Shown here piece by piece: positions 1 through 64,000 of a stretch of DNA of 64,000 nucleotides; position 1 is the first letter of the stretch, and the number at the start of each line of letters is the position of its first letter. Under the pieces are notes generated by a model. The model searched no databases and was not told where the DNA came from. It worked only from the letters and a program-made list of their open reading frames with translations. The position numbers were made by a program, and so were the translations under genes. Origin of the DNA: Rugalucina vietnamica (taxonomy: Eukaryota > Mollusca > Bivalvia > Lucinida > Lucinidae). The stretch lies in the NCBI GenBank assembly GCA_964017185.1, contig OZ024876.1:18488226-18552225 (forward strand), written 5' to 3'.

Positions 1-125
1 ATACAAGTTTGACATTAACAGCATCTACAATCTGCAAATTCGCTAACGTATGTTTTGATATTTAAATCAACGTTTTGACATGTCGTCTTTTATATGATTG
101 TACTGAAAACAACCATGTTTATAAA

Positions 126-1008
126 CTGAGCCAAACTTATAACGCAACACGATTATGGCATTTTTTTCGCATTTTTATGTGATGCAAGATGGTCTACCAG
201 ACATATGCTGGTTAGCAATCACCAGTGAATAAATCGGGTACAAAAAATTTTGTTTTCAGAGCATGGGTCACTGAGCTCGAATCTGATTGGTCAAAACGGT
301 TATTTGGGTAGCATGCGCCTCCTGAGAGATTTTGGAAGTCAGTTTTAACACAAATTGCTTCTTTATGGATCGTCCGATAAGGCCCGATGAGGTGACCTTC
401 CATTTGAACCCAAAATTTTGAATCAAAGTTTGCATCATTGAAAATTTAACGTTTAACACTGAGCACTCCATTGAACACAATAGAAAATGGAATTGGTGAA
501 AGATTCTAACGGCGAATGTTTTTCATGAAACCTTTGTGGTAACATGTTCATGCCGTCATTCAGCAACGTTAGAAAACAATAGCATCCAATTGTTGGGTCA
601 GGAACGTCTGTAACAAATGTTAAAATGTGAGTAAACTTGAATGGTTGGGGGGCGAAAATGAGTCTTCAACTCTGCTCAAAATTGAGCGAAATTGATATTT
701 TGACAGTAAAATTTTCATTGTCTAATGTGGAGCAGGGGTAATGTGAAAACTTACATTAATTTCTAAGATACGAATACACGGCACATGTCGCATTCTGGAA
801 AATCACATTTGCATTTCATTTTTTGCCGAGACCCTACCTTTGAAAAATGATTAATTTCTTATGACGCATAACACAGAATGTTTCAATCAAGATGTTGTGA
901 GATGTGTCGATCGTCAGGCAATCTAATTCAATAGAGACAAAGTTTATTTGATAACGTTCGAGTATAACACTAAAAATAAACCGATGTTGCGTTATAAGTT
1001 TGGCACAG
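126..1008. mobile_element. Non-autonomous TIR element, about 0.88 kb
   Basis: Inverted repeats at 126-149 and 985-1008 match over about 23 of 24 bases, with a perfect 20-base core at 130-149 and 985-1004. No coding frame lies between them. This is the structure of a MITE or deleted DNA transposon. The superfamily is not identifiable because the target duplication is unclear (possibly TA). Confidence 0.6.
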
Positions 1009-1154
1009 TATATGTTTTATAACACTCTAAAACACTGAATGATGATTTTTTGCGAGAGGGATGGGCAAAATGTCCATATTACTCTTAGATGTACTTAGAA
1101 GTAGGGGATAGAGATATTCTCTCAAATGACGCATAACATTATAAACTCAACAAT

Positions 1155-1390
1155 ATGAGCCTGTGTCTGAGAAAACTAACACTTTGGGTTCCGACCAGGT
1201 CCGACACAAACCGAGCTGTACAGTCACAGAAGATGGTTAGAGGCTGGAAATTTTGGAAAGTAGAAATTGTACTATCCGTGTAGCGAAAACAAAGGCGCTG
1301 CGCTGATCAGCTTCGCAGTTACTGCGAAGCTGATCTGCGCCTTTGTTTTCGCCTATGCAGACTTTTTGTTTTCCCATGCGGCGGCTCATA
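1155..1390 (+). mobile_element. Hairpin MITE family B, full copy
   Basis: Family B has ends close to ATGAGCCGC-n-GAGAAAACC and its inverse GGTTTTCTCATG-GCGGCTCAT, a conserved left part (GTCCGACACAAACCGGCCTG), and a strong central palindrome of the form GATCAGCTTCGC...GCGAAGCTGATC flanked by AAAACAAAGGCGC and GCGCCTTTGTTTT. This copy has all of these parts. It encodes nothing. Confidence 0.85.
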
Positions 1391-1804
1391 TAGTACCTAA
1401 CAAATTCAGAAAGATATGCGAATAGACAGTCTAAAAGGTCAATGTTACAACTGAAGATGTAACCAGAATTCCAGGAACAAAGAAAGTTAAATCAGAAAAA
1501 AAGATACAAAACACAAATGGTCACAAGAATAACGATATATATAAAGAACAACAATGACAACTCTTTCTCTATAAGTTGACCATCAAGCAAATTCAAACCA
1601 AACCGCCTTGTACAACAGACAAACAACGGTAAGAGTCTGCAACCCACGCCATATCTGGACACTATGCTAACAATGATTGCGAGTGACGGCTTCACTGCGT
1701 CCGATCGTAGGCATTCAGTTCTGAACCGCAACAATCGCGCAGACAATTGACAATTGAAATCAATTCAGAACTGCCGTGTATGTTGGCTTTGCCTACTTGT
1801 ACCT

Positions 1805-1959
1805 TTTTGTTTGTGCCATTTTGTCGCTTTGTCTTTTCGCAAAGAAAAAAAATGTAGCGCAAAAAAAGGAAAAGACGAAAAAACGTCACACGAAATAATA
1901 AAACGCGAAATAAAGTGACGCCACGCGAAAAGACAAAATAAAGCCGTACGAAAAGACGA

Positions 1960-1991
<32 letters not shown>

Positions 1992-2341
1992 GCCGAGGGA
2001 AAAAGACGAAAAAACGAAATTCCAGCACAAAATTACGAAGCAAAGCCATGCGAAAAAACGCCATTAATATCCATAATAATGGCGTCTTTTCAAGTGTCTA
2101 CTTTCGTTTTTCGTCATTTAGCATGGCGTCTTGGTTATTTTGCCTTTTCGCGTTGCTTTACTGTTTCGTTATTTCGTCTTTTCACACTATTGTGTCTATT
2201 CGTTATTTCGTCTTTTCGCATGGAGTTATTTCGCCTTTTCGCGTGCCGTTATTTTGCCTTTCTCTCGTGGCGGTTTTTCGTCTTTTCTTTGTTTGGTTTG
2301 GCGTTATTTTGCTGCGAAAAACGAAATGACACAAACAAGCC
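1805..2341. mobile_element. Fold-back-like element with TTTCGTCTTTTCGC minisatellite arms
   Basis: The left arm (about 1805-2068) is built from degenerate GCGAAAAGACGAAA-type units and the right arm (about 2074-2341) from the reverse complement. They meet at a palindrome near 2056-2087. The outer ends TTGTTTGTGCCATTTTGTCG and CGAAATGACACAAACAAG are also inverted. An (AAT)n run sits at about 1961-1989. Phe/Leu-rich frames across it are products of the repeat, not genes. Drosophila FB elements have the same plan; homology is not claimed. Confidence 0.6.
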
Positions 2342-3802
2342 ACCATAGTCGTGTTACACATAACATCATTATCGTCATCGTTACCTGCATTGTCAGCAAT
2401 TGCTGTTTAATGGACCAAAGGTGTAATGTTCTTTTTCTTTCTTTAGCACATTAATCGACTATGTGATTTTAACACTTTTCATATACACCATTAATATAGA
2501 AATATAACTGCTACTTACATGTAATCATTCATTCGTTAATGTTTGAGCAATAAATCTTTCAAACGAATTTCTCTTGTATTAATGACCGACCAGAAATTAT
2601 CATGTTCAGCCGTATTAAGATAAGATATTTTTATTTCAAAATTCCATAAGGCTGACAAGCCCATGAGGATATAATATATATGTAACGAACAGCCGAGCCA
2701 AGTCACAGCAAACCCCGTCTGTGGAAAAGCATGCTCACCCACCAAGGGTGGTTTACTGCGCTACTCGCTTCACAAAGCATATAACTATTATTACAAGCAC
2801 TCCAGATGCCGCTTATACGTTGCACTAACGTATTCTACCAAGGGAGGCTATCCCGTCACACATACATATATTTGATGGCATACAGTACAGATACATGCAA
2901 CTTGATTATATACTTAAGGAATTAAAATACGCAACACATAAAAATTAAACTGTAACGTCTTTATTTGATGTTTTAGCAAAATTTCGTTTTGAAATGTCTT
3001 GCAGACTGCTTGAGACGCATGATGAAATGAGAAAACGGCATTTTATTGATAAGATTAATGTCAAAACGTCAAAATCCATGGAAAAAGCAAATTGTGACGT
3101 AAACGTCGGTGCCAAATTTTGTGTAAGTTTGGTTATCTGACGGCCATTTGATAATGTGCAGTGAGGTCATTGTGTACTTGGGTGCCATCCTATGTTACGT
3201 TAAAATTGGTGAACGGAATGCAAAAGTGCACAATAATGAATAATGATCAGTTAAAGTCATTTAGATTATTTGATGTTTCTATGGTATTTATCGAACCAAG
3301 AGACGTCACAGGTTGTGTAGAAATTGGGCACATAGCGTTTGTTTTGGTATTGACGTTGGTGACGTTAAACGTCCCAAAGCATTGATACATAATGCTACCA
3401 ACGGGTCAATGCCAATCACTATTAACATGATTGGAAGCAATAAAACTGTTTTTGGTTCAAATTTGATTTTAACTGATCTTGTTTGAAGGGTGTGCTAATG
3501 TGGGTCAGAGGTTAAACGCACGCCATCAAGCATAGTGACCGACATAGTGACCTTATCTGTTGTAATTTGACGTTTAGGTACTGCTGCCATGTAATCAGTT
3601 ACAACACAGTCTTGCATTACAAAGCCAGCCTACAATAACCCAAAGTATGTGTTGCGTTTCTTTATTCCTTTAGTATATATTCAATCGACATCTTGTAACA
3701 ATGCAACATTTAACTATACACTATATATGACCCATATTTGATGGCACAAAAGACATATAACGACTGGTGTGTGATGAAAATTGAAAAGTCGCGGAGAAGA
3801 TG

Positions 3803-3847
<45 letters not shown>

Positions 3848-5839
3848 TTATCAACACAACTTCAGTGTATATGTTCCTATGACTTTCGCTTGTACAACAC
3901 TCTAGAATATACTGAGTGAAAATAGGAAACGTGCGCATTTTCTCAGACCAGTCATAGCTTATGCACATGTATATAAATATATAACTTTATCAAATTTTCC
4001 ATGTGATAAACTATTGTAACCATAATGCAATATCAAAGTACAGCTATACAACGTTCAGATATGAAATTGTAACAAACATATTTTTGTATTAAACGCAGCA
4101 AAGAAACATATTTACAAAAACTTCGATATATATCATGCACATTTATTCATTATAACGAAAACATTGTAAGAGATAACAAATAAAAAGGTATATGTACCAC
4201 ATTGATTCATTTCTATGATGCTGTAGGTATAGATCTATATTAATATGTTACACATAACATTATTCTGTCATTGAGAATCACATATTTTGACAGTGAAATA
4301 TAATCTATATAATTTCAAGATAAGTTTGGAATCTAATTGATGCTATCGACCTATAGCAAAGTGATCGAGAGGAACCTTCTAATCTTTCGAACCAGTTCTG
4401 TACAAAATTGTCAGTAAGCCTTTGTTTTAATACAGTCAAGAAAGCATTGATATTTCCAACCCCTTGGTTTAACCGAGGACATTATTAAATCCCAAAGACC
4501 CTAAGAGATCACGTAAAAGAGACGCGCCAATTTACTTGATTAGGAGACTGGTCGATATCACGCAACAATAAATTGTAGATAATATGAATATATTTATAGT
4601 CAGGTGACGCTAAAACTTTAAACCAGTACTTAACGATGTCAAAATAGCTTTGGTCCTTCCCAATTATCCATATACGAAATCATTTTTTGTGTTGTTTTTT
4701 TTTCACACCCAGAACTTTTTTACAAAACTGAAAGTGTACTCTTTCAATGACGTTTGCATGACTAAAACCCCAAACAGCAGAATAATAATTTACAATAGGA
4801 GTAATAAGGGTACACGGTGCACGGAAAAGTTTTCCTAATGACTTAACTAAAGTGGGGCCGGGGGAGTAGGAACTATAAGGACACGATGACGGCCCTATTT
4901 CCTTGTGACAATAACAGAAGAGTATAGCAACTTTATTTCAATTCAAAATGCAAATCATTCCATTTAAAACAACTTGAAACCTATTTATAATGTGAGTAGG
5001 TCAGGCCAGTAGCAACATCTGAATGACAGATTTATTAATAAAAATATGTTTGTCATATTTTATTGTTTATTTATTGTCATTTTAGTCATAATGACACCTT
5101 GCATTCAATATTTTTGTTTACTGACAACAATGACGTTGCTGTTACTCAGGTTTTTTAAACATTTTTTTTTTGTGTGTTTGTGAGAAACTCTAATGCTGCA
5201 ATAGATAAGGTTACGTAAACAGTACTTTATACTAGCATTTAAATTTGTTTGCTTACATGCAGGTTTATTTTAAACATTAAATATTTAATATTTTTGTTTT
5301 TATTACTTTAAAAGGAGTTTTATAACCCAATCAGAAAAGTTAAGTTCACGATTTCTGAAAAGTAAGAATATAACTTCCAGAAATTAGAACATATACATGT
5401 AAATTTAAAATCCTAAGCCAGACCACTCGGCGAGAAGGAAAAACAATACAAGATGCCACAAAAAAGCGCAACACAATGTATTAGAATCAAGGTGACTATC
5501 TCTTTTCTAGTGAGATAGACAGCTAGCAACAACCAATAAAATATGAAGGACAAAGCAGACAGTCAGACAAAATAAGCATACAACATAAAGGTCAATTTCA
5601 AACAGAACCATCTAAGAACGCTCAGTATGATTTCCTCTGCTGAGATGTCATAACAAGAATTTGTTCGGTCGTAACAGAAGCTTCGTAGTTCGTTAATAAA
5701 ACAGAACTGAAGCAAAAGAAGCAACAGTAACGCCGATTCTGGAAACCGAAGTTGGGTCTTCATCATGTCAGATGGACTGGACAGAGACACGACTTGTCAA
5801 TATCTAAACTCATAGTAAAGTCCCGCCAATGAAGATTTT

Positions 5840-5888
<49 letters not shown>

Positions 5889-6460
5889 AAGAAAAGAAAA
5901 CTGTCGTATCTACATAGCTTGTTAATTAGTATAAATAATCACATCAAAAATTAACGACAAGGGCGGGCTAGAAAATGAGGGTATTAAAGTCACTCTGTAG
6001 CTTTTAATTACTTTCGCCATCACTCCTACACTATATCTTGAGCTGCGGCAAGAGGCAGAACAAAACAAAACAAACACTTATTATCTGCACAACAAAGAAG
6101 CAGATTAGCTGTGCTATAAGCGCGCCTGATCAGAGCCTAGGATAGCGCTACAACATAGACCTCAACAAATTTAAAATTCAATAACCTTATTGCTCGGATA
6201 ATTATCAAAGGCATTTTTTCGCGATTTTTTATGTCGGTTATAAGGAAGCTATAAAAATAGAGCGACCACAGTACCTGAATTATATACAAGTTCAGTTAGA
6301 CAATTCTGAGAGAGTAACTACACAGAAATTACCCTTCCAATAACCCATTTTTGACGAATGGATTTTCCCATCACTATCATTTGGATGAGTCCACCTTCAT
6401 TTTAAGGGGCATCAGGAGTAATTTTAGATTATTTCATTTTTCAATGAAACTCCTTTAAGC
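2342..6460. other. Intergenic, no gene seen
   Basis: AT-rich sequence with no supported coding frame. It holds a poly(A) run at about 3806-3845, a weak inverted pair around ACGCAACACATA (2931-2942 and about 3643-3656) that may mark another short element, and a GATA microsatellite at about 5840-5886. Confidence 0.5.
5840..5886. repeat. (GATA)n microsatellite
   Basis: About 11 uninterrupted four-base units, followed by a short A-rich tail. Confidence 0.95.
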
Positions 6461-6633
6461 AAACAGAATAGCCCAAGATGGGACGCCGCGTTCTGCGGCG
6501 TCAAGAACGCGGCGTCACACCTGAGGCTGTACTGTTTGCCTATGTCCCATAAAAGGACGCCAGGCTTTTACGACCTAAACCCAAATCGTCCTTTAGGCAT
6601 TTCAAGCAGGATAGCCAAGAATTTCATTGAAAG

Positions 6634-6914
6634 TATGTCTTGGTTCCGGCAGACAAGGCCGCAAACAATGTTGTTGTCGTTTGTAGGCTTCACTACGTTA
6701 GCACCTTAAAACAGGAGCTTGATGGTACCAGGGCTTAACAGGAGACAGATACTGATGAAATGCCTGTAGTTAATGCTCTCTTAAACGAATTGCCTGTTAA
6801 GTTTTCTGTTTGTGTCATTGAAGGCCAAGACAAATTTCCTACGATGTATTGGTTACCTAAGCTTCACAAAAGACCGTACAAAGCCTTCGGGCTTCACACA
6901 CTTGAAACAGCCTA
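6634..6914 (+). pseudogene. Penelope-like reverse transcriptase fragment
   Basis: One frame from 6634 reads PADKAANNVVVVC, then LKQELDGTRA, one TAA stop, and later FPTMYWLPKLHKRPY. The PADK...NNVVVV and TxYWLPKLHKxPY blocks are the N-terminal conserved region of reverse transcriptases of Penelope-like retroelements. Both blocks lie in the same frame, so the damage here is one nonsense change plus loss of everything after about 6890. No catalytic core or GIY-YIG endonuclease follows. It is a dead, truncated copy. The clade assignment is from memory of the motif. Confidence 0.6.
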
Positions 6915-7171
6915 ATGTTTTTCATCATCCAGGGAAAGCTAAAATCTGAATTTCAATCCTTCAGTATTTACATTATTTTAAATTGTCATTCTTTTGTTGA
7001 AAATATTCAGCTATATAAGAAATCATTTCATCAATATGTATCAATTTAGCAGAATATAGGTTAACTAAATTCAGATACATTAACATTATGTCAGTCATTG
7101 TCAGATAGATTGTCTCATCCATCATATATGCAGTTTCTAGATTCCAAGCATCATGACAGGCATCAGTTAAT

Positions 7172-7393
7172 TTATCCGCCGCATGGGAAAACCAACAATC
7201 TGTATAGACGAAAACGAAGGTAACTGCAAAGCTGATCAGCGCCTTTGTTTTCGCTACACGGATAGTACAATTTCTCTTCTTTCTAAATTCAAAATTTCCA
7301 GCCTCTAACCATCTTCTGTGACTGTACAGCCCGGTTTGTGTCGGACCTGGTAGGAACCTAAACTGTTGGTTTCCTCATGCACAGGCTCAATTG
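7172..7393 (-). mobile_element. Hairpin MITE family B, reverse copy
   Basis: It reads in reverse order: GCCGCATGGGAAAACC, a shortened palindrome, CGCCTTTGTTTTCGC, then the reverse of the GTCCGACACAAACC block and the end near AGGCTCAA. One palindrome arm is largely lost. Confidence 0.8.
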
Positions 7394-9636
7394 TGAATAA
7401 CAAAAGAAACCTGTCGTCGGTTTGATTATTAGTGAATAGGTTCCTGGTGTTAGAGATTCATTGACAAATCTGTATTTAAATCCACATTGTCAGCTGCAAT
7501 ATTAGCGGACGTTTTCATGTGATGCAAACCAGCAGTCGGAAATGGTTCTGTTTCATTAACAACGACTCGTCATTTTGCTTATGTGGCTTTCAAACTGCTT
7601 TGACGGACATTCAGTTCCGATTTAGCCCTGCCTCGTTCTGGACTGGCCCTGCCTCGTTCCCGAATGGCCTTGGTTTTGACTCTCAGTCTCAACTGCAGAT
7701 TGACAGCATAATACAGATTGAAAAAATAGTACTCCATTCAAGAGAAACACAATTAAAGTTTGCTAGAATCCAGTGACACAAGAAAGATTTGCTGCCCTTT
7801 TCACTATATTTCCACTCTATTCAAACTACTCGCGATACACCAAACGTCTGACAAAGCTCATATTTTCATTTAGTCTCCTGCTGACCCAAAGAGACAAGTT
7901 GTGTGTTGTAATGTACTACGTGACTATAAAAATCTTTTCTCTTGCAGGAAGGTCTAAATATTCAGAAATATCAACTTTTTTTCACTATCATAACCGAATT
8001 ATATGTAGTCCATTATAACGCTGTCACATTGACATTTTAACCTATTTCGCCATTATATCCATCAACGTTCGTTTTAATTAAAATGACATTTTCAACCTAC
8101 CAGGCCCATGTAATAATAGGTCATGGCCTTAGCCGGGCCAAGGAAAAATATATAGCTATAACAGTGTACACCGTTGGCACTAATTTGTGTTTTGGGTTAT
8201 CATAAGTTCAACTTTTTTTTGGATGGAAATTTGACTCTACTTGCGTCGGTTCTTGGTACATGTAGTTGCTATTTTTTATCTTGACCTGCCATTTCGATAG
8301 TTGGTATAACCAAAATAAAACAGAAAAAATGACACGCTCGTTTGAACAAGATGATTAGTTCATGGGAAAAATAGCCGCAGCTCTGTGGGCTTTGAGACAA
8401 AAAATTGAAATACCCTCTCCCTATCTCTCCTTCTCTCTCTCCTCTCCCTCTCCCCCTCTCTCTCTCATTTTTCTTCATCATTGTGCCCACACTAATCCAT
8501 TATTTTAACTACATTTAATCGATGGGATTCCTTTATTTTAACAGTCACTGAGCAAATATTGAAATTAAAATGTGTTTTAAAGCGAGCTAGCTCTATCCCC
8601 ATCTATCCAACCATCAATTACTACGCAATTCATTTACATTACAAAATCACATTTCTATGTAATCGCAGATTACAATTACATGTAGTTATTTGTTTATCAA
8701 CTTCAGGTATTGCTTATGTTTTATTTCTAAGTAATGGTCGATTAGCAAGATTTATTTGTTTACCAGTTTCGTGCATTTGTATTCAGCAAATGAAGACACA
8801 ATACATTTTAATGTCAGTTATTCGTAATTATTATGAAATATGTATCAATTGAATTTATAATTTATTTGAATTCCTTGATAAGATTTATACAGACAAAAGC
8901 AATTTATCATGCCCATCAGTGAACTTCGTAGTGAGAAACCTCGTCTATACATAAGCATAGTCGGCTTATAGCCATACAAAACATGTATGTTGATCGGTGT
9001 TGTCGGAATATCGGCACTGGCAAATCATTACAAAATCGACAATCATTATGTTTGTAAATAGCTACGTGCTTTATACATTATCAGGCTGGTCTACATGCTA
9101 CATGTTAAGCGAGTGTGCATGTGTCATTTTTGGACGTGTCTCAAGTTTCAATGAAAAAAATGTTACCCTGTCTCGTGTTGTTTTGACGAGGTTTCAATAA
9201 TTTATTATAAAACAAATGGATTAGATGCAATTAATAACATTTTTGCAAAAAATATATATCTATTTTATAAAAAAGATGTCATTTCAACAATTTTCTCACG
9301 TATTTCATAAAGTTAATTTCATAAAGAAAGAATAAAAAGGAAGAAACCGAAACAATTAAATCTAAAATTATGTAATAGACACCAGGCGAGAAAGAAAAGA
9401 CATACAAAACAACAAAAACACTTTTCCAAAAGCACGTTTGAAGAGCAATGTGACTAGCTCTTTCTAAACAACCTAACCATAAACAAAGTTGACGTGCACA
9501 AGAGAGAAGCAAGCAGAATAAACAGAAGATTTATCTAAGATAAATCACAGCAGAGCCGTATTGGAATGGCTATACGTCTTATTTTCACTTCTCACTAAAA
9601 TTTATATAATCTATGCATTTTCTTTACTTTTTGCAG
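7394..9636. other. Region upstream of the deacetylase-like exon; no exon located
   Basis: No recognised protein. The deacetylase-like gene should have a signal-peptide exon upstream, possibly here, but no open frame beginning with Met, hydrophobic and ending at a phase-1 GT donor could be chosen with confidence. A pyrimidine-rich CT tract lies at about 8403-8466. Confidence 0.4.
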
Positions 9637-11342
9637 CAAAGGCACAATCAACAAAACAGCGACATACTAGAAAACCCCTTACCTCTTCTACTACTACTAC
9701 AACTACCACTACTACAACTACTAAACGCCCTACTACTACTACAAGAAAACTACCAACAACCCGATGGGGAGAGCGCCAAATCAAATGGCAAAGACCGTCC
9801 AGTCTTAGAAAACGACCTCAAAAACGTATTCCATGGTGGAAAATACGTCAAAACAAATCGACAAAAAGACCAAAAAGTACAAAACAAACGAATTCGACAT
9901 CAAAGAAACTAAAAATGCGACCCACAACTGAATCTCTCCCCAAAACACCAAAGCCAACAACAACAACATCATCATCATCAACAACAACAACAACAACAAC
10001 GACTACTACTACTCCCACCACGACTTCCACTACCTTTCCAACGACAACAACAACTAAACCAACTCCTACAACGACCCGACAAACAACTACAACAACAATT
10101 TCAACTCTAAAGCCAACCAGGCCAACAACGACTAGACCAACAACGACTAAGTCTACAACGAACGTAAACCCCGAAACAAAAAGTATCTTAGAGACAAGCC
10201 GGCAACAAGCGGCGAGTATCATACAAGATAACTCTAAAACAAGACTCGAAACGGAAGCCATTCCTGATAAACACCCCGGCACTACTATTGCCCCGTGGTT
10301 CAAAGCCTGGTTTAACTCCCCGACAACCATGATTCCGCCGTTTGTTCGAACGGACTGGTGGAGTCTCTGGGGTGCCCCTGTAGACCAAGGCACGAGGATG
10401 TCCGCTTGTAAGCAGGACTCGAATTGCAATTTACCGGACTGTTTCTGTCAAGGTGAAATTATACCGAACGGCCTCTCACTGGATGAAACGCCACAAATGA
10501 TACTGGTCACCATAGACGGAAGCGTGAACCCATCGGTGTATCGACGATATCGAGAAATTTTCCGATCACGAAAAAATCCAAACGGATGCGATGCGAAAGG
10601 AACGGTGTTCGCCACCGCTAATGGCTCATACCGTTACTTCTTACAGCGTGTTCGGTCCTTGGGAGCAGAGATTGCAATGCGTGGTCTACATGAGCATCAT
10701 TTTGAAACTGTGAAACAACTTGAAGATGAAATATTAGAACAGAAGAAATCATTACGGCGTAGTGGAATCACGGATGTAATGGGATGGAAAACACCAGAAT
10801 TTAAATCTCTAGGAGATGACCAGTTTAAAGTTCTCGAAAAACACGCTTTCGTGTATGACTCGACTTTGGCTATGAATCTACCAAAGGGGATTTCACACAA
10901 TCTTTGGCCATTCACTCTTGACTATGGTTACAATGGGGAATGTGCTATTCCTATTTGTCCCAAGGGAAGTTTCGAAGGATTATGGGAAATACCAAACAAC
11001 GCCCTGAAAGACTACCGAGGTCTGTTTGAGTGTACGTATGCCGATGGTTGCATGTTTAATCCTCCTACTGTGAACGATACGGTCAACTTTTTAATGAATA
11101 ATCTAATGTTTAACTATAGAACAAACAAGGCTCCTTTTGGAATTCATTTGAGACAGACATGGTTTTCACACCCGGCTTACAAAAGCAATATCAGGGGCTT
11201 GAAGAAATTTTTAGACGAAGTACAAAAATTGAATGACGTTTATTTAGTCTCGGCAGCGGAAATAATAGACTGGATAAAGGACCCAACAGCATTGTCACAA
11301 ATAACGAAGTCGAGACCGTGGTCTTGCTCGAAAAATAGTTAA
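9637..11342 (+). CDS. Chitin-deacetylase-like (CE4) secreted protein, last exon; probable pseudoenzyme
   Basis: Family role: CE4 chitin deacetylases remove acetyl groups from extracellular chitin using a metal-bound site. The frame is open from 9522 but has no ATG near its start; the longest call would begin at TTG 9561. A strong acceptor (TTTCTTTACTTTTTGCAG, AG at 9635-9636) points to an exon starting at 9637 in phase 1, with Met and signal peptide upstream. A Thr/Pro-rich stretch (about 9680-10170), likely O-glycosylated, precedes CNLPDCFCQG and the deacetylase fold (about 10430-11300). The family motif TFDD is TIDG here (10509-10520), and the H-x3-H site is replaced (AMRGLHEHH, Arg at 10680). 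LWPFT, APFGIHL and WIKDP-type family blocks remain. Stop TAA at 11340; AATAAA signals at about 11607 and 11629. Family call firm, inactivity inferred. Confidence 0.88.
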
Positions 11343-11606
11343 CCATTGACGTAATCCATGGTGTATTGACTATCAGGATGTCATTCAGACATGGGTAAAG
11401 TGCAGCTGTTTCACGTATCCGAACGAAAAAATGTGTATGTTTTGACCTATGACGATTGTTGAAAGATATTTTGGCGCAAGACAAATAGTTAGCAATGACC
11501 AGAAACTATTTTCAAGTTAATTTGCCATCGCATTATAAAACAAGGTACATAATGGTCTATTTGATATTGGGACTATAAACCCTATAAACCAAAAATAATG
11601 TTAGGA

Positions 11607-11634
11607 AATAAAAATAATTCTAGTCAATAATAAA
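11607..11634 (+). promoter_or_regulatory. Candidate polyadenylation signals of the deacetylase-like gene
   Basis: AATAAA occurs at 11607-11612 and again at 11629-11634, about 265-290 nt after the stop codon. The region is AT-rich, so chance matches are possible. Confidence 0.4.
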
Positions 11635-11789
11635 ATATCAAAGACATTGTTTTCCAGTATATACCAGATCTCAGGTGCGTGTTTATAGGGCCACTGATCT
11701 CTAGTTTTCTAATGACTACGGACTAAAACAGTCAATGTTTTGGAACAAAAATAAGAAAAAACAGTTTACCCCTTCGCCGCAGTTATATT

Positions 11790-11832
11790 ATATAAAAGTG
11801 GGGACACATTGCAAGGACACGTCAGCCTGATG
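11790..11832 (-). mobile_element. Hairpin MITE family A, terminal fragment
   Basis: Reverse complement of the family A left end: AAAAGTGGGG, CATTGCAAGGACACGT and CCTGATGA. Only the terminal 40 or so bases are recognisable. Confidence 0.5.
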
Positions 11833-12040
11833 AATAGTAGCTGCTGGGCAGTTTGTTGGTCGGTCTGTTTGTATCGAAATAGTGGCTTTTACTTTTGTTT
11901 ACTGAATATGTATCTTTATTACAATACTGATGAGACAACACGTGTAAAGGATATATGTTTAAACCGTAAAATATTCACCAAAGAGGAATTTTTGTGCTTA
12001 GGCTTGTACGTTCGTGTGGCTCTGTGCCTCAGAAAAATAT

Positions 12041-12240
12041 ATCATCAGGACAACATGCCCTTGCAATCAATACCCCCTTAAGCCCCACTTTTATACAGTA
12101 AAAGTGGGGTATGCAGGGGTATACCTATTTTCTTATTTTTGGTCCAAAATATAGATGTTGGGTACTCGTTAGAACTTCTCGGTGAGGCGAGGCGGTTCTA
12201 GCGTGTACCCACGATCTATGTTTTGAGCAAGTTATCGTAA
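12041..12240 (+). mobile_element. Hairpin MITE family A, right end missing
   Basis: Family A begins near ATCAGGAAAACATGTCC, then ACCCCACTTTTATA, GGGGTATGCAGGGGTATACC and CAAAACATAGATTGTGGG, a palindrome of the type AGAACCGCCTCGG-CGAGGCGGTTCT, then CCCACAATCTATGTTTTGAG, and ends near TTGCATGGGCATGTTTTCG. Left end and palindrome are present here; the right terminus is not seen. Confidence 0.75.
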
Positions 12241-12356
12241 TGTGAAGGGAAATATTGTAAAATTGGAATGACATTGAAATGTTATTGTTAATTCTTTTTC
12301 AAAATTATATATCGAACCATTCTTTATTTTTTGTGAAACCTACAAAACTGAATGCC

Positions 12357-12634
12357 CATCATCAGGAAAACATGTCTGTGAAATATATATCCCCTCAAAC
12401 TCCACTTTTATATAGTAAAATTTGGGTATACATGGGTATACATGGGTTTATCTAACTTTGATCCAAAACATAGATTGTGAGTACTCATTAGAACCGCTCA
12501 GCCAGCGGCGGTTCTTGTACCCACAAAAAATGTTTTGAGCATACATATTAAAAATATCAAAATGTTCCAATGAATTTTTCAGTTTCTACAGGTGAAAAAA
12601 GTTCTGTATATTGCATGGACATGTTTTCGTTATG
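12357..12634 (+). mobile_element. Hairpin MITE family A, full copy
   Basis: It runs from CATCAGGAAAACATGTCTG to TTGCATGGACATGTTTTCG. The central palindrome is short (AACCGCTCAGCCAGCGGCGGTT). Confidence 0.8.
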
Positions 12635-13207
12635 CTTTTTTGTACATATCAGTCATTTGACTATTTATTGTCAGTCATTCTCATGTTTTCTATTTGACAG
12701 AAATTTGTTATTACAGAATAAAATAAAATGTCGCTCAGAAATTTTCTCTTTTTATTGTATTTCCTTGTATTGACACGAGCTGATTCACGGAAAGGAACAC
12801 AACATTAATGATAGATACATACACCGCTCAAAATAAAATACAATGCTCAAAATAATTTAAAGAAGGTTGCTTTTTTGCCATATAAGGCAATATCAATTAC
12901 ACCAACTTTGGTCCATACTAGTAGTTTGAGGCAATCAATGAACAATTAGAATATCCCGTTCGTAATTTGTTTCTAGTGCCTCGACATAACCGTTTACACG
13001 AATTTGTAGACAGTAAATTTCCTGCTTATCTCCATGGGTGTTTTGTTGTAAAATTTGAATATTGGTATTTTCTTTGTTTTTATTTTGAGCACAAACACAG
13101 ATATTGCAAAACACTATGAATACCGGGCGGTGTCAGCATTTACCGTAATGCATTGTTGACTGACTCTGACAGAAAATTCAAACTTTATCATTAATCTTGT
13201 CATTTAT

Positions 13208-13903
13208 TGTCCCCCGTCTTTTCGACTCCGTCATTCCGTCCGTCTGTCCTTCCGTCCCCCTATAAAAGTATGTGCCTTGTGCAGGCAACTCCTCCTACAG
13301 TTTTATTCCGATTCTTTTGAAACTTTACAGATGTCTTGACCATGCTTTGAAGATATGCATGTGATTTGGATATAATCCTCAGGTTAATTTTTGACGTTTT
13401 TTTTTCGCAATTTGAACTTAGTCATTTTTTTCGGACATTTTGACAATGAAATTGAATGGACGGTGGGTACCTCGTGCAAGCAACTCCTCCTACAGTTTTA
13501 TTCTGATTATTTTGTTACTTTACAGATGTTTTAATCATGCTTTGAAGATGTACATGTGATTTTGATATATTCCTCAGATTAATTTTGACACTTTTTCGCA
13601 ATTTGAACTTAGTTATTTTTTCGGACATTTTGACAATGAAAGTGAATGGACAGTGGATACCTTGTGCACACAACTCCTCCTACAGTTATATTCCGATTCT
13701 TTTGAAACTTTATAGATGTCTTGACCATGCTTTAAAAATACGCACATGGTTTGGATATAATCCTCACTCTAATTTTATCACTTTTTCGAAATTTGAACTT
13801 AAGTCGTTTTTCAGGCATTTGCACTAAGAAAGTGCATGTGGTTTGGATACATGTTATTCTAAGATTATATAAGAGTAACTAAACTATCAAGGCGGGGGAC
13901 ATA
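13208..13903. mobile_element. Tandem-core TIR element, about 190-bp units
   Basis: The ends TTGTCCCCCGTC (13208) and GGCGGGGGACA (13891-13901) are inverted. Inside, the phrase CAACTCCTCCTACAG recurs at about 13286, 13481 and 13671, giving units of about 195 and 190 bp. Short TIRs around a small tandem array is the plan of bivalve pearl-type elements. No coding capacity. Confidence 0.7.
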
Positions 13904-14204
13904 CATTCCCTGAATTTGCTTGTTTGTACTTTTTTTCGCGGCTAATTGTTTTTTAGAGCGCATGAAGTTGACAAAATACCCAGATAAGTCGAGATGTTAA
14001 ATGTGATTTTGGTTTACAGACTGAGTATCACTTTCTTCTCTTTCGTTTGCTCACTAGCAATTTCAATCGCTTCGCACAGTCAATTGTTATAACTGGGTTA
14101 CAAAATAAATCATACACTGATTAGCTTGGACATTATTTCATATCACTGAAATTGAACGTACAGTCACTTATTGCTAACAATTTCGAAATCTATAAAGAAT
14201 GAAA

Positions 14205-14600
14205 ACTTCATGAAAAAGATAAAAGTAGGCAATGATCAGGAAATGGCGTAATCGTAAAGAAATCCCCACTCCAAAAACCAAGGTGGGAAAAACTAAACTG
14301 ACAATAAGGTATTTTAATGCTTTATTTATTCATTTTTTATTCAGTTTTACGTCCCTTTCAAGATTATTTCAGCTCATATGAGACGGGCCAATCAGTAGGT
14401 GGGCGAAAACGGGAGAACCCCGAGAAAAACCACCTGGCACACCCGCAAGCAGAACTTGGTTTGTCTCACTTGTGTTTATTTATTTAACGATGATTCTTGA
14501 CAATAAGGTATTTATACTAAGGAAACACATCGTAAGCCAAATGAGCAGCTAGTTCCCAATAGGCGTCCACTCAGTTACCCGAACTTAACTAAATATGAAG
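14205..14600 (+). repeat. Dispersed repeat C (GTAGGCAACGATCAGGAAAT type)
   Basis: A shared sequence containing GGCAATGATCAGGAAATGGC, CCCACTCCAAAAACC, AACACATCGTAAGCC, GAGCAGCTA and CCACTCAGTTACCCGAACTT. It recurs at about 23325-23625, 49938-50210 and 53070-53520. An unrelated stretch interrupts this copy at about 14330-14500. Function and class unknown; no TIRs seen. Confidence 0.6.
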
Positions 14601-14824
14601 TCAGGCCGAAAATCATCAACGTTTTGGAGATCGACCATATTTGACACTAGAGTAGAGCATGAAGCTAGCTAAATTCGAATTTCAAGAACTGTAAGAGCTG
14701 TCGCATATCGAGTGCTTGACTGCATTTTGGCTTTGTTAAATATTATGACCGACTCGACGGGTAATCGAAAGCATCATGCTCATATATTCCCTTCCCTTGA
14801 TGCAATAAGGAATAATCCCCGAAT

Positions 14825-15545
14825 CATTAAATTAGGTCACAGTGACCTATTACTATAGGGTCAAATGTTTGGTCATGCAAACTCATAAAGTGAAAGAAGC
14901 ATGTTCATATACCCAATGAATGTCGCGATACAAGTCAAAATCAGAACGATAAAATAAGACCACAGTGATCTAGAACCACTTTAGGGTCAATGCTCTGGCC
15001 ATACTCACTCATAATGTGAAAGAATAATGTTCATATAACAAATGAGTGTTGAAATATAAGTTAAAATCACTGAACCATGAAATGAGGTCAGAAGGACCTA
15101 TATCTACCTTGGGATCACTCACTCATAATGTGAAAGAAGTTTCGTATATTCATATACCTGTTGAGTGATTTTGGGATAAGGTCTTGTCATACACGCTTAA
15201 AATAGGAAATAACTTTGTTGATATACCAATCGAGTGTCAAGGTACAAGGCAAAATTATTGAACCATGAAATGAGGTCACAATGACCTTTAACTACCTTGG
15301 GGTCAAAGGTCTGGTCATGCTCACACATAGTATGAAAGAGGTATATTCATATACCAATTGAATCTCGAGATATAAGGCAAAATCACTGAACCAGGAAATA
15401 AGGTCACAGTGACCTATAAATACATTGGGCTCAAAGATCTCTTCACACTCATTCGTAATATAATCTGAAGGAAGTATGAAAATATACCAATTGAGTGACA
15501 ATGACGCAAAATCACTGGACCATGAAAATCAGGTCAACCAAACCC
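14825..15545. repeat. Tandem array, about 120-130-bp units, with ERE-like palindromes
   Basis: Units share AAAATCACTGAACCATGAAAT, the palindrome, TACCTTGGGGTCAAAGG and CTCATAATGTGAAAGAAG. The palindrome AGGTCA-nnn-TGACCT is perfect at 14834-14848, 15273-15287 and 15401-15415, with a one-mismatch copy at 15085-15099. Spacing is about 120-190 bp. No open frame spans the array. Confidence 0.8.
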
Positions 15546-15835
15546 TAATGTGCAAACCTTTCATGCCAAATCTAAAGGGACACTGACGATGCCTAGGTAG
15601 CCGAGACCGCGGTTTGGTCCACCCCCTTTCTCATTAATTTGTTCACTGCTCTTATAGGCTATCAGTTTAAATTTTTATAAATGACACAGATGTCTATGTC
15701 ACGAAGTTGAAAGCTGATTGACAAATCATCTTCCTGAATTGTCTCCATTTAGAAATAAAAAGAAACAACATTTTTAAGCAGTTCTAGATTTTGACCTCTA
15801 GCCCACAGAACCTAAAGAGTATGGATGCTGTATAT

Positions 15836-17155
15836 GAAGGGCGTTCAAAAAGTTCGCGGAAAAGTGCAAGCATGTCCTTATTTTGTAAATCAGCTGAATT
15901 AAACTCATACAGTTATATAGAAAAACATAATTTATACTTATATAGCAAATGTTGCTGCTCTGGCATGAATACAATGTTAATAGTGGTTGCTATCGAAACC
16001 GTACATCACGATTACCGGCCCACTTTTGTTCATTTTTACAAAAAGCTGATGTTTAATGATGACGTCGCATTTGAAAGTTTACTGTGCTATTTTCACCAAA
16101 CTTTGTATGAGTAAAGTATGTCGGCGGTAAGCACATGACGTCATATAAATGTGTGACGTCATTTAGGCGTAAAGCGGTCATATTGTTTAGTGAATATGCC
16201 TAAAATGCGCGGGGAGCAACGGTCTTCAATAAATTATGAGTTTGGAACGGATTTAAAAAGAAAGAAACATTGCTGAGAGCAGAAAACGAATATGGCGACA
16301 AGGGAATTAAGAAAACGACACTCTACAAGTAGTATGCATGATTTCTACACGACCAGAAAAGCGTAAAATTTTAATGTCGACTCGCGCAGTTTAACGTCAT
16401 ACTGCCGAAAATGATCGTCGTCATACAATAGAATAGAATTCGTGAAATACACAATATACAGAATTGTAGTTTCGGAACAATTTGCCGCATTATAAACACA
16501 GAACTGACAATTAGACGCCCGAATGCCAGGTGGCTTCTAATATGAAATAAGGCACTACCTTTGTCGCGACGCTCTACTCCCATTGCTCAGATAATTTTAA
16601 AATAAGCTACATATATGTCAGCTTCCTCATCCTGGTGATCATAGCCGACCATTACCATTATGGAAAGTGAATTTATCAATTAGAACAGTGCAGGGCGTAT
16701 TGAAACGTGACGGCGACGTAAAACTATATGGAAAGTTAATTGATCAATTAGTATAATGCAGCAGCACGTGTTGCAACGTCACGATGACGTCAAAAATAAC
16801 AATTCCGGTTCCGGTTGACGAAAGATTTTTTTTCTATCAATAAACAGAAGAGCAGAATAGAACAGAACAGTTTTACCACGTTCTACCATAAGTGCGACGC
16901 AGAAGCGTCGCTATAAATGCTTATGAGCTAGCAAACCTTGACATGAATGTGTGTAGCAAACGTTGTTACGGCGTTGGGCCGGTTTTACCGTTGTTACCCT
17001 AGAAACGCACGTGATTTACTGCTTAATTTTCATCCGATTTAATTCAAATTTTGTGCACGTGTTAACTATATGTTTATATACAACATGCGCGTAAATTTCC
17101 TTGACAATTACAAATTTGGCAGCACTTTTTCTCGAACATTTTGAATCCCCCTCGT
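15836..17155 (+). mobile_element. Decayed mariner-like transposon, about 1.3 kb
   Basis: The left end GAAGGGCGTTCAAAAAGTTC and the right end, read on the other strand GAGGGGGATTCAAAATGTTC, form diverged TIRs next to TA. Inside at 16195-16371 lies a broken transposase start. The length, TIR style and helix-turn-helix match Tc1/mariner elements of the mariner branch. Confidence 0.65.
16195..16371 (+). pseudogene. Mariner-like transposase N-terminal relic
   Basis: Translation gives MPKMRGEQRSS at 16195, then after a frameshift LLRAENEYGDKGIKKTTLYK followed by two stops. The AxNEYGDxxIKKTTLYKW block is the second helix-turn-helix of mariner transposases, where the family usually has AYGD-x-ALKRTTVFEWH. 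Only this DNA-binding start survives; the DDD catalytic part is not recognisable. Confidence 0.6.
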
Positions 17156-19417
17156 AATAAAATGTTGCATAGAGAACTACACGGCAGAGCATAATTTTTG
17201 ACAGTGTTCTACATTTAACCTCTAGCCTCACACCACTGGCATGGACCTAGGGATCCAATGACATGAAACAAAACCCAACCAGATAGAGTACCAGAGTTCA
17301 AGTAGTTATTCTGTTTCTAGAAGTTCTTGTAAAGGGAACACGTGTTGCGATTCCCACTCCTCCGATAACTATCTTGGCCATATCTTTGTGTTTTGATTTA
17401 CAGACACCCTAACCGAGATTCAGCTCTTTTCCTGCATCCAAGTCAGACTTAGAAGCCGATCTTTCTCTAGGCAATAGCTCTTATGCGGCAGGAATTTAGG
17501 AAACCATTTGCAAAGATATCTAATTTTTTTCACTGTTTTACATACAAAAATCAACTTAGCCGAAATTCGTCGCAATAATATATAATAAATACTCATTGTT
17601 TTCAAGAATTGTCTGCGTTGGGAAAACATTTCCACGTTTGAGGCATTTGGATGAACGGTGTGTAGACAAGGCGGCCACCAGTATTGTGTAGACCAAAATG
17701 ATGACGGCTATGTTTTCACGTCACTCGTATGTCCCTCTCTCTCGGTACGTCTGTCCGTCCGTCTGTAATGCATCTTCTTAAATAACTTAGAAAGTCTAGC
17801 TATTTCTAAAAGGGCACTGATACCAACCCAAAATTTAATTGTTAAGTATTACAGACATAATGGTAGAGAGAATCATCTTACTTCTACATTGATTGCCGGT
17901 GTTTGTACGTGCGTAACTGCGACCGACAGTATGTCGTTTTTGCCTGATGTCGTATTTGAGCCTTGTCGCGCCGAAGAAAAACTGGGTAAAGAAACTAAAC
18001 TTTCCATATACTGATATACCGAAACATGAAACATGGAGCATGAAAATGAAATTATTTGATCTGGGACAAACAAAAGTAAATGCACTTTCTTAGAAATACT
18101 TAACTTCCAAGTCACACTGCCGATCACTGCCTACATTGCATGCATACTTGTATGATGGTATGCAGAAAGACCGAAATCAGGTTTTGACATAATGTGGACC
18201 AAATACTAGACGCGATATTTCATATACATGTATGAATTTTCATCACACAGTCGCCCATTTATCAACCTGCCAATATGCCATTCATCAAATCTGGAACAAT
18301 GCATTTCCTACTATTTAAGTGATGAATTAAAAAAATGAAAATGTTCAACGAACAGAACATTGAAAACGCCCGTTCCATTTTCTTAACAAAGTTTAAGTTG
18401 TACAAAGTCAGCTCAAATTTGGATTGGCCGATTGTGGCCTTTGGGGAGGAGAGTTGATTGTTGTTTCCTGTAATCACCCTTTTCTTTTATTCCAAACGTT
18501 GGTGGTTTCGCGACGGCCAAGAAGCTTATTCAGATCTGGCGTATGTAGCACGCAATTTGTAGTTAAGTTACCGTTAAAAAACCTAACTGATACGTATTAA
18601 AAGGTTCTCTACAGTACGTATGACAATAAGTTGCAAGAAAACTGAATTGAAAACATGTATATGGGAAGCAAGTGGTAGTATATAGGACTCACAAACGAGA
18701 GTTCCCAGATTCAATATACATACATCCCCCTTGCTGTGTTCTTGAGCAAAAGCTCCCCATAGTTCTGGTTAACAATCAGGAAGCGATGTGACTGAAAAAG
18801 AAACTGTGACGTTAAGCCATAACCAACTAAAAGTGCATTGAGAGGCATATATGTGACATTATCTGACATTTTGGGTCTTGTGGAGTCAAGTCGGAAATTT
18901 AGTTTTTAACATTTTTACAATTTTTATTATGTTAATAATCCATGTCCGAAAGCTTTAATAAATAGCACTAACGCTTAGTAAGAAAAATAGAGAAACCACG
19001 CACCGACCATTGTTTGCATCTTTGGGTTATTAATTGGTAAAGATATTAATTGGCCTTGGAAAATCGTTTGTAACACATAGTTACAGAATCCTGCTCTGTT
19101 GTCCTTCACAGTGGGTATTGTCTAAATATTATAGAATCGGAAATTACAAAGGTCTTGCTAGAAATATCCAGTTTTTGTATTAGGCGGCGCTTTGAAACTA
19201 ATGTCTGAGTGCCCAAAAATCCAATTAACGTCGCATGCAGTTTTGTGACGTCAACTTTAGTTCACGTTTTGTGACGTCAACGTCGTACCTCCACAAGACC
19301 GAAAATCTCAGAGAACGTCACATATATCCTCGGCTACTGAGTAGCTTCCACTAAGCACCCCATCACTCATGCTCATCTCTGACAGTGAATGTGGTTTTAG
19401 AATGAAGATCAAATCTT
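17156..19417. other. Intergenic, no gene seen
   Basis: AT-rich, with scattered short frames that resemble nothing. ACGTCTGTCCGTCCGTCTGT near 17747 is the type of phrase that starts tandem-core repeats, but no array follows. Confidence 0.4.
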
Positions 19418-20235
19418 AAGCAGTATACAGGGCTGACTTGTATACTCAATCTAGGACTTAAAACCCGGACATTGAGGGTAAGGTCCTCCATCTTGAATAG
19501 AAAATTAAAACAGAAAGTCGTTCAAAAATAATTTAAAATAAAGATGTCATAGATGTTGTCCTCTAGCTCCACCCTGGTCATGGACCATAGAGTCTGATGT
19601 CATAGTAACAAGTAGGTTACCTTATAGAGTGCGCAACTGTACATGAATGATTTCTAAAAATGGTTGTAAAGATATGTACAGAAAATACCATTTTAAAGGT
19701 GTTCTAGTTTTTGACCTCTGGTCCCACCCCCAGGCGTGGACTCCAGGGTCCAAACCCTACAGGAAATTTATTGTTTACATTGTAAGTACGTGCATGACTA
19801 TGAATTCGCTCTGACAAAAGGTTGTCAAGAAAATGACGTATAGAAAATCCATCTTCAACAATAATATTATAAAATTGTCCTCGAGTTTGACCTCTAGCCC
19901 AGTCCCTGGAGATGAGTACCCATAGGGTTGTATCTCGTAATAAAAGCAAACCCTGCAGGGTACTCCATTATCTACATGTAAAAATGAATACATTCCTATT
20001 TGTTGTTTGGATATGGACTTAGAGAAAAACATTTATAACAGCACATTTTACAAGTGACCTAGATTCTGACCTCTAGCCCAACCCCCGGGCATGGACCCTG
20101 GGGTCCGAAATCATGTAAACAATGCAAACCCTACAGGGTACCTATGGACCAAATATGAATGGTTTCTGATCATTGTTACAAGAGATATAAACCAGTAGGG
20201 AAAGTTTAATCAAAAGTTTTATACAAATTCCTTAT
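19418..20235. repeat. Tandem-core repeat family E5, degraded copy
   Basis: It begins with CAGTATACAGGGCTGACTTG and contains four units around GACCTCTAGCCC...ACCCCTGGGCATGG...GGGTAC at about 19559, 19715, 19890 and 20070. The order and wording match 33078-33840 closely. The TIRs seen in that second copy are not obvious here. Confidence 0.65.
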
Positions 20236-21174
20236 ACTGTGTGTGAACTGGTCCACACTAGACGTTATCAATCAAGGTTTCAAAATGATTTAAACAATCA
20301 GTACCATACATCGCGAGTTCTTTGACGGAAGTGGGCCCTAACAAAATAAGATGAAGATGCAAATATTACGTACATCATAATGTGCATCCGCCCAGATGTG
20401 CGAGCATCATATCAATGATTTTCATTGTCATTATGCATGCTAAATAAAGAGTGATGAAGTAATTTAGCAATCCGTCATAATTTGCATATTTTATATGTAC
20501 AATAAAGGTGCTTTCTGTTAAATTGACAATTTATCAACTATGCTCATTTCACTTCCTTTTTATAATATACATCCACATTCTCAAAATTCTGTGGTTTGTG
20601 AAGCTTTAAGTCAGTAAATAAATCCAAGTCAATCTAGGGTTTATATATTTATTTCTAACTGGTACATTTCTACATGGGCCAATCAAGAAAAAACTTTAAA
20701 TGGGGCTTTCCCAGTGGGAAAGGGATGTAGCCAAGGCAGATCCTGATGCAAACTCCATCTCTGTCTTAGTTTTTATGTTGACTCGAGACGAGATCTGGTC
20801 CTGATGTTATAATTTTACAAGCTCAACTAAGCTCAGCATGAAATTTCAATCCCTCAGAAGTACTGAAAAAGCCAAACTTAACTGAATTTTTTGTGTAGAC
20901 AACCAAAGCTAGTAAACCATCCTGCTAATAAAATGTTATAATACCAACAAGCGTTGGCATTTTAATATTTACGAGCAGGATGAATTGTATTCTCAGATAA
21001 GCTGAGCATTAAAACAAGTTTTATAACCTCGGGACCTGGTAGCTATGCATACGTAAGTCCCTGTTCATATTCCATTTAGATTGTGAATTTCTTCCGACAT
21101 ATCTTAATTGTTTCACGACTGAATTTAAATGCTTTGACATTACGAAAACATACCTATGTAACATGTTTCTGAAG
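20236..21174. other. Intergenic, repeat fragments only
   Basis: It includes GAGCCGAA-like and CTAAGCTCAGCATGAAATTT phrases (20826-20853) and GCTGAGCATTAAAAC (21001-21015), which are relics of the TIRs of the 38530-39980 family. A small palindrome containing CCAACAAGCGTTGGCATTTT lies at about 20944-20966. No coding sequence. Confidence 0.4.
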
Positions 21175-21364
21175 CGGATAAAAAAGATGAAAAATATTGA
21201 TATTTTCTTGTTGCTCAAAACATCGACTGTGAGTACCCACAATCTATGTTTTGGATAAAAAATAAGAAAATAAGAAAAAGAGAAAAAAATTGTAAACCTG
21301 TATGTTTCACTATATAAAAGTGGGCTTTGGGGGGGTATTCATTGCATGAACATGTTTGCATGAT
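21175..21364 (-). mobile_element. Hairpin MITE family A, reverse copy with collapsed palindrome
   Basis: It contains GAGTACCCACAATCTATGTTT, AAAAGTGGGC and ATTGCATGAACATGTTTGC in reverse family order. The palindrome has been reduced to one arm. Confidence 0.65.
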
Positions 21365-22159
21365 GAAACGTTTTGAATTTTCTTAACTAATTACATTGTT
21401 TATTATGAAAGTGATTTTTCATCTCAAAACGATTATTGTGGATTGAAAGACCACCACGACAATAAAGAGAACAAACAACCGACTAAACTGCCTTTATCAT
21501 TGTGGTTGCTTTCATCTAACTACTTAAATGCACTTCTCGTTTGTACAAATTTGTTCACCGCATTTCGTGGTAAATACCCTTTAAAGATGTTGAGAAATTT
21601 AAACAAATTTATTCTCATTTAAAGATTTATTCAACTGATGTACAAATGATGTTTCTTATAAAGATATACTGTGATCAGCCAGCTGGTCTCAGAGATAAAC
21701 ATGCTTGAAAGTGTGGACAGACAGACAGACACACACACGGACGGACGCCAGCATGAGTCCCACCCTTTTAGTTCACGTCGTGAGCCTTTGGCTCAGTGGA
21801 GCTAAAACGTGCACTGAGCTACCAGTTGCAATGTTGAAAACTACTCTAGATCTGATGAACTAGTGATAGCCTTTCACCAGTTTCAGGAATCCTATGAGTT
21901 TACTAGTTTCACCATTCGATACAATAAATGCATTTGTAAAGATAACCGTAATATACTTTTCACCTCTTTGGAAAGCATCGTTACAAAACTATTTGTTGTG
22001 AATAAAGTTTGAGGCATTATTTCTCATCATAACAGATCAGTATGTTAAGTCACATAACCTCATTTACCTTACATCACAATAGATGCATCGTAAAGATGTC
22101 GGTCTTTTAGCTTTCATCACAATAGATGCATTGTAAATTTGATAGTCTGTGATATATCT

Positions 22160-23060
22160 TCATGTTAGCTGTCTTTTCCACTTACCTCTATTGTACTCCT
22201 CACTTTTGTATTTTGTGGATGCTAGCCGGATGGCTACATTGTTGTGAAAAAGCTAGTCATCCTGCTATTTATTAGTGTTGTAATAATTTCGTGGTGTTCT
22301 CATTGTTCTGTACAGTACTCTTTTCTTGCCTGGTGTCTGGAATTAGGCTTTAAATCTGTTTGTACAATCTCTCTGCTTTCTATTCCTACATTTGCCTTTC
22401 ATTACAATCGATGCATTCGTAAACACGACAGTCTGTGATTTACCTTCATGTTAGCTGTCTTTTCTACCTCTGTTGTACTCCTCATTTTGTATTTTCAGCT
22501 ACTTTGTTGGGAAAGAGCTAGTCATCTTGCTCTTCATGAGTGTTGTTATATTGTTGTGATGTCCTCATTGTTCTGTACTGTACTCTTTTCCTGCCTGCTG
22601 TCTAGGTTTGGGATTTCAAATTTGATTGTACAATCTATGGGTTTTCTATTCCTACATGTACTTTTACCCTTCATCACAAATAATGCATTTGTAAAGAATG
22701 CAGTCTTTCACCTTTCATTACAATAGATGCATTTGTAAAGATACATCCTTTTAACCCAGTCTTTTACCTTTCATCACAATAGATGCAATTGTAAAGATGC
22801 AGTCTTTTACCTTTCATCACAATAGATGCATTTGTAAAGATGCAGCCTTTTACCTTTCATTAAAATAGATGCATTTGTAAAGATGCAGTCTTTTACCTCT
22901 CATCATAATAGATGCATTTGTAAAGATGCAGTCTTTTACCTTTCATCATAATAGATGCATTTGTAAAGATGCAGTCTTTTACTTTCATCACAATAGATGG
23001 ATACAGTCTTTTACCTTTCATCATAATAGATGCATTTGCAAAGATGACAATCCTTTTCAA
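22160..23060. repeat. Minisatellite, about 45-bp units
   Basis: From about 22650 the phrase CTTTCATCACAATAGATGCA-TTTGTAAAGATGCAGTCTTTTAC repeats roughly eight times, most units about 45-47 bp, with one shortened unit near 22995. The preceding 22160-22650 contains two longer related units sharing TTCATGTTAGCTGTCTTTTC. No frame stays open across it. Confidence 0.85.
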
Positions 23061-23324
23061 TTCACCACACTAGATGCATTATAAATGAGACTGTCTTTCC
23101 AAAAGCATTGTTTCAACACTACGTGTATTTGTCCTGAATAAAGAATGAGGAATTTGACGGTCTCATCATAACAGTTCAGCATATCCAGCCTCAGCCTAAC
23201 ACTCGTGTCTGAATGTTGTGGGTGCCAATTCTGTTGGTAGAAATACATCATGGCATCAGGTCATACCATCAAATAGACTCAGCATATGCATCTCAATCAC
23301 ACGTTGAACTGAAACATTAAGAAA

Positions 23325-23625
23325 AAGGTACAAGTATGCAACAATCAGGAAATGGCACAATTAGAAAGAAATTCCCACTCCATAAACCGAGGGTTGGGAA
23401 AAAACTAAAACGACACTTAAGTATTTATACCAAGAAAACATATCGTAAGCTGAGTGAGCAGCTATTCCCCAATAGGCAGCCACTCAGTTACCCGAACTGA
23501 ACCAAAAATATGAAAACGTACATAAGGCTCAAACAGCTCACAAATTCGACTCCAAAACACAAAACAATAAGAACCACAACAGAAGTATTACCTTGGAACG
23601 ATCAGTAATATAAAATTACTGGGGG
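23325..23625 (+). repeat. Dispersed repeat C, near-complete copy
   Basis: It contains CAACAATCAGGAAATGGCAC, CATATCGTAAGCTGAGTGAG, CCACTCAGTTACCCGAACTG, and the end AGAAGTATTACCTTGGAACG followed by ATCAGTAATATAAAATTACTG. Confidence 0.65.
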
Positions 23626-23689
23626 CATGTTTATGCAGCAAGATTTTTCTTACAGTTTTAAAAATCAAAGTTTTGAATTGAAAGATTTT

Positions 23690-23877
23690 GATATTCTTCT
23701 TATTTTTACTCAAAACATAGATGATCATGGGTACACGTTAGAACTGCCTGGATTCTAAGGAGTGCCCATAATCCATGTTATGGAGCAAAGGTGTACCACT
23801 GTACATCCAGTTTCCTATATAAATGTAGAGTGTAAGGGGGTATACATAGCACGGACAAATTTGCCTCATGAAAATAA
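23690..23877 (-). mobile_element. Hairpin MITE family A, diverged reverse copy
   Basis: CAAAACATAGATGATCATGG, GCCCATAATCCATGTTATGG and AGGGGGTATACATAGCACGG in reverse order, ending near CCTCATGA. The palindrome arms are mostly lost. Confidence 0.6.
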
Positions 23878-23954
23878 ATAACTTTAAATGCATGATACTC
23901 TGACAGTTGAAGATATGTCCCTTAAATGAAAGTGGTCGCAACCCAAAAATGTCA

Positions 23955-24152
23955 TGAGAAAACCAACATTTCGCACATGCAAACTAACAGACGCAGGTCA
24001 GCTTTGCAGTAACTGGTACTGGTAATAGTACATTTCCTCAACTTTCTAAATCCAAAATTTCCAGCATCAAGTTTTCTTCTGTGCTTGTACAGCACCGTTT
24101 GTGTCAGACCTGGTCGGAAACCACATTGTTGGTTTTCTCATGATGCAGCTCA
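23955..24152 (-). mobile_element. Hairpin MITE family B, reverse copy
   Basis: It runs from GAGAAAACCAAC through AGCTTTGCAGTAACTGG to CAGACCTGGTCGGAAACC and GGTTTTCTCATGATGCAGCTC. It lies head to tail with the next copy at 24196. Confidence 0.75.
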
Positions 24153-24195
24153 AATGGTGATGTATGAGTCCCTTCATCATTAAAGGGTTAACAAA

Positions 24196-24430
24196 TGAGC
24201 CGCCTCGTGGGAAAACCAATAATGTGGTTTCCGAACAGGTCCGACACAAACCGGCCTGTGCAGTCTTAGAAGATGGCTAGAAGCTTGAAATTTCGGATTT
24301 AAGAAGAAGATGAATTGTACTACCCGTGTAGTGAAAACAAAGGCACTGATCAGCTTCGCGGTTACCGCGAAGCTGATCTGCATCTTTGTTTTCACATATG
24401 CAGATTGTTGGTTTTCCCTTGAGGCGGCTC
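24196..24430 (+). mobile_element. Hairpin MITE family B, full copy
   Basis: TGAGCCGCCTCGTGGGAAAA to TTGAGGCGGCTCA with the palindrome core CTTCGCGG-TTA-CCGCGAAG intact. Confidence 0.85.
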
Positions 24431-24673
24431 AAATCATTTGATCACCCTTAAATTAATTCTTCTATCAAAGCTCCTCAGCAATTCAATAGGCCAACCATAA
24501 AAGGAAAAGTAGGCAACGATCAGGAAATGGCGCAATTAGAAAGAAATTCTAACCTAATCTAACCATAACATAATTCTGTACCATATCAGTCACTAAACAG
24601 CTCTTTATGACACAATTGCTATAGAAAGGGGCAACATGTTTTAATTCTGTGATGCCTTATGGTCTTAATCAAA

Positions 24674-24893
24674 TGAGCCGTCTCATGAGAAAAACAACAA
24701 TGTGGTATCCGAACAGGTCCGACACAAATCAGGCTGTACAGTCAAAGGAGCAGACTAGAAGCTTGAAATTTTGGATTTAAGTACTATCTGTGTAGCGAAA
24801 AACAAAGATGCTGATTAGCTTCACGGTGATCTGCGTCTTTGATTTCACATGTGCAGATTGTTGATTTTCTTATAAGGTGGTTCAAATCTTGAC
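24674..24893 (+). mobile_element. Hairpin MITE family B, palindrome half lost
   Basis: ATGAGCCGTCTCATGAGAAA to AAGGTGGTTCAA. The palindrome is reduced (GATTAGCTTCACGGTGATCTG). Confidence 0.75.
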
Positions 24894-25285
24894 ACTAATT
24901 TTGCAGTAAAAATGAATAATTCTCTTAGCAGCCAAAGATCCTTCACAAAATATTCCAAGTCCCAAGAATAATCTTTAGTGAATCATGACATTAGATGACA
25001 GTGACCTATAAGTACTTTAGGGTCCAATCAGGTCATATTTTTTATTTACTCATGAACAATAATGTTCATTATAACCTGATTCTCAAAATATCAGGCAAAA
25101 TCACTGAATCAGAAATTTGGTCACAATGACCTATACCTGCTATGGGGTCAAGGGTTCAATTCATTTTTATAGCAACCAGATACTCTTCCCAAATAATTCC
25201 AAGTCCCAAGAATAATCTTCAGTCAGTGCTTGTAAGGTCAAAGTCAATTCCATACACATGAGCTCTATTAATAGTAACAGCTTAC

Positions 25286-25433
25286 CTGCTTTATGGCCTT
25301 GACCTACAGCAAGGTCAATGGCCATATAATCATCTTCATTCCTCAGTGTCAGATCCGCACCATATTCTAGTAACAGCTTCACACAGGCAGGGTGATTGTT
25401 GAATGCTGCGTACATCAGGGCTGTACTGTCAGT
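25286..25433 (-). CDS. RFXANK/ANKRA2-like gene: ankyrin repeats 3-4 exon
   Basis: 148 nt between acceptor TGACTTCAG (AG at 25435-25434) and donor GCAG|GTAAGC. It is phase 0 at its start and phase 1 at its end. It encodes STALMYAAFNNHPACVKLLL and then ADLTLRNEDDYMAIDLAV, the helix-turn-helix pattern of ankyrin repeats. It is the last exon found; the protein should continue about 20 residues. Confidence 0.85.
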
Positions 25434-28400
25434 CTGAAGTCAGATCATTATAATTGAGCTGCCTCACGAGAAAACAGGTCTTTGGGGTTTCCGACCAAGT
25501 AAAAAAAACAACCGGCCTGTGCAGCCAAAGAAGATGGCTAGAAGTTTGAACTCGGATGTACGAGGAAGAGGGACTGTACTATCTCTGTAGCGAATACAAA
25601 GACACTGATCTACTGTTCAGTTACTGCACAGCTGCTCTGTGCCACTGTTTTTGCCTGTGCATATTGTTGGTTTTCTTATGCAGTGGCTCTTAAAATATAT
25701 AGAGGATACATGTTCATGGAAATGGCTAAATATGTAAGTATCAACTTTTATGTTCTTTATTTCTAAATGACAATATTCTAGTCATGTCACTGATTACACA
25801 ATTGAGCAGCAATGCCAATTTTATATATCTACTCATAGCAACCATAAAACTAACACGTCAAAATATTAACTACTAAATATCCAGAAAAAAGGAAACAACA
25901 TAAGGTGAATTGAAAAATTTAATAGTTGATGGATATTGTATAATGTAATGAAAGGCTTAAAACAATATTCACTACTAGAGGACCAATGGTCCTGTAAACG
26001 CTCACCTAAGATCTGGGATAAACACCAATAAACTTGTTTGACTATTATCTTTATGTATAAATTGGTCTCCCCTTCCTAAAGATCCTCCATATTAAGTTTG
26101 GCTTTGATTTGCAAAGCACCTTTAAGAGAAGATGTTTGAATATCACAATTATAAACATGTTTTAGCCCGTGACAGGGGTAAACAACCCCCTGGGGCCTAT
26201 TTTTTTCATAAACATAAATATTCTGTCCATTTACTCATTTCCAGCAAGTTTTCCGCAATTACACAACCTATTTCTAATTTTTCCCTTTCAAATGCATAGG
26301 TGACTTAAGTTTACCTTGCCATAAAATAGGTCAAGGTCATCCCTGGGTCATGATTTATGTAAACTTTGTAGAGTTCCTCTCCCTGATGCTTCATGCCAAG
26401 TTAAATAATCATAAGCCTTCTGGTGATGGAGAAGAAGACTTTTAAAGGCTTCTGCTATTTATAGCCATGGTGGCCATCTTGGTCAGGTGGCCTAGACCAT
26501 TTACATATACACTCGTTCCCTCTACCTAAGGATGCTCCACATGAAGTTTGGCTTTGATTGGCCAAGTGGTTTCAGAGCAGAAGATCTTTAAATATTATGG
26601 AAATATGCATGTATATTGCCCCGGGGTGGGTGCACACCAGCCCCTGGTCTCCCAAATGTTTTCAGACTCATACATCTTCAGTCCATTTGTCCATTTCAAG
26701 TTTTCCTTTCCAAATGACATTTTGACAATTTTCCCCATTCAAATGCATAGTGACCTATGTTTGCCTTGTCATAAAATAGATCAAGGTCATCCCAGGGTCA
26801 TGATTTATATAAACTTTGTAGAACTCCTCTCCTTGATGCTTCATGCCAAAATTCAAAATCACAGGCCTTCTGGATCTGGAGAAGATTTTTAAAGGTTTTT
26901 GCTATTTATAGCCATGGGGACCGTCTAAGCCATGGTACCTGGACCATTTATATAATCTTTCGTTCCCCCTATCTAAGGATGCTCCACGTGAAGTTTGGCT
27001 TTAGTTGGCTAAGCGGTTTCAGAGTAGAAGATCTATGAAACTGTGGTCAACGGACGACAGAGCATGGCCATCCTATAAGCTCACCTTGTGAGCCTTCGGC
27101 TCAGGTGAGCTTAAACCCCTGCTGGCTTGATCAATTACAGTGTCTGGATTCCTTACTTTTTAGAGTATATCTAAATGTTTTTTCTCTTATGTGAACCTAC
27201 ACATGAGAAAACCAACAATTTGGGTTTCCAACCCAGTCAGACACAAACCGGCCTGTACAATCGACACAAACGGACATATACAATCACAGAAGCAGGCTAG
27301 AACTTGAAATTTTGGATACAAGTAGAAGAGGAAATTTACAATCCTTGTATCTAAACAAAGGTGCTGACAAGCTGTGCAGTTACTGCACAGCTGACCTGCG
27401 CCTTTGTTTTCACATATGCAGATTGTTGATTTTCTGATTTGTTGGATCATATCATACTTTCTCATACATTGCACAATGCCATTTAGGGCTAAACTCACCA
27501 GCCAATTCCTTGATACAGTGATTGAACTAGTATCCGGCCAAACATCTTCATTATGATGAAATTTCCCCCATTATTACCCTCATTATGCATCTACAGATTC
27601 TCAACTGGGACTTACCTTATTTTTGTGCCAAAACATAGGTTTTTGGTACTCATTAGATATAGAACCTCCTCAATGAGGCGTTTTTAACTGGTACCAACAA
27701 TCTATCTTTTAAGCAAAATATGTAAAATCAAAAAAAAAAAAAAAAAAAAAAAATAAATAAATAAAATAAAATAAACTGAGAATTTTTTAAACAAACAAAC
27801 AATGCTTTTATATATGTTGTGACATGACTAACCTCATCTGTGTAATTTACATCCACACCAAGTTTCAACAGCAATTTCACAATGTCATGGTAACCATAAC
27901 AACTAGCAAACAGCAGGCCATTTTCACCATGGTAACCAACTGCATCCAGATCAGCCTTCAAGCTGACCAGGTATTCTACTGTTGCAAGCTGTCCATTTGC
28001 ACATGCCCATAGCAAAGGTGTGAGACCATAGTCATCCACAGAGTTGATATTGCCATCTGTAAATAACAAGCTAATAACACATTACGGAAACAAGCCTATG
28101 CAATACACATATATTTTTAATTGTAAAAAATGAAAAATTTTATAATATAAATAATATTTTGCTCAAAACATTGGTTGTGGGTACAAGTTAGAACCACCTC
28201 GCCAATGGGGTTCTAATAAGTACCCACAATCTATGTTTTGGACCAAAAATAAGTAAAATAGTATACTCCTGCATAACTCAGTTTTACTATATACCAGAGG
28301 ACCAATGGTCCTGTAATCGCTCACCTGAGATCTGAGATATATACCCAATACACTTGTTTGACTATAAAGGTCATATACATATGTACATGTATATAGCGTA

Positions 28401-31400
28401 TATAGCCCCAAGACAGGATCAGAATAACCCCTGGGGTAAATTTAGTTTTCAAATTCATAAACATTCTGTCCATTTGCCCATTTCCTGAAAGTTTTTCCCT
28501 CCAGTCTTTAGAGAAAAAATCTCAGAATATTATGGTTATATACATGTATACTCACTGCATGAAAAAACGCATTTAAGCAAGTTTACGTTTCCGTAAAATT
28601 CCATACAACTCGGAGTTATCGATTTAATTCACATTTTAAGTGACACAAAACTTGACGTTGTTTAAATATTTTGTTATGCTTTCTATTCCACGTTTACCTG
28701 CAAATAAGCATGCATTAGAAATAATTTAACGTCTAAGATTTGATTAAGATTAAAGACAAAGAAAATGTGAAATTTTTGGGACACTTAAACTTAAAGTATA
28801 TTCCTGATATATAAGAATAATGCACAATTATATGTCCAACAATTCGTTTGTAAAATAAAATTCAAGGCCGTCGTCGGCGGTCCGGCCGGTCCGGCCATGG
28901 CCGGACCACTTTTTTTGGCCGAAAATGGTTTCGGCCGGACCACAATTTTCGATTATTCGGCCGAAAACGTGTTTGCCTTTTCAATTTTTTTGAAGTGCGG
29001 TGGACCAATTAAATGATATTAAGCGTGCTCAGTGAATCAGCCCGAGGGTGTGAAAGATGGTCGTTATAAAAACAATCACGAAAATGACACCTGTATTAAA
29101 GACTGGTATTGTCGTATTATTGGATTTTGACGGATTATCGTTTGAAGAGAAGGTGCATTAAAGTGTTCTTTAATTCATTGTGAATAAAACCGATTCTCTG
29201 TGATCTTAAAACATTTTTTTTTAAAAAGTGTTAAGCTGTATTCCACAGTTGAAATTTATACTTATTGAACATAATTTCACAATAACACAATCACTGTTTA
29301 TACTTACATTAAATCAACAATGCCGAAAAATCGTTTACGTATAAAATTTTTGCAAATATCATTTTTCTTCATATTCCAAAATTTGTTAAAACGTGCATGT
29401 TATTATTATATCATGGAACATATTCCGCCGGTTCCGAATCAACCGACGTCTTTCTAATTCCCTCAGCGTTCCTTCGGCAAGGCGAATCATGTGAGTATTT
29501 CAGGCCTCATAGTTTTCGACCAGTACGTGGCTTCATAATGTTTCAAAAATTGTCTCAAAGTGCATTAAAATCGTTTCTACGGACGTCCAGCAATATAAAA
29601 TTTTCTCGGGGGAGATCCCCCGAACCCTCCTTACGAGAGGGGGAAATACCCCCTTTCGTGCTCTCCCCCTACTCGTGCCTTTGGCACTCGTGAACATCTT
29701 TGACCTTTCATGGCCGGACCACTTTTCAAAAGCCGACGACGGCCCTGAAATTCAAATTCAAAATATAAATAAAATGTGAAGCTGTTATACCTCTTAAACT
29801 GCAAGTAAATGGCTTGAAAATTTCACGTATGAAGTAAAAAATTAAATGTTATAAAACTTGGAGTTTTTTAATTTTGATCTTCGTGAATTTCATCAAACTT
29901 AGACCCAAATAAGAGAAAGCTTATTATCTTCTACCAACTGTTGATATGGCGGAATGTGCTAGTGCGTTGTTAGGGTATACTGTTTAATGTGTTGTATATC
30001 ACCGTCCAATCACCTACATGTCTTGTTTCTTTCAGTCGAAAGGTATGGTATGAGTCCTTGCTTAGGCCGGTGCAGAAACGGACATGGAACCTGGGTCTGG
30101 GAAGACCGGAGGTGCAGGGTGCCTGGTGGGTTAGGGTAGCGCGTAAAAGGGAAATCCGCAAAAGCGGTGTGTTCGAATCTCACTGTGAATGCCATTCTTT
30201 TTTTTTTTTTCTTTTTTTTTTACTCTTTCATTTTCTCCTTTTTCTTCTTTTGTTTTAACGCTTTATTTTTTCTGTCTGTATTGCATAAAACATTATTCGC
30301 CAATTACGATTCTTCATGTATTATTGTCAAATTTAGGTCAAGTTTATGTCAAGTTTTTTACGAATTTAAGTTGATAAAATTCCACGTTTACAAGGCATAT
30401 ACCGGTACTTTGAGTTTACCTTCCGATTTTACGTTTTGTTTGAGTATAATTTTCACAAAAACACAGTAAACTGTATCATTTTAAGTTGCGTTAAACTTAA
30501 AGTAAACGAGAAGTATATATGAAATATGATTCCAACATAAACTCACAAAAATTCAACTAAATTTGAAATTAAATTATGTTTTCGGCAGATATTATGGCAA
30601 ATTAAACGTGTTATTTCATGCAGTGACTTCCCAAGGGTGGGGGCAGACTGGGTCCAAATTCTTTTCTGAATCTTCAATCTCCGGTTCATTTGCCCATTTC
30701 CTGCAAGTTTTGCCCTTCAATTTACAATGTACATTTTAACAATTTTCCTCATTCTAATGCATATGTGACCTATGCTGATCTTGCTGTTAAATAGGTCAAG
30801 GTCATAAATCTTCAGTCCATTTGCCCATTTCCTGCAAGTTTTACCCATCACATGACATTTTAACAATTTTCCTCATTCTAATGCATATTTGACCTATGTT
30901 GACCTTGCTGTTAAATAGGTCAAGGTCATCCAAGGGTCATGATTTACATAAAATTTATAGAGCTCCATTCCCTGATGATTCATGCCAAGTTCCAAAATCA
31001 TAGGCCTTCTGATTCTGAAGAAGATTTTTAAAACTTTTTACTATTTATAGCCATGGAGGCCATATTGGTCATGTGATCTTGACCATTTATACAAATTTTC
31101 ATTGCCCCTGCCTAACAATGCACCACATTAATTTTGGCTTTGATTGGCCAAGCCGTTTTAGAGAAGATGTTTGAATATTATGGTCATTTACATGTATATA
31201 ACCACGGGGCAGGGGCAGAAAACACACTGGCGACAAAATTTGTTCATAAACTTAAATCTTCTGCCAGCTGCATACTCCCTGCAAGTTTCCCCCCATTTAA
31301 TTACATTTTACTAATTTTCCCCATTCAAATGCACGTTATCCTGATGTATAGTTTGGTACAGGTCAATAGCAGTGGGTCTATATGTAGTTCAAGGTCATCT

Positions 31401-34400
31401 TATCTATCATCTATCTAATAATTCACAGGGTGTCTGACCAGTTTAAATCCACCTTAATGTGTTTTTGTTTCTGCATACAGAAGACAATTTTTCAAATGAT
31501 TCAGTGTAAATATGAGTCCACAGCATAAGTAACAGCTGATCAGTACCTTTGTTTTCGCTACACATACAGTAAAATACCTAATTTGTTCTTCTAAAATTCC
31601 GAATTTCTAGCTTCTAGCCTTCTCCTGTGACTGAAAGGCCGGGTTGTGTAAGATATGGTCTGAAAACTTTATAGACGTTTTCTAACTCAACTTATAGGAA
31701 ACAAAATTACCTTCTTGCACCTCTTGTTTCAGTGAAATTAGCTCCCCTTGTGCTGCCATCTGGTGGATTGTAAGACCTGCAAAATATGATTAGATAATAA
31801 AGATATGGTCAGATTATGGCTTAATGTCTCTGTCCACAATTTTTAGTCATGTCAGAAGGAGCTACTAATTCATGGGTATTAACCACAATTATGGGCAGCT
31901 TAAACTTTCTTGCTCGAGCACACAACATTAGTAGGTTTGGAGACCAGGACTTATTGCTCTAGTCATGAACTATACTACTAGGCCACTGATTTCCCAAAAT
32001 AAATAATACACTAATACCACTAGTCATAAACTGGCTACTTTTGATCCACAACAGAAACTGTTGTTACACTGCAATTCTTGCATAGATATTTATGAGTATC
32101 ATTGTTTGATGCCAAAGTGAAATGGGCAGGAAACTGCCAGCCTTCAAACAACAAACCCATGTTCAAAAATTAATCATAAAACTAGTGCACAGTTTAAAGA
32201 TGGATTTTACTTACCAGTCTCAGGAAAGTCCTGTAAAGGCTCACCTGAGATTTACAATATGCTGAGATCCATGCCCTTATGCATAACACTGAGTCAACCT
32301 TGGGCAGAGAACATACATATAACCTTCTATTCATTTGCCCATTTCTGCAAAGTTTCCCCATAAAATGGCATTTCATCATCTCCCCATTCAAATGCATAAG
32401 TGACCTAAGTTGATCTTGCTATAAAATAGGTCAAAGTAATCCCAATGTAATGATTTATATATACTTTGTAGAGCTCCATTCATTGATGCTTCATGCCAAG
32501 TTTCAAAGAGCTTCTGGCTTTGGAGTAAAGGATTTTGTTATTACAGCCCTGGCGGCAATCTTGGTCATGTAACCTGGATTATTTGATATATAAACATTCG
32601 TTCCCCCTTTGCAGGAAGGCTACATATGAAATTTGGTTTTGATTGGCCAAGCGTTTTCAGAGGAGATGTTTAAAGTACATGACCATATACACGAAACTTG
32701 CTCCAGGCCAAATTATTTTCACAAACAAAATATTTTTTATTCTGTCAATTTTTCTATTCCCAGCAAGATAATGCCATTTTACCAATTTTCCCAATTCAAA
32801 TGCATAGGAGACCTAAGTTGACCTTGCTGTAAAACTAGAAAAAGTGCCTTGAGAGGCACGTATACCCCCGGCTGGTAGCTCCCCACCCCCACCCCTAAGC
32901 CCACCGCCCCTGACCCAGACATGTTCACTGACACATTGAATCTCAATTCCCGAATTAAAAAGAGCACCCTCAACAAGTAAATGTTAAAAATTCTAATTTG
33001 CAAAAAACACCATCTAAAACCATTGCAGGGGGTAGGGGGTGGGGAGGAGTGTAGTAGAATGACACACTATTATAGAGCAGTATACAGAGCTGACTTGTAT
33101 ACTCAATCTAGGACTTGATCGCGGACACTGAGGGTCAGGTCCTCGGTCCTAGATGGAAAATAGAATGTCATTCTTTAATAATATTAATAAAAAAATCTAA
33201 GATGTCCTAGATCTTGACCTCTAGCCCCACCCTGGGCATGGAACCTAGAGTGTAATGTCATTAGAAACAAGGCAAACCTTATAGAGTACCTATGGTGCAA
33301 GTATGAATGATTTCTAAACATGGTGGTTAAAAATAAAGTACAGAAAATATAAGTTTTAAAGAAGTTCTAGATTTTGACCTCTAGCCCCAACCCCCGCACA
33401 TGGACCCTAGAGTCTGAACCTTACATGGTACCTATGATCTAAGTATGAATGCTTTCTGACAAGACTTATTTGATGTCAATAAAATAGACTTACAGAAAAT
33501 TTATCACGGTATCTATCATATTATAAATGTGTCCTAGATTTTGACCTTTAGCCCCACCCCTGGGGATGGTACCATTGAATATGAAAGGAAAACATATAGG
33601 GTATCTATGAACTAAATAAGAATACATTCCTATGATTGTTTATAACATTATTGTAAACAGCACATTTTAAAGGTGACCTAGATTTTGACCTCCAGCCCCA
33701 ACTCCCCCCCCCCCGGGCATGGACCCTGTGGTCCAACCTCATGGAAACAAAGCAAACCCTATAGTGTACCTATGATCCAAATATGAATGGTTTCTGATCA
33801 TTGGTTCATGAGATATACACCTCTAGAGAAACTTTAACAAAAACTTTGACATAAATTCTACGAACGTTCCAGAATTACGAACGAAGAAACAAACAAACGA
33901 ACAAACGGAAAAGCGAAAACTATATACCCATCGGCATAAATGCCGGGGGTATAATAAGTCAAGGTCTTCCCAAGGTCATGATTTAGAGATGTTTCAAAAG
34001 TGTGAACAACGACACAGACAATGTCAATGCCATAGAATGCCCATCCTGTGAGTTCTCCATGAGCCTTCACCTCATGTGAGCTACAGACATTGTAAAACTT
34101 TGCTTGTGGGCCATTCAAAGTTTATGAGATATTACCTTTTTACAATAATTGAAAATAATATTTGTTACTTATTCATTAAAACCGGTTTTTTACTTGGCAA
34201 GGCTATTCCACCTCATAAATAATTTTACAAAACATCAGGATACCATTTCCATGTAATATATAGACCTTATACCCCATTGGGGCATGCAGGGGTATACCTA
34301 TTTTTCATTTTTTGATCCAAAACATAAATTGTGGGTATTCGTAGAACTGTCTCACCAAGGCATCAATCAATGTTTTGTGCAAAAATATTAAACATATCAA

Positions 34401-37400
34401 TTTTTTTTCCTTGAAATTTTATTTTTTTGCTTCTGAAAAAAATCTCTGTTTATTGTGTGGCCAAATTTTTGCAAATGGATTGGCAAAATTTTGATAAATG
34501 AGCCGCCACATGGGAAAATCAACAATTTGCTTAGGCGAAAACAAAGACGCGGATCAGCGCCTTTGTTTTCGCTACACCAATAGTACAATTCCTCTACATT
34601 CTAAATCCAAAATTTCCGGCCTCTAGCCATCTTCTGTGACTGTACAGGCCGGTTTGTGTCAGACCTGTTCGAAAACCACAATTGTTGGGTTTTCTCATGC
34701 ACAGGCTCAAATTATCTCGGAATTATCATCATAATTATTCTGCATGAAGTCCTTTACTTACTATGGAAGACTGGTGTTGTTGTTTGGACATTTCCTCTCT
34801 GTAGATTGGTCATCACTGTTGATGGCTGCAACATAAAGTAACCAAGGTTTTGTTTAAACACTAACATAATTTTTTATACATTTTTATACCCCGCCACTTA
34901 AAAAAAGTGCGGGGTATTATGTTATACCCTCCGAAAAAATTTGCGTTCGAGTGTCCGTCCGTCCGTCTGTCCGTCCGTCTGTCTGTCCGTCAGCGTTTCG
35001 TTTCCGGGCTCTATCTTGAACATTCATTGACCGATTTTCTTCAAACTTTGTATAGGAGTTCATATCAGGAAGGAGTGATTTGGGATTGAAGATGGGTAAA
35101 TTTCGTCAAATAACTACAGTTATGGCCCTTGATTTACGTTAAAATTTCGTTTCCGGGCTCTATCTTGAGCATTTATTGACCGATTTTCTTCAAACTTTGT
35201 ATAGGAGTTCATACCAAGAAGGAGTGGTCTGAGATTGAAGATGGGTAAATTTCGTCATATAAGTACAGTTATGGCCCTTGATTTACTTTAAAATTTTGTT
35301 TCCGGGCTCTATCTTGAGCATTTATTGATCGATTTTCTTCAAACTTTGTATAGGAATTCATACCAAGAAGGAGTGGTCTGGGATTGAAGACGGGTAAATT
35401 TCGTCAAATAAGTACAGAGTTATGGCCCTTGATTTATGTTAAAATTTCGTTTCCGGGCTCTATCTTGAGCATTTATTGACCGATTTTCTTCAAACTTTGT
35501 ATAGGAGTTCATACCAAGAAGGAGTGGTCTGGAATTGAAGATGGGTAAATTTCGTCATATAAGTACAGAGTTATGGCCCTTGATTTACTTTAAAATTTTG
35601 TTTCCGGGCTCTATCTTGAGCATTTATTGATCGATTTTCTTCAAACTTTGTATAGGAGTTCATACCAAGAAGGAGTGGTCTGGGATTGAAGATGGGTAAA
35701 TTTCGTCAAATAAGTACAGAGTTATGGCCCTTGATTTACGTTAAAATTTTGTTTCCGGGCTATATCTTGAGCATTTATTGACCGATTTTCTTCAAACTTT
35801 GTATAGGAGTTCATATCAGGAAGGAGTGATTTTGGATTCAAGATGGGTAAATTTCGTCAAATAAGTACAGAGTTATGGCCCTTGATTTACGTTAAAATTT
35901 TGTTTCCGGGCTATATCTTGAGCATTTATTGACCGATTTTCTTCAAACTTTGTATAGGAGTTCGTATCAGGTAGGAGTGGTTTGGTATTGAAAATGAATA
36001 AATTTTGTTAAATAAGTACAGAGTTATGGCCCATGATTTACATTAAAATTTCGTTTCCTGCCTCTGTTTTGTGCATTTATCTACCAATTTTCTTCAAACT
36101 TTGTATAAAAGTTCAAATCAGGAAGTAATGGTTTGGGATTGAAGATGGGTAAATTTTATCAATGTATACATTTATGACAAAATTTGGTTCTGCTCTTTAT
36201 CTTGAGAATTTATTGACAAACATTTTTGCTAAATTAAATTTGCGTGGCGGGGTATCATGCATGCCTGCAGCGCTTTTATTTATAAAATGCCTGATCGCTC
36301 CTTAGGTGGAAAAGAGCTACTGTCTATTCCATCTTCCAGAAACTGCATTTTTCATGATATCACTTTTCTGACAGACCTCAAGAAAAATATTACCAAGTCA
36401 CCATTTTGCATTTCAAAAGTCTTAAAAGTGCCTTAAAAATTTGAAAATCAGTTAACGAATAAAGATTTTATGCCAGAAAATAATTTTGAATAGGGCATTT
36501 CCATTGTAATAATGTCAGCAAGGGAAGTAACAATTTTCCTGGAAAAAATCTAAATTGGTTATTTTTCATTTAAAATGCACCAAACCAAAACAAAATTGTA
36601 TTGTATGCATAGCTGAGCACAAAACTCTTAAAGTTATTCCACAGGTTTGCTTGATTTTCAATTTTAAGGTGTTTGGATTACCTCCCTTGCATATGCAAAA
36701 TGCCTATTCAAAATAATTTTTGGGCACAATTATTTTATTAGTGAACATATTTTCAAGACTTTTTGCTGCATTTTTTACAACTTCTGTGTTGCAAAAAGAT
36801 ATTATGGTCAAATTTTTCTTGTGGTGTTTTAGAAAAGTGAGATTTGGAAAAATGCAGTTTCTGAAAGATGGTGTACAGACAATAGTCATCTTTCTCTTCA
36901 TGTGTGTAGATCCAGTAATAAACTACATAACAGTCAAGCTTTGTTTTGAGCAGAAATAAGGAAATATCAAAAATATTCAAATGAAATTCTCTATAGCTTA
37001 AGCGAAATCTATGGATTGCATTGCATGGGCATGTTCATCACACATACTTGTACTTGTAAGGTATACACCTTATACTCCATATTTATATAGTAAAATTGGG
37101 GTTTACAGGGGTATACCTATTTTTCTTATTTTTGATCCAAAACATAAATTATGGGTACTCGTTAGAACTGCCTCACAATCAATGTTTTGAACGAAAAAAA
37201 AATATCATAATTTTTCAAATGAAATTTTCAATTTTTACACCTGGAAAAAAAATCTCTGTAAATTGCATGGGCCAATTTTCGTAATGTTTCATAATGAGTA
37301 ATTATCCTTACCCTGACTGGTGTGTCATGACTTTTGATCTTGGATGGTGATAATGACCTGTCAGAACCACCTGAAACCATGACAACAAGTTGGATCAAGA

Positions 37401-38465
37401 GCTTTTCTCATGATGCAGCTCATATACATGTACATACACTACAACAAACCGCTTAACAGTTTAATGTGCTCTATAATTTAACAGATTCCCCGGAGCAACT
37501 GGATTTATATTTTAACACCAAGGTTGCTCAGGGGAATCTATTAAATTATGATAAAACTGGCTGTTGTATAGCAGTTTAGAGTGTAATGTTCTGGGGCATA
37601 TGCACTTTACCCCGAGAAATTTCATTCAGTTTCAAGAAACTTATGACAGATTTGCCTGCTGGTTCTGCCTGAATACTAGTGCACAAAAATTCACTTTCGT
37701 CACATGATTTTCCACCTTGTTAAATGTACAGTGATATTCATTATTTTCTCACTTGAGCCACGTCATGAGAGGAACAGACTTTTGCTAATGCAAAAACAAA
37801 GGCGCAGATTTTAATTTAATCCAAAGGCGCTGTAACTGCACAGTTGATCAGTGCCTTTGTTTTTGCTACAAGGATAGCACAATTCCTCTTCTACCTGTTG
37901 CCAAAATTTCCAGCTTCTTGGCTAGCTTTCTTCTGTAACTGTACAGGCCAGTTTGTGTCTGACTTGGTCGAAAAGCCCGAAGACAGGTTCTCTCACGTCA
38001 CAGGATCATTTATACTTGTACCAATTATCCAGGTCAGTTCTGCCGTGATTTATCTTTATGTTTTCTTTTCTGTTTACTTTGTCAACCTCTTCATTGAACT
38101 CTAGCTCAGGCTAGCCAGATGGCCCCCTTGTAAGAAAAGTCATAGATATCTTGCTCTTCTTTTTGTGTTTTGTGCTGTACTCCCACCCCCTGATAACATT
38201 AATATATATTGTATGGAGACAATCAAAATGTTTTCGTAAGTTACAAACCTTCTGCCAGCACGGAAGCAACTTCAAGATCATTGAGTTCTTGATCACTGTC
38301 GATAGGTGATATCAGTCTTAGAGCACTGAGCTTTTTGACAGGGGAGAGAAGCATTCTACGAGAACCATCAGGGGATAATTTCTTCCCAGTGTAGTTGTCT
38401 TTCCCTTGCTTTTGCTTTGATTTATCAGGACTCAATCCTTCATCAGAAGACTGCATTTTAAGAAT
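25286..38465 (-). CDS. RFXANK/ANKRA2: RFXANK/ANKRA2-family ankyrin-repeat protein, six exons, both ends missing
   Basis: Six exons joined on the minus strand (38465-38249, 37370-37312, 34825-34762, 31776-31711, 28056-27833, 25433-25286) keep one frame through phases 1, 0, 1, 1, 0, giving 259 codons. The order matches the vertebrate pair RFXANK and ANKRA2: a disordered Ser/Lys-rich start with NDLEVASVL, then TNLQRGNVQTTTP, LTIHQMAAQGEL, and ankyrin repeats (GLTPLLWACANGQLATVEYL, KGYHDIVKLLL-type, STALMYAAFNNHPACVKLLL, DYMAIDLAVGQGHKA). In vertebrates these proteins bind PxLPx(I/L) peptides of class IIa HDACs, megalin and RFX proteins, acting as nuclear or cytoplasmic adaptors; that role here is inference. 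The exon after 25286 (phase 1), which should hold the short C-terminal helix, and the start exon were not found. The introns are packed with repeats. Confidence 0.85.
25455..25690 (+). mobile_element. Hairpin MITE family B in the ankyrin gene intron, next to an acceptor
   Basis: TGAGCTGCCTCACGAGAAAA to TGCAGTGGCTCTTA. Its left end is about 20 nt from the splice acceptor at 25434. The palindrome is degraded (CTGTTCAGTTACTGCACAGCTG). Confidence 0.75.
25976..27113 (+). repeat. Intron repeat E7, three units of about 450 bp
   Basis: It begins GAGGACCAATGGTCCTGTAA and ends CTTGTGAGCCTTCGGCTCAG, then GTGAGC. The unit phrase AAGTTTGGCTTTGATTGGCC recurs at about 26092, 26546 and 26994. Units also carry TCAAGGTCATCCCAGGGTCA and ATAGCCATGGTGGCCATCTT. 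Related copies: 28294-28580, 30640-31430, 32218-34110 (interrupted) and 55250-55830 (reverse). Confidence 0.75.
27190..27451 (+). mobile_element. Hairpin MITE family B copy
   Basis: ACATGAGAAAACCAACAATT to TTCTGATTTGTTGGATCAT, with the palindrome AGCTGTGCAGTTACTGCACAGCT. It contains a second partial copy of the GACACAAAC block near 27268. Confidence 0.75.
27625..27775 (+). mobile_element. Hairpin MITE family A, partial, followed by A-rich tract
   Basis: CCAAAACATAGGTTTTTGG, AGAACCTCCTCAATGAGGCG and CAACAATCTATC mark the core; then 27729-27775 is A-rich with AAAT and AAAATA units. Confidence 0.6.
27833..28056 (-). CDS. RFXANK/ANKRA2-like gene: ankyrin repeats 1-3 exon
   Basis: 224 nt between acceptor TTGTTATTTACAG (AG at 28058-28057) and donor GATGAG|GTTAGT. 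It enters in phase 1 and leaves in phase 0. It encodes NSVDDYGLTPLLWACANGQL, an inner repeat with NGLLFASCYGYHDIVKLLLK, and DVNYTDE, which joins directly to TDSTALMYAA in the next exon. Confidence 0.88.
28080..28300 (-). mobile_element. Hairpin MITE family A with its right end against an acceptor
   Basis: In gene sense the copy ends TGTATTGCATAGGCTTGTTTC then CGTAATG, just 22 nt before the AG at 28058-28057. The core reads GAACCACCTCGCCAATGGGGTTC. It lies in the same orientation as the ankyrin gene. Confidence 0.75.
28294..28580 (+). repeat. Intron repeat E7, first part only
   Basis: GAGGACCAATGGTCCTGTAA, CGCTCACCTGAGATCTGAG and CCATTTGCCCATTTCCTG match the start of the 25976 copy. It breaks off near 28580. 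Confidence 0.65.
28861..29751. mobile_element. DNA transposon remnant with GGCCGTCGTCGGC ends, about 0.89 kb
   Basis: The left end AAGGCCGTCGTCGGC and right end GCCGACGACGGCCCT are inverted, with AAATTC flanking both, a likely part of the target duplication. Inner sequence includes TCGGCCGGACCAC repeats near the left end, and GGGGGAGATCCCCCGAACCC and TGCCTTTGGCACTCG near the right, as in many animal hAT-type remnants. The 99-codon frame at 29397-29693 has no domain. Confidence 0.65.
30124..30200 (+). other. tRNA-like sequence followed by T-run (possible SINE head)
   Basis: TGGGTTAGGGTAGCGCG resembles an A box and GTGTTCGAATCTCAC a B box with weak T-arm pairing, about 45 nt apart, followed by a run of ten or more T. 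The preceding 30030-30120 may be part of the same element. Pairing of the other arms is too poor for a working tRNA. Confidence 0.4.
30640..31430 (+). repeat. Intron repeat E7, multi-unit copy
   Basis: Two short units repeat TTTGCCCATTTCCTGCAAGT and AAATAGGTCAAGGTCA (30796 and 30920), followed by CATGCCAAGTTCCAAAATCA and AATTTTGGCTTTGATTGGCC. Confidence 0.65.
31530..31696 (-). mobile_element. Hairpin MITE family B, reverse, abutting a donor site
   Basis: In gene sense its left end (ATAAGTTGAGTTAGAAAAC) starts 14 nt after the exon that ends at 31711. The palindrome's outer arm and far TIR are missing. Confidence 0.65.
31711..31776 (-). CDS. RFXANK/ANKRA2-like gene: LTIHQMAAQGEL exon
   Basis: 66 nt between acceptor ATATTTTGCAG (AG at 31778-31777) and donor CAAGAAG|GTAATT; phase 1 on both sides. 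It encodes LTIHQMAAQGELISLKQEVQ, the opening helix pair of the ankyrin domain, almost identical to the LTIHQLAAQGEL block of RFXANK. Too short for ordinary ORF calling, but phases and homology support it. Confidence 0.88.
32218..34110 (+). repeat. Intron repeat E7 split by a nested element
   Basis: The left part runs 32218-32836 and the right part 33955-34110. Across the gap the sequence restores GCTGTAAAATA-GTCAAGGTC, as in 30907-30928. The intervening 1.1 kb is the E5 element. Confidence 0.7.
32837..33954. mobile_element. Tandem-core element E5, ATACCCCCGGC ends
   Basis: The left end carries TATACCCCCGGCTGG (32861) and the right end GCCGGGGGTATA (33942). Four units around GACCTCTAGCCCCA...CATGGACCCT start near 33216, 33376, 33543 and 33687. 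It inserted in an E7 repeat, probably at TA. It is the better-preserved relative of 19418-20235. Confidence 0.75.
34230..34490 (+). mobile_element. Hairpin MITE family A, diverged copy
   Basis: ACATCAGGATACCATTTCC, GGGGCATGCAGGGGTATACC and CAAAACATAAATTGTGGG are clear; the palindrome is nearly gone (GAACTGTCTCACCAAGGC). Confidence 0.65.
34498..34712 (-). mobile_element. Hairpin MITE family B, reverse copy
   Basis: GAGCCGCCACATGGGAAAAT to GGTTTTCTCATGCACAGGCTC. The palindrome has collapsed to GACGCGGATCAGCGCC. It lies about 50 nt beyond the donor at 34761. Confidence 0.8.
34762..34825 (-). CDS. RFXANK/ANKRA2-like gene: TNLQRGN exon
   Basis: 64 nt between acceptor TTTATGTTGCAG (AG at 34827-34826) and donor CCATA|GTAAGT; phase 0 at entry, phase 1 at exit. 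It encodes STVMTNLQRGNVQTTTPVFH, matching the TNKHRGNEVSTTP region just before the ankyrin domain in ANKRA2. AGT formed across the junction encodes Ser before LTIHQ. Confidence 0.85.
34886..36254. mobile_element. Tandem-core element E2, eight units of 149-151 bp
   Basis: The ends ATACCCCGCCACTT and GTGGCGGGGTAT are inverted. After a GTCCGTCCGTCTGT lead, the unit phrase TTTCCGGGCTCTATCTTGAG recurs at 35001, 35150, 35299, 35450, 35601, 35752, 35903 and (as TTTCCTGCC) 36054. Units also hold TTCTTCAAACTTTGTATAGG. Units 1-7 are very alike and the last decays. The layout fits bivalve pearl-type elements. No coding frame runs through because the period is not a multiple of three in most units. Confidence 0.85.
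36329..36872. repeat. Long imperfect inverted repeat, arms about 200 bp
   Basis: The left arm 36329-36525 begins CCATCTTCCAGAAACTGCAT; the right arm 36665-36872, read in reverse, begins CCATCTTTCAGAAACTGCAT. Similarity continues through ATAATTTTGAATAGGGCATTT and GCAAGGGAAGTAA. The arms are roughly three-quarters identical by eye, around a 140-bp spacer. It lies in an intron of the ankyrin gene. The frames here on both strands are mirror images of the palindrome. Confidence 0.7.
37035..37286 (+). mobile_element. Hairpin MITE family A, antisense in the ankyrin gene
   Basis: It starts near CATCACACATACTTGTAC and ends TTGCATGGGCCAATTTTCGT. The right end is 25 nt from the donor at 37311. One palindrome arm is missing. 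Confidence 0.7.
37312..37370 (-). CDS. RFXANK/ANKRA2-like gene: Ser/Pro linker exon
   Basis: 59 nt between acceptor CATGGTTTCAG (AG at 37372-37371) and donor GTCAGG|GTAAGG; phase 1 in, phase 0 out. It encodes GSDRSLSPSKIKSHDTPVR, comparable to the disordered SPSP...HVYTP segment of ANKRA2. SP and TP pairs could be phosphorylated (inference). Supported mainly by phases and flanking exons. Confidence 0.75.
37754..38008 (-). mobile_element. Hairpin MITE family B, reverse copy
   Basis: TTGAGCCACGTCATGAGAGG to GGTTCTCTCACGTCACAGGA, with GTGCCTTTGTTTTTGCTAC. The palindrome is disturbed by an AT-rich insert near 37812. Confidence 0.75.
38249..38465 (-). CDS. RFXANK/ANKRA2-like gene: disordered N-terminal exon with DLEVASVL
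   Basis: 217 nt between acceptor GTGCATTTACAG (AG at 38467-38466) and donor GCAGAAG|GTTTGT; phase 0 in, phase 1 out. It encodes 72 residues: LSPDKSKQ, KKLSPDGSRRMLLSPVKKL and, at the end, ELNDLEVASVLAE. DLEVASVL is identical to the block upstream of the ankyrin domain in ANKRA2, which fixes the family and frame. The donor GTTTGT is weaker than the others. Confidence 0.82.
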
Positions 38466-38529
38466 CTGTAAATGCACATAGATTATTATTTAGAATTCAA
38501 CAAGTACAGGTCCCCAGGTTAAAAAACTT

Positions 38530-39980
38530 TTTTCATGCTCAGCTCAGCTGAGTATAAAATTTAAACTGCTCAGAAATGAAAAAATAGTCGAAATAAATTA
38601 AAATTTAAACAGTGTTTTCTGAGGAAAACTATGTCCCCCCAACTGTTTAGTAATTGGAGTGTAGTTACCTTGTAATATGAAGTTTTTCTATGGAAAACAC
38701 CATGCCCATCTTGTTCTGTACGGTGTGGTAGTTTAAACTTGTTTTGGACCCTGTCTAAAAGTAGGTCACAATCACCAAATTCTTATTAACTCTGAACCTC
38801 CTCACAACAATGCTTTTGTGCAAGTTTGGTTAAAATCCATCAATTGGTTTACAAGTTATCGCGTCCGAAAGACTAATTTCAACAGTTATGAACTAGTGAC
38901 CTTGGAAATTAGGTCAAGGTCACCAAAATCTTATCAACTCTGAGCCTCCTCCCAACAATTCTTCTGTGCAAGTTTGGTCAAAATCCATCAATTAGTTTAC
39001 AAGATATAGCGTCAGAAAGACTAATTTCAACAGTTTTTGACTAGTGACCTTGGAAATTAGGTCAAGGTCACCAAAATCTTATCAACTCTGAGCCTCCTCC
39101 CAACAATGCTTCTGTGCAAGTATGGTCAAAATCCATCAATTGGTTTACAAGATATCATATCGGAAAAACTAATTTCAACAGTTTTTATGGACTCGTGACC
39201 TTGAAATTTAGGTCAAGGTCATCAAAATCTAACCACCTCTGAGCCTCCTCTCAACAATGCTTCTGTGCAAGTTTGGTCAAAATCCATCAATTGGTTTACA
39301 AGATACTGCATTGGAAAGACTAATTTCAACAGTTTTTATGGACTCACAACCTTGAAAATTAGGTCAACCTCACCAAAATCTAATCAACTCTGAGCTTTCT
39401 TGCAACAATGCTTCTGTGCAAGTTTGGTCAAACTCCATCAATTGGTTAACAAGATATAGTGTTGGAAAGACTAATTTCAACAGTTTTTATGGACTCGTGA
39501 CCTTGAAAATTAGGTCAAGGTCACCAAAATCTAACCAACTCTGAGCCTTCTCCCAACAATGTTCTTGTGCAAGTTTGGTCAAAATCCATTCATTTGTTCA
39601 GAAGATATCGCATCGGAAAACTCATTTGATCAGTTTTCATGGGCTGGTGACCTTGAAAATGAGGTCAAGGTCATCAAAATCTATTCAACTCTTTCCTCCC
39701 TCCCAACCATGTATCTATGCAAGTTTGGTCAAAATCCATCCACTGGTTCAAAAGATATCGCATCGGAAAGAAGCTACGCGGATGCAGACGCCGACGCCGA
39801 TGGGATCCGCACCAAAAAGTTTAGAACAATATGTCCCCCACCTTCGGTTGGGGGGAAATAATTTTGGGTTTAGATCACCAAATCTTGTAATTTATAATTA
39901 ATGTTAAAATGCCAAGAATTGTTGGCATTTTAACATTTATGAGAAGGATAAATTTTAGTCCCAGCTGAGTTGAGCATGAA
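38530..39980. mobile_element. Tandem-core element E4, seven units of 148-151 bp
   Basis: The ends TTTCATGCTCAGCTCAGCTG (38528) and CAGCTGAGTTGAGCATGAAA (39961) are inverted. The unit phrase AAGTTTGGTCAAAATCCATC recurs at 38822, 38970, 39118, 39269, 39420, 39571 and 39720. Most units carry TGACCTTG...TTAGGTCAAGGTCA. A second inner pair, TGTCCCCCCAAC (38633) and GTTGGGGGG (39847), suggests a nested or composite end. No coding frame. Confidence 0.8.
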
Positions 39981-39999
39981 AATGGTTTTATTTTATACT

Positions 40000-40141
40000 T
40001 TACAGTGAAAACCAATGTACATATATATCAAAACTTGATAAAATTGGTATTTTCATTGATATGAAATTTCACTGATATCAAATCTCAATTATATCAAAAG
40101 TCACTATGACTGATATCAGCCAATATCTTCACTGTAAAAGA
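40000..40141. mobile_element. Short TIR element with CTTTACAGTGAA ends
   Basis: ACTTTACAGTGAAAACC at 40000 and ATCTTCACTGTAAAAG at 40124 are inverted. The 140-bp interior repeats TTGATATCA-like words. It is a small MITE, possibly pogo-like. Confidence 0.5.
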
Positions 40142-40200
40142 GGAACTACTTTTTCATTTTGTTTATGTTTTGTCAAGATTAGTGTAAAATAAAAAGAAAA

Positions 40201-40283
40201 TTTGCTTTTTTTCGGTGAATACCAAATATATTTCATCTCGTGAGTTGAAAACATATTTGGTATTCACCTCAAAAAAGCAAATA
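40201..40283. repeat. Near-perfect palindrome, about 80 bp
   Basis: TTTGCTTTTTTTCGGTGAAT then ACCAAATAT on the left; ATATTTGGTATTCACC then AAAAAAGCAAA on the right, around a spacer with ATTTCATCTCGTGAGTTGAA. It would form a long hairpin. Confidence 0.8.
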
Positions 40284-40304
40284 TCCTCTATTTATTACAT
40301 GTAC

Positions 40305-40438
40305 CTTGGGACCAGGTGTCTTGAGAGTGTCATGAAGGAGCAAATTAAAACACATACATGTAGGAAGATGCACTGATTTCAGATACAATAATTTGATGAT
40401 CTCTCTGATTGTGCCATTGTGTTTCCATGAGGACCTCA
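40305..40438 (-). CDS. Candidate further upstream exon of the ankyrin gene
   Basis: A minus-strand open stretch of 134 nt lies between acceptor TTTTTATTAACCCAACAG and donor CCCAAG|GTACAT. It is phase 1 at entry and phase 0 at exit, which fits the phase-0 start of the 38465 exon. It encodes NGTIREIIKLLYLKSVHLPT, then HDTLKTPGPK. No clear match to RFXANK or ANKRA2 N-termini was recognised, so it may be a chance frame. Confidence 0.35.
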
Positions 40439-40586
40439 CTGTTGGGTTAATAAAAAGGTAAAATGTTAAAAACCTCACTCATTTCCATGGCTATTCCCCA
40501 CCGGTGCCTAATCGCACATAATTGCATAAAAATTCATATCACATGATATTAACAGGCATATATTAATAATAATAATAATAAAAAAG

Positions 40587-40728
40587 CTGTGTATTGACAA
40601 GGAATTCATGGGTGCAAGTGCTGTTAATGCTATCTATCTTCTGATACTGAGTTGATCAATTTCTGATCATCACCTCAGGTGTGGGGTGGGTGGCTAAATT
40701 TAGAATTTAGTCCGTGCACATGCGCACC

Positions 40729-40759
<31 letters not shown>

Positions 40760-40801
40760 GTATATTGACAAGGAATTCATGGGTGCAAGTGCTGTTAATG
40801 C
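40587..40801 (+). mobile_element. Poly(A)-tailed insert flanked by a 44-bp direct repeat
   Basis: The 44 bases at 40587-40630 recur at 40758-40801 with one difference (both contain ATTGACAAGGAATTCATGGG). Between them are about 96 bases, ending in about 31 A. This resembles retroposition of a short RNA, but the duplication is far longer than the usual 7-20 bp. A T-run begins at about 40809. Confidence 0.55.
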
Positions 40802-41051
40802 ACCACAGTTTTTTTTTTTTTTTTTTTTTTTATCATTTTATGCTCTTGGCGCCAGCATGGCCAGGCGCCACACAAACCACATGCTAATAATGAGAAACTG
40901 AACTCCACCCGGCACAATCCAAAAATAATTAATTGAAAGCTTTTAAGCATATCAAAATTTGACAGGCTGTAAAATAAAGCGCAACATTATTTCTTTTTAT
41001 CTCTACAGAATTTATGAAATAAAACATAAATAGCCCTAATAGCGATCAAAA

Positions 41052-42395
41052 ATGATTTTGGCATTCCTTACAACCGAGCCCGTCAAGTCCCTTGCTTGTA
41101 ATTACCGCCCAGTTTCTTTGACTTGTATTCCTTGCAAACTTCTAGAACATATTGTCTGCTCAAATATCATGGGTCATCTTGACCAGTATAATCTTTTGTC
41201 GGACAAACAGCATGCATTCAGGAAATGGCATAGTTGTGAAACTCAGTTAATTACAGTGATAAATGATTGGGCAAAAATATTGGACAAAAAGGGTCAGGTT
41301 GACACTTTTATTTTGGACTTTGAAAAAGCTTTTGACACCCCTCCACATGAACTTCTTAAAAGCAAATTGTTTAGTTATGGTATAGGTGGAAAGACATTGG
41401 AATGGATAAATGCTGTTTTGTGCTTCAGGCAGCAAAGGGTAGTAGTTAATGGTGTTAAATCTGACTGGGCCCCTGTTGTGTCTGGTGTCCCTCAGGGCAC
41501 CGTTCTCGGTCCATTGTTGTTCTCCTTGTACATAAATGACATACCCGTTGGCATTGACTCTCAAATCAGGCTTTTTGCTGATGACTGTGTTTGTTACCGT
41601 GAAATTAAAACAGTAGAAGATACATTGAAACTTCAGAAAGACATTGACCTTTTAGGGAGCTGGGCCCGAAAATGGGGCATGAGATTTCAACCTGTCAAAT
41701 GCAACATGATGCAGCTGACAAATAAGCAGATAAATAAAATTGAGGCCTCGTACACCCTCGAGGGAACGGTTTTGGAAAATGTTGATAGCATTAAATATCT
41801 AGGTGTAACAATTACAAATGACCTCAAGTGGAATACCCATATCAATAATATCTGTACTAAAGCCAACAGAACACTTGGATTCTTGAGGAGAAACTTATTT
41901 TCTTGCCCCCAAGATGTTAAAGAAGCAGCTTATAAAGGACTGGTGCGCCCAGTCCTGGAATATGGAAGTTCTGTTTGGGATCCTCATACTAAATGCCTCC
42001 AGGAGGAATTGGAGAAGGTTCAGAATCGTGCCGCTAGATTTGTAACTAGGAATTATACTTTCGAGGAAGGTAGTATGACTGGCATTCTTGAACAACTCAG
42101 ATGGGAATCTCTCAAGAAAAGGAGGACGGATAATCGACTTATATTACTATACAAAGGTCTGAAGGGTAAAGCCAGAATACCTACAGATGACCTTATCCCA
42201 AAGACTAGGCGTTGTAGAAATAGCCACTCCAAGGCATTTCAGCTTCCATCTGCTAGTATAGAGGCCTATAAATGTAGTTTCTTTCCCCAGACTATCAGGG
42301 ACTGGAATGACCTCCCTGACTCTCTGTTTTCTACTGCTGAAATGTCAGATGATTGTGTGTCCAAGTTCGCTTCACTCGTGCGTTCAAGGGACTAA
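41052..42395 (+). pseudogene. Non-LTR retrotransposon reverse transcriptase, 5'-truncated (Jockey/CR1 type)
   Basis: An unbroken 447-codon frame holds the reverse transcriptase palm: NYRPVSLT (17-24), DFEKAFD (89-95), SGVPQGTVLGPLLF (144-157), FADD (175-178) and KYLGVTI, then a C-terminal domain with VLEYGSSVWDPH and WNDLP. These are the family landmarks of Jockey/CR1-like ORF2. The endonuclease and the start of the RT domain are absent; the first 15 or so residues are probably flanking DNA, and the nominal ATG is not the element's own start. The frame is intact, so insertion is fairly young. It is 5'-truncated, as expected from incomplete reverse transcription. It stands antisense to the ankyrin gene, upstream of its found exons. 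Confidence 0.88.
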
Positions 42396-42510
42396 TTCCC
42401 CTCCCCCCCCCCCCCCCCCCCCCCCCATCCGAACCCCCTGGTGAAATAATGTCATTTGGCGTGTCACCAGTAAACTATTCTGATTCTGATCCTACATGAT
42501 CCTACAGGTA
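42396..42510 (+). mobile_element. 3' tail of the non-LTR element
   Basis: After the stop come a C-run (about 42402-42425), a short UTR with GGTGAAATAATGTCATTTGG, and a terminal ATTCTGATTCTGATCC-type repeat. Such simple repeats instead of poly(A) are known at the 3' end of several non-LTR clades. The right limit is approximate. Confidence 0.5.
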
Positions 42511-42945
42511 ATATCCGCTAGGTCACGACAGGAGGAGTTGGTTGAAAACCGAGGGCTACTGATTTATAAGCTAGCTATTGAATAAAATTATAATTACCTT
42601 TTACCCTGGAATAATTATTTCATACCATAACAAAAGACATTTACAGAACTGTAACTTTAATATTACAAATACAACTGCAGTTACATTTACAGAAACAACT
42701 GCAGTTTCAGACATAGGTAAGGCCAAGGTTTTTTTTTTTATATTCTGGTTTACAGAATTTTTTCGGAAAAAGTCTTGATTAATCCAAGTTGATATGGAGA
42801 AGGGAATAAAATAAAAATAAGAGACCCAAAAATTTTGAATCGGTCTAAATAGAACACTTACAGTGTGGTATTGTCAGTTTGACCGGCCAGAGGCGCTTGA
42901 GGTCCTATATGTAATTGTAATCATAGTGAGTCAATATAGAATACA

Positions 42946-43752
42946 TATGTAGGACTCACAACTAGGGTGGGTACCACAACTAGGCCAATTCCCACAACTC
43001 GGCCGATCCCACAGATGGGCCGAAAAATCTGACGTCATCCCACAAACGGGCCGATTTTTCTGACGTCACGTAACACCAAACAAAGTTTACGTCGCCGCAA
43101 ATGCATTATAGCAACACAAACAGAGGTCTACGTGAGCTGTGTTCGGTGATCATTCAACAGCCTTTCACCTACTATGAGCCTGTTTGTGCGTTTATGATGC
43201 TTCGCAGTAGCGCGTCATACATTGAATTTGGCAGTGCTTTGTATGTTTATCACCGTAAATGAGCTGAAAATATTTAAGTTTATGCTAGATTCTGTGAGCT
43301 TCAGTTGAGAAACTCATGTGTGATTCGTTATTGCTCCACTACTAGCGACGAGAATATGTACACGTTTCGATTGTTTGGATTTGTCTATGACGGATTTTTA
43401 AAATACATATGCTTCGCCGAAATCAGTGTAGATTCCATATTTCAGTCTAAATATTAAATCAGTTGTAATGTTTGCAAAATTGTGGAAAATATTCACCCTC
43501 ACCGCACATGCAACTTGGAATATATGTGTTGGTATGAGGTAGCATACCCAGGGTATGGTTGCATTGTCGTGTTGACGCGGGGGAACGTAACGCTTAATAC
43601 TGCAATCGGCCCATTTGCAAAGTCGGCCTAGTTGTGGGGAAAATCGGCCGGTTTGTGTGAATCGGTGATGAAATCGGCCTAGTTGTGGGAATAGGCCCAG
43701 TTGTGGGAATCGGCCTATTTGGGGGAACCGGCCTATGTAAGACTCACAACTA
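42946..43752. mobile_element. Fold-back-like element with CACAACTAGGCC arms and a 19-bp flanking repeat
   Basis: The left arm (42965-43075) carries CCACAACTAGGCCAATTCCC-type units and the right arm (about 43600-43733) the reverse complement (GGGAATCGGCCTAGTTGTGG). The direct repeat TATGTAGGACTCACAACTA (42946-42964) recurs at 43734-43752 with one change. The 520-bp middle, about 43080-43600, is non-repetitive and may be captured DNA. Confidence 0.65.
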
Positions 43753-43948
43753 TAAGCAGATACACATGTAAATATGTGTTCTTCAAACACAATTAAACCC
43801 CTATTTTAGGTGAATATTAGCAGGTGTTATTTTGTGAAATTCTCTTCTGAAATGCATCTGAAAGCATGAAGACTATTTCTTGCCTCGCAAAATTTTCTCG
43901 CTCGCATGGCTCGCTCGTTCTTTGAAGAAGAAAAAAAATCTTGGGTGC

Positions 43949-43971
43949 CCCCCCCCCCCCCCCCCCCCCCG
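43949..43971. repeat. Poly(C) tract
   Basis: About 22 C in a row; the glycine-rich reverse frame here is an artefact of this run. Confidence 0.9.
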
Positions 43972-44192
43972 TTGACAGACCCTCTGGATCCGGCCCTGTC
44001 TGCTGTTACAAAACCACTCATAGTTTCTATTTAATTCATGTTCATTATTATTATTATTTTTATTATTGTTATTATTGCAGTCCGTTTCTTGTCGGAAATT
44101 CCCGTAAACACGATTTCTAATGAAACTACTTGAAACGTGTTAGGCATGCGAGCATTATCATTGCATAACTACATGTATTAGTTATATTCAGA

Positions 44193-44605
44193 TCATCACG
44201 CAAACATGTCCATGCAATGTAACCACCACCTTTAATATAGTGAAAATAGGGTTAACAGACGGTTTTTCCCTACTTAAGCGCATTTTCACATGTACAGACG
44301 TATACAATTTTCTTATTTTAGCTGCAAAACATAGATTGCGGGTACTCGTTAGAACCGCCTCAGCGGCGGTTCTAACGTGTACCCACAATCAATGTTTTGT
44401 GTTTTGAGCAAAAATATTAAAAAAAAAAAAAAATCTCATCTTTTTTCTTATGAATATATGAATATTCATTTTTTAGAGCTGAAAAAAAAAAAAAAAAAAA
44501 AAAAAAATAAAAAAAAAAAATAAAATAAAATAAAATAAAAAAAATAAAAATAAAAAAAAAATCGCCGTATGGATATTGCACGGGTATATTTTCAGAATGC
44601 GGCCA
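44193..44605 (+). mobile_element. Hairpin MITE family A with A-rich expansion
   Basis: ATCATCACGCAAACATGTCC to GGATATTGCACGGGTATATT. The palindrome AGAACCGCCTCAGCGGCGGTTCT is intact. The right part has been enlarged by A-runs at 44415-44435 and 44480-44560. Confidence 0.8.
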
Positions 44606-44663
44606 GCACATGATGGCAAAGATAGGCCTATATACACCATTTTATCTGAGCACCATTTTATCT

Positions 44664-44915
44664 GAGCAGCGACGTGAGAAAACTCGTCTTCGGAAGCAGT
44701 TCCGACCAGGTCTGACAAAACCCAACCTTTGCAGTCACAGAAGAACGCCACAGAAGCATAAAATTGTGGATATACGAGTAAGTAGTAGAAATTGTAAGTC
44801 CATGAAGCAAAAACAAAGGCGCTGATCAGCTGTGCAGTCTACCCTAATAGCTGGTGCAGCTGATCTGCCGTCTTTGTTTTCGCATAGGCAAAACGCCGGT
44901 TTTCTCATATTAATC
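44664..44915 (+). mobile_element. Hairpin MITE family B copy
   Basis: GAGCAGCGACGTGAGAAAAC to CGCCGGTTTTCTCAT; one palindrome arm is altered (GTCTACCCTAATAGCTGGTG). Confidence 0.75.
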
Positions 44916-45651
44916 CTATCGAGCCTGGCGGGTGTACAGGCATATTGTAATGTTGGTCGAATATTATAGATGGAACTTAGAGTCAGTTTCGAGAAAACAC
45001 AAAAGCCGAGCGTCAGTAATTGCGGTTGCAGATTTACTATCTAGAAAGAGTTACGCAACTTGTGTGTATTCACTATTTTACGGATTTCCAAATGATCTAT
45101 TTTTAGGAACACGGACTGATTGAAAAAGAAACTTCAAACACAGTAAGTAGGTATATACATGTATATAAGACAGAATCCAATGAAAAGTGCATACATCGTA
45201 TTTGATGATGTATGCACTAGGATGCTGATTTTAATTGTCATTTTAAAAAAGAGAGTCAAATTTCGATATCTCTTTGTTCTCTTGATACTGAAATGAAAAG
45301 AAGCAGTTTTGGTTTCGATTTCATCGGACTTTCCAATATTCAAAAAATCAATCATAATATCATTAGACACTAAAATTTCTGTATGTTTTTATTTTAATTA
45401 TTTTAACACGGTTTATAATTCAAATTATCTAGCAAATATTAGGGCTTTATAGGCTACAGTTTCGATTTTATGTTTAATACAAATGAGCCTCGGTTTCAAG
45501 GGCGCGTTGGCATACGGGCTCCACAGGGAAATACATTTTCTTAAGCGGCAGCGAAATCATATCAAGCGGATCTGGAACTGTGCCTTTATATATATGCAGA
45601 AAATAGGTTTTCTAAAATACGGCCAATATGCATTGTTTTCTTATAGAGCAT

Positions 45652-45892
45652 GTGAGCCGCATCGTGAGAAAACCGGATTTTTGCCTAGGCGAAAACAAAG
45701 GCGCAGATCAGCTTCGCGGTAACCGCGAAGCTGATCAGCGCCTTTGTTTTCGCTACTCGGATAGTACAATTCCTCTTCTACTTAAATCCGAAATTTCAAG
45801 CTTCTAGCTCTTTTCTGAGCTTGTACAGGCCGGTTTGTGTCGGACCTGGTCGGAAACCCCGAAGACCGGTTTTCTTGCGTCGAGGCTCATGT
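45652..45892 (-). mobile_element. Hairpin MITE family B, well-preserved reverse copy
   Basis: GAGCCGCATCGTGAGAAAAC to GGTTTTCTTGCGTCGAGGCTC. The palindrome GATCAGCTTCGCGG-TA-ACCGCGAAGCTGATC type is perfect. Confidence 0.85.
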
Positions 45893-45916
45893 GATTAATG
45901 ATGCTTATCAGACAGC

Positions 45917-46136
45917 GAGCCGCGACGCGAGAAAACCGGTCCTCGGGGTTCAAGTGCTGACCAGGTCTGACACAAACCATCCTGTACAGTCACAGAAACA
46001 GGTTAGAAGCTTGAAATTTCGGATGTAGGAAGAAATGGAATGGTACCTATCCGTGAAGCGAAAACAATGGCGCTGATCTGCGTCTTTGTTTTCGCATAGA
46101 TAAAAATCCGTTTTTTTTTTCACGACGCGGCTCACA
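45917..46136 (+). mobile_element. Hairpin MITE family B, palindrome deleted
   Basis: GCGAGCCGCGACGCGAGAAA to CACGACGCGGCTCA. The central hairpin is reduced to GGCGCTGATCTGCGTC. Confidence 0.8.
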
Positions 46137-46657
46137 TCGGCAAGGCACCCCAGAGGTATACATGTGTATCTAATAGACCATAATTGCCAACATAATAAAA
46201 AATGAATGTATACTTAGCAGTTGTCGAAACGACAGGATACAGAATACATGTTTTTGTTTGTTTGAATTGATGCTTTACGTCCCAGTCAACAGCTACGGTC
46301 ATGTCGGGACGTTGCCTCCACTTTATGGGACTCTTACCCAAAATGAGGATGTCATGACATCCAACAAGTGCTTGAAATATAACCATCCAACCAAACCAAA
46401 AAGGCATATATGTATGGATGATTTGACTTGAAACCACTTTTCCTGGGCAAGCTCGACCTGAGCGGTTAACCAGTAATCAGATGGTCAGCCAGTGTAGGCC
46501 ACGATCATAATAAACAAGCGTTTAAGCCCCAGGCCATTATACATATAATTATGATCTTCAGTTCAAATAGCTCTTTATGTTTTTCTTTTCGACTCGGTAC
46601 TTTAACTAATGATGCAGACAGGAAATGTCAATGATTATATTTGTGAGAATACCATTA
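46137..46657. other. Intergenic, no gene seen
   Basis: Includes a dispersed-looking block with TTACGTCCCAGTCAACAGC and GGTCATGTCGGGACG (46270-46312), which reads like degraded repeat. No coding frame. Confidence 0.35.
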
Positions 46658-46955
46658 CACTTACACGAAAACTTGCCCATGCAATATACAGAGATTTAAT
46701 AAAATTGTAAAAAATCAGAAAATTTTTGATATTTTTAATATTTTTGCTCAAAACATGCATTGTACCCAACACGTTAAAAGATCAGAAAAATTTTGATATG
46801 TTTAATATTTTTGCTCAAAACATGCATTGTACCCAACTTGTTAGAAACTTGTTCTAACGAGTACCCAGATAAAAAATAAGAAAATTAGGTCCATGCAAGC
46901 CCCAGTTTTCCTACATAAAAATTGGGATTGAGGGGGTATACATGTTTTCCTGATG
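46658..46955 (-). mobile_element. Hairpin MITE family A, reverse, with an internal duplication
   Basis: It starts at AAAACTTGCCCATGCAATAT and ends near CATGTTTTCCTGATG. A block of about 75 bp (AAATCAGAAAATTTTTGATA ... CATGCATTGTACCCAAC) is present twice, at about 46707-46782 and 46783-46833, and the palindrome is reduced. Confidence 0.7.
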
Positions 46956-47172
46956 CTACAGCTTGGAAAAGACAAGTAATCAGCATATCCCGAATGCCCT
47001 TAGAAACACATAAATGCTGTCTTTCAATAAATTGTTTGTCATGAAGGATCACGTTGCCAGAATTTAAAGTTACTGTAGGAAATCGACCAGAAACTTTTCT
47101 GTAAAAAAATAAATTGATCTAAAATGTCATTGTGTCGAGTGCAGTTGTCGTTGGCTGTGTGTAGTCAGAGTA

Positions 47173-47454
47173 CATCAGGAAAACATGTCCGTGTAATGTA
47201 TACCCCCTTAAACCCCACTTTTATATAGTAAAACTGGGGTATGCAGGGGTATACATATTTTTCTTATTTTTGCTCCAAAACATAGATTGTGGGTACTCGT
47301 TAGAAACGCCTCGGCGAGGCGGTTCTAACGTGTACCCACAATCTATGTTTTGAGCAAAAATAAGAAAAAATATAAAAAATTTTCTACTGAAATTTTTAAA
47401 TTTTTACAACTTAAAAAATCTGTGTATATTACAAGGGCATGTTTTCGTAATGAT
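47173..47454 (+). mobile_element. Hairpin MITE family A, reference-quality copy
   Basis: ACATCAGGAAAACATGTCCG to GGGCATGTTTTCGTAATGAT. The central palindrome GAAACGCCTCGGCGAGGCGG with flanking ACTCGTTA and TAACGTGT is nearly complete. It ends 110 bp before the start codon of the next gene, so it may lie in the promoter or a 5'-UTR intron. Confidence 0.85.
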
Positions 47455-47563
47455 ATACTGACTGATGCAAGAAAGTGGATGATAGTTTAAAACGTAATTG
47501 AATTTTCGTTACCACCATTTATACACCATGATTTTATAGATTGTTGGCACCAAAGAAAACATC

Positions 47564-48100
47564 ATGGAAAATGACGAGAAGAACGAGGGGACCTCTGTTG
47601 ACCAGCCAGAGCCAGTAGAACGTGCCACTGAAGAGGATTTTGAAATCCTTGACATTCGTGACGCTCAAGAGGCTGATATAACGGAAGGGACAGAGACACA
47701 AAACACAACAGCGGCGACGGGGAAAGAAGAGAACGCAGTGCAAATCGATAGACTAGAAGAAGTTGGGAATACTGATAGACACGAAGTTGCTGGGGGAAAG
47801 GAGATACAGAATGTAGCGGACGAAACAAATAAACAGACAGAAGCTGGGATTATGGATAAAACAGAAGTTACCGGGGCAACGGATAAAAAGACCGTGACAG
47901 GAAAAACGGGGAAAGAACCAGATAAGCAAGACAATGTAGAGGAAGCTGGAGAACAAGGAATTGCAGATGATGCCGAAATCATGATGTTACGCGGGGCAAC
48001 AGGCAAAGATGACACAGAGAATGAACGAAAGACAGACATTGAAGGAGATATGGTTGGCATTTTGGCAAAGCCGAAAGAAAGCGCTTCGCAAGCTAAATGG
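47564..48100 (+). CDS. Unknown gene, exon 1 (acidic repeats)
   Basis: 537 nt, donor AAATGG|GTATAT, phase 0. It encodes a low-complexity tract with loose TEVTGATDKK / TGKTGKE-like repeats, probably disordered. The same frame has TAG at 47537-47539, and TTTTATAG there could also be an acceptor, so coding could begin in an earlier exon with ATG 47564 internal. The antisense frame over this exon is a shadow. Confidence 0.8.
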
Positions 48101-51100
48101 GTATATATGTTCTTAAACCAAAACACAAATGCAATACATAATACATTGCATGTAAAAGCACATAGTGTTCCTTCCTGATTATAAAATTCTTGGTATATTT
48201 TTGTTAGACTGTCTATGGAACAAAATGGTCGCAAAATAAGAAGAATTTCAGAATGAATTATCCAAACACATTGTCATATATCACAACGCACAATCACAGC
48301 AACTAGTTTTTAATTATTTAAGAAAGGATGATAATTGAGCCACTGCACCAGAAAACCACCAATTTGCATATGCGAGAACAAAGACGCAGATCAGCTGTGC
48401 AGTAACTGCACAGCTGATCAGCGCCTTTGTTTTCACTAAATGGATAGTAGAACCCCTCTTCTTCCTAAAACCAAAATTTCAAGCTTCTAGCCTTTTTCTA
48501 CGACTGTACAGACCGGTTTGTGTCAGACCTGTTTAGAAACCAAAATTTTTGATTTTCTCACGCATAGGCTTAATTGATAGCAAACTTCTCTCCTGATAAT
48601 ATTCTGTCTTAAAATTTCATGAGACTCAGTATGCCTGTATGACATCAGGAAAACATGTCCGTGAAAGGTATACCCCATTAAACCCCACTTTTATATCGAA
48701 AACTGGGATATGCAGGGATATACTTATTTTTCTTATTTTTGCTCCAAAACCTAGATTGTGGGTACTCGTTAGAACCGCCTCGGCGAGGCGGTTCTATCTT
48801 GTTCCCACTATCTATGTTTTGAGCAAAACTAAGAAAAATGTCAAAATTTTTCTATTGACAAATTTTAATTTTTACTGCTGAAAAAATTATCTGTATACTG
48901 CATGGGCAAGTTTTCGTAATGATGCGTGTTCTTTTTTGTAGGAGAAAGAGGGCGTGATTCACGTTGATTTCTTTGAAAGCGGACGCCGACCGAAACCGTG
49001 CAAACTAGAATTTCTAGGAGATCGGGCCGTGAAAATAGACAATGAAGAAGTTGCAGTAAGCAAGCTACGGTATGCCACTCGGAGAGAGTACAAGAGTTTT
49101 CCCCAGAGAGCCGCGCATTGTATCATAGTGTCTTATGTCGCCGTCACTGGCCCGGGGGAGGGGGGTGAGGGCTTGGTCAAACATAGCTTCCTCGAGATGC
49201 CAGATGTAAAAGATACTATCAATCTTGAACAAGATTTCATGGAACTGTTAATAAGGAAATTTCAGAAAACGCTTGATTTAGACCAAACCAATTTGGATTG
49301 CCTTGAAACAGTTAATGAGCAGCCACTGATTTTTGAAGGTGCGGATGTGATAATCAGGGACGCAAATGACAGAGGCAACAGTATTTACGACGGTCGGTGT
49401 TTGGTTGTATTGGACATAGAGTGTCTCTCGATCTACCCTGTTATCAATAAAGAGATGAAAGAACCTCACCGACTAATGTTCTGGAAAGAGGAAGGGGACA
49501 ACAGTGTCGAAAAGATCTTGCATTACACGAAAACAGAAAAGATCGTTTTCGAAACGTCGACTGCGATGTTCGAACTGGTAAGATTATTATTGACTTTGCT
49601 AAGATATGAGCAGCGTGATGAGAAAACCAACAATGTGGTTTCTGACCAGGCAAGCGGTACAAGCACAGAAGGTGGCTACATACTGGAAATGCTAGATTTA
49701 GAAAGTAGAGGAACAGTACTATCCGTGTAGCGAAAACAAAGGCGCTGATCAGCGTCGCAGTTGCTGCGAAGCTGATCCGCGCCTTTGTTATATAGCATAT
49801 GCGAAATGTTCGTTTTCTTATGATGTGGCTCATATTCAGGCGACCACAACCCTGTGAAAAATATGGCAAGTTGTATGTAAGCAAGGGAATTCTGAGCTCG
49901 AAATTTTTGTCACTTGATATCCTTTGATAGGAAAAGGTACACGTTGGCAATGCGCAGGAAAAGACGCAATCAGAAAGAAATGTCCACTCCGAAAATCGAG
50001 ATGGGAACAACTAGATTGAGGTACTTATACTTAGAAAACATATCGTAAGCCGAGTGAGCAGCTATTTCACAATAGGCGGCCACTCAGTTACCGGAACTTA
50101 AATACAAAAATGAAAACGCACATAATTCAAACAGTACAAAAAATCGACTCCAAAACATAAAACAAATGGAACCACAACAGAAGTATCGCCTTAGAACGAT
50201 CAGTGGCGGCAGTTCATACGTGTACCCACAATCTATATTTGGCGCAAAAGCAAACAAAATATCTTTTTTTTTTTTTCCTACTGATTTTTTTTTCTTTACA
50301 GCTCTAAAATCTCAGTATAATGCATTGGCATTTTTCTTTAACATTATCAATGTATTTTTCAGCCTGTGATCGGCAACATCATAGAACAACTTCACGAGCT
50401 GGACCCCAAAGTGAAAGGTCTTCTTCATGGTAAGACAGTACACTTCAACCTCATTATAACGCGCCTCACCTTAATGCGGTTTTTAATATAACACGCCCAT
50501 GTCATGGCTCCAAAATTGATTTTTGGTATATGCTTTATACATACGATTTAATATCCTCATTAGAACACTACAGTCTACATATACTTATAACACGGTCTTT
50601 TTCTTTTGATCCCAAAGATAGCGTTATGAGGCGAGTATTAAAAAAATATGTATAATATCCGTGTAGCGAAAACGAAACCACTGATCAGCTGTGCAGTTAC
50701 TGGTCTGCGCCTTTGTTTTCGCACAGGCAAAATTTCAATTTCGTCAGTTTACAGGCACTATTCAAACTAAATAATTTAAAAGAAAAATAGCAGGTTACTT
50801 ATCAAATTCAATAAATTCAAGATCAGCCGAAAAAGATTTAAAAAATCGTCCCATTTTAAAAGTTTTCAGTGCACTGAAACTATCAATTTAGTCTGACTTA
50901 AAGCCTGGTCTTGTTGAAGGCAAAGTCCGGCTCAATCTGTAAGTTTACAAAGCATACAAAAACTAATTTCCTTGATGTTAGAAATGTTTTGTTTTACCAA
51001 CATTTGCCCCCTTACTTATTTCTTTTAATTTATGTTATCATATGACGTCATGTCATAAAAAATCGTATAACCATACGTGTATTAACACTTTTGCGGGAAT

Positions 51101-54100
51101 ATGTAACGTCATTGACGACGTCCGTAACAACAATGTAAATTAATTTTCATTGAAGATATGCCCGCTTTAAAAGCGGTAAAATCGTATTTTAGAAGTCATA
51201 TGATAAAACGAATCTTACACTCGTGGTCATTTCATATGAAATTAATTAAACTCGCCGAAGGCTCGTTTAGTAAATTTCATATGAAATGACCACTCGTGTA
51301 AGATCCTCTATGTATGACAAGTTGCATGCTTTCGACGACTTAAGCCCAGACCATTTTCACGTATAATTTAATTTCAGACAAAGATTTGTTAAATCAGTGG
51401 GTCACCACAACACGGAGGTCGAAGAAGAAACCATCGTCGGCAAGCGCCTCATTATACCCAGGTAAACAGAAGGCACTAGTAGCCTCTTTGGCGTTGTTAA
51501 CACACGCCTTGTAAACCAGGGGTTGTGGGTTTGACCCTGGGCTTCGCCAGTCTTTTGGATGAGACTTTAAATCAAGCTCCGTCTGGTCTCTGTGTGATCA
51601 TGGTTGTTAAGTGAGACGACCCCCCACCTCTAAAACAACCTACAACACCACAACATCAAGAACAAATATAACCCAAACACCGGGCCGTTACAAAAGAGGT
51701 CAACCTGTATGCAGTTTTTAAGCGCAGACCTGTGCATTCCCTACACGAGAAAACGAACGCGAAATAAAAAATGAACATTTGTTCTTAGATGACCTGATGG
51801 CCTACTGATCAACCACATTGGGTCCATTTTAGTCAAATAGACGCTTTTCTCGCAATTGGATAATTGCAATTGTAAATTCTTAATAACCATTTGTGAATTG
51901 TTAAAACATTGTTAATAGTTAAAAACATTGCTCATCAGTGTCTTGGATGACACGATGGAGCACTTCCCTGGGGCGACTATAGTATAGCCTTGGGCAATAG
52001 ACGAGTCATCTGGGTACCAAAGAGATTGGCTTTGACTACAATACGAAATATTCAGAGGTTTGTTTTTCAGCTGTAAAAATGAAAATTTCATTGCAAACAA
52101 AAATGATATCAATATCATATGTTTTGCACAAAACATAAATTGTGGGTACACGTTAGTAAGAACCTCCTCGCCGAGGCGGTACTAATTAGTACCCCCAATC
52201 TATGTTTTGGATAAAAAAAAAAGAAAAAAAATGGTTAAGCCCTGTTAACCCTAGTTTGGGGTTCAATGGGGGTATACATTGCATTGACATGTTTTCCTGA
52301 TGAAATAAGTTGAACATCGTAGAACCATAACTACATTTACGAATGTCGATGAGCATAGTTTGCGCTATTATGATAAGCTAGGATAAATACAACTTGCGCT
52401 GTTTTGATAAAACACCCGAATGTCCCATGCATACATTAGGATAACAAGACTTCGATGTATACCCTTGTACATTACACTTCCCTCTAGTGAAACTTTGACG
52501 CACAGGGATATAGACCTGTGTTTTCATTTCTGCTTCGAAAAATATTGATGGTATCCGTTAAAACGAGGATGTCATAACGTATATTGATGTGAATTGCATT
52601 GCTTAGGCGTTTTTCGTACTTAGACAACACGTGTTTTGTCCCACAGAAATCCACCAGGCTCACAATGCTGAAGCGAGGCGTAGGCCGGCTCGAGAGTGGG
52701 AGAGACCCGCGGACACGGGGACTGAGTGGGAGAGACCCGCGGACACGGGGACTGAGGTGTGGGAATATCATCAAAGTAATGTACCACATCTAGTCTTTGT
52801 TTCTCATTTTTAGATGTTCTACATCTATTCGTTTTTTTTTCACTTTGTTTGAGATGTACTACATCTATTCTCTCTTCTTTTTTTTCCATTTTTTCGATGT
52901 ACTACATCTATTCTTTTCCCCCATTTTTAGATGTACTACATCTATTCTTTTTTTCCATTTTTAGATGTATTACATCTATTCTTTTGTTCTCATTTTTTAG
53001 ATGTATTACATTTTTTTGTCAATTTTATGATTTCAAAATTTGAGGTCCGGGCTTTATGAACAACGTAAAAAGGTACAAGTAGGCAACGATCAGGAAAAGG
53101 CGCAATTAGAAAAAGATTCACACTCCAAAACCCGAGGTGGGAAAAAAACTTAATTAACAATCAGGTACTTATGCCATGAAGACATATCGTAAGCTGAATG
53201 AACAGCTATTTTCCCAATAGGTCGTCACTCAGTTACCTAAACTTAACTAAAAGTATGAAAACATATATACATAAGTCGCCAACAGCACAAAAAATTTAAC
53301 AATCAGGTACTTATATCATGAAAACATATTGTAAGCCGAATGAGCAGCTATTTTCCAAAAAGGTGGCCACTCAGTTACCTAAACTTAACTAAAATATGAT
53401 AACATATATACATAAGGCACCAACAGCATAAAAAAATTTAAACACCAAGGCATAAAACAATACGAACCACCACAGAAGTATCGCCTTGGAACGATCAGTA
53501 ATATAAAATTATTGGCGGGCTTAAATCGATTTTACAGGTACCTAACCTCATCATCAGCTTCTGCAGTGGTTCACAACATTTAGTAAGATGTTGGGTCCTC
53601 GTGGTGAATCTCTAGCTAGTCAATGAATCATCGTGGACAAATAAATAAATCATGATAAATACCATGATTAATCAAAAACGAGGACTCACAGATTGAGTAA
53701 GCTGCCCGACGATGGAGGTCCCTGGGCGCCAACCAGTTGAACCTCGATGGGCCAAGCACAATATCGCATGCCTGAGGCGCACAGTTGGGTAAAGATTCAT
53801 AACATAAATACAACAACATGAAGTTTCGTACCTGGTTTCGCTACATAGTACACTTCTTTTTCTTCATAAATCTACAACCTTGGCATCGCATCCGGGTCTA
53901 TTCTGTTTACCTATAGAAAATTCATTGAAAAAGTGAAAATTTAAAACCACTCCTGATTCCCCTGAAATGAAAGTGGACTCACCCAAATGATAACGATTCG
54001 TCACTAATGGGATAATTCATCACGAAAACATGTCCGTGCAATGAATACCCCCTTAAACCCCACTTTTGTTATATAGCAAAACTGGGGTATGCAGGGGTAT

Positions 54101-57100
54101 ACCTATTTTTCTTATTTTTGCTCCAAAACATAGATTGTGGGTACTCGTTAGAACCGCCTCGGCGAGGCGGTTCTAACGTGTACTCACAATCTATGTTTTG
54201 AGCAAAAATAAGAAAAAAAAATCAAAACTTTTCAGCTGAAAAATTTTCGATTTTAAAGCTCAAAAAATATCTGTTATTGCATGGGCAAGTTTTCATAATG
54301 CAAGATTCTATCTTACAGGGCAACAGATAGAGAACACCATCGTCAGGGAACTGAACAGTGAGTACACTTCTGAGCCATCACATAGATAATCTAGCAAGTT
54401 GTATTTCCGACCATGTCTGACACAAATCAGCTTGTACAGTCACAGAAGCAGACAGGAAGCTTAATTTCGCATTAAAGTAGAGTAGGATTTGTACTACATG
54501 TATCTATGTAGCGAAAACAAAGGCGCTGATCAGCTGTGTAGTTACTGCACAGCTGATCTGCGCCTTTGTTTTCGCACATGCAGATTGTTGGTTTTCTGAT
54601 GCGGTGGCACATGTGTTTGAAGCAAATCGAGAGGATAAAAGTCCCATATTAGAGAAGTTGTTGGTCGTTAATAGCTAGTTTTCTTTTGTAGTAATCGATA
54701 TTCATTTTTCCTTTTTGATCAATAATGCCACCATTGCAGAGTTTGAAATAATAATTATTACTTTAATGAAGTTTTTTAAGCTGCACCACCGTAGAAAATC
54801 TGTCCTGGTGTTTCTGACAAGGCTGCACACCGTCGAAATCATCTGGTCAGGAGCAGAGTACGATAAGAGGCTAAAATTGCAATTTGATTAATATGCGAAT
54901 AGGAGGAGTGCATAGGCTACATGTATGTAGACAATAATATAAGATTATTATATGGGGTTCTGTTCTAGATGGAAGTTTCCAACCCAAGGGATGACCGTGC
55001 TGGTCATCGGTCATCCCGAGGGTTGGAAACTTCCATCTAGAAAAGAACACCATATTAGATTCTTTTTCTTGCACAACAACGCCCCAAATCTGGTTTATAT
55101 CAAGGTTTTGCGTATTTTTTTTTTTTTTTGGCGCACTTAGCCTGGGCGAGAACACCTGGGTGAGATGCAATTTTATCACCCAGGCAAAAAGTGTGGCAAT
55201 TTCTGTCTGGTGTGCAAGAAAAGCTCTTCTAATGAAGTATCATCTTTTTAGCTCACCTGAGCCGTCCGACCCACAAGGTGAGCTTATAGTATAGCAGTGA
55301 CCTGGCGTCTACAATTTTCAAAGATCTCTGAATCCACTCGGCATGTTAAAGTTCACGCGAAGCCTCCTTTTGAGGGGGATCGACAGCTTCTATCATTAAA
55401 TGGTTCAAGTCGCACGAATATTCTCCAGAACCATCAGACATATGCTCTTGAAACTAAGGTATTGAATCTCTACAAAGTTTGTTTAAATGATGATCTTGTG
55501 ATAACCTTGACCTGTTTCATGCCAAGGTCAACGTTGACCTCCAATGCATTTGAATGGAGAGCATCCCCACTTGCTTTATACAGTCATATGACCGTAATAT
55601 TTAGATGTATTTTTCTCTGAAATTGCAATAGCATGACCAATCAAAACCGAATTTCATGTGGATGGCTTATGGGTAATTTTATGTAAATGGACATAGTCAC
55701 GTGACCAAATGATATTCATACTGCATACTGCATACCAACCGTCCCCAAGACAGTTTTTCCTAATATAATCTTGAAAATTAGGCGAAGCATGGGAGTCTCT
55801 TGAGCTTTACAAAAATATTTTAATGATCTTGGCCTATTTTACGGGAAGATTTGGTCCCGTTTCGCCTACTCCCATTTCGCCTACTCCCTTTTCGCCTATT
55901 CCCATTTCGCCTACTCCCGTTTCACCTACTCTGGACATTCAATGAATCCCATTTCGCCTACTCTGCACTTTTTGACACCAAATGTTTTGCACAAGCCCTT
56001 TAAATAATCATTTTCTTCAGAACCAAAAAATGAATAAATACACATACTTATTTCACTTTTCTAAGGTAAACTTCAAAATGTATTTGCATATTTAAATGAA
56101 TCTCATGTTTGAAAACAACATTCTATTCTTGTTATTCATCCATACTGGATGAGTAGGCGAAACGGGAATAGTGAACATTTCTGGTGTAGGCGAAATGGGA
56201 GTAGGCGAAACGGGAGTAGGCGAAATGGGACAAATCATAGGCGAAACGGGAGTAGGCGAAATGGGAGTAGGCGAAATGGGAGTAGGCGAAACGGGAACAT
56301 CCCTGCGGGAATATCATTTTTATGCGTATGCATTTACATTAGGAAAACTGTTACGGGGCGAAAGATGGGTTAATGGATTAAAGGCCAATGTTTTTGGAAA
56401 TATTTTGAGCCAAGATTTGTTTGCCACTGCCCATGGCGAAATCAGAAAATGCATGTATTGGCATATACAGTCCAACCTGTCCTAAGCAAGCGGCCAAGGG
56501 AAACACTACTACGACTATCTTTTGAGACAATAAACAATGAATTATGGCATTTGGGTGTGAAGACAATTTTGACACCTGGCAGAGTTTTTATATCCATGTC
56601 AAAATATTTCTTTTTTGTGAAATTGATGAAATGATTATGAGTGGCTGCTTAAGGCCAAAATTGGGACAGAAACTAGTGGCCTCTGGCCACATATGACAGG
56701 TGCTTGCTTAATAGAGGTTCATCCACATGTAAAATCAATTGGGGGGAAATTAAAGTGCTTGCTTAAGACAGGGCTTGCTTAAGACAGGTTGGACTGTACA
56801 TGTATACCAGATCTCAGATGAGCGTTTACAGGACCATTATACACCATTCATTTGTAACCACTGCTCCCCCACCTACGGGGAAGGGTGGGGATTATGGTTT
56901 TTCAGCTTTCAGTGCCGTGCTATAAGCCCCAATCCCATCGGACAAACTGGGGGTCAAATTTTAACTCTTTGCCCCGCCCTTCGCAGTAGAAAATCTCCCT
57001 GGGATGGGACCCAAATGTCAAAACCCCGTCATTTCCCTTACACTGAGAGGACACTCGAAAAGTTATTGCCCTGCACTTTAGCCCGGCTATTCCACACCCT

Positions 57101-60100
57101 TCCCCGTAGGTGGGGGCAGTGGAACAAGAAAAATAAACAAATGACTGGTGCATTAGTCATCTGATTTACCTAGCGGAGCTGAATTTTTACATAGCGGAGC
57201 TGAATAACGCAGTAGAATCATTTGCAACCAATGAAGATATGCAGATGTACTGGATCACTGTAGAAGAAGATCTACGTCTTATTATTGAGAGCGGGTGTGT
57301 GCACGAGACTGATCATTACAGTGGAGGTAAATAAAAAACTATAACCATCAGGAAAACATGTCTGTGAAATGTATACCCCTTAAACCCCACTTTTATAATA
57401 GCGAAACTGGGGTATGCAGGGGTATACCTATTTTTCTTATTTTTGCTCCGAAACATCGATTGTGGGTACTCGTTAGAACCTCCTCGCCGAGGCGGTTCTA
57501 ATGTTCACCCACAATCTGTGTTTTGAGCAAAAATAAGAAAAATATAAAAACATTCTATTGAAATTCTAGATTTTTTACAACCCAAAACAATTCTGTATAT
57601 CATTTTTGTAATGATTTTTATTACTCTCAGGTCATATGAAATGACAAAAAGGACTTACTTAATATATTTTTTAGATATAGAAAGGTCATTTCACTCGAAG
57701 ATGACAACGCTCATTTAGAAGTTGGAAACGCAGTGACGAGCCTTTTTTCACAAATAAACATGTTTTGCTTGCAATATCACCTTTATGATTTCACACGTTT
57801 TTATAACTCCATGCGAGCGCAGTGACGTCGCGCACGGTACTGAGCAATTTCTTAAAAATGCCACCGTTTGCATTTCAAGTGGTAATAATATAGCCGAATT
57901 AGTGCAAAAGTACACAAATTATATATCAGATTTTAGGAAATTTTTCGGAGAATTCGAAAAATGTGACATTTTTTGCGTTTTGAATGTATGTTAACGGAAA
58001 ACGTCAACATGTAAACTGTTACATATCATTTCGTAATTTCTGTGAAAACTGTGTATATCTAGGTGAATGTGCGAGATATTCTGCCAGTATTTTTCCCACA
58101 TTATAACTATTATCCGCTTATATCAACAACATAACCATAGTTTCGGTGAAAAATATGAACCTCAACGCGACAAAATGTACCTTCGGACTTTCTGACAATA
58201 CTAGTGGAAAGTGTCAAAAATCGGAAAAATCATGAAATTTTTGTTTTAGAAATAACACTGTATTTGTAATCTTTGAACACTGGGCTGCCAAATGAATGAA
58301 TTTTAAAACTATTTAAATTATTTTCAATATCTGGAGTTATTTGCCCTTGTTTTAGCCCACACTATACTTATTTTGCTATATCCATCGTTAAATGGTAACC
58401 ATAGCAACCGAATCGTCATAAAAATAGTCAAAATAATATTAACAAATTACCTGTAAGGATGATATGCTTCGATCTTAACATTAAGTTCTTCCCATTGCTA
58501 AAACTGTTTTAAGCAAATGCATCAAGTTTTGTAAGCTCTACTAAAATGAAGAAATACATTACGCAACTTTGACGTCATTTTTCAGAACAATGACGTCTGT
58601 GGGGTTCATAAATATAATTGTAAAATGGTCATAACTCACAAAATAAGTTGAATAATCTGGTCAAATAAAGACTATCAGACTCTAGAAACATTAAACATTC
58701 AAAATGACCATGTTTTTTCTAATACTTAAAAATTGTCCGAAGGTACATTTTCTCACGTTGTGGCCCATATGATTATTGAGAAAAACGAATGTATCAGTTG
58801 TGTTAGCGCGCGTAACTTTTTTCTTATATGTTGACCCCTGCGTTGCTCTTGTAATTGCTGTGTTGTCAAACGAAGGTATTCGGGTAAAGTATACATATAA
58901 GTATCTAGAAACTTGCTGAGAAATCCAGGCAAGTGCCTGTTCTACATGATATTGTACGACTGGGATTTCGATGTCTCAAAAAATGTCCAAACAGCGAAAA
59001 AATAACAATTTAAAATACCACATACTTATTCGAAAACAATTTTACTTGTTTTCGTATTTTGAAAATGTTTTGCATGCATTGTAATGAAATATACATGTAT
59101 TGATTGATGTACAGAAAGCTATGATATAAGTGCTGTCGTTACATATGATGGGAAAATAAGTATGCTTTTCCGATTTCTCACAAAATGTCCCATTACGCAG
59201 TTTTCGCGCGTTTTGACGTTGCTTTGTGCATTTCCTATAAATCCAAAATCACGACACGGTCTGTTCAAGAAATCGTACTTTATACTCGTATTAACCAACC
59301 TGCCATTAGAACAGTGTGTTTGTAGTCGGATGCCCCAAACTGAGGTGTAAATATGGATGACTTTAGTAGTCTGGCAGTGAATACACGAACTAAACCACGC
59401 TGTCTGCGAGTAAAAATGTCAACAGCTCAAACATGACGAAATTAATCACTAATGCGGGAACCTGTCACAGTATGATTTTGAGACGTGTCTACCAAAATAT
59501 TATATTAATTTATTTATACCCCCGGCATATACGAAGTATATAGGGGGTATATAGTTTTTGTCTTTTCTGTGAAGATGTTTGTGTGCGTGTGTGTGTGTGT
59601 GTAAACTTTTTTTCTGTCAAAGATTTCTCTGAAACTACTTGACATAGGATGATGAAATTTGGTACAAACATTGGGTATGGTAAGTTGTATTGTGTAAGAA
59701 AGAATCAGCCATCTCCTTCTTATCAGTCCCTTTATTTATCCATTTTTCTTTCTCTCTGATTGAAATTTCTGTCACAGATTTCTCAGCTCCTATTCATGCC
59801 AGATTCTTCAAATTTTGTATACATGTGGACAGTGTCCAAGTGTATTGTGTAAGAGAAAATCAGATGGCCAGTATTTGTTTTTCCATCCTTTTTCCACTTT
59901 GTAGTTTTTCCATCTGTTTTCCACTTTGTAGTTTTTCCATCTGTCACTCCTGTATGATGAATATGGAAATTTCTGTCAAAGATTTCTCAGGAACTGCTTG
60001 ACATAGGACATTGAAATTTGGTACAAACATTGGGTATGGTAAGTCGTATTGTGTAAGAAAGAATCAGCCATCTCCTGCTTATCAGTCCGTTTATTTGTCC

Positions 60101-62247
60101 ATTTTTCTTTCTCTCTGAAATTTCTTTCACAGATTTCTCAGCTCCTATTTATACCAGCTTCTTCAAATTTTATATACATCTAGACAGTGTCCAAGTGTAT
60201 TGTGTAAGAGAAAATCAGATAGCCAGTATTTGTTTTTCTATTCTTTTTCCACTTTGTAGTTTTTCCATCTGTCACTCCTGTATAATGAATATGGAAATTT
60301 TTATCAAAAATTTCTCAGGAACTGCTTGACATAGGATGATGAAATTTGGTACAAACATTCGGTATGGTAAGTTGTATTGTGTAAGAAAGAATCAGTCATC
60401 TCCTGCTTATCAGTCACTTTATTTATCCACTTTTCTTTCTCTCTGATTGAAATTTCCGTCACAGATTTCTCAGCTCCTATTTATGCCAGATTCTTCAAAT
60501 TTTGTATACATGTGGACAGTGTCCAAGTGTATTGTGTAAGAGAAAATCAGATGGCCAGTATTTGTTTTTCTATCCTTTTTCCACTTTGTAGTTTTTCCAT
60601 CTGTCACTCCTGTATAATGAATATGGAAATTTCTGTCAACGATTTCTCAGGAACTGCTTGACATAGGACGTTGAAATTTGGTACAAACATTGGGTATGGT
60701 AAGTCGTATTGTGTATGAAAGAATCAGCCATCTCCTGCTTAACAGTCCTTTTATTCGTCCATTTTTCTTTCTCTCTGATTGAAATTTCTGTCACAGATTT
60801 CTCAGCTCCTATTTACACCAGCTTCTTCAAATTTGATATACATCTAGACAGTGTCCAAGTGTATTGTGTAAGAGAAAATCAGATAGCCAGTATTTGTTTT
60901 TCTATTCTTTTTCCACTTTGTAGTTTTTCCATCTGTCACTCCTGTATAATGAATATGGAAATTTTTATCAAAAATTTCTCAGGAACTGCTTGACATAGGA
61001 TGATGAAATTTAGTACAAACATTGGGTATGGTAAGTTGTATTGTGTAAGAAAGAATCAGTCATCTCCTGCTTATCAGTCACTTTATTTATCTATTTTTCT
61101 TTCTCTCTGATTGAAATTTCCGTCACAGATTTCTCAGCTCCTATTTATGCCAGCTTCTTCAAATTTTGTAAACATCTAGACAGTGTCCAAGTGTATTGGG
61201 TAAGAGAAAATCAGATGGCCAGTATTTGTTTTTCCATTCTTTTTCCACTTTGTAGTTTTTCCATCTGTCACTCCTGTATAATGAATATGGAAATTTTTGT
61301 CAAAAAATTCTCAGGAACTGCTTGACATAGGATGATGAAATTTGGTACAAACATTGGGTATGGTAAGTTGTATTGTGTAAGAAGGAATCAGCCATCTCCT
61401 GCTTATCAGTCACTTTATTTATTCATTTTTCTTTCTCTCTGATTGAAATTTCCGTCACAGATTTCTCAGCTCCTATTTATGCCAGCTTCTTCAAATTTTG
61501 TAAACATCTAGATAGTGTCCAAGTGTATTGTATAAGAGAAAATCAGATGGCTAGTATTTGTTTTTCCATTTTTTCCACATTGTAGTTTTTCCATCTGTCA
61601 CTCCTGTACAATGAATAAGGAAATTGCTCAGGAACTGCTTGACATAGGATGATGAAATTTAGTACAAACATTGGGAATGATAAGTTGTGTTGTGTAAGAA
61701 ATAATTAGCTATCTCCTGCTATGTTTTTCCATCTGTCACTCAACCCAAAGCCTTTCATTGTGAATATAATTATTTATGAATATATTTTATCTCCAAAAGT
61801 TTTTTGTTGTTGTTGTTGTTGGATGTAACTTCATGTGAGCTATGCCACGATAAAACCTTTCTTTGGGATCTCAAAAAGAGGTTGGAGATAGATGTGGCTA
61901 TATAGCACAAAATGGTTAGACACTAGCAGTTTCTGATTTAGAATGTTGAGGGATTGATTTTGCAGCTGATCTAGATCTTTGTTTTCACATATGAACCAGC
62001 AGGTTTTCCTTTAATACAGCTCAGGTCTCAGAACTTTGTTTTTATAATTTTCTTAATTTTTTTTAACAAATCTACACCAGAAGAAGATAACTTGATGTTC
62101 TATCTTTGTAGCTTACAGTACACCTGGGTATTCATTTGATGAGACTAGATGTATACCTTTTTCTGTAATCTGCTTTTTGTCTCAAAGTCATATGACCTCT
62201 GATGGCTACCGCCGGGGGTATGTGAGCTTTGCTCACTTTTGCTATAT

Positions 62248-62290
<43 letters not shown>

Positions 62291-62963
62291 TTTTCAAATT
62301 CCATTGAAACTTAATTCTAGCACAACTCGCGATACTTTGGCCAGATTGACTCGGGGTTCAAGTTCTGTTTTTAACGCAAAATGCCTAGTGTCTGTGTGTG
62401 GATTTTGAATATGCAATTTGCTGGTCTTTCTATTATTATTTTAGTAACCGAAGTACGGTATATACATAATGGTTAAGTTGGAACCATTGCCTATGACGTG
62501 ACAACATGTAAGACTAAACCCAGTCGTATAACCTCGAAATAATAATTTTTCACGTCAATATCTACCCAAAAGAGAAAGTTTAACATATATTGCGATCATG
62601 CACATTCCCGAACAACATTTTTAATTTGTTTTGTGAGGTCGCGATCAGAAGCTGCAAAGGAAAAAAGAAAAGATAGACATACAACACGTTATAATCTGAC
62701 TAAAGAATGACGTTTCTCTGTAACGTCCAACTGCTTGAAGTACCGTGCGCGACGTCAGTAGGAACGCCTCTTGGTCTCACAGACAATCACAATGTCTCAA
62801 CATTAGTAATTTTGAGTGAATTTACAGTCATTAAAATTTGAGTACATGTATATTGTTTAATTCTACTTTAACACTGCCTTCTGTTTACAGGTTTAGATCC
62901 TGACAATGGCGATCACCTGAAGAGGGCTCTTAACGATGTTGCCGATCAGATATCAGAGCAACA
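47564..62963 (+). CDS. Unrecognised multi-exon protein with acidic N-terminal region, at least 572 aa, continues off the window
   Basis: Eight exons join without a frame break: 47564-48100, 48942-49577, 50363-50429, 51378-51461, 52647-52775, 54319-54357, 57174-57326 and 62891-62963. Intron phases are 0, 0, 1, 1, 1, 1, 1 and 2. ATG at 47564 is in good context (atcATGG). Residues 1-179 are low-complexity and E/D/K/T/G-rich. 180-391 look globular, mixed alpha-beta, with VIHVDFF, CKLEFLGDRAVKI and LIFEGADVIIRD. After that come a basic patch (RRSKKK), two WERPADTGTE repeats and helical segments. No signal peptide or membrane segment is seen, so it is likely cytosolic or nuclear. I do not recognise the family. 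The run of phase-1 exons would allow exon skipping without frame change. Confidence 0.8.
48337..48573 (-). mobile_element. Hairpin MITE family B in intron 1
   Basis: TGAGCCACTGCACCAGAAAA to ATTTTCTCACGCATAGGCTTA. The palindrome is CTGTGCAG-TAA-CTGCACAG, intact but different in sequence from the CTTCGCGG type. Confidence 0.8.
48642..48923 (+). mobile_element. Hairpin MITE family A in intron 1, against the acceptor
   Basis: ACATCAGGAAAACATGTCCG to GGGCAAGTTTTCGTAATGAT. Its right end is 17 nt before the AG at 48940-48941. The palindrome is AGAACCGCCTCGGCGAGGCG followed by GTTCT. Confidence 0.85.
48942..49577 (+). CDS. Unknown gene, exon 2 (globular part)
   Basis: 636 nt, 212 codons. The acceptor TTCTTTTTTGTAG and donor GAACTG|GTAAGA are both strong; phase 0 on each side. 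It starts EKEGVIHVDFFESG, so a GTG start at 48954 is not needed. The open frame after 49577 runs into a MITE and is not coding. Contains one Gly-rich loop (GPGEGGEG). No known domain recognised. Confidence 0.85.
49606..49833 (+). mobile_element. Hairpin MITE family B just inside intron 2
   Basis: ATGAGCAGCGTGATGAGAAA to TCTTATGATGTGGCTCAT. Its left end is 28 nt after exon 2. The palindrome reads GTCGCAG-TTG-CTGCGAAG. Confidence 0.85.
49938..50210 (+). repeat. Dispersed repeat C in intron 2
   Basis: GGCAATGCGCAGGAAAAGAC, AACATATCGTAAGCCGAGTG and AGAAGTATCGCCTTAGAACG match the copies at 23325 and 53070. Confidence 0.65.
50213..50347 (+). mobile_element. Hairpin MITE family A, right half, against the exon 3 acceptor
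   Basis: It begins inside the palindrome's right arm (CGTGTACCCACAATCTATAT) and ends with TAATGCATTGGCATTTTTC, about 14-20 nt before AG at 50361-50362. Confidence 0.65.
50363..50429 (+). CDS. Unknown gene, exon 3
   Basis: 67 nt between acceptor TGTATTTTTCAG and donor CTTCATG|GTAAGA; phase 0 in, phase 1 out. It encodes PVIGNIIEQLHELDPKVKGL, likely one helix. Accepted because both splice sites are strong and the phase fits exons 2 and 4. Confidence 0.8.
50438..50642. mobile_element. Possible pogo/Tigger-like MITE
   Basis: ACTTCAACCTCATTATAACG near the left and GATAGCGTTATGAGGCGAGT near the right are roughly inverted. The words resemble Tigger-type ends. The boundaries are not clear. Confidence 0.35.
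50652..50745 (+). mobile_element. Hairpin MITE family B, central fragment
   Basis: TATCCGTGTAGCGAAAACGA to GCGCCTTTGTTTTCGCACAG. Only the hairpin part remains, with one arm shortened. Confidence 0.65.
51211..51303. repeat. Short palindromic element, 33-bp arms
   Basis: ATCTTACACTCGTGGTCATT then TCATATGAAATT is inverted at AAATTTCATATGAAATGACC then ACTCGTGTAAGAT, around a spacer with CTCGCCGAAGGCTCG. It lies 75 nt before the exon 4 acceptor. Confidence 0.85.
51378..51461 (+). CDS. Unknown gene, exon 4 (basic patch)
   Basis: 84 nt between acceptor TTTAATTTCAG and donor TACCCAG|GTAAAC; phase 1 on both sides. It encodes DKDLLNQWVTTTRRSKKKPS then SASASLYP. RRSKKK could serve as a nuclear localisation signal (inference). 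Confidence 0.8.
51475..51700 (+). mobile_element. tRNA-derived SINE fragment, tRNA-Thr-like head
   Basis: GCCTCTTTGGCGTTGTTAAC then GCCTTGTAAACCAGGGGTTG and GTGGGTTTGACCC follow the order of a tRNA-Thr(TGT): D arm, anticodon arm with TGT, T arm. The body AGTCTTTTGGATGAGACTTT then AAATCAAGCTCCGTC resembles widespread molluscan SINE bodies. The head is degenerate. It begins about 14 nt after exon 4. Confidence 0.55.
52067..52302 (-). mobile_element. Hairpin MITE family A, reverse copy
   Basis: CACAAAACATAAATTGTGGG, palindrome AAGAACCTCCTCGCCGAGGC then GGTACTAA, and GGGGGTATACATTGCATTGA ending CCTGATG. Confidence 0.75.
52647..52775 (+). CDS. Unknown gene, exon 5 (tandem WERPADTGTE)
   Basis: 129 nt between acceptor TGTTTTGTCCCACAG and donor CATCAAA|GTAATG; phase 1 on both sides. 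It encodes EIHQAHNAEARRRPARE, then WERPADTGTE twice, then VWEYHQ. The 30-nt unit at 52697-52726 is copied exactly at 52727-52756, so the duplication is recent. It keeps the frame. Confidence 0.8.
52697..52756 (+). repeat. Perfect 30-nt coding duplication
   Basis: Two identical GC-rich units (TGGGAGAGACCCGCGGACAC...) inside exon 5, in frame, adding ten residues. Confidence 0.9.
52800..53015 (+). repeat. Intronic minisatellite resembling repeated 3' splice sites
   Basis: Five to six units of about 35-50 bp, each with CATTTTTAGATGTACTACAT followed by CTATTC and a T-rich tract. Each unit looks like a pyrimidine tract plus TAG. It starts 25 nt after exon 5. Confidence 0.75.
53070..53520 (+). repeat. 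Dispersed repeat C, partly duplicated
   Basis: CAACGATCAGGAAAAGGCGC to ATCAGTAATATAAAATTATT. The middle section (ACATATCGTAAGCTGAATGA ... CTCAGTTACCTAAACTTAAC) occurs twice, about 53175-53250 and 53300-53390. Confidence 0.65.
54013..54300 (+). mobile_element. Hairpin MITE family A in intron 5, against the acceptor
   Basis: CATCACGAAAACATGTCCGT to TGCATGGGCAAGTTTTCAT. Its right end is 16 nt before AG at 54317-54318. The palindrome is perfect: AGAACCGCCTCGG-CGAGGCGGTTCT with flanking CGTTA/TAACG. Confidence 0.85.
54319..54357 (+). CDS. Unknown gene, exon 6 (39-nt microexon)
   Basis: 39 nt between acceptor TCTATCTTACAG and donor CTGAACA|GTGAGT; phase 1 on both sides. It encodes QQIENTIVRELN, helical. 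It is placed by its strong donor and fitting phase. Skipping it would keep the frame. Confidence 0.7.
54371..54612 (+). mobile_element. Hairpin MITE family B just inside intron 6
   Basis: TGAGCCATCACATAG to CTGATGCGGTGGCACAT. Its left end is 13 nt after exon 6. The palindrome is CTGTGTAG-TTA-CTGCACAG (one mismatch). Confidence 0.8.
54966..55041. repeat. Palindrome of about 76 bp
   Basis: TCTAGATGGAAGTTTCCAAC then CCAAGGGATGACC, and the inverse GGTCATCCCGAGGGTTGGAA then ACTTCCATCTAGA. Outer flanks ATATGGGGTTCTGTTC and GAACACCATATTA extend the symmetry imperfectly. Confidence 0.85.
55250..55830 (-). repeat. Intron repeat E7, reverse copy
   Basis: GCTCACCTGAGCCGTCCGAC and CACAAGGTGAGCTTATAG at its start, then CCTGTTTCATGCCAAGGTCA and AATGCATTTGAATGGAGAG, in reverse family order. 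Confidence 0.6.
55843..56309. mobile_element. Fold-back-like element with TTTCGCCTACTCCC minisatellite arms
   Basis: The left arm 55855-55967 repeats CCCATTTCGCCTACT about six times in 15-bp steps. The right arm 56149-56305 repeats the reverse complement GTAGGCGAAATGGGA about nine times. The 180-bp spacer is unrelated AT-rich DNA. Arg/Gly-rich frames here are artefacts of the repeat. Confidence 0.75.
56466..56799. mobile_element. Pogo/Tigger-like MITE, about 335 bp
   Basis: TACAGTCCAACCTGTCCTAA then GCAAGC is inverted at GCTTGCTTAAGACAGGTTGG then ACTGTA. The ends lie at TA. The Tigger relation is inferred from the end sequence. Confidence 0.7.
56861..57123. mobile_element. MITE with CCACTGCYCCCACCTACGGGG ends, 263 bp
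   Basis: CCACTGCTCCCCCACCTACG then GGGAAGGGTG at the left is inverted at CACCCTTCCCCGTAGGTGGG then GGCAGTGG at the right, about 28 bp. The interior is also partly symmetrical (TTTCAGTGCCG / ACACTGAGAGG). The superfamily is uncertain. It ends 50 nt before exon 7. Confidence 0.75.
57174..57326 (+). CDS. Unknown gene, exon 7, with two in-frame acceptors
   Basis: 153 nt between acceptor GATTTACCTAG (AG at 57172-57173) and donor TGGAG|GTAAAT; phase 1 on both sides. It encodes TELNFYIAELNNAVESFATN, then MYWITVEEDLRLIIESG. A second acceptor, TTTTTACATAG ending at 57194, would remove exactly 21 nt and leave the same CGGAGCTGAAT start. Ser/Thr at the junction depends on the previous exon. Confidence 0.78.
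57346..57614 (+). mobile_element. Hairpin MITE family A just inside intron 7
   Basis: CATCAGGAAAACATGTCTGT to CATTTTTGTAATGAT. Its left end is 20 nt after exon 7. The palindrome is AACCTCCTCGCCGAGGCGGTT. Confidence 0.8.
58150..58775. mobile_element. TIR element of about 0.6 kb in intron 7
   Basis: CAACGCGACAAAATGTACCT then TCGGAC (58164-58189) is inverted at GTCCGAAGGTACATTTTCTC then ACGTTG (58736-58761), with weaker symmetry outside. No coding frame inside. Confidence 0.6.
58776..59515. other. Intron 7 DNA, no gene or repeat identified
   Basis: AT-rich unique-looking sequence. Short frames are present but nothing is conserved to my eye. Confidence 0.4.
59516..62221. mobile_element. Tandem-core element E3, about six units of 332 bp
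   Basis: The ends ATACCCCCGGC (59516) and GCCGGGGGTAT (62211) are inverted. Units start with AAGTTGTATTGTGTAAGAAA at about 59681, 60041, 60368, 60700, 61032 and 61364, the last four exactly 332 bp apart. They contain TTTCTCAGCTCCTATTTATG and CATCTGTCACTCCTGTATAA. Unit 1 has an extra 27-bp duplication. Each unit holds a 94-codon frame without a normal start; 332 is not a multiple of three. A family B relic lies inside near 61845-62025. Confidence 0.85.
61845..62025 (+). mobile_element. Hairpin MITE family B, strongly degraded
   Basis: GCAGCTGATCTAGATCTTTG then TTTTCACATATG, CAGGTTTTCCTTTAATACAG and CTCAGG mark the right half. The left half is barely recognisable. Confidence 0.45.
62222..62890. 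other. Rest of intron 7
   Basis: It holds a (TTTA)n microsatellite at about 62243-62292 and otherwise unrecognised AT-rich DNA up to the exon 8 acceptor. Confidence 0.5.
62891..62963 (+). CDS. Unknown gene, exon 8 (last in window)
   Basis: 73 nt between acceptor CTTCTGTTTACAG and donor GCAACA|GTAAGT; phase 1 in, phase 2 out. It encodes GLDPDNGDHLKRALNDVADQ then ISEQ, helical. The next exon was not seen before 64000, so the gene continues beyond the window. Confidence 0.78.
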
Positions 62964-63152
62964 GTAAGTTTCTTGGATCTTCTTGATATTCATTGCGGGT
63001 CCTAGGTGGTTGGTTGAGTGATTTCAGGATTATAGTCAACAGCCAAGGTCATATGGGGGCGTTAGCTCGCTTTAAAGTGTTAAATGAAAAACTTGAAAAG
63101 CCCAGGATCGATCCCTAGACCCCTAGCTAAACTGACTACACTACGGCAGATT

Positions 63153-63437
63153 CTTCAGGAAAACATGTCCATGAAAAGTATACCCCTTGAACCCACTTTT
63201 ATACAGAAAACTGGGGTTTGCCAGCTAGGTATACCTATTTTTCTTATTTTTGCTCCAAAACATATTTTGTGTCTACTCGTTTTAACCGCCTCACGGAGGC
63301 GGTTCTAACATCTACCCACAATCTATGTTTTTAGCATAAATATGGGAAATATCAAAAGTAAAATTTTCTACTGTCTATTTTCATATTCTACAACTTTAAA
63401 AATCTCTGTATATTGCATGGGCACGTTTTCGTTATGT
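63153..63437 (+). mobile_element. Hairpin MITE family A in intron 8
   Basis: TTCAGGAAAACATGTCCATG to GGGCACGTTTTCGTTATG. The palindrome is TAACCGCCTCACGGAGGCGG then TTCTAA. Confidence 0.8.
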
Positions 63438-63592
63438 TTTAAAATAATAATGATGTGGTGGTTTAAGCTGCATGAAATCGAAATTTCTGATTATACATTA
63501 ATGTTTAAGGTTGAAATCCAAAAACTATGTTGGAAATTGTTATTCATTATAGAAGATAGATCAACGGCATGTTTTGCCTAATGAAATCATGA

Positions 63593-63831
63593 CTGAGCCG
63601 CGACGCGAGAAAACCGGTCTTCGGGGTTTCCGACCAGTTCCGACACAAACCGGCCTGTACAAGCTCAGAAAAGAGCTAGAAGCTTGAAATTTCGGATTTA
63701 AGTAGAAGAGGAATTGTACTATCCGAGTAGCGAAAACAAAGGCGCTGATCAGCTTCGCGGTTACCGCGAAGCTGAACTGCGCCTTTGTTTTCGCCTAGGC
63801 AAAAATCCGGTTTTCTCACGATGCGGCTCAT
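63593..63831 (+). mobile_element. Hairpin MITE family B in intron 8, well preserved
   Basis: TGAGCCGCGACGCGAGAAAA to TTCTCACGATGCGGCTCA, with palindrome CTTCGCGG-TTA-CCGCGAAG. Confidence 0.85.
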
Positions 63832-63862
63832 GTATTATAAATGTTTTCTTTGGTGGTTCATA

Positions 63863-64000
63863 AAATGAGCCTGTGCGTGAAAAAACAAACAAACAATAAT
63901 TTAGGTTCCGACCAGATCCGACACAAACCGGCCTGTACAGTCACAGATGATGGCTAGAGGCTGCAAATTTTGGATTTAGAAAGTAGAGGAATTGTACTAT
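63863..64000 (+). mobile_element. Hairpin MITE family B, cut by the window end
   Basis: It starts ATGAGCCTGTGCGTGAAAAA and holds CCGACCAGATCCGACACAAA. It stops before the palindrome because the window ends. Confidence 0.8.

Follow-up and report, generated by a model that had tools for sequence, protein, structure and literature searches.

Many introner families carry terminal inverted repeats, and insertion into linker DNA has been reported in many introner-bearing genomes, according to the part of the source drawn on here (PMC9860276). For the intronic transposable elements (TEs) of human and mouse, the sections consulted of a study covering all copies describe SINE and DNA classes as underrepresented within 50–100 bp of exons, and invoke selection close to exons (PMC3088655). 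In the excerpted account of Lucina pectinata, a MITE-like consensus 1 of 210 bp, whose inverted repeats measure 30 bp and whose palindromic centre measures 77 bp, occurs in all introns of HbII (PMC4732748). Among titles and the openings of abstracts, a body of text from which subscription papers were mostly absent, there was no report of an animal in which such elements are in excess at the edges of introns. The DNA described here, a 64,000-nt window of Rugalucina vietnamica (GCA_964017185.1, contig OZ024876.1, positions 18,488,226-18,552,225; numbered below from its first letter), has such an excess, formed by two MITE families, A and B.

Two abundant hairpin families

In appearance, A and B look like ordinary, very abundant MITEs. 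Their consensus lengths are 279 bp (A) and 237 bp (B), and HMMs, each made from 29 genome copies, placed 21 segments of A and 22 of B in the window. The terminal inverted repeats read CATCAGGAAAAC../..GTTTTCGTAATG in A and TGAGCCGC../..GCGGCTCA in B, and the two consensus elements fold end to end at -143 and -129 kcal/mol. A first look at the genome gave 4251 candidates for A and 3559 for B; the best 40 of the 4251 and the best 40 of the 3559 were scored, and all matched. The target of B is clear, i.e., AAYA-NN-TRTT with a 2-bp target site duplication (TSD) that matched in 32 of 47 flank pairs. The flanks of A insertions are T-rich and have no clear TSD, with matches in 21/42 flank pairs at 1 bp, 5/42 at 2 bp and 3/42 at 3 bp.

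Element ends and splice sites in the window

The sequence-only reading had proposed that the ends of A and B lie beside splice sites in two spliced genes far more often than chance allows. Our count covered 27 junctions placed from the DNA sequence, 16 in the plus-strand gene and 11 in the minus-strand gene; two exon joins of the latter were backed by ANKRA2, which matches over equal lengths, and the plus-gene edges 47541, 48098, 51379, 51461, 52647, 52755 and 57179 were placed by reading only. At ten of the 27, a facing A or B end lies 13-29 nt into the intron, three of these ends (at 50363, 54357 and 31711) belonging to partial copies and set by extrapolation or by eye. The near copies and the exons concerned are:

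48643..48921, plus strand: A, full length (HMM 1-279), right end 20 nt upstream of acceptor 48942
50187..50343, plus strand: A, left-truncated (HMM 124-271 to 50335, end extrapolated), right end ~19 nt before acceptor 50363
54018..54300, plus strand: A, full length (HMM 1-279), right end 18 nt upstream of acceptor 54319
57346..57600, plus strand: A (HMM 1-256), left end 19 nt downstream of donor 57326
28080..28300, minus strand: A, left-truncated (HMM 43-279), right end 23 nt upstream of the minus-gene acceptor 28056
37036..37286, plus strand: A (HMM 1-279), right end 25 nt downstream of the minus-gene donor 37312 (antisense)
49607..49832, plus strand: B (HMM 1-237), left end 29 nt downstream of donor 49577
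54371..54608, plus strand: B (HMM 34-234 from 54404), left end 13 nt downstream of donor 54357, extrapolated and eye-read
31534..31689, minus strand: B, partial (HMM 32-161 from 31667), left end ~21 nt downstream of the minus-gene donor 31711, eye-read
25455..25689, plus strand: B (HMM 1-236), left end 21 nt upstream of the minus-gene acceptor 25433 (antisense)
48942..49577, plus strand: exon of the plus gene, in a region whose DNA is 82% identical to paralogue L002 on C13
54319..54357, plus strand: 39-nt exon, by reading, with A 18 nt upstream and B 13 nt downstream
25288..25433, minus strand: exon of an ANKRA2/RFXANK-like gene (ankyrin repeats)
27833..28056, minus strand: exon of the ANKRA2/RFXANK-like gene (ankyrin repeats)
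31711..31776, minus strand: exon of the ANKRA2/RFXANK-like gene; the matched ankyrin region begins here
37312..37372, minus strand: upstream exon of the ANKRA2/RFXANK-like gene, by reading

Circular shifts of the element map gave a mean of 0.62 such junctions and a maximum of 5 in 20,000 shifts, and random placement the same mean and a maximum of 6 in 3,000 trials; the ten observed are thus well beyond chance, and the earlier estimate of about one coincidence was a fair one. Because the families and the distance range had been picked post hoc, it is the independent exon samples that carry weight.

Exon edges in other genes

A search for coding exons in the window and 65 loci had produced eight candidates, including the paralogue L002, and too few junctions. 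In the larger sample, 267 exon edges belonging to other genes, 25 had an A or B end within 35 nt, where 6.3 were expected at the density of the window (P 1e-8); the edge excess is therefore not a matter of hindsight alone. It is general, yet its usual rate is about 9% and that of the window 37%, making the window an extreme case. L167 (uncertain), L234 (B overruns the start of the match) and L231 (an A-like end at ~34 nt by eye, 13 nt visible) were left out before counting; several near ends were identified by eye, as was the type of end at L157, L161 and L219, where a short HMM match left it undecided. At L157 the HMM match is to the right end, and the longer sequence suits the left end.

The density of facing ends falls away from the exon, from 0.0036 per nt at 11-35 nt to 0.0014 at 61-100 nt and 0.0004 at 101-200 nt. 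When only copies aligned to their very end were counted in the first sample, the peak at 10-35 nt was weak (7 of the 27 within 200 nt), and its robust form was an enrichment within 100 nt of the exon (28 of 35). These aligned-edge and intact-end counts weaken the exact range of 13-28 nt put forward at the outset. Other repeats had no edge excess in their coverage near exons and look depleted instead, with 4-10% at 21-80 nt from the splice site vs 30% in the window; the corresponding figures for A and B are 13% at 61-80 nt and 15%. Had introns been only ~100-250 nt long when the elements arrived, every insertion would have fallen near a splice site, with growth following later, and eight introns with both ends in one retrieved stretch are indeed ~290-580 nt, though retrieval favours short ones. 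We consider this very unlikely, since the density should then be more even over ~100 nt and all repeats should be affected.

Motifs at splice sites might, by their composition alone, attract A through its T-rich flanks and B through its clear target. The insertion-site PWM gave 1.22-2.13 at 10-19 nt in five of the eight combinations of family, side and orientation (0.70, 0.83 and 1.06 in the remaining three) and 1.08-1.79 at 20-29 nt in all eight, the scored flanks including junctions that carry elements. Even so, motifs alone reach 2.1-fold, against an observed excess of about 4-fold (25 vs 6.3), and composition as the whole cause is unlikely.

Genome-wide, consensus donors 6-36 nt before an element end numbered 59 for the A right end and 53 for the B left end, vs 15 and 16 in reverse-complement controls. 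The resulting excesses of 44 and 37 exceed the 3-6 expected at average density, a figure that assumes 150-300 thousand donors in the genome. An even spread of termini within introns, which the sequence-only reading had named as the result that would count against it, was not what this partial test (the 267 edges and the donor patterns) returned. Its claims on polarity fared less well: B ends at donors, said to be the left end in gene sense each time, were 53 left and 70 right genome-wide, and a preference for the right end of A survives, if weakly. In favour of an edge bias, the gap profile of A right ends at donors peaks at 16-20 nt from the exon (P 0.01 vs flat); against it, that of A left ends is flat. 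At acceptors, B presents six left ends and one right end. B in sense contains an acceptor-like site (score 4.6) 32 nt from its right end, consistent with this left bias; against the idea of a decoy acceptor, B in antisense also has one (score 5.6), 61 nt from the end. Nearness of the hairpin as a cause of polarity was rejected, in that splice-site accessibility showed no consistent left/right difference when the consensus was inserted in silico at 30 out of 103 junctions lacking an element.

One older intron, and insertion or survival

The paralogue L002 keeps the intron and AG of acceptor 48942 without the A copy, and this one intron is, judging from that comparison, older than its A copy. 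By alignment, the B copy near donor 49577 is also in L002, which in turn has an A end 13 nt downstream of a donor that lacks one in the window. Introner-like birth of introns, or elements supplying splice sites, had been among the causes first offered, and two introns with a B copy by the donor and an A copy by the acceptor speak for them, as do a donor only 4 nt from A (L211) and two loci (L126, L127) where the element end is missing exactly at the splice site; there the outer 31 and 19 positions are unaligned, so that an intact end would reach it. The intron and AG present in L002 without A, at the one testable locus, contradict both ideas there. Of the 25 independent near cases, 22 also speak against them, with 11-34 nt separating the element from the splice site, and we regard either idea as extremely improbable.

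Our best reading is preferential insertion or preferential survival of A and B within ~100 nt of the edges of existing introns. The former would have the elements accumulate there on both exon sides, most densely at 10-35 nt, through a transposition machinery biased to exon-flanking intronic DNA that is accessible, AT-rich and perhaps linker DNA beside the exon nucleosome. Purifying selection would then empty the innermost ~10 nt, which splicing keeps free of elements through U1, AG and polypyrimidine-tract recognition. We propose that tolerance so close to a splice site may be eased by the ability of each element to form a single long hairpin that loops out of the transcript. This combined account we regard as evenly poised between right and wrong. 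The intron-edge preference suggested from the sequence fits the independent exons and the genome-wide counts, and a bias in survival fits them too.

Such survival would follow from uniform insertion and a high turnover by deletion, with copies near exons lasting longer because the deletions that remove them tend to strike splice signals or the exon too. The fall in element density with distance from exons agrees with it, and at least 12 terminal positions are missing in 6/15 facing copies whose aligned edges lie within 45 nt vs 2/20 at 46-200 nt. Near copies are not younger, and if anything slightly more diverged (mean identity 0.79 vs 0.84 in other copies, P 0.06), so that differential survival could yield the same pattern; within the window, however, near and other copies do not differ in age. 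The depletion of other repeats near exons also speaks against it, though larger elements may do more harm there. On balance, sheltering of this kind is possible and somewhat doubtful. We would put similarly tentative trust in the fuller idea that the machinery of A and B recognises exon-flanking intronic DNA, via exon-edge nucleosomes or co-transcriptional splice-site structures, that the splice-proximal intron is its preferred target, and that introns grow from their edges.

Set beside the known systems, A and B are MITE-like in being short and hairpin-forming, with terminal inverted repeats, thousands of copies and, in B, a 2-bp TSD; they differ in that A has no clear TSD and both are concentrated at intron edges. 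The anatomy of B is like that of the Lucina pectinata haemoglobin consensus 1, as the source describes it. Unlike introners, the element is not the intron, came after the intron at the single locus compared (L002), and mostly does not set the splice sites, which in the window stand 13-29 nt away and not at or in element ends or TSDs; L211, L126 and L127, in the independent sample, are exceptions. If true, the excess at 10-35 nt would be a natural experiment showing how short a flank splicing can work with, and offers a possible route of intron lengthening. The mammalian underrepresentation zones, as far as the source describes them, rest on the same kind of measure, the distribution of TEs against distance from the splice site, and here the outcome is the opposite: A and B are not depleted within ~50-100 nt of exons and are overrepresented at 11-100 nt, a case in which population data can separate insertion preference from selection.

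Genes and splice junctions of the window

Facing ends of the short hairpin-forming MITE families A and B, a facing end being the terminus turned toward the splice site with distance counted inside the intron, lie within 30 nt of 10 of the 27 junctions in the window, at 13-29 nt; for 3 of these 10 the copy is partial and its end was extrapolated or located by eye, and some of the plus-strand gene's junctions are based on reading alone. The null mean was 0.62 junctions, and 10 were reached in none of 20,000 circular shifts and none of 3,000 random placements, so the clustering near splice sites proposed by the sequence-only reading holds within the window. The minus-strand gene is an ANKRA2/RFXANK homologue with ankyrin repeats by Pfam, and its peptide joined from three exons (query 1-138) matches ANKRA2 chain 3so8 at 8-145 with equal lengths, which supports the exon joins 31711/28056 and 27833/25433. 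The main exon of the plus-strand gene had no Pfam match and nothing significant in the PDB (best E 1.4), and the gene has a diverged paralogue, L002, on C13.

Other features of the window
9522-11342, open frame of 606 codons containing a long run rich in Thr, without a Pfam match above cut-off
22057-23028, tandem array, period ~43 nt
34967-36170, tandem array, period ~151 nt
38758-39804, tandem array, period ~148-151 nt
41043-42395, LINE-like open reading frame with reverse transcriptase domain PF00078 (E 1e-31)
59611-61720, tandem array, period ~332 nt

Exon edges elsewhere in the genome

Independent edges were drawn from the 1.09 Gb genome (47 contigs), in which the window occupies G000:C8:18488226-18552225. 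Sample 1 comprised 80 stretches with 176 exon edges, 164 of them with a script-assigned splice site. Of the matches listed, it took in 27 for Myosin_head (from 91) and 61 for Pkinase (from 136), 88 in all; it yielded 15 facing ends within 35 nt, several read by eye where the HMM alignment fell short. Samples 2, 3 and 4 held 60, 18 and 13 single edges, each of 72-73 nt, and sample 4 had no counted A or B end within 35 nt. Over all samples, 25 of 267 edges (9.4%) had such an end, with 6.3 expected at window density (P 1e-8).

Facing A or B ends within 35 nt of sampled exon edges
Sample 1
L081 acceptor, B-left, 13 nt
L090 acceptor, B-left, 12 nt, acceptor beyond the script's range
L096 donor, B-left, 28 nt
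L098 donor, B-left, 11 nt
L098 acceptor, B-right, 24 nt
L102 donor, B-left, 25 nt
L112 donor, B-left, 34 nt
L112 acceptor, A-right, 22 nt
L118 donor, B-left, 34 nt
L122 acceptor, B-left, 30 nt
L124 donor, B-right, 18 nt
L126 acceptor, B-left, aligned edge 27 nt, lacking 31 terminal positions
L127 donor, A-right, aligned edge 9 nt, lacking 19 terminal positions
L145 donor, A-right, 26 nt
L148 donor, A-right, 16 nt
Samples 2-4
L157, B-left, 18 nt
L161, B-left, 17 nt, by eye
L176, A-right, 18 nt
L186, B-right, 23 nt
L201, A-right, 11 nt
L208, B of either end, 25 nt
L211, A-right, 4 nt
L212, A-right, 19 nt
L219, B-right (tentative), 26 nt, by eye
L221, B-right, 17 nt

Facing-end density was 0.0036 per nt at 11-35 nt (23 cases, L211 and L127 excluded), 0.0014 at 61-100 nt (9 cases, L098 and L120 having been moved nearer according to their ends) and 0.0004 at 101-200 nt (7 cases). 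The nearest interval thus exceeded the farthest 8.5-fold (P 4e-8) and the middle one 2.6-fold (P 0.012), both without the 13 edges of sample 4. By HMM-aligned edge only, sample 1 had a facing element at 36 junctions, 35 of them within 200 nt (15 of the 35 within 45 nt, 28 within 100 nt); of the 27 copies within 200 nt aligned to no more than 2 positions from their end, 7 lay at 10-35 nt, an even spread giving ~3.6, a concentration that is suggestive only. Nine stretches of samples 2-3 (78 edges) scored at least 1, eight of them within 35 nt, and dinucleotide shuffling gave 0.05 per 78.

Three exons, 48942-49577 and 54319-54357 of the window and that of L112, lie between a close A-right on the upstream side and a close B-left on the downstream side. 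The kinase genes L122 and L126 share similar junction peptides (SYLYQLLQG, SYTYQITQG) and an antisense B just ahead of an acceptor that seems to be the same in both, possibly a recurrent target.

Genome-wide donors, facing ends and specificity

An exact genome-wide pattern (donor AGGTRAGT, a 0-30 nt spacer, then an element end) was found 59 times with A-right, 39 with A-left, 53 with B-left and 70 with B-right; the octamer fits 6 of 83 sample donors. Against the reverse-complemented donor, a control of equal composition covering A-right and B-left, A-right stood at 59 versus 15 (binomial P 3e-7) and B-left at 53 versus 16 (P 9e-6), excesses of 44 and 37 where average element density predicts 3-6, assuming 150-300 thousand donors. 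In 5-nt bins of the gap N from 0-4 (exon distance N + 6), A-right counts were 10, 13, 18, 7, 7 and 4, those of its control 1, 1, 1, 4, 5 and 3, and those of A-left a flat 8, 8, 5, 7, 5 and 6.

The 25 near cases comprised A-right 8, A-left 0, B-left 11, B-right 5 and one B of either end. The genome-wide A-right:A-left ratio at donors has P 0.054 at even odds and 0.015 against base rates of 38:42, and at acceptors, at 36-60 nt, A-right faces in L104 and L140 and A-left in L159 and L207. B-left had been read as the rule at donors; it is not general, since B-left:B-right was 5:4 among near donors (6:1 at acceptors) and 53:70 genome-wide, with no preference over the base of 36:48 (P 1.0).

At 21-40 nt into the intron flanks, A and B account for 0.06 of the sequence and other repeats for 0.04; at 61-80 nt the figures are 0.13 and 0.10, and over the window 0.15 and 0.30, the two classes having been detected by different methods. 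Target-motif scores 10-29 nt from splice sites ranged from 0.70 to 2.13. MITE ends are over-represented at intron edges; this enrichment is real and family-specific, and is present in unrelated genes and genome-wide donor counts, more weakly than in this window.

Element structure and insertion history

The consensuses (29 genome copies per family) measure 279 bp for A (CATCAGGAAAACATG.../...GTTTTCGTAATG) and 237 bp for B (TGAGCCGC.../...GCGGCTCA), and each folds in prediction into one end-to-end RNA hairpin (-143 and -129 kcal/mol). The target of B is AAYA-NN-TRTT, where 32 of 47 pairs showed a 2-bp duplication; A is flanked by T-rich sequence, and its 42 pairs gave no clear target duplication. 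Insertion bias together with a clearance imposed by splicing is our first choice, at about an even chance; sheltered survival of copies at intron edges comes second and seems rather unlikely. Near-edge copies were not younger than others.

The paralogue L002 (G000:C13:30882736-30885816) is 82% identical where the main exon and the intron after it align; its alignment covers window 48574-48642 and resumes over 48919-49917. The A copy at 48643-48921 is missing from it, with the acceptor kept, as is the B copy at 48336-48569; the B copy at 49607 is common to both. After its next donor, L002 has an A right end at 13 nt, from a copy shortened on the far side, and the window has no A there. With these differing MITE insertions, L002 offers a natural presence/absence panel for dating them.
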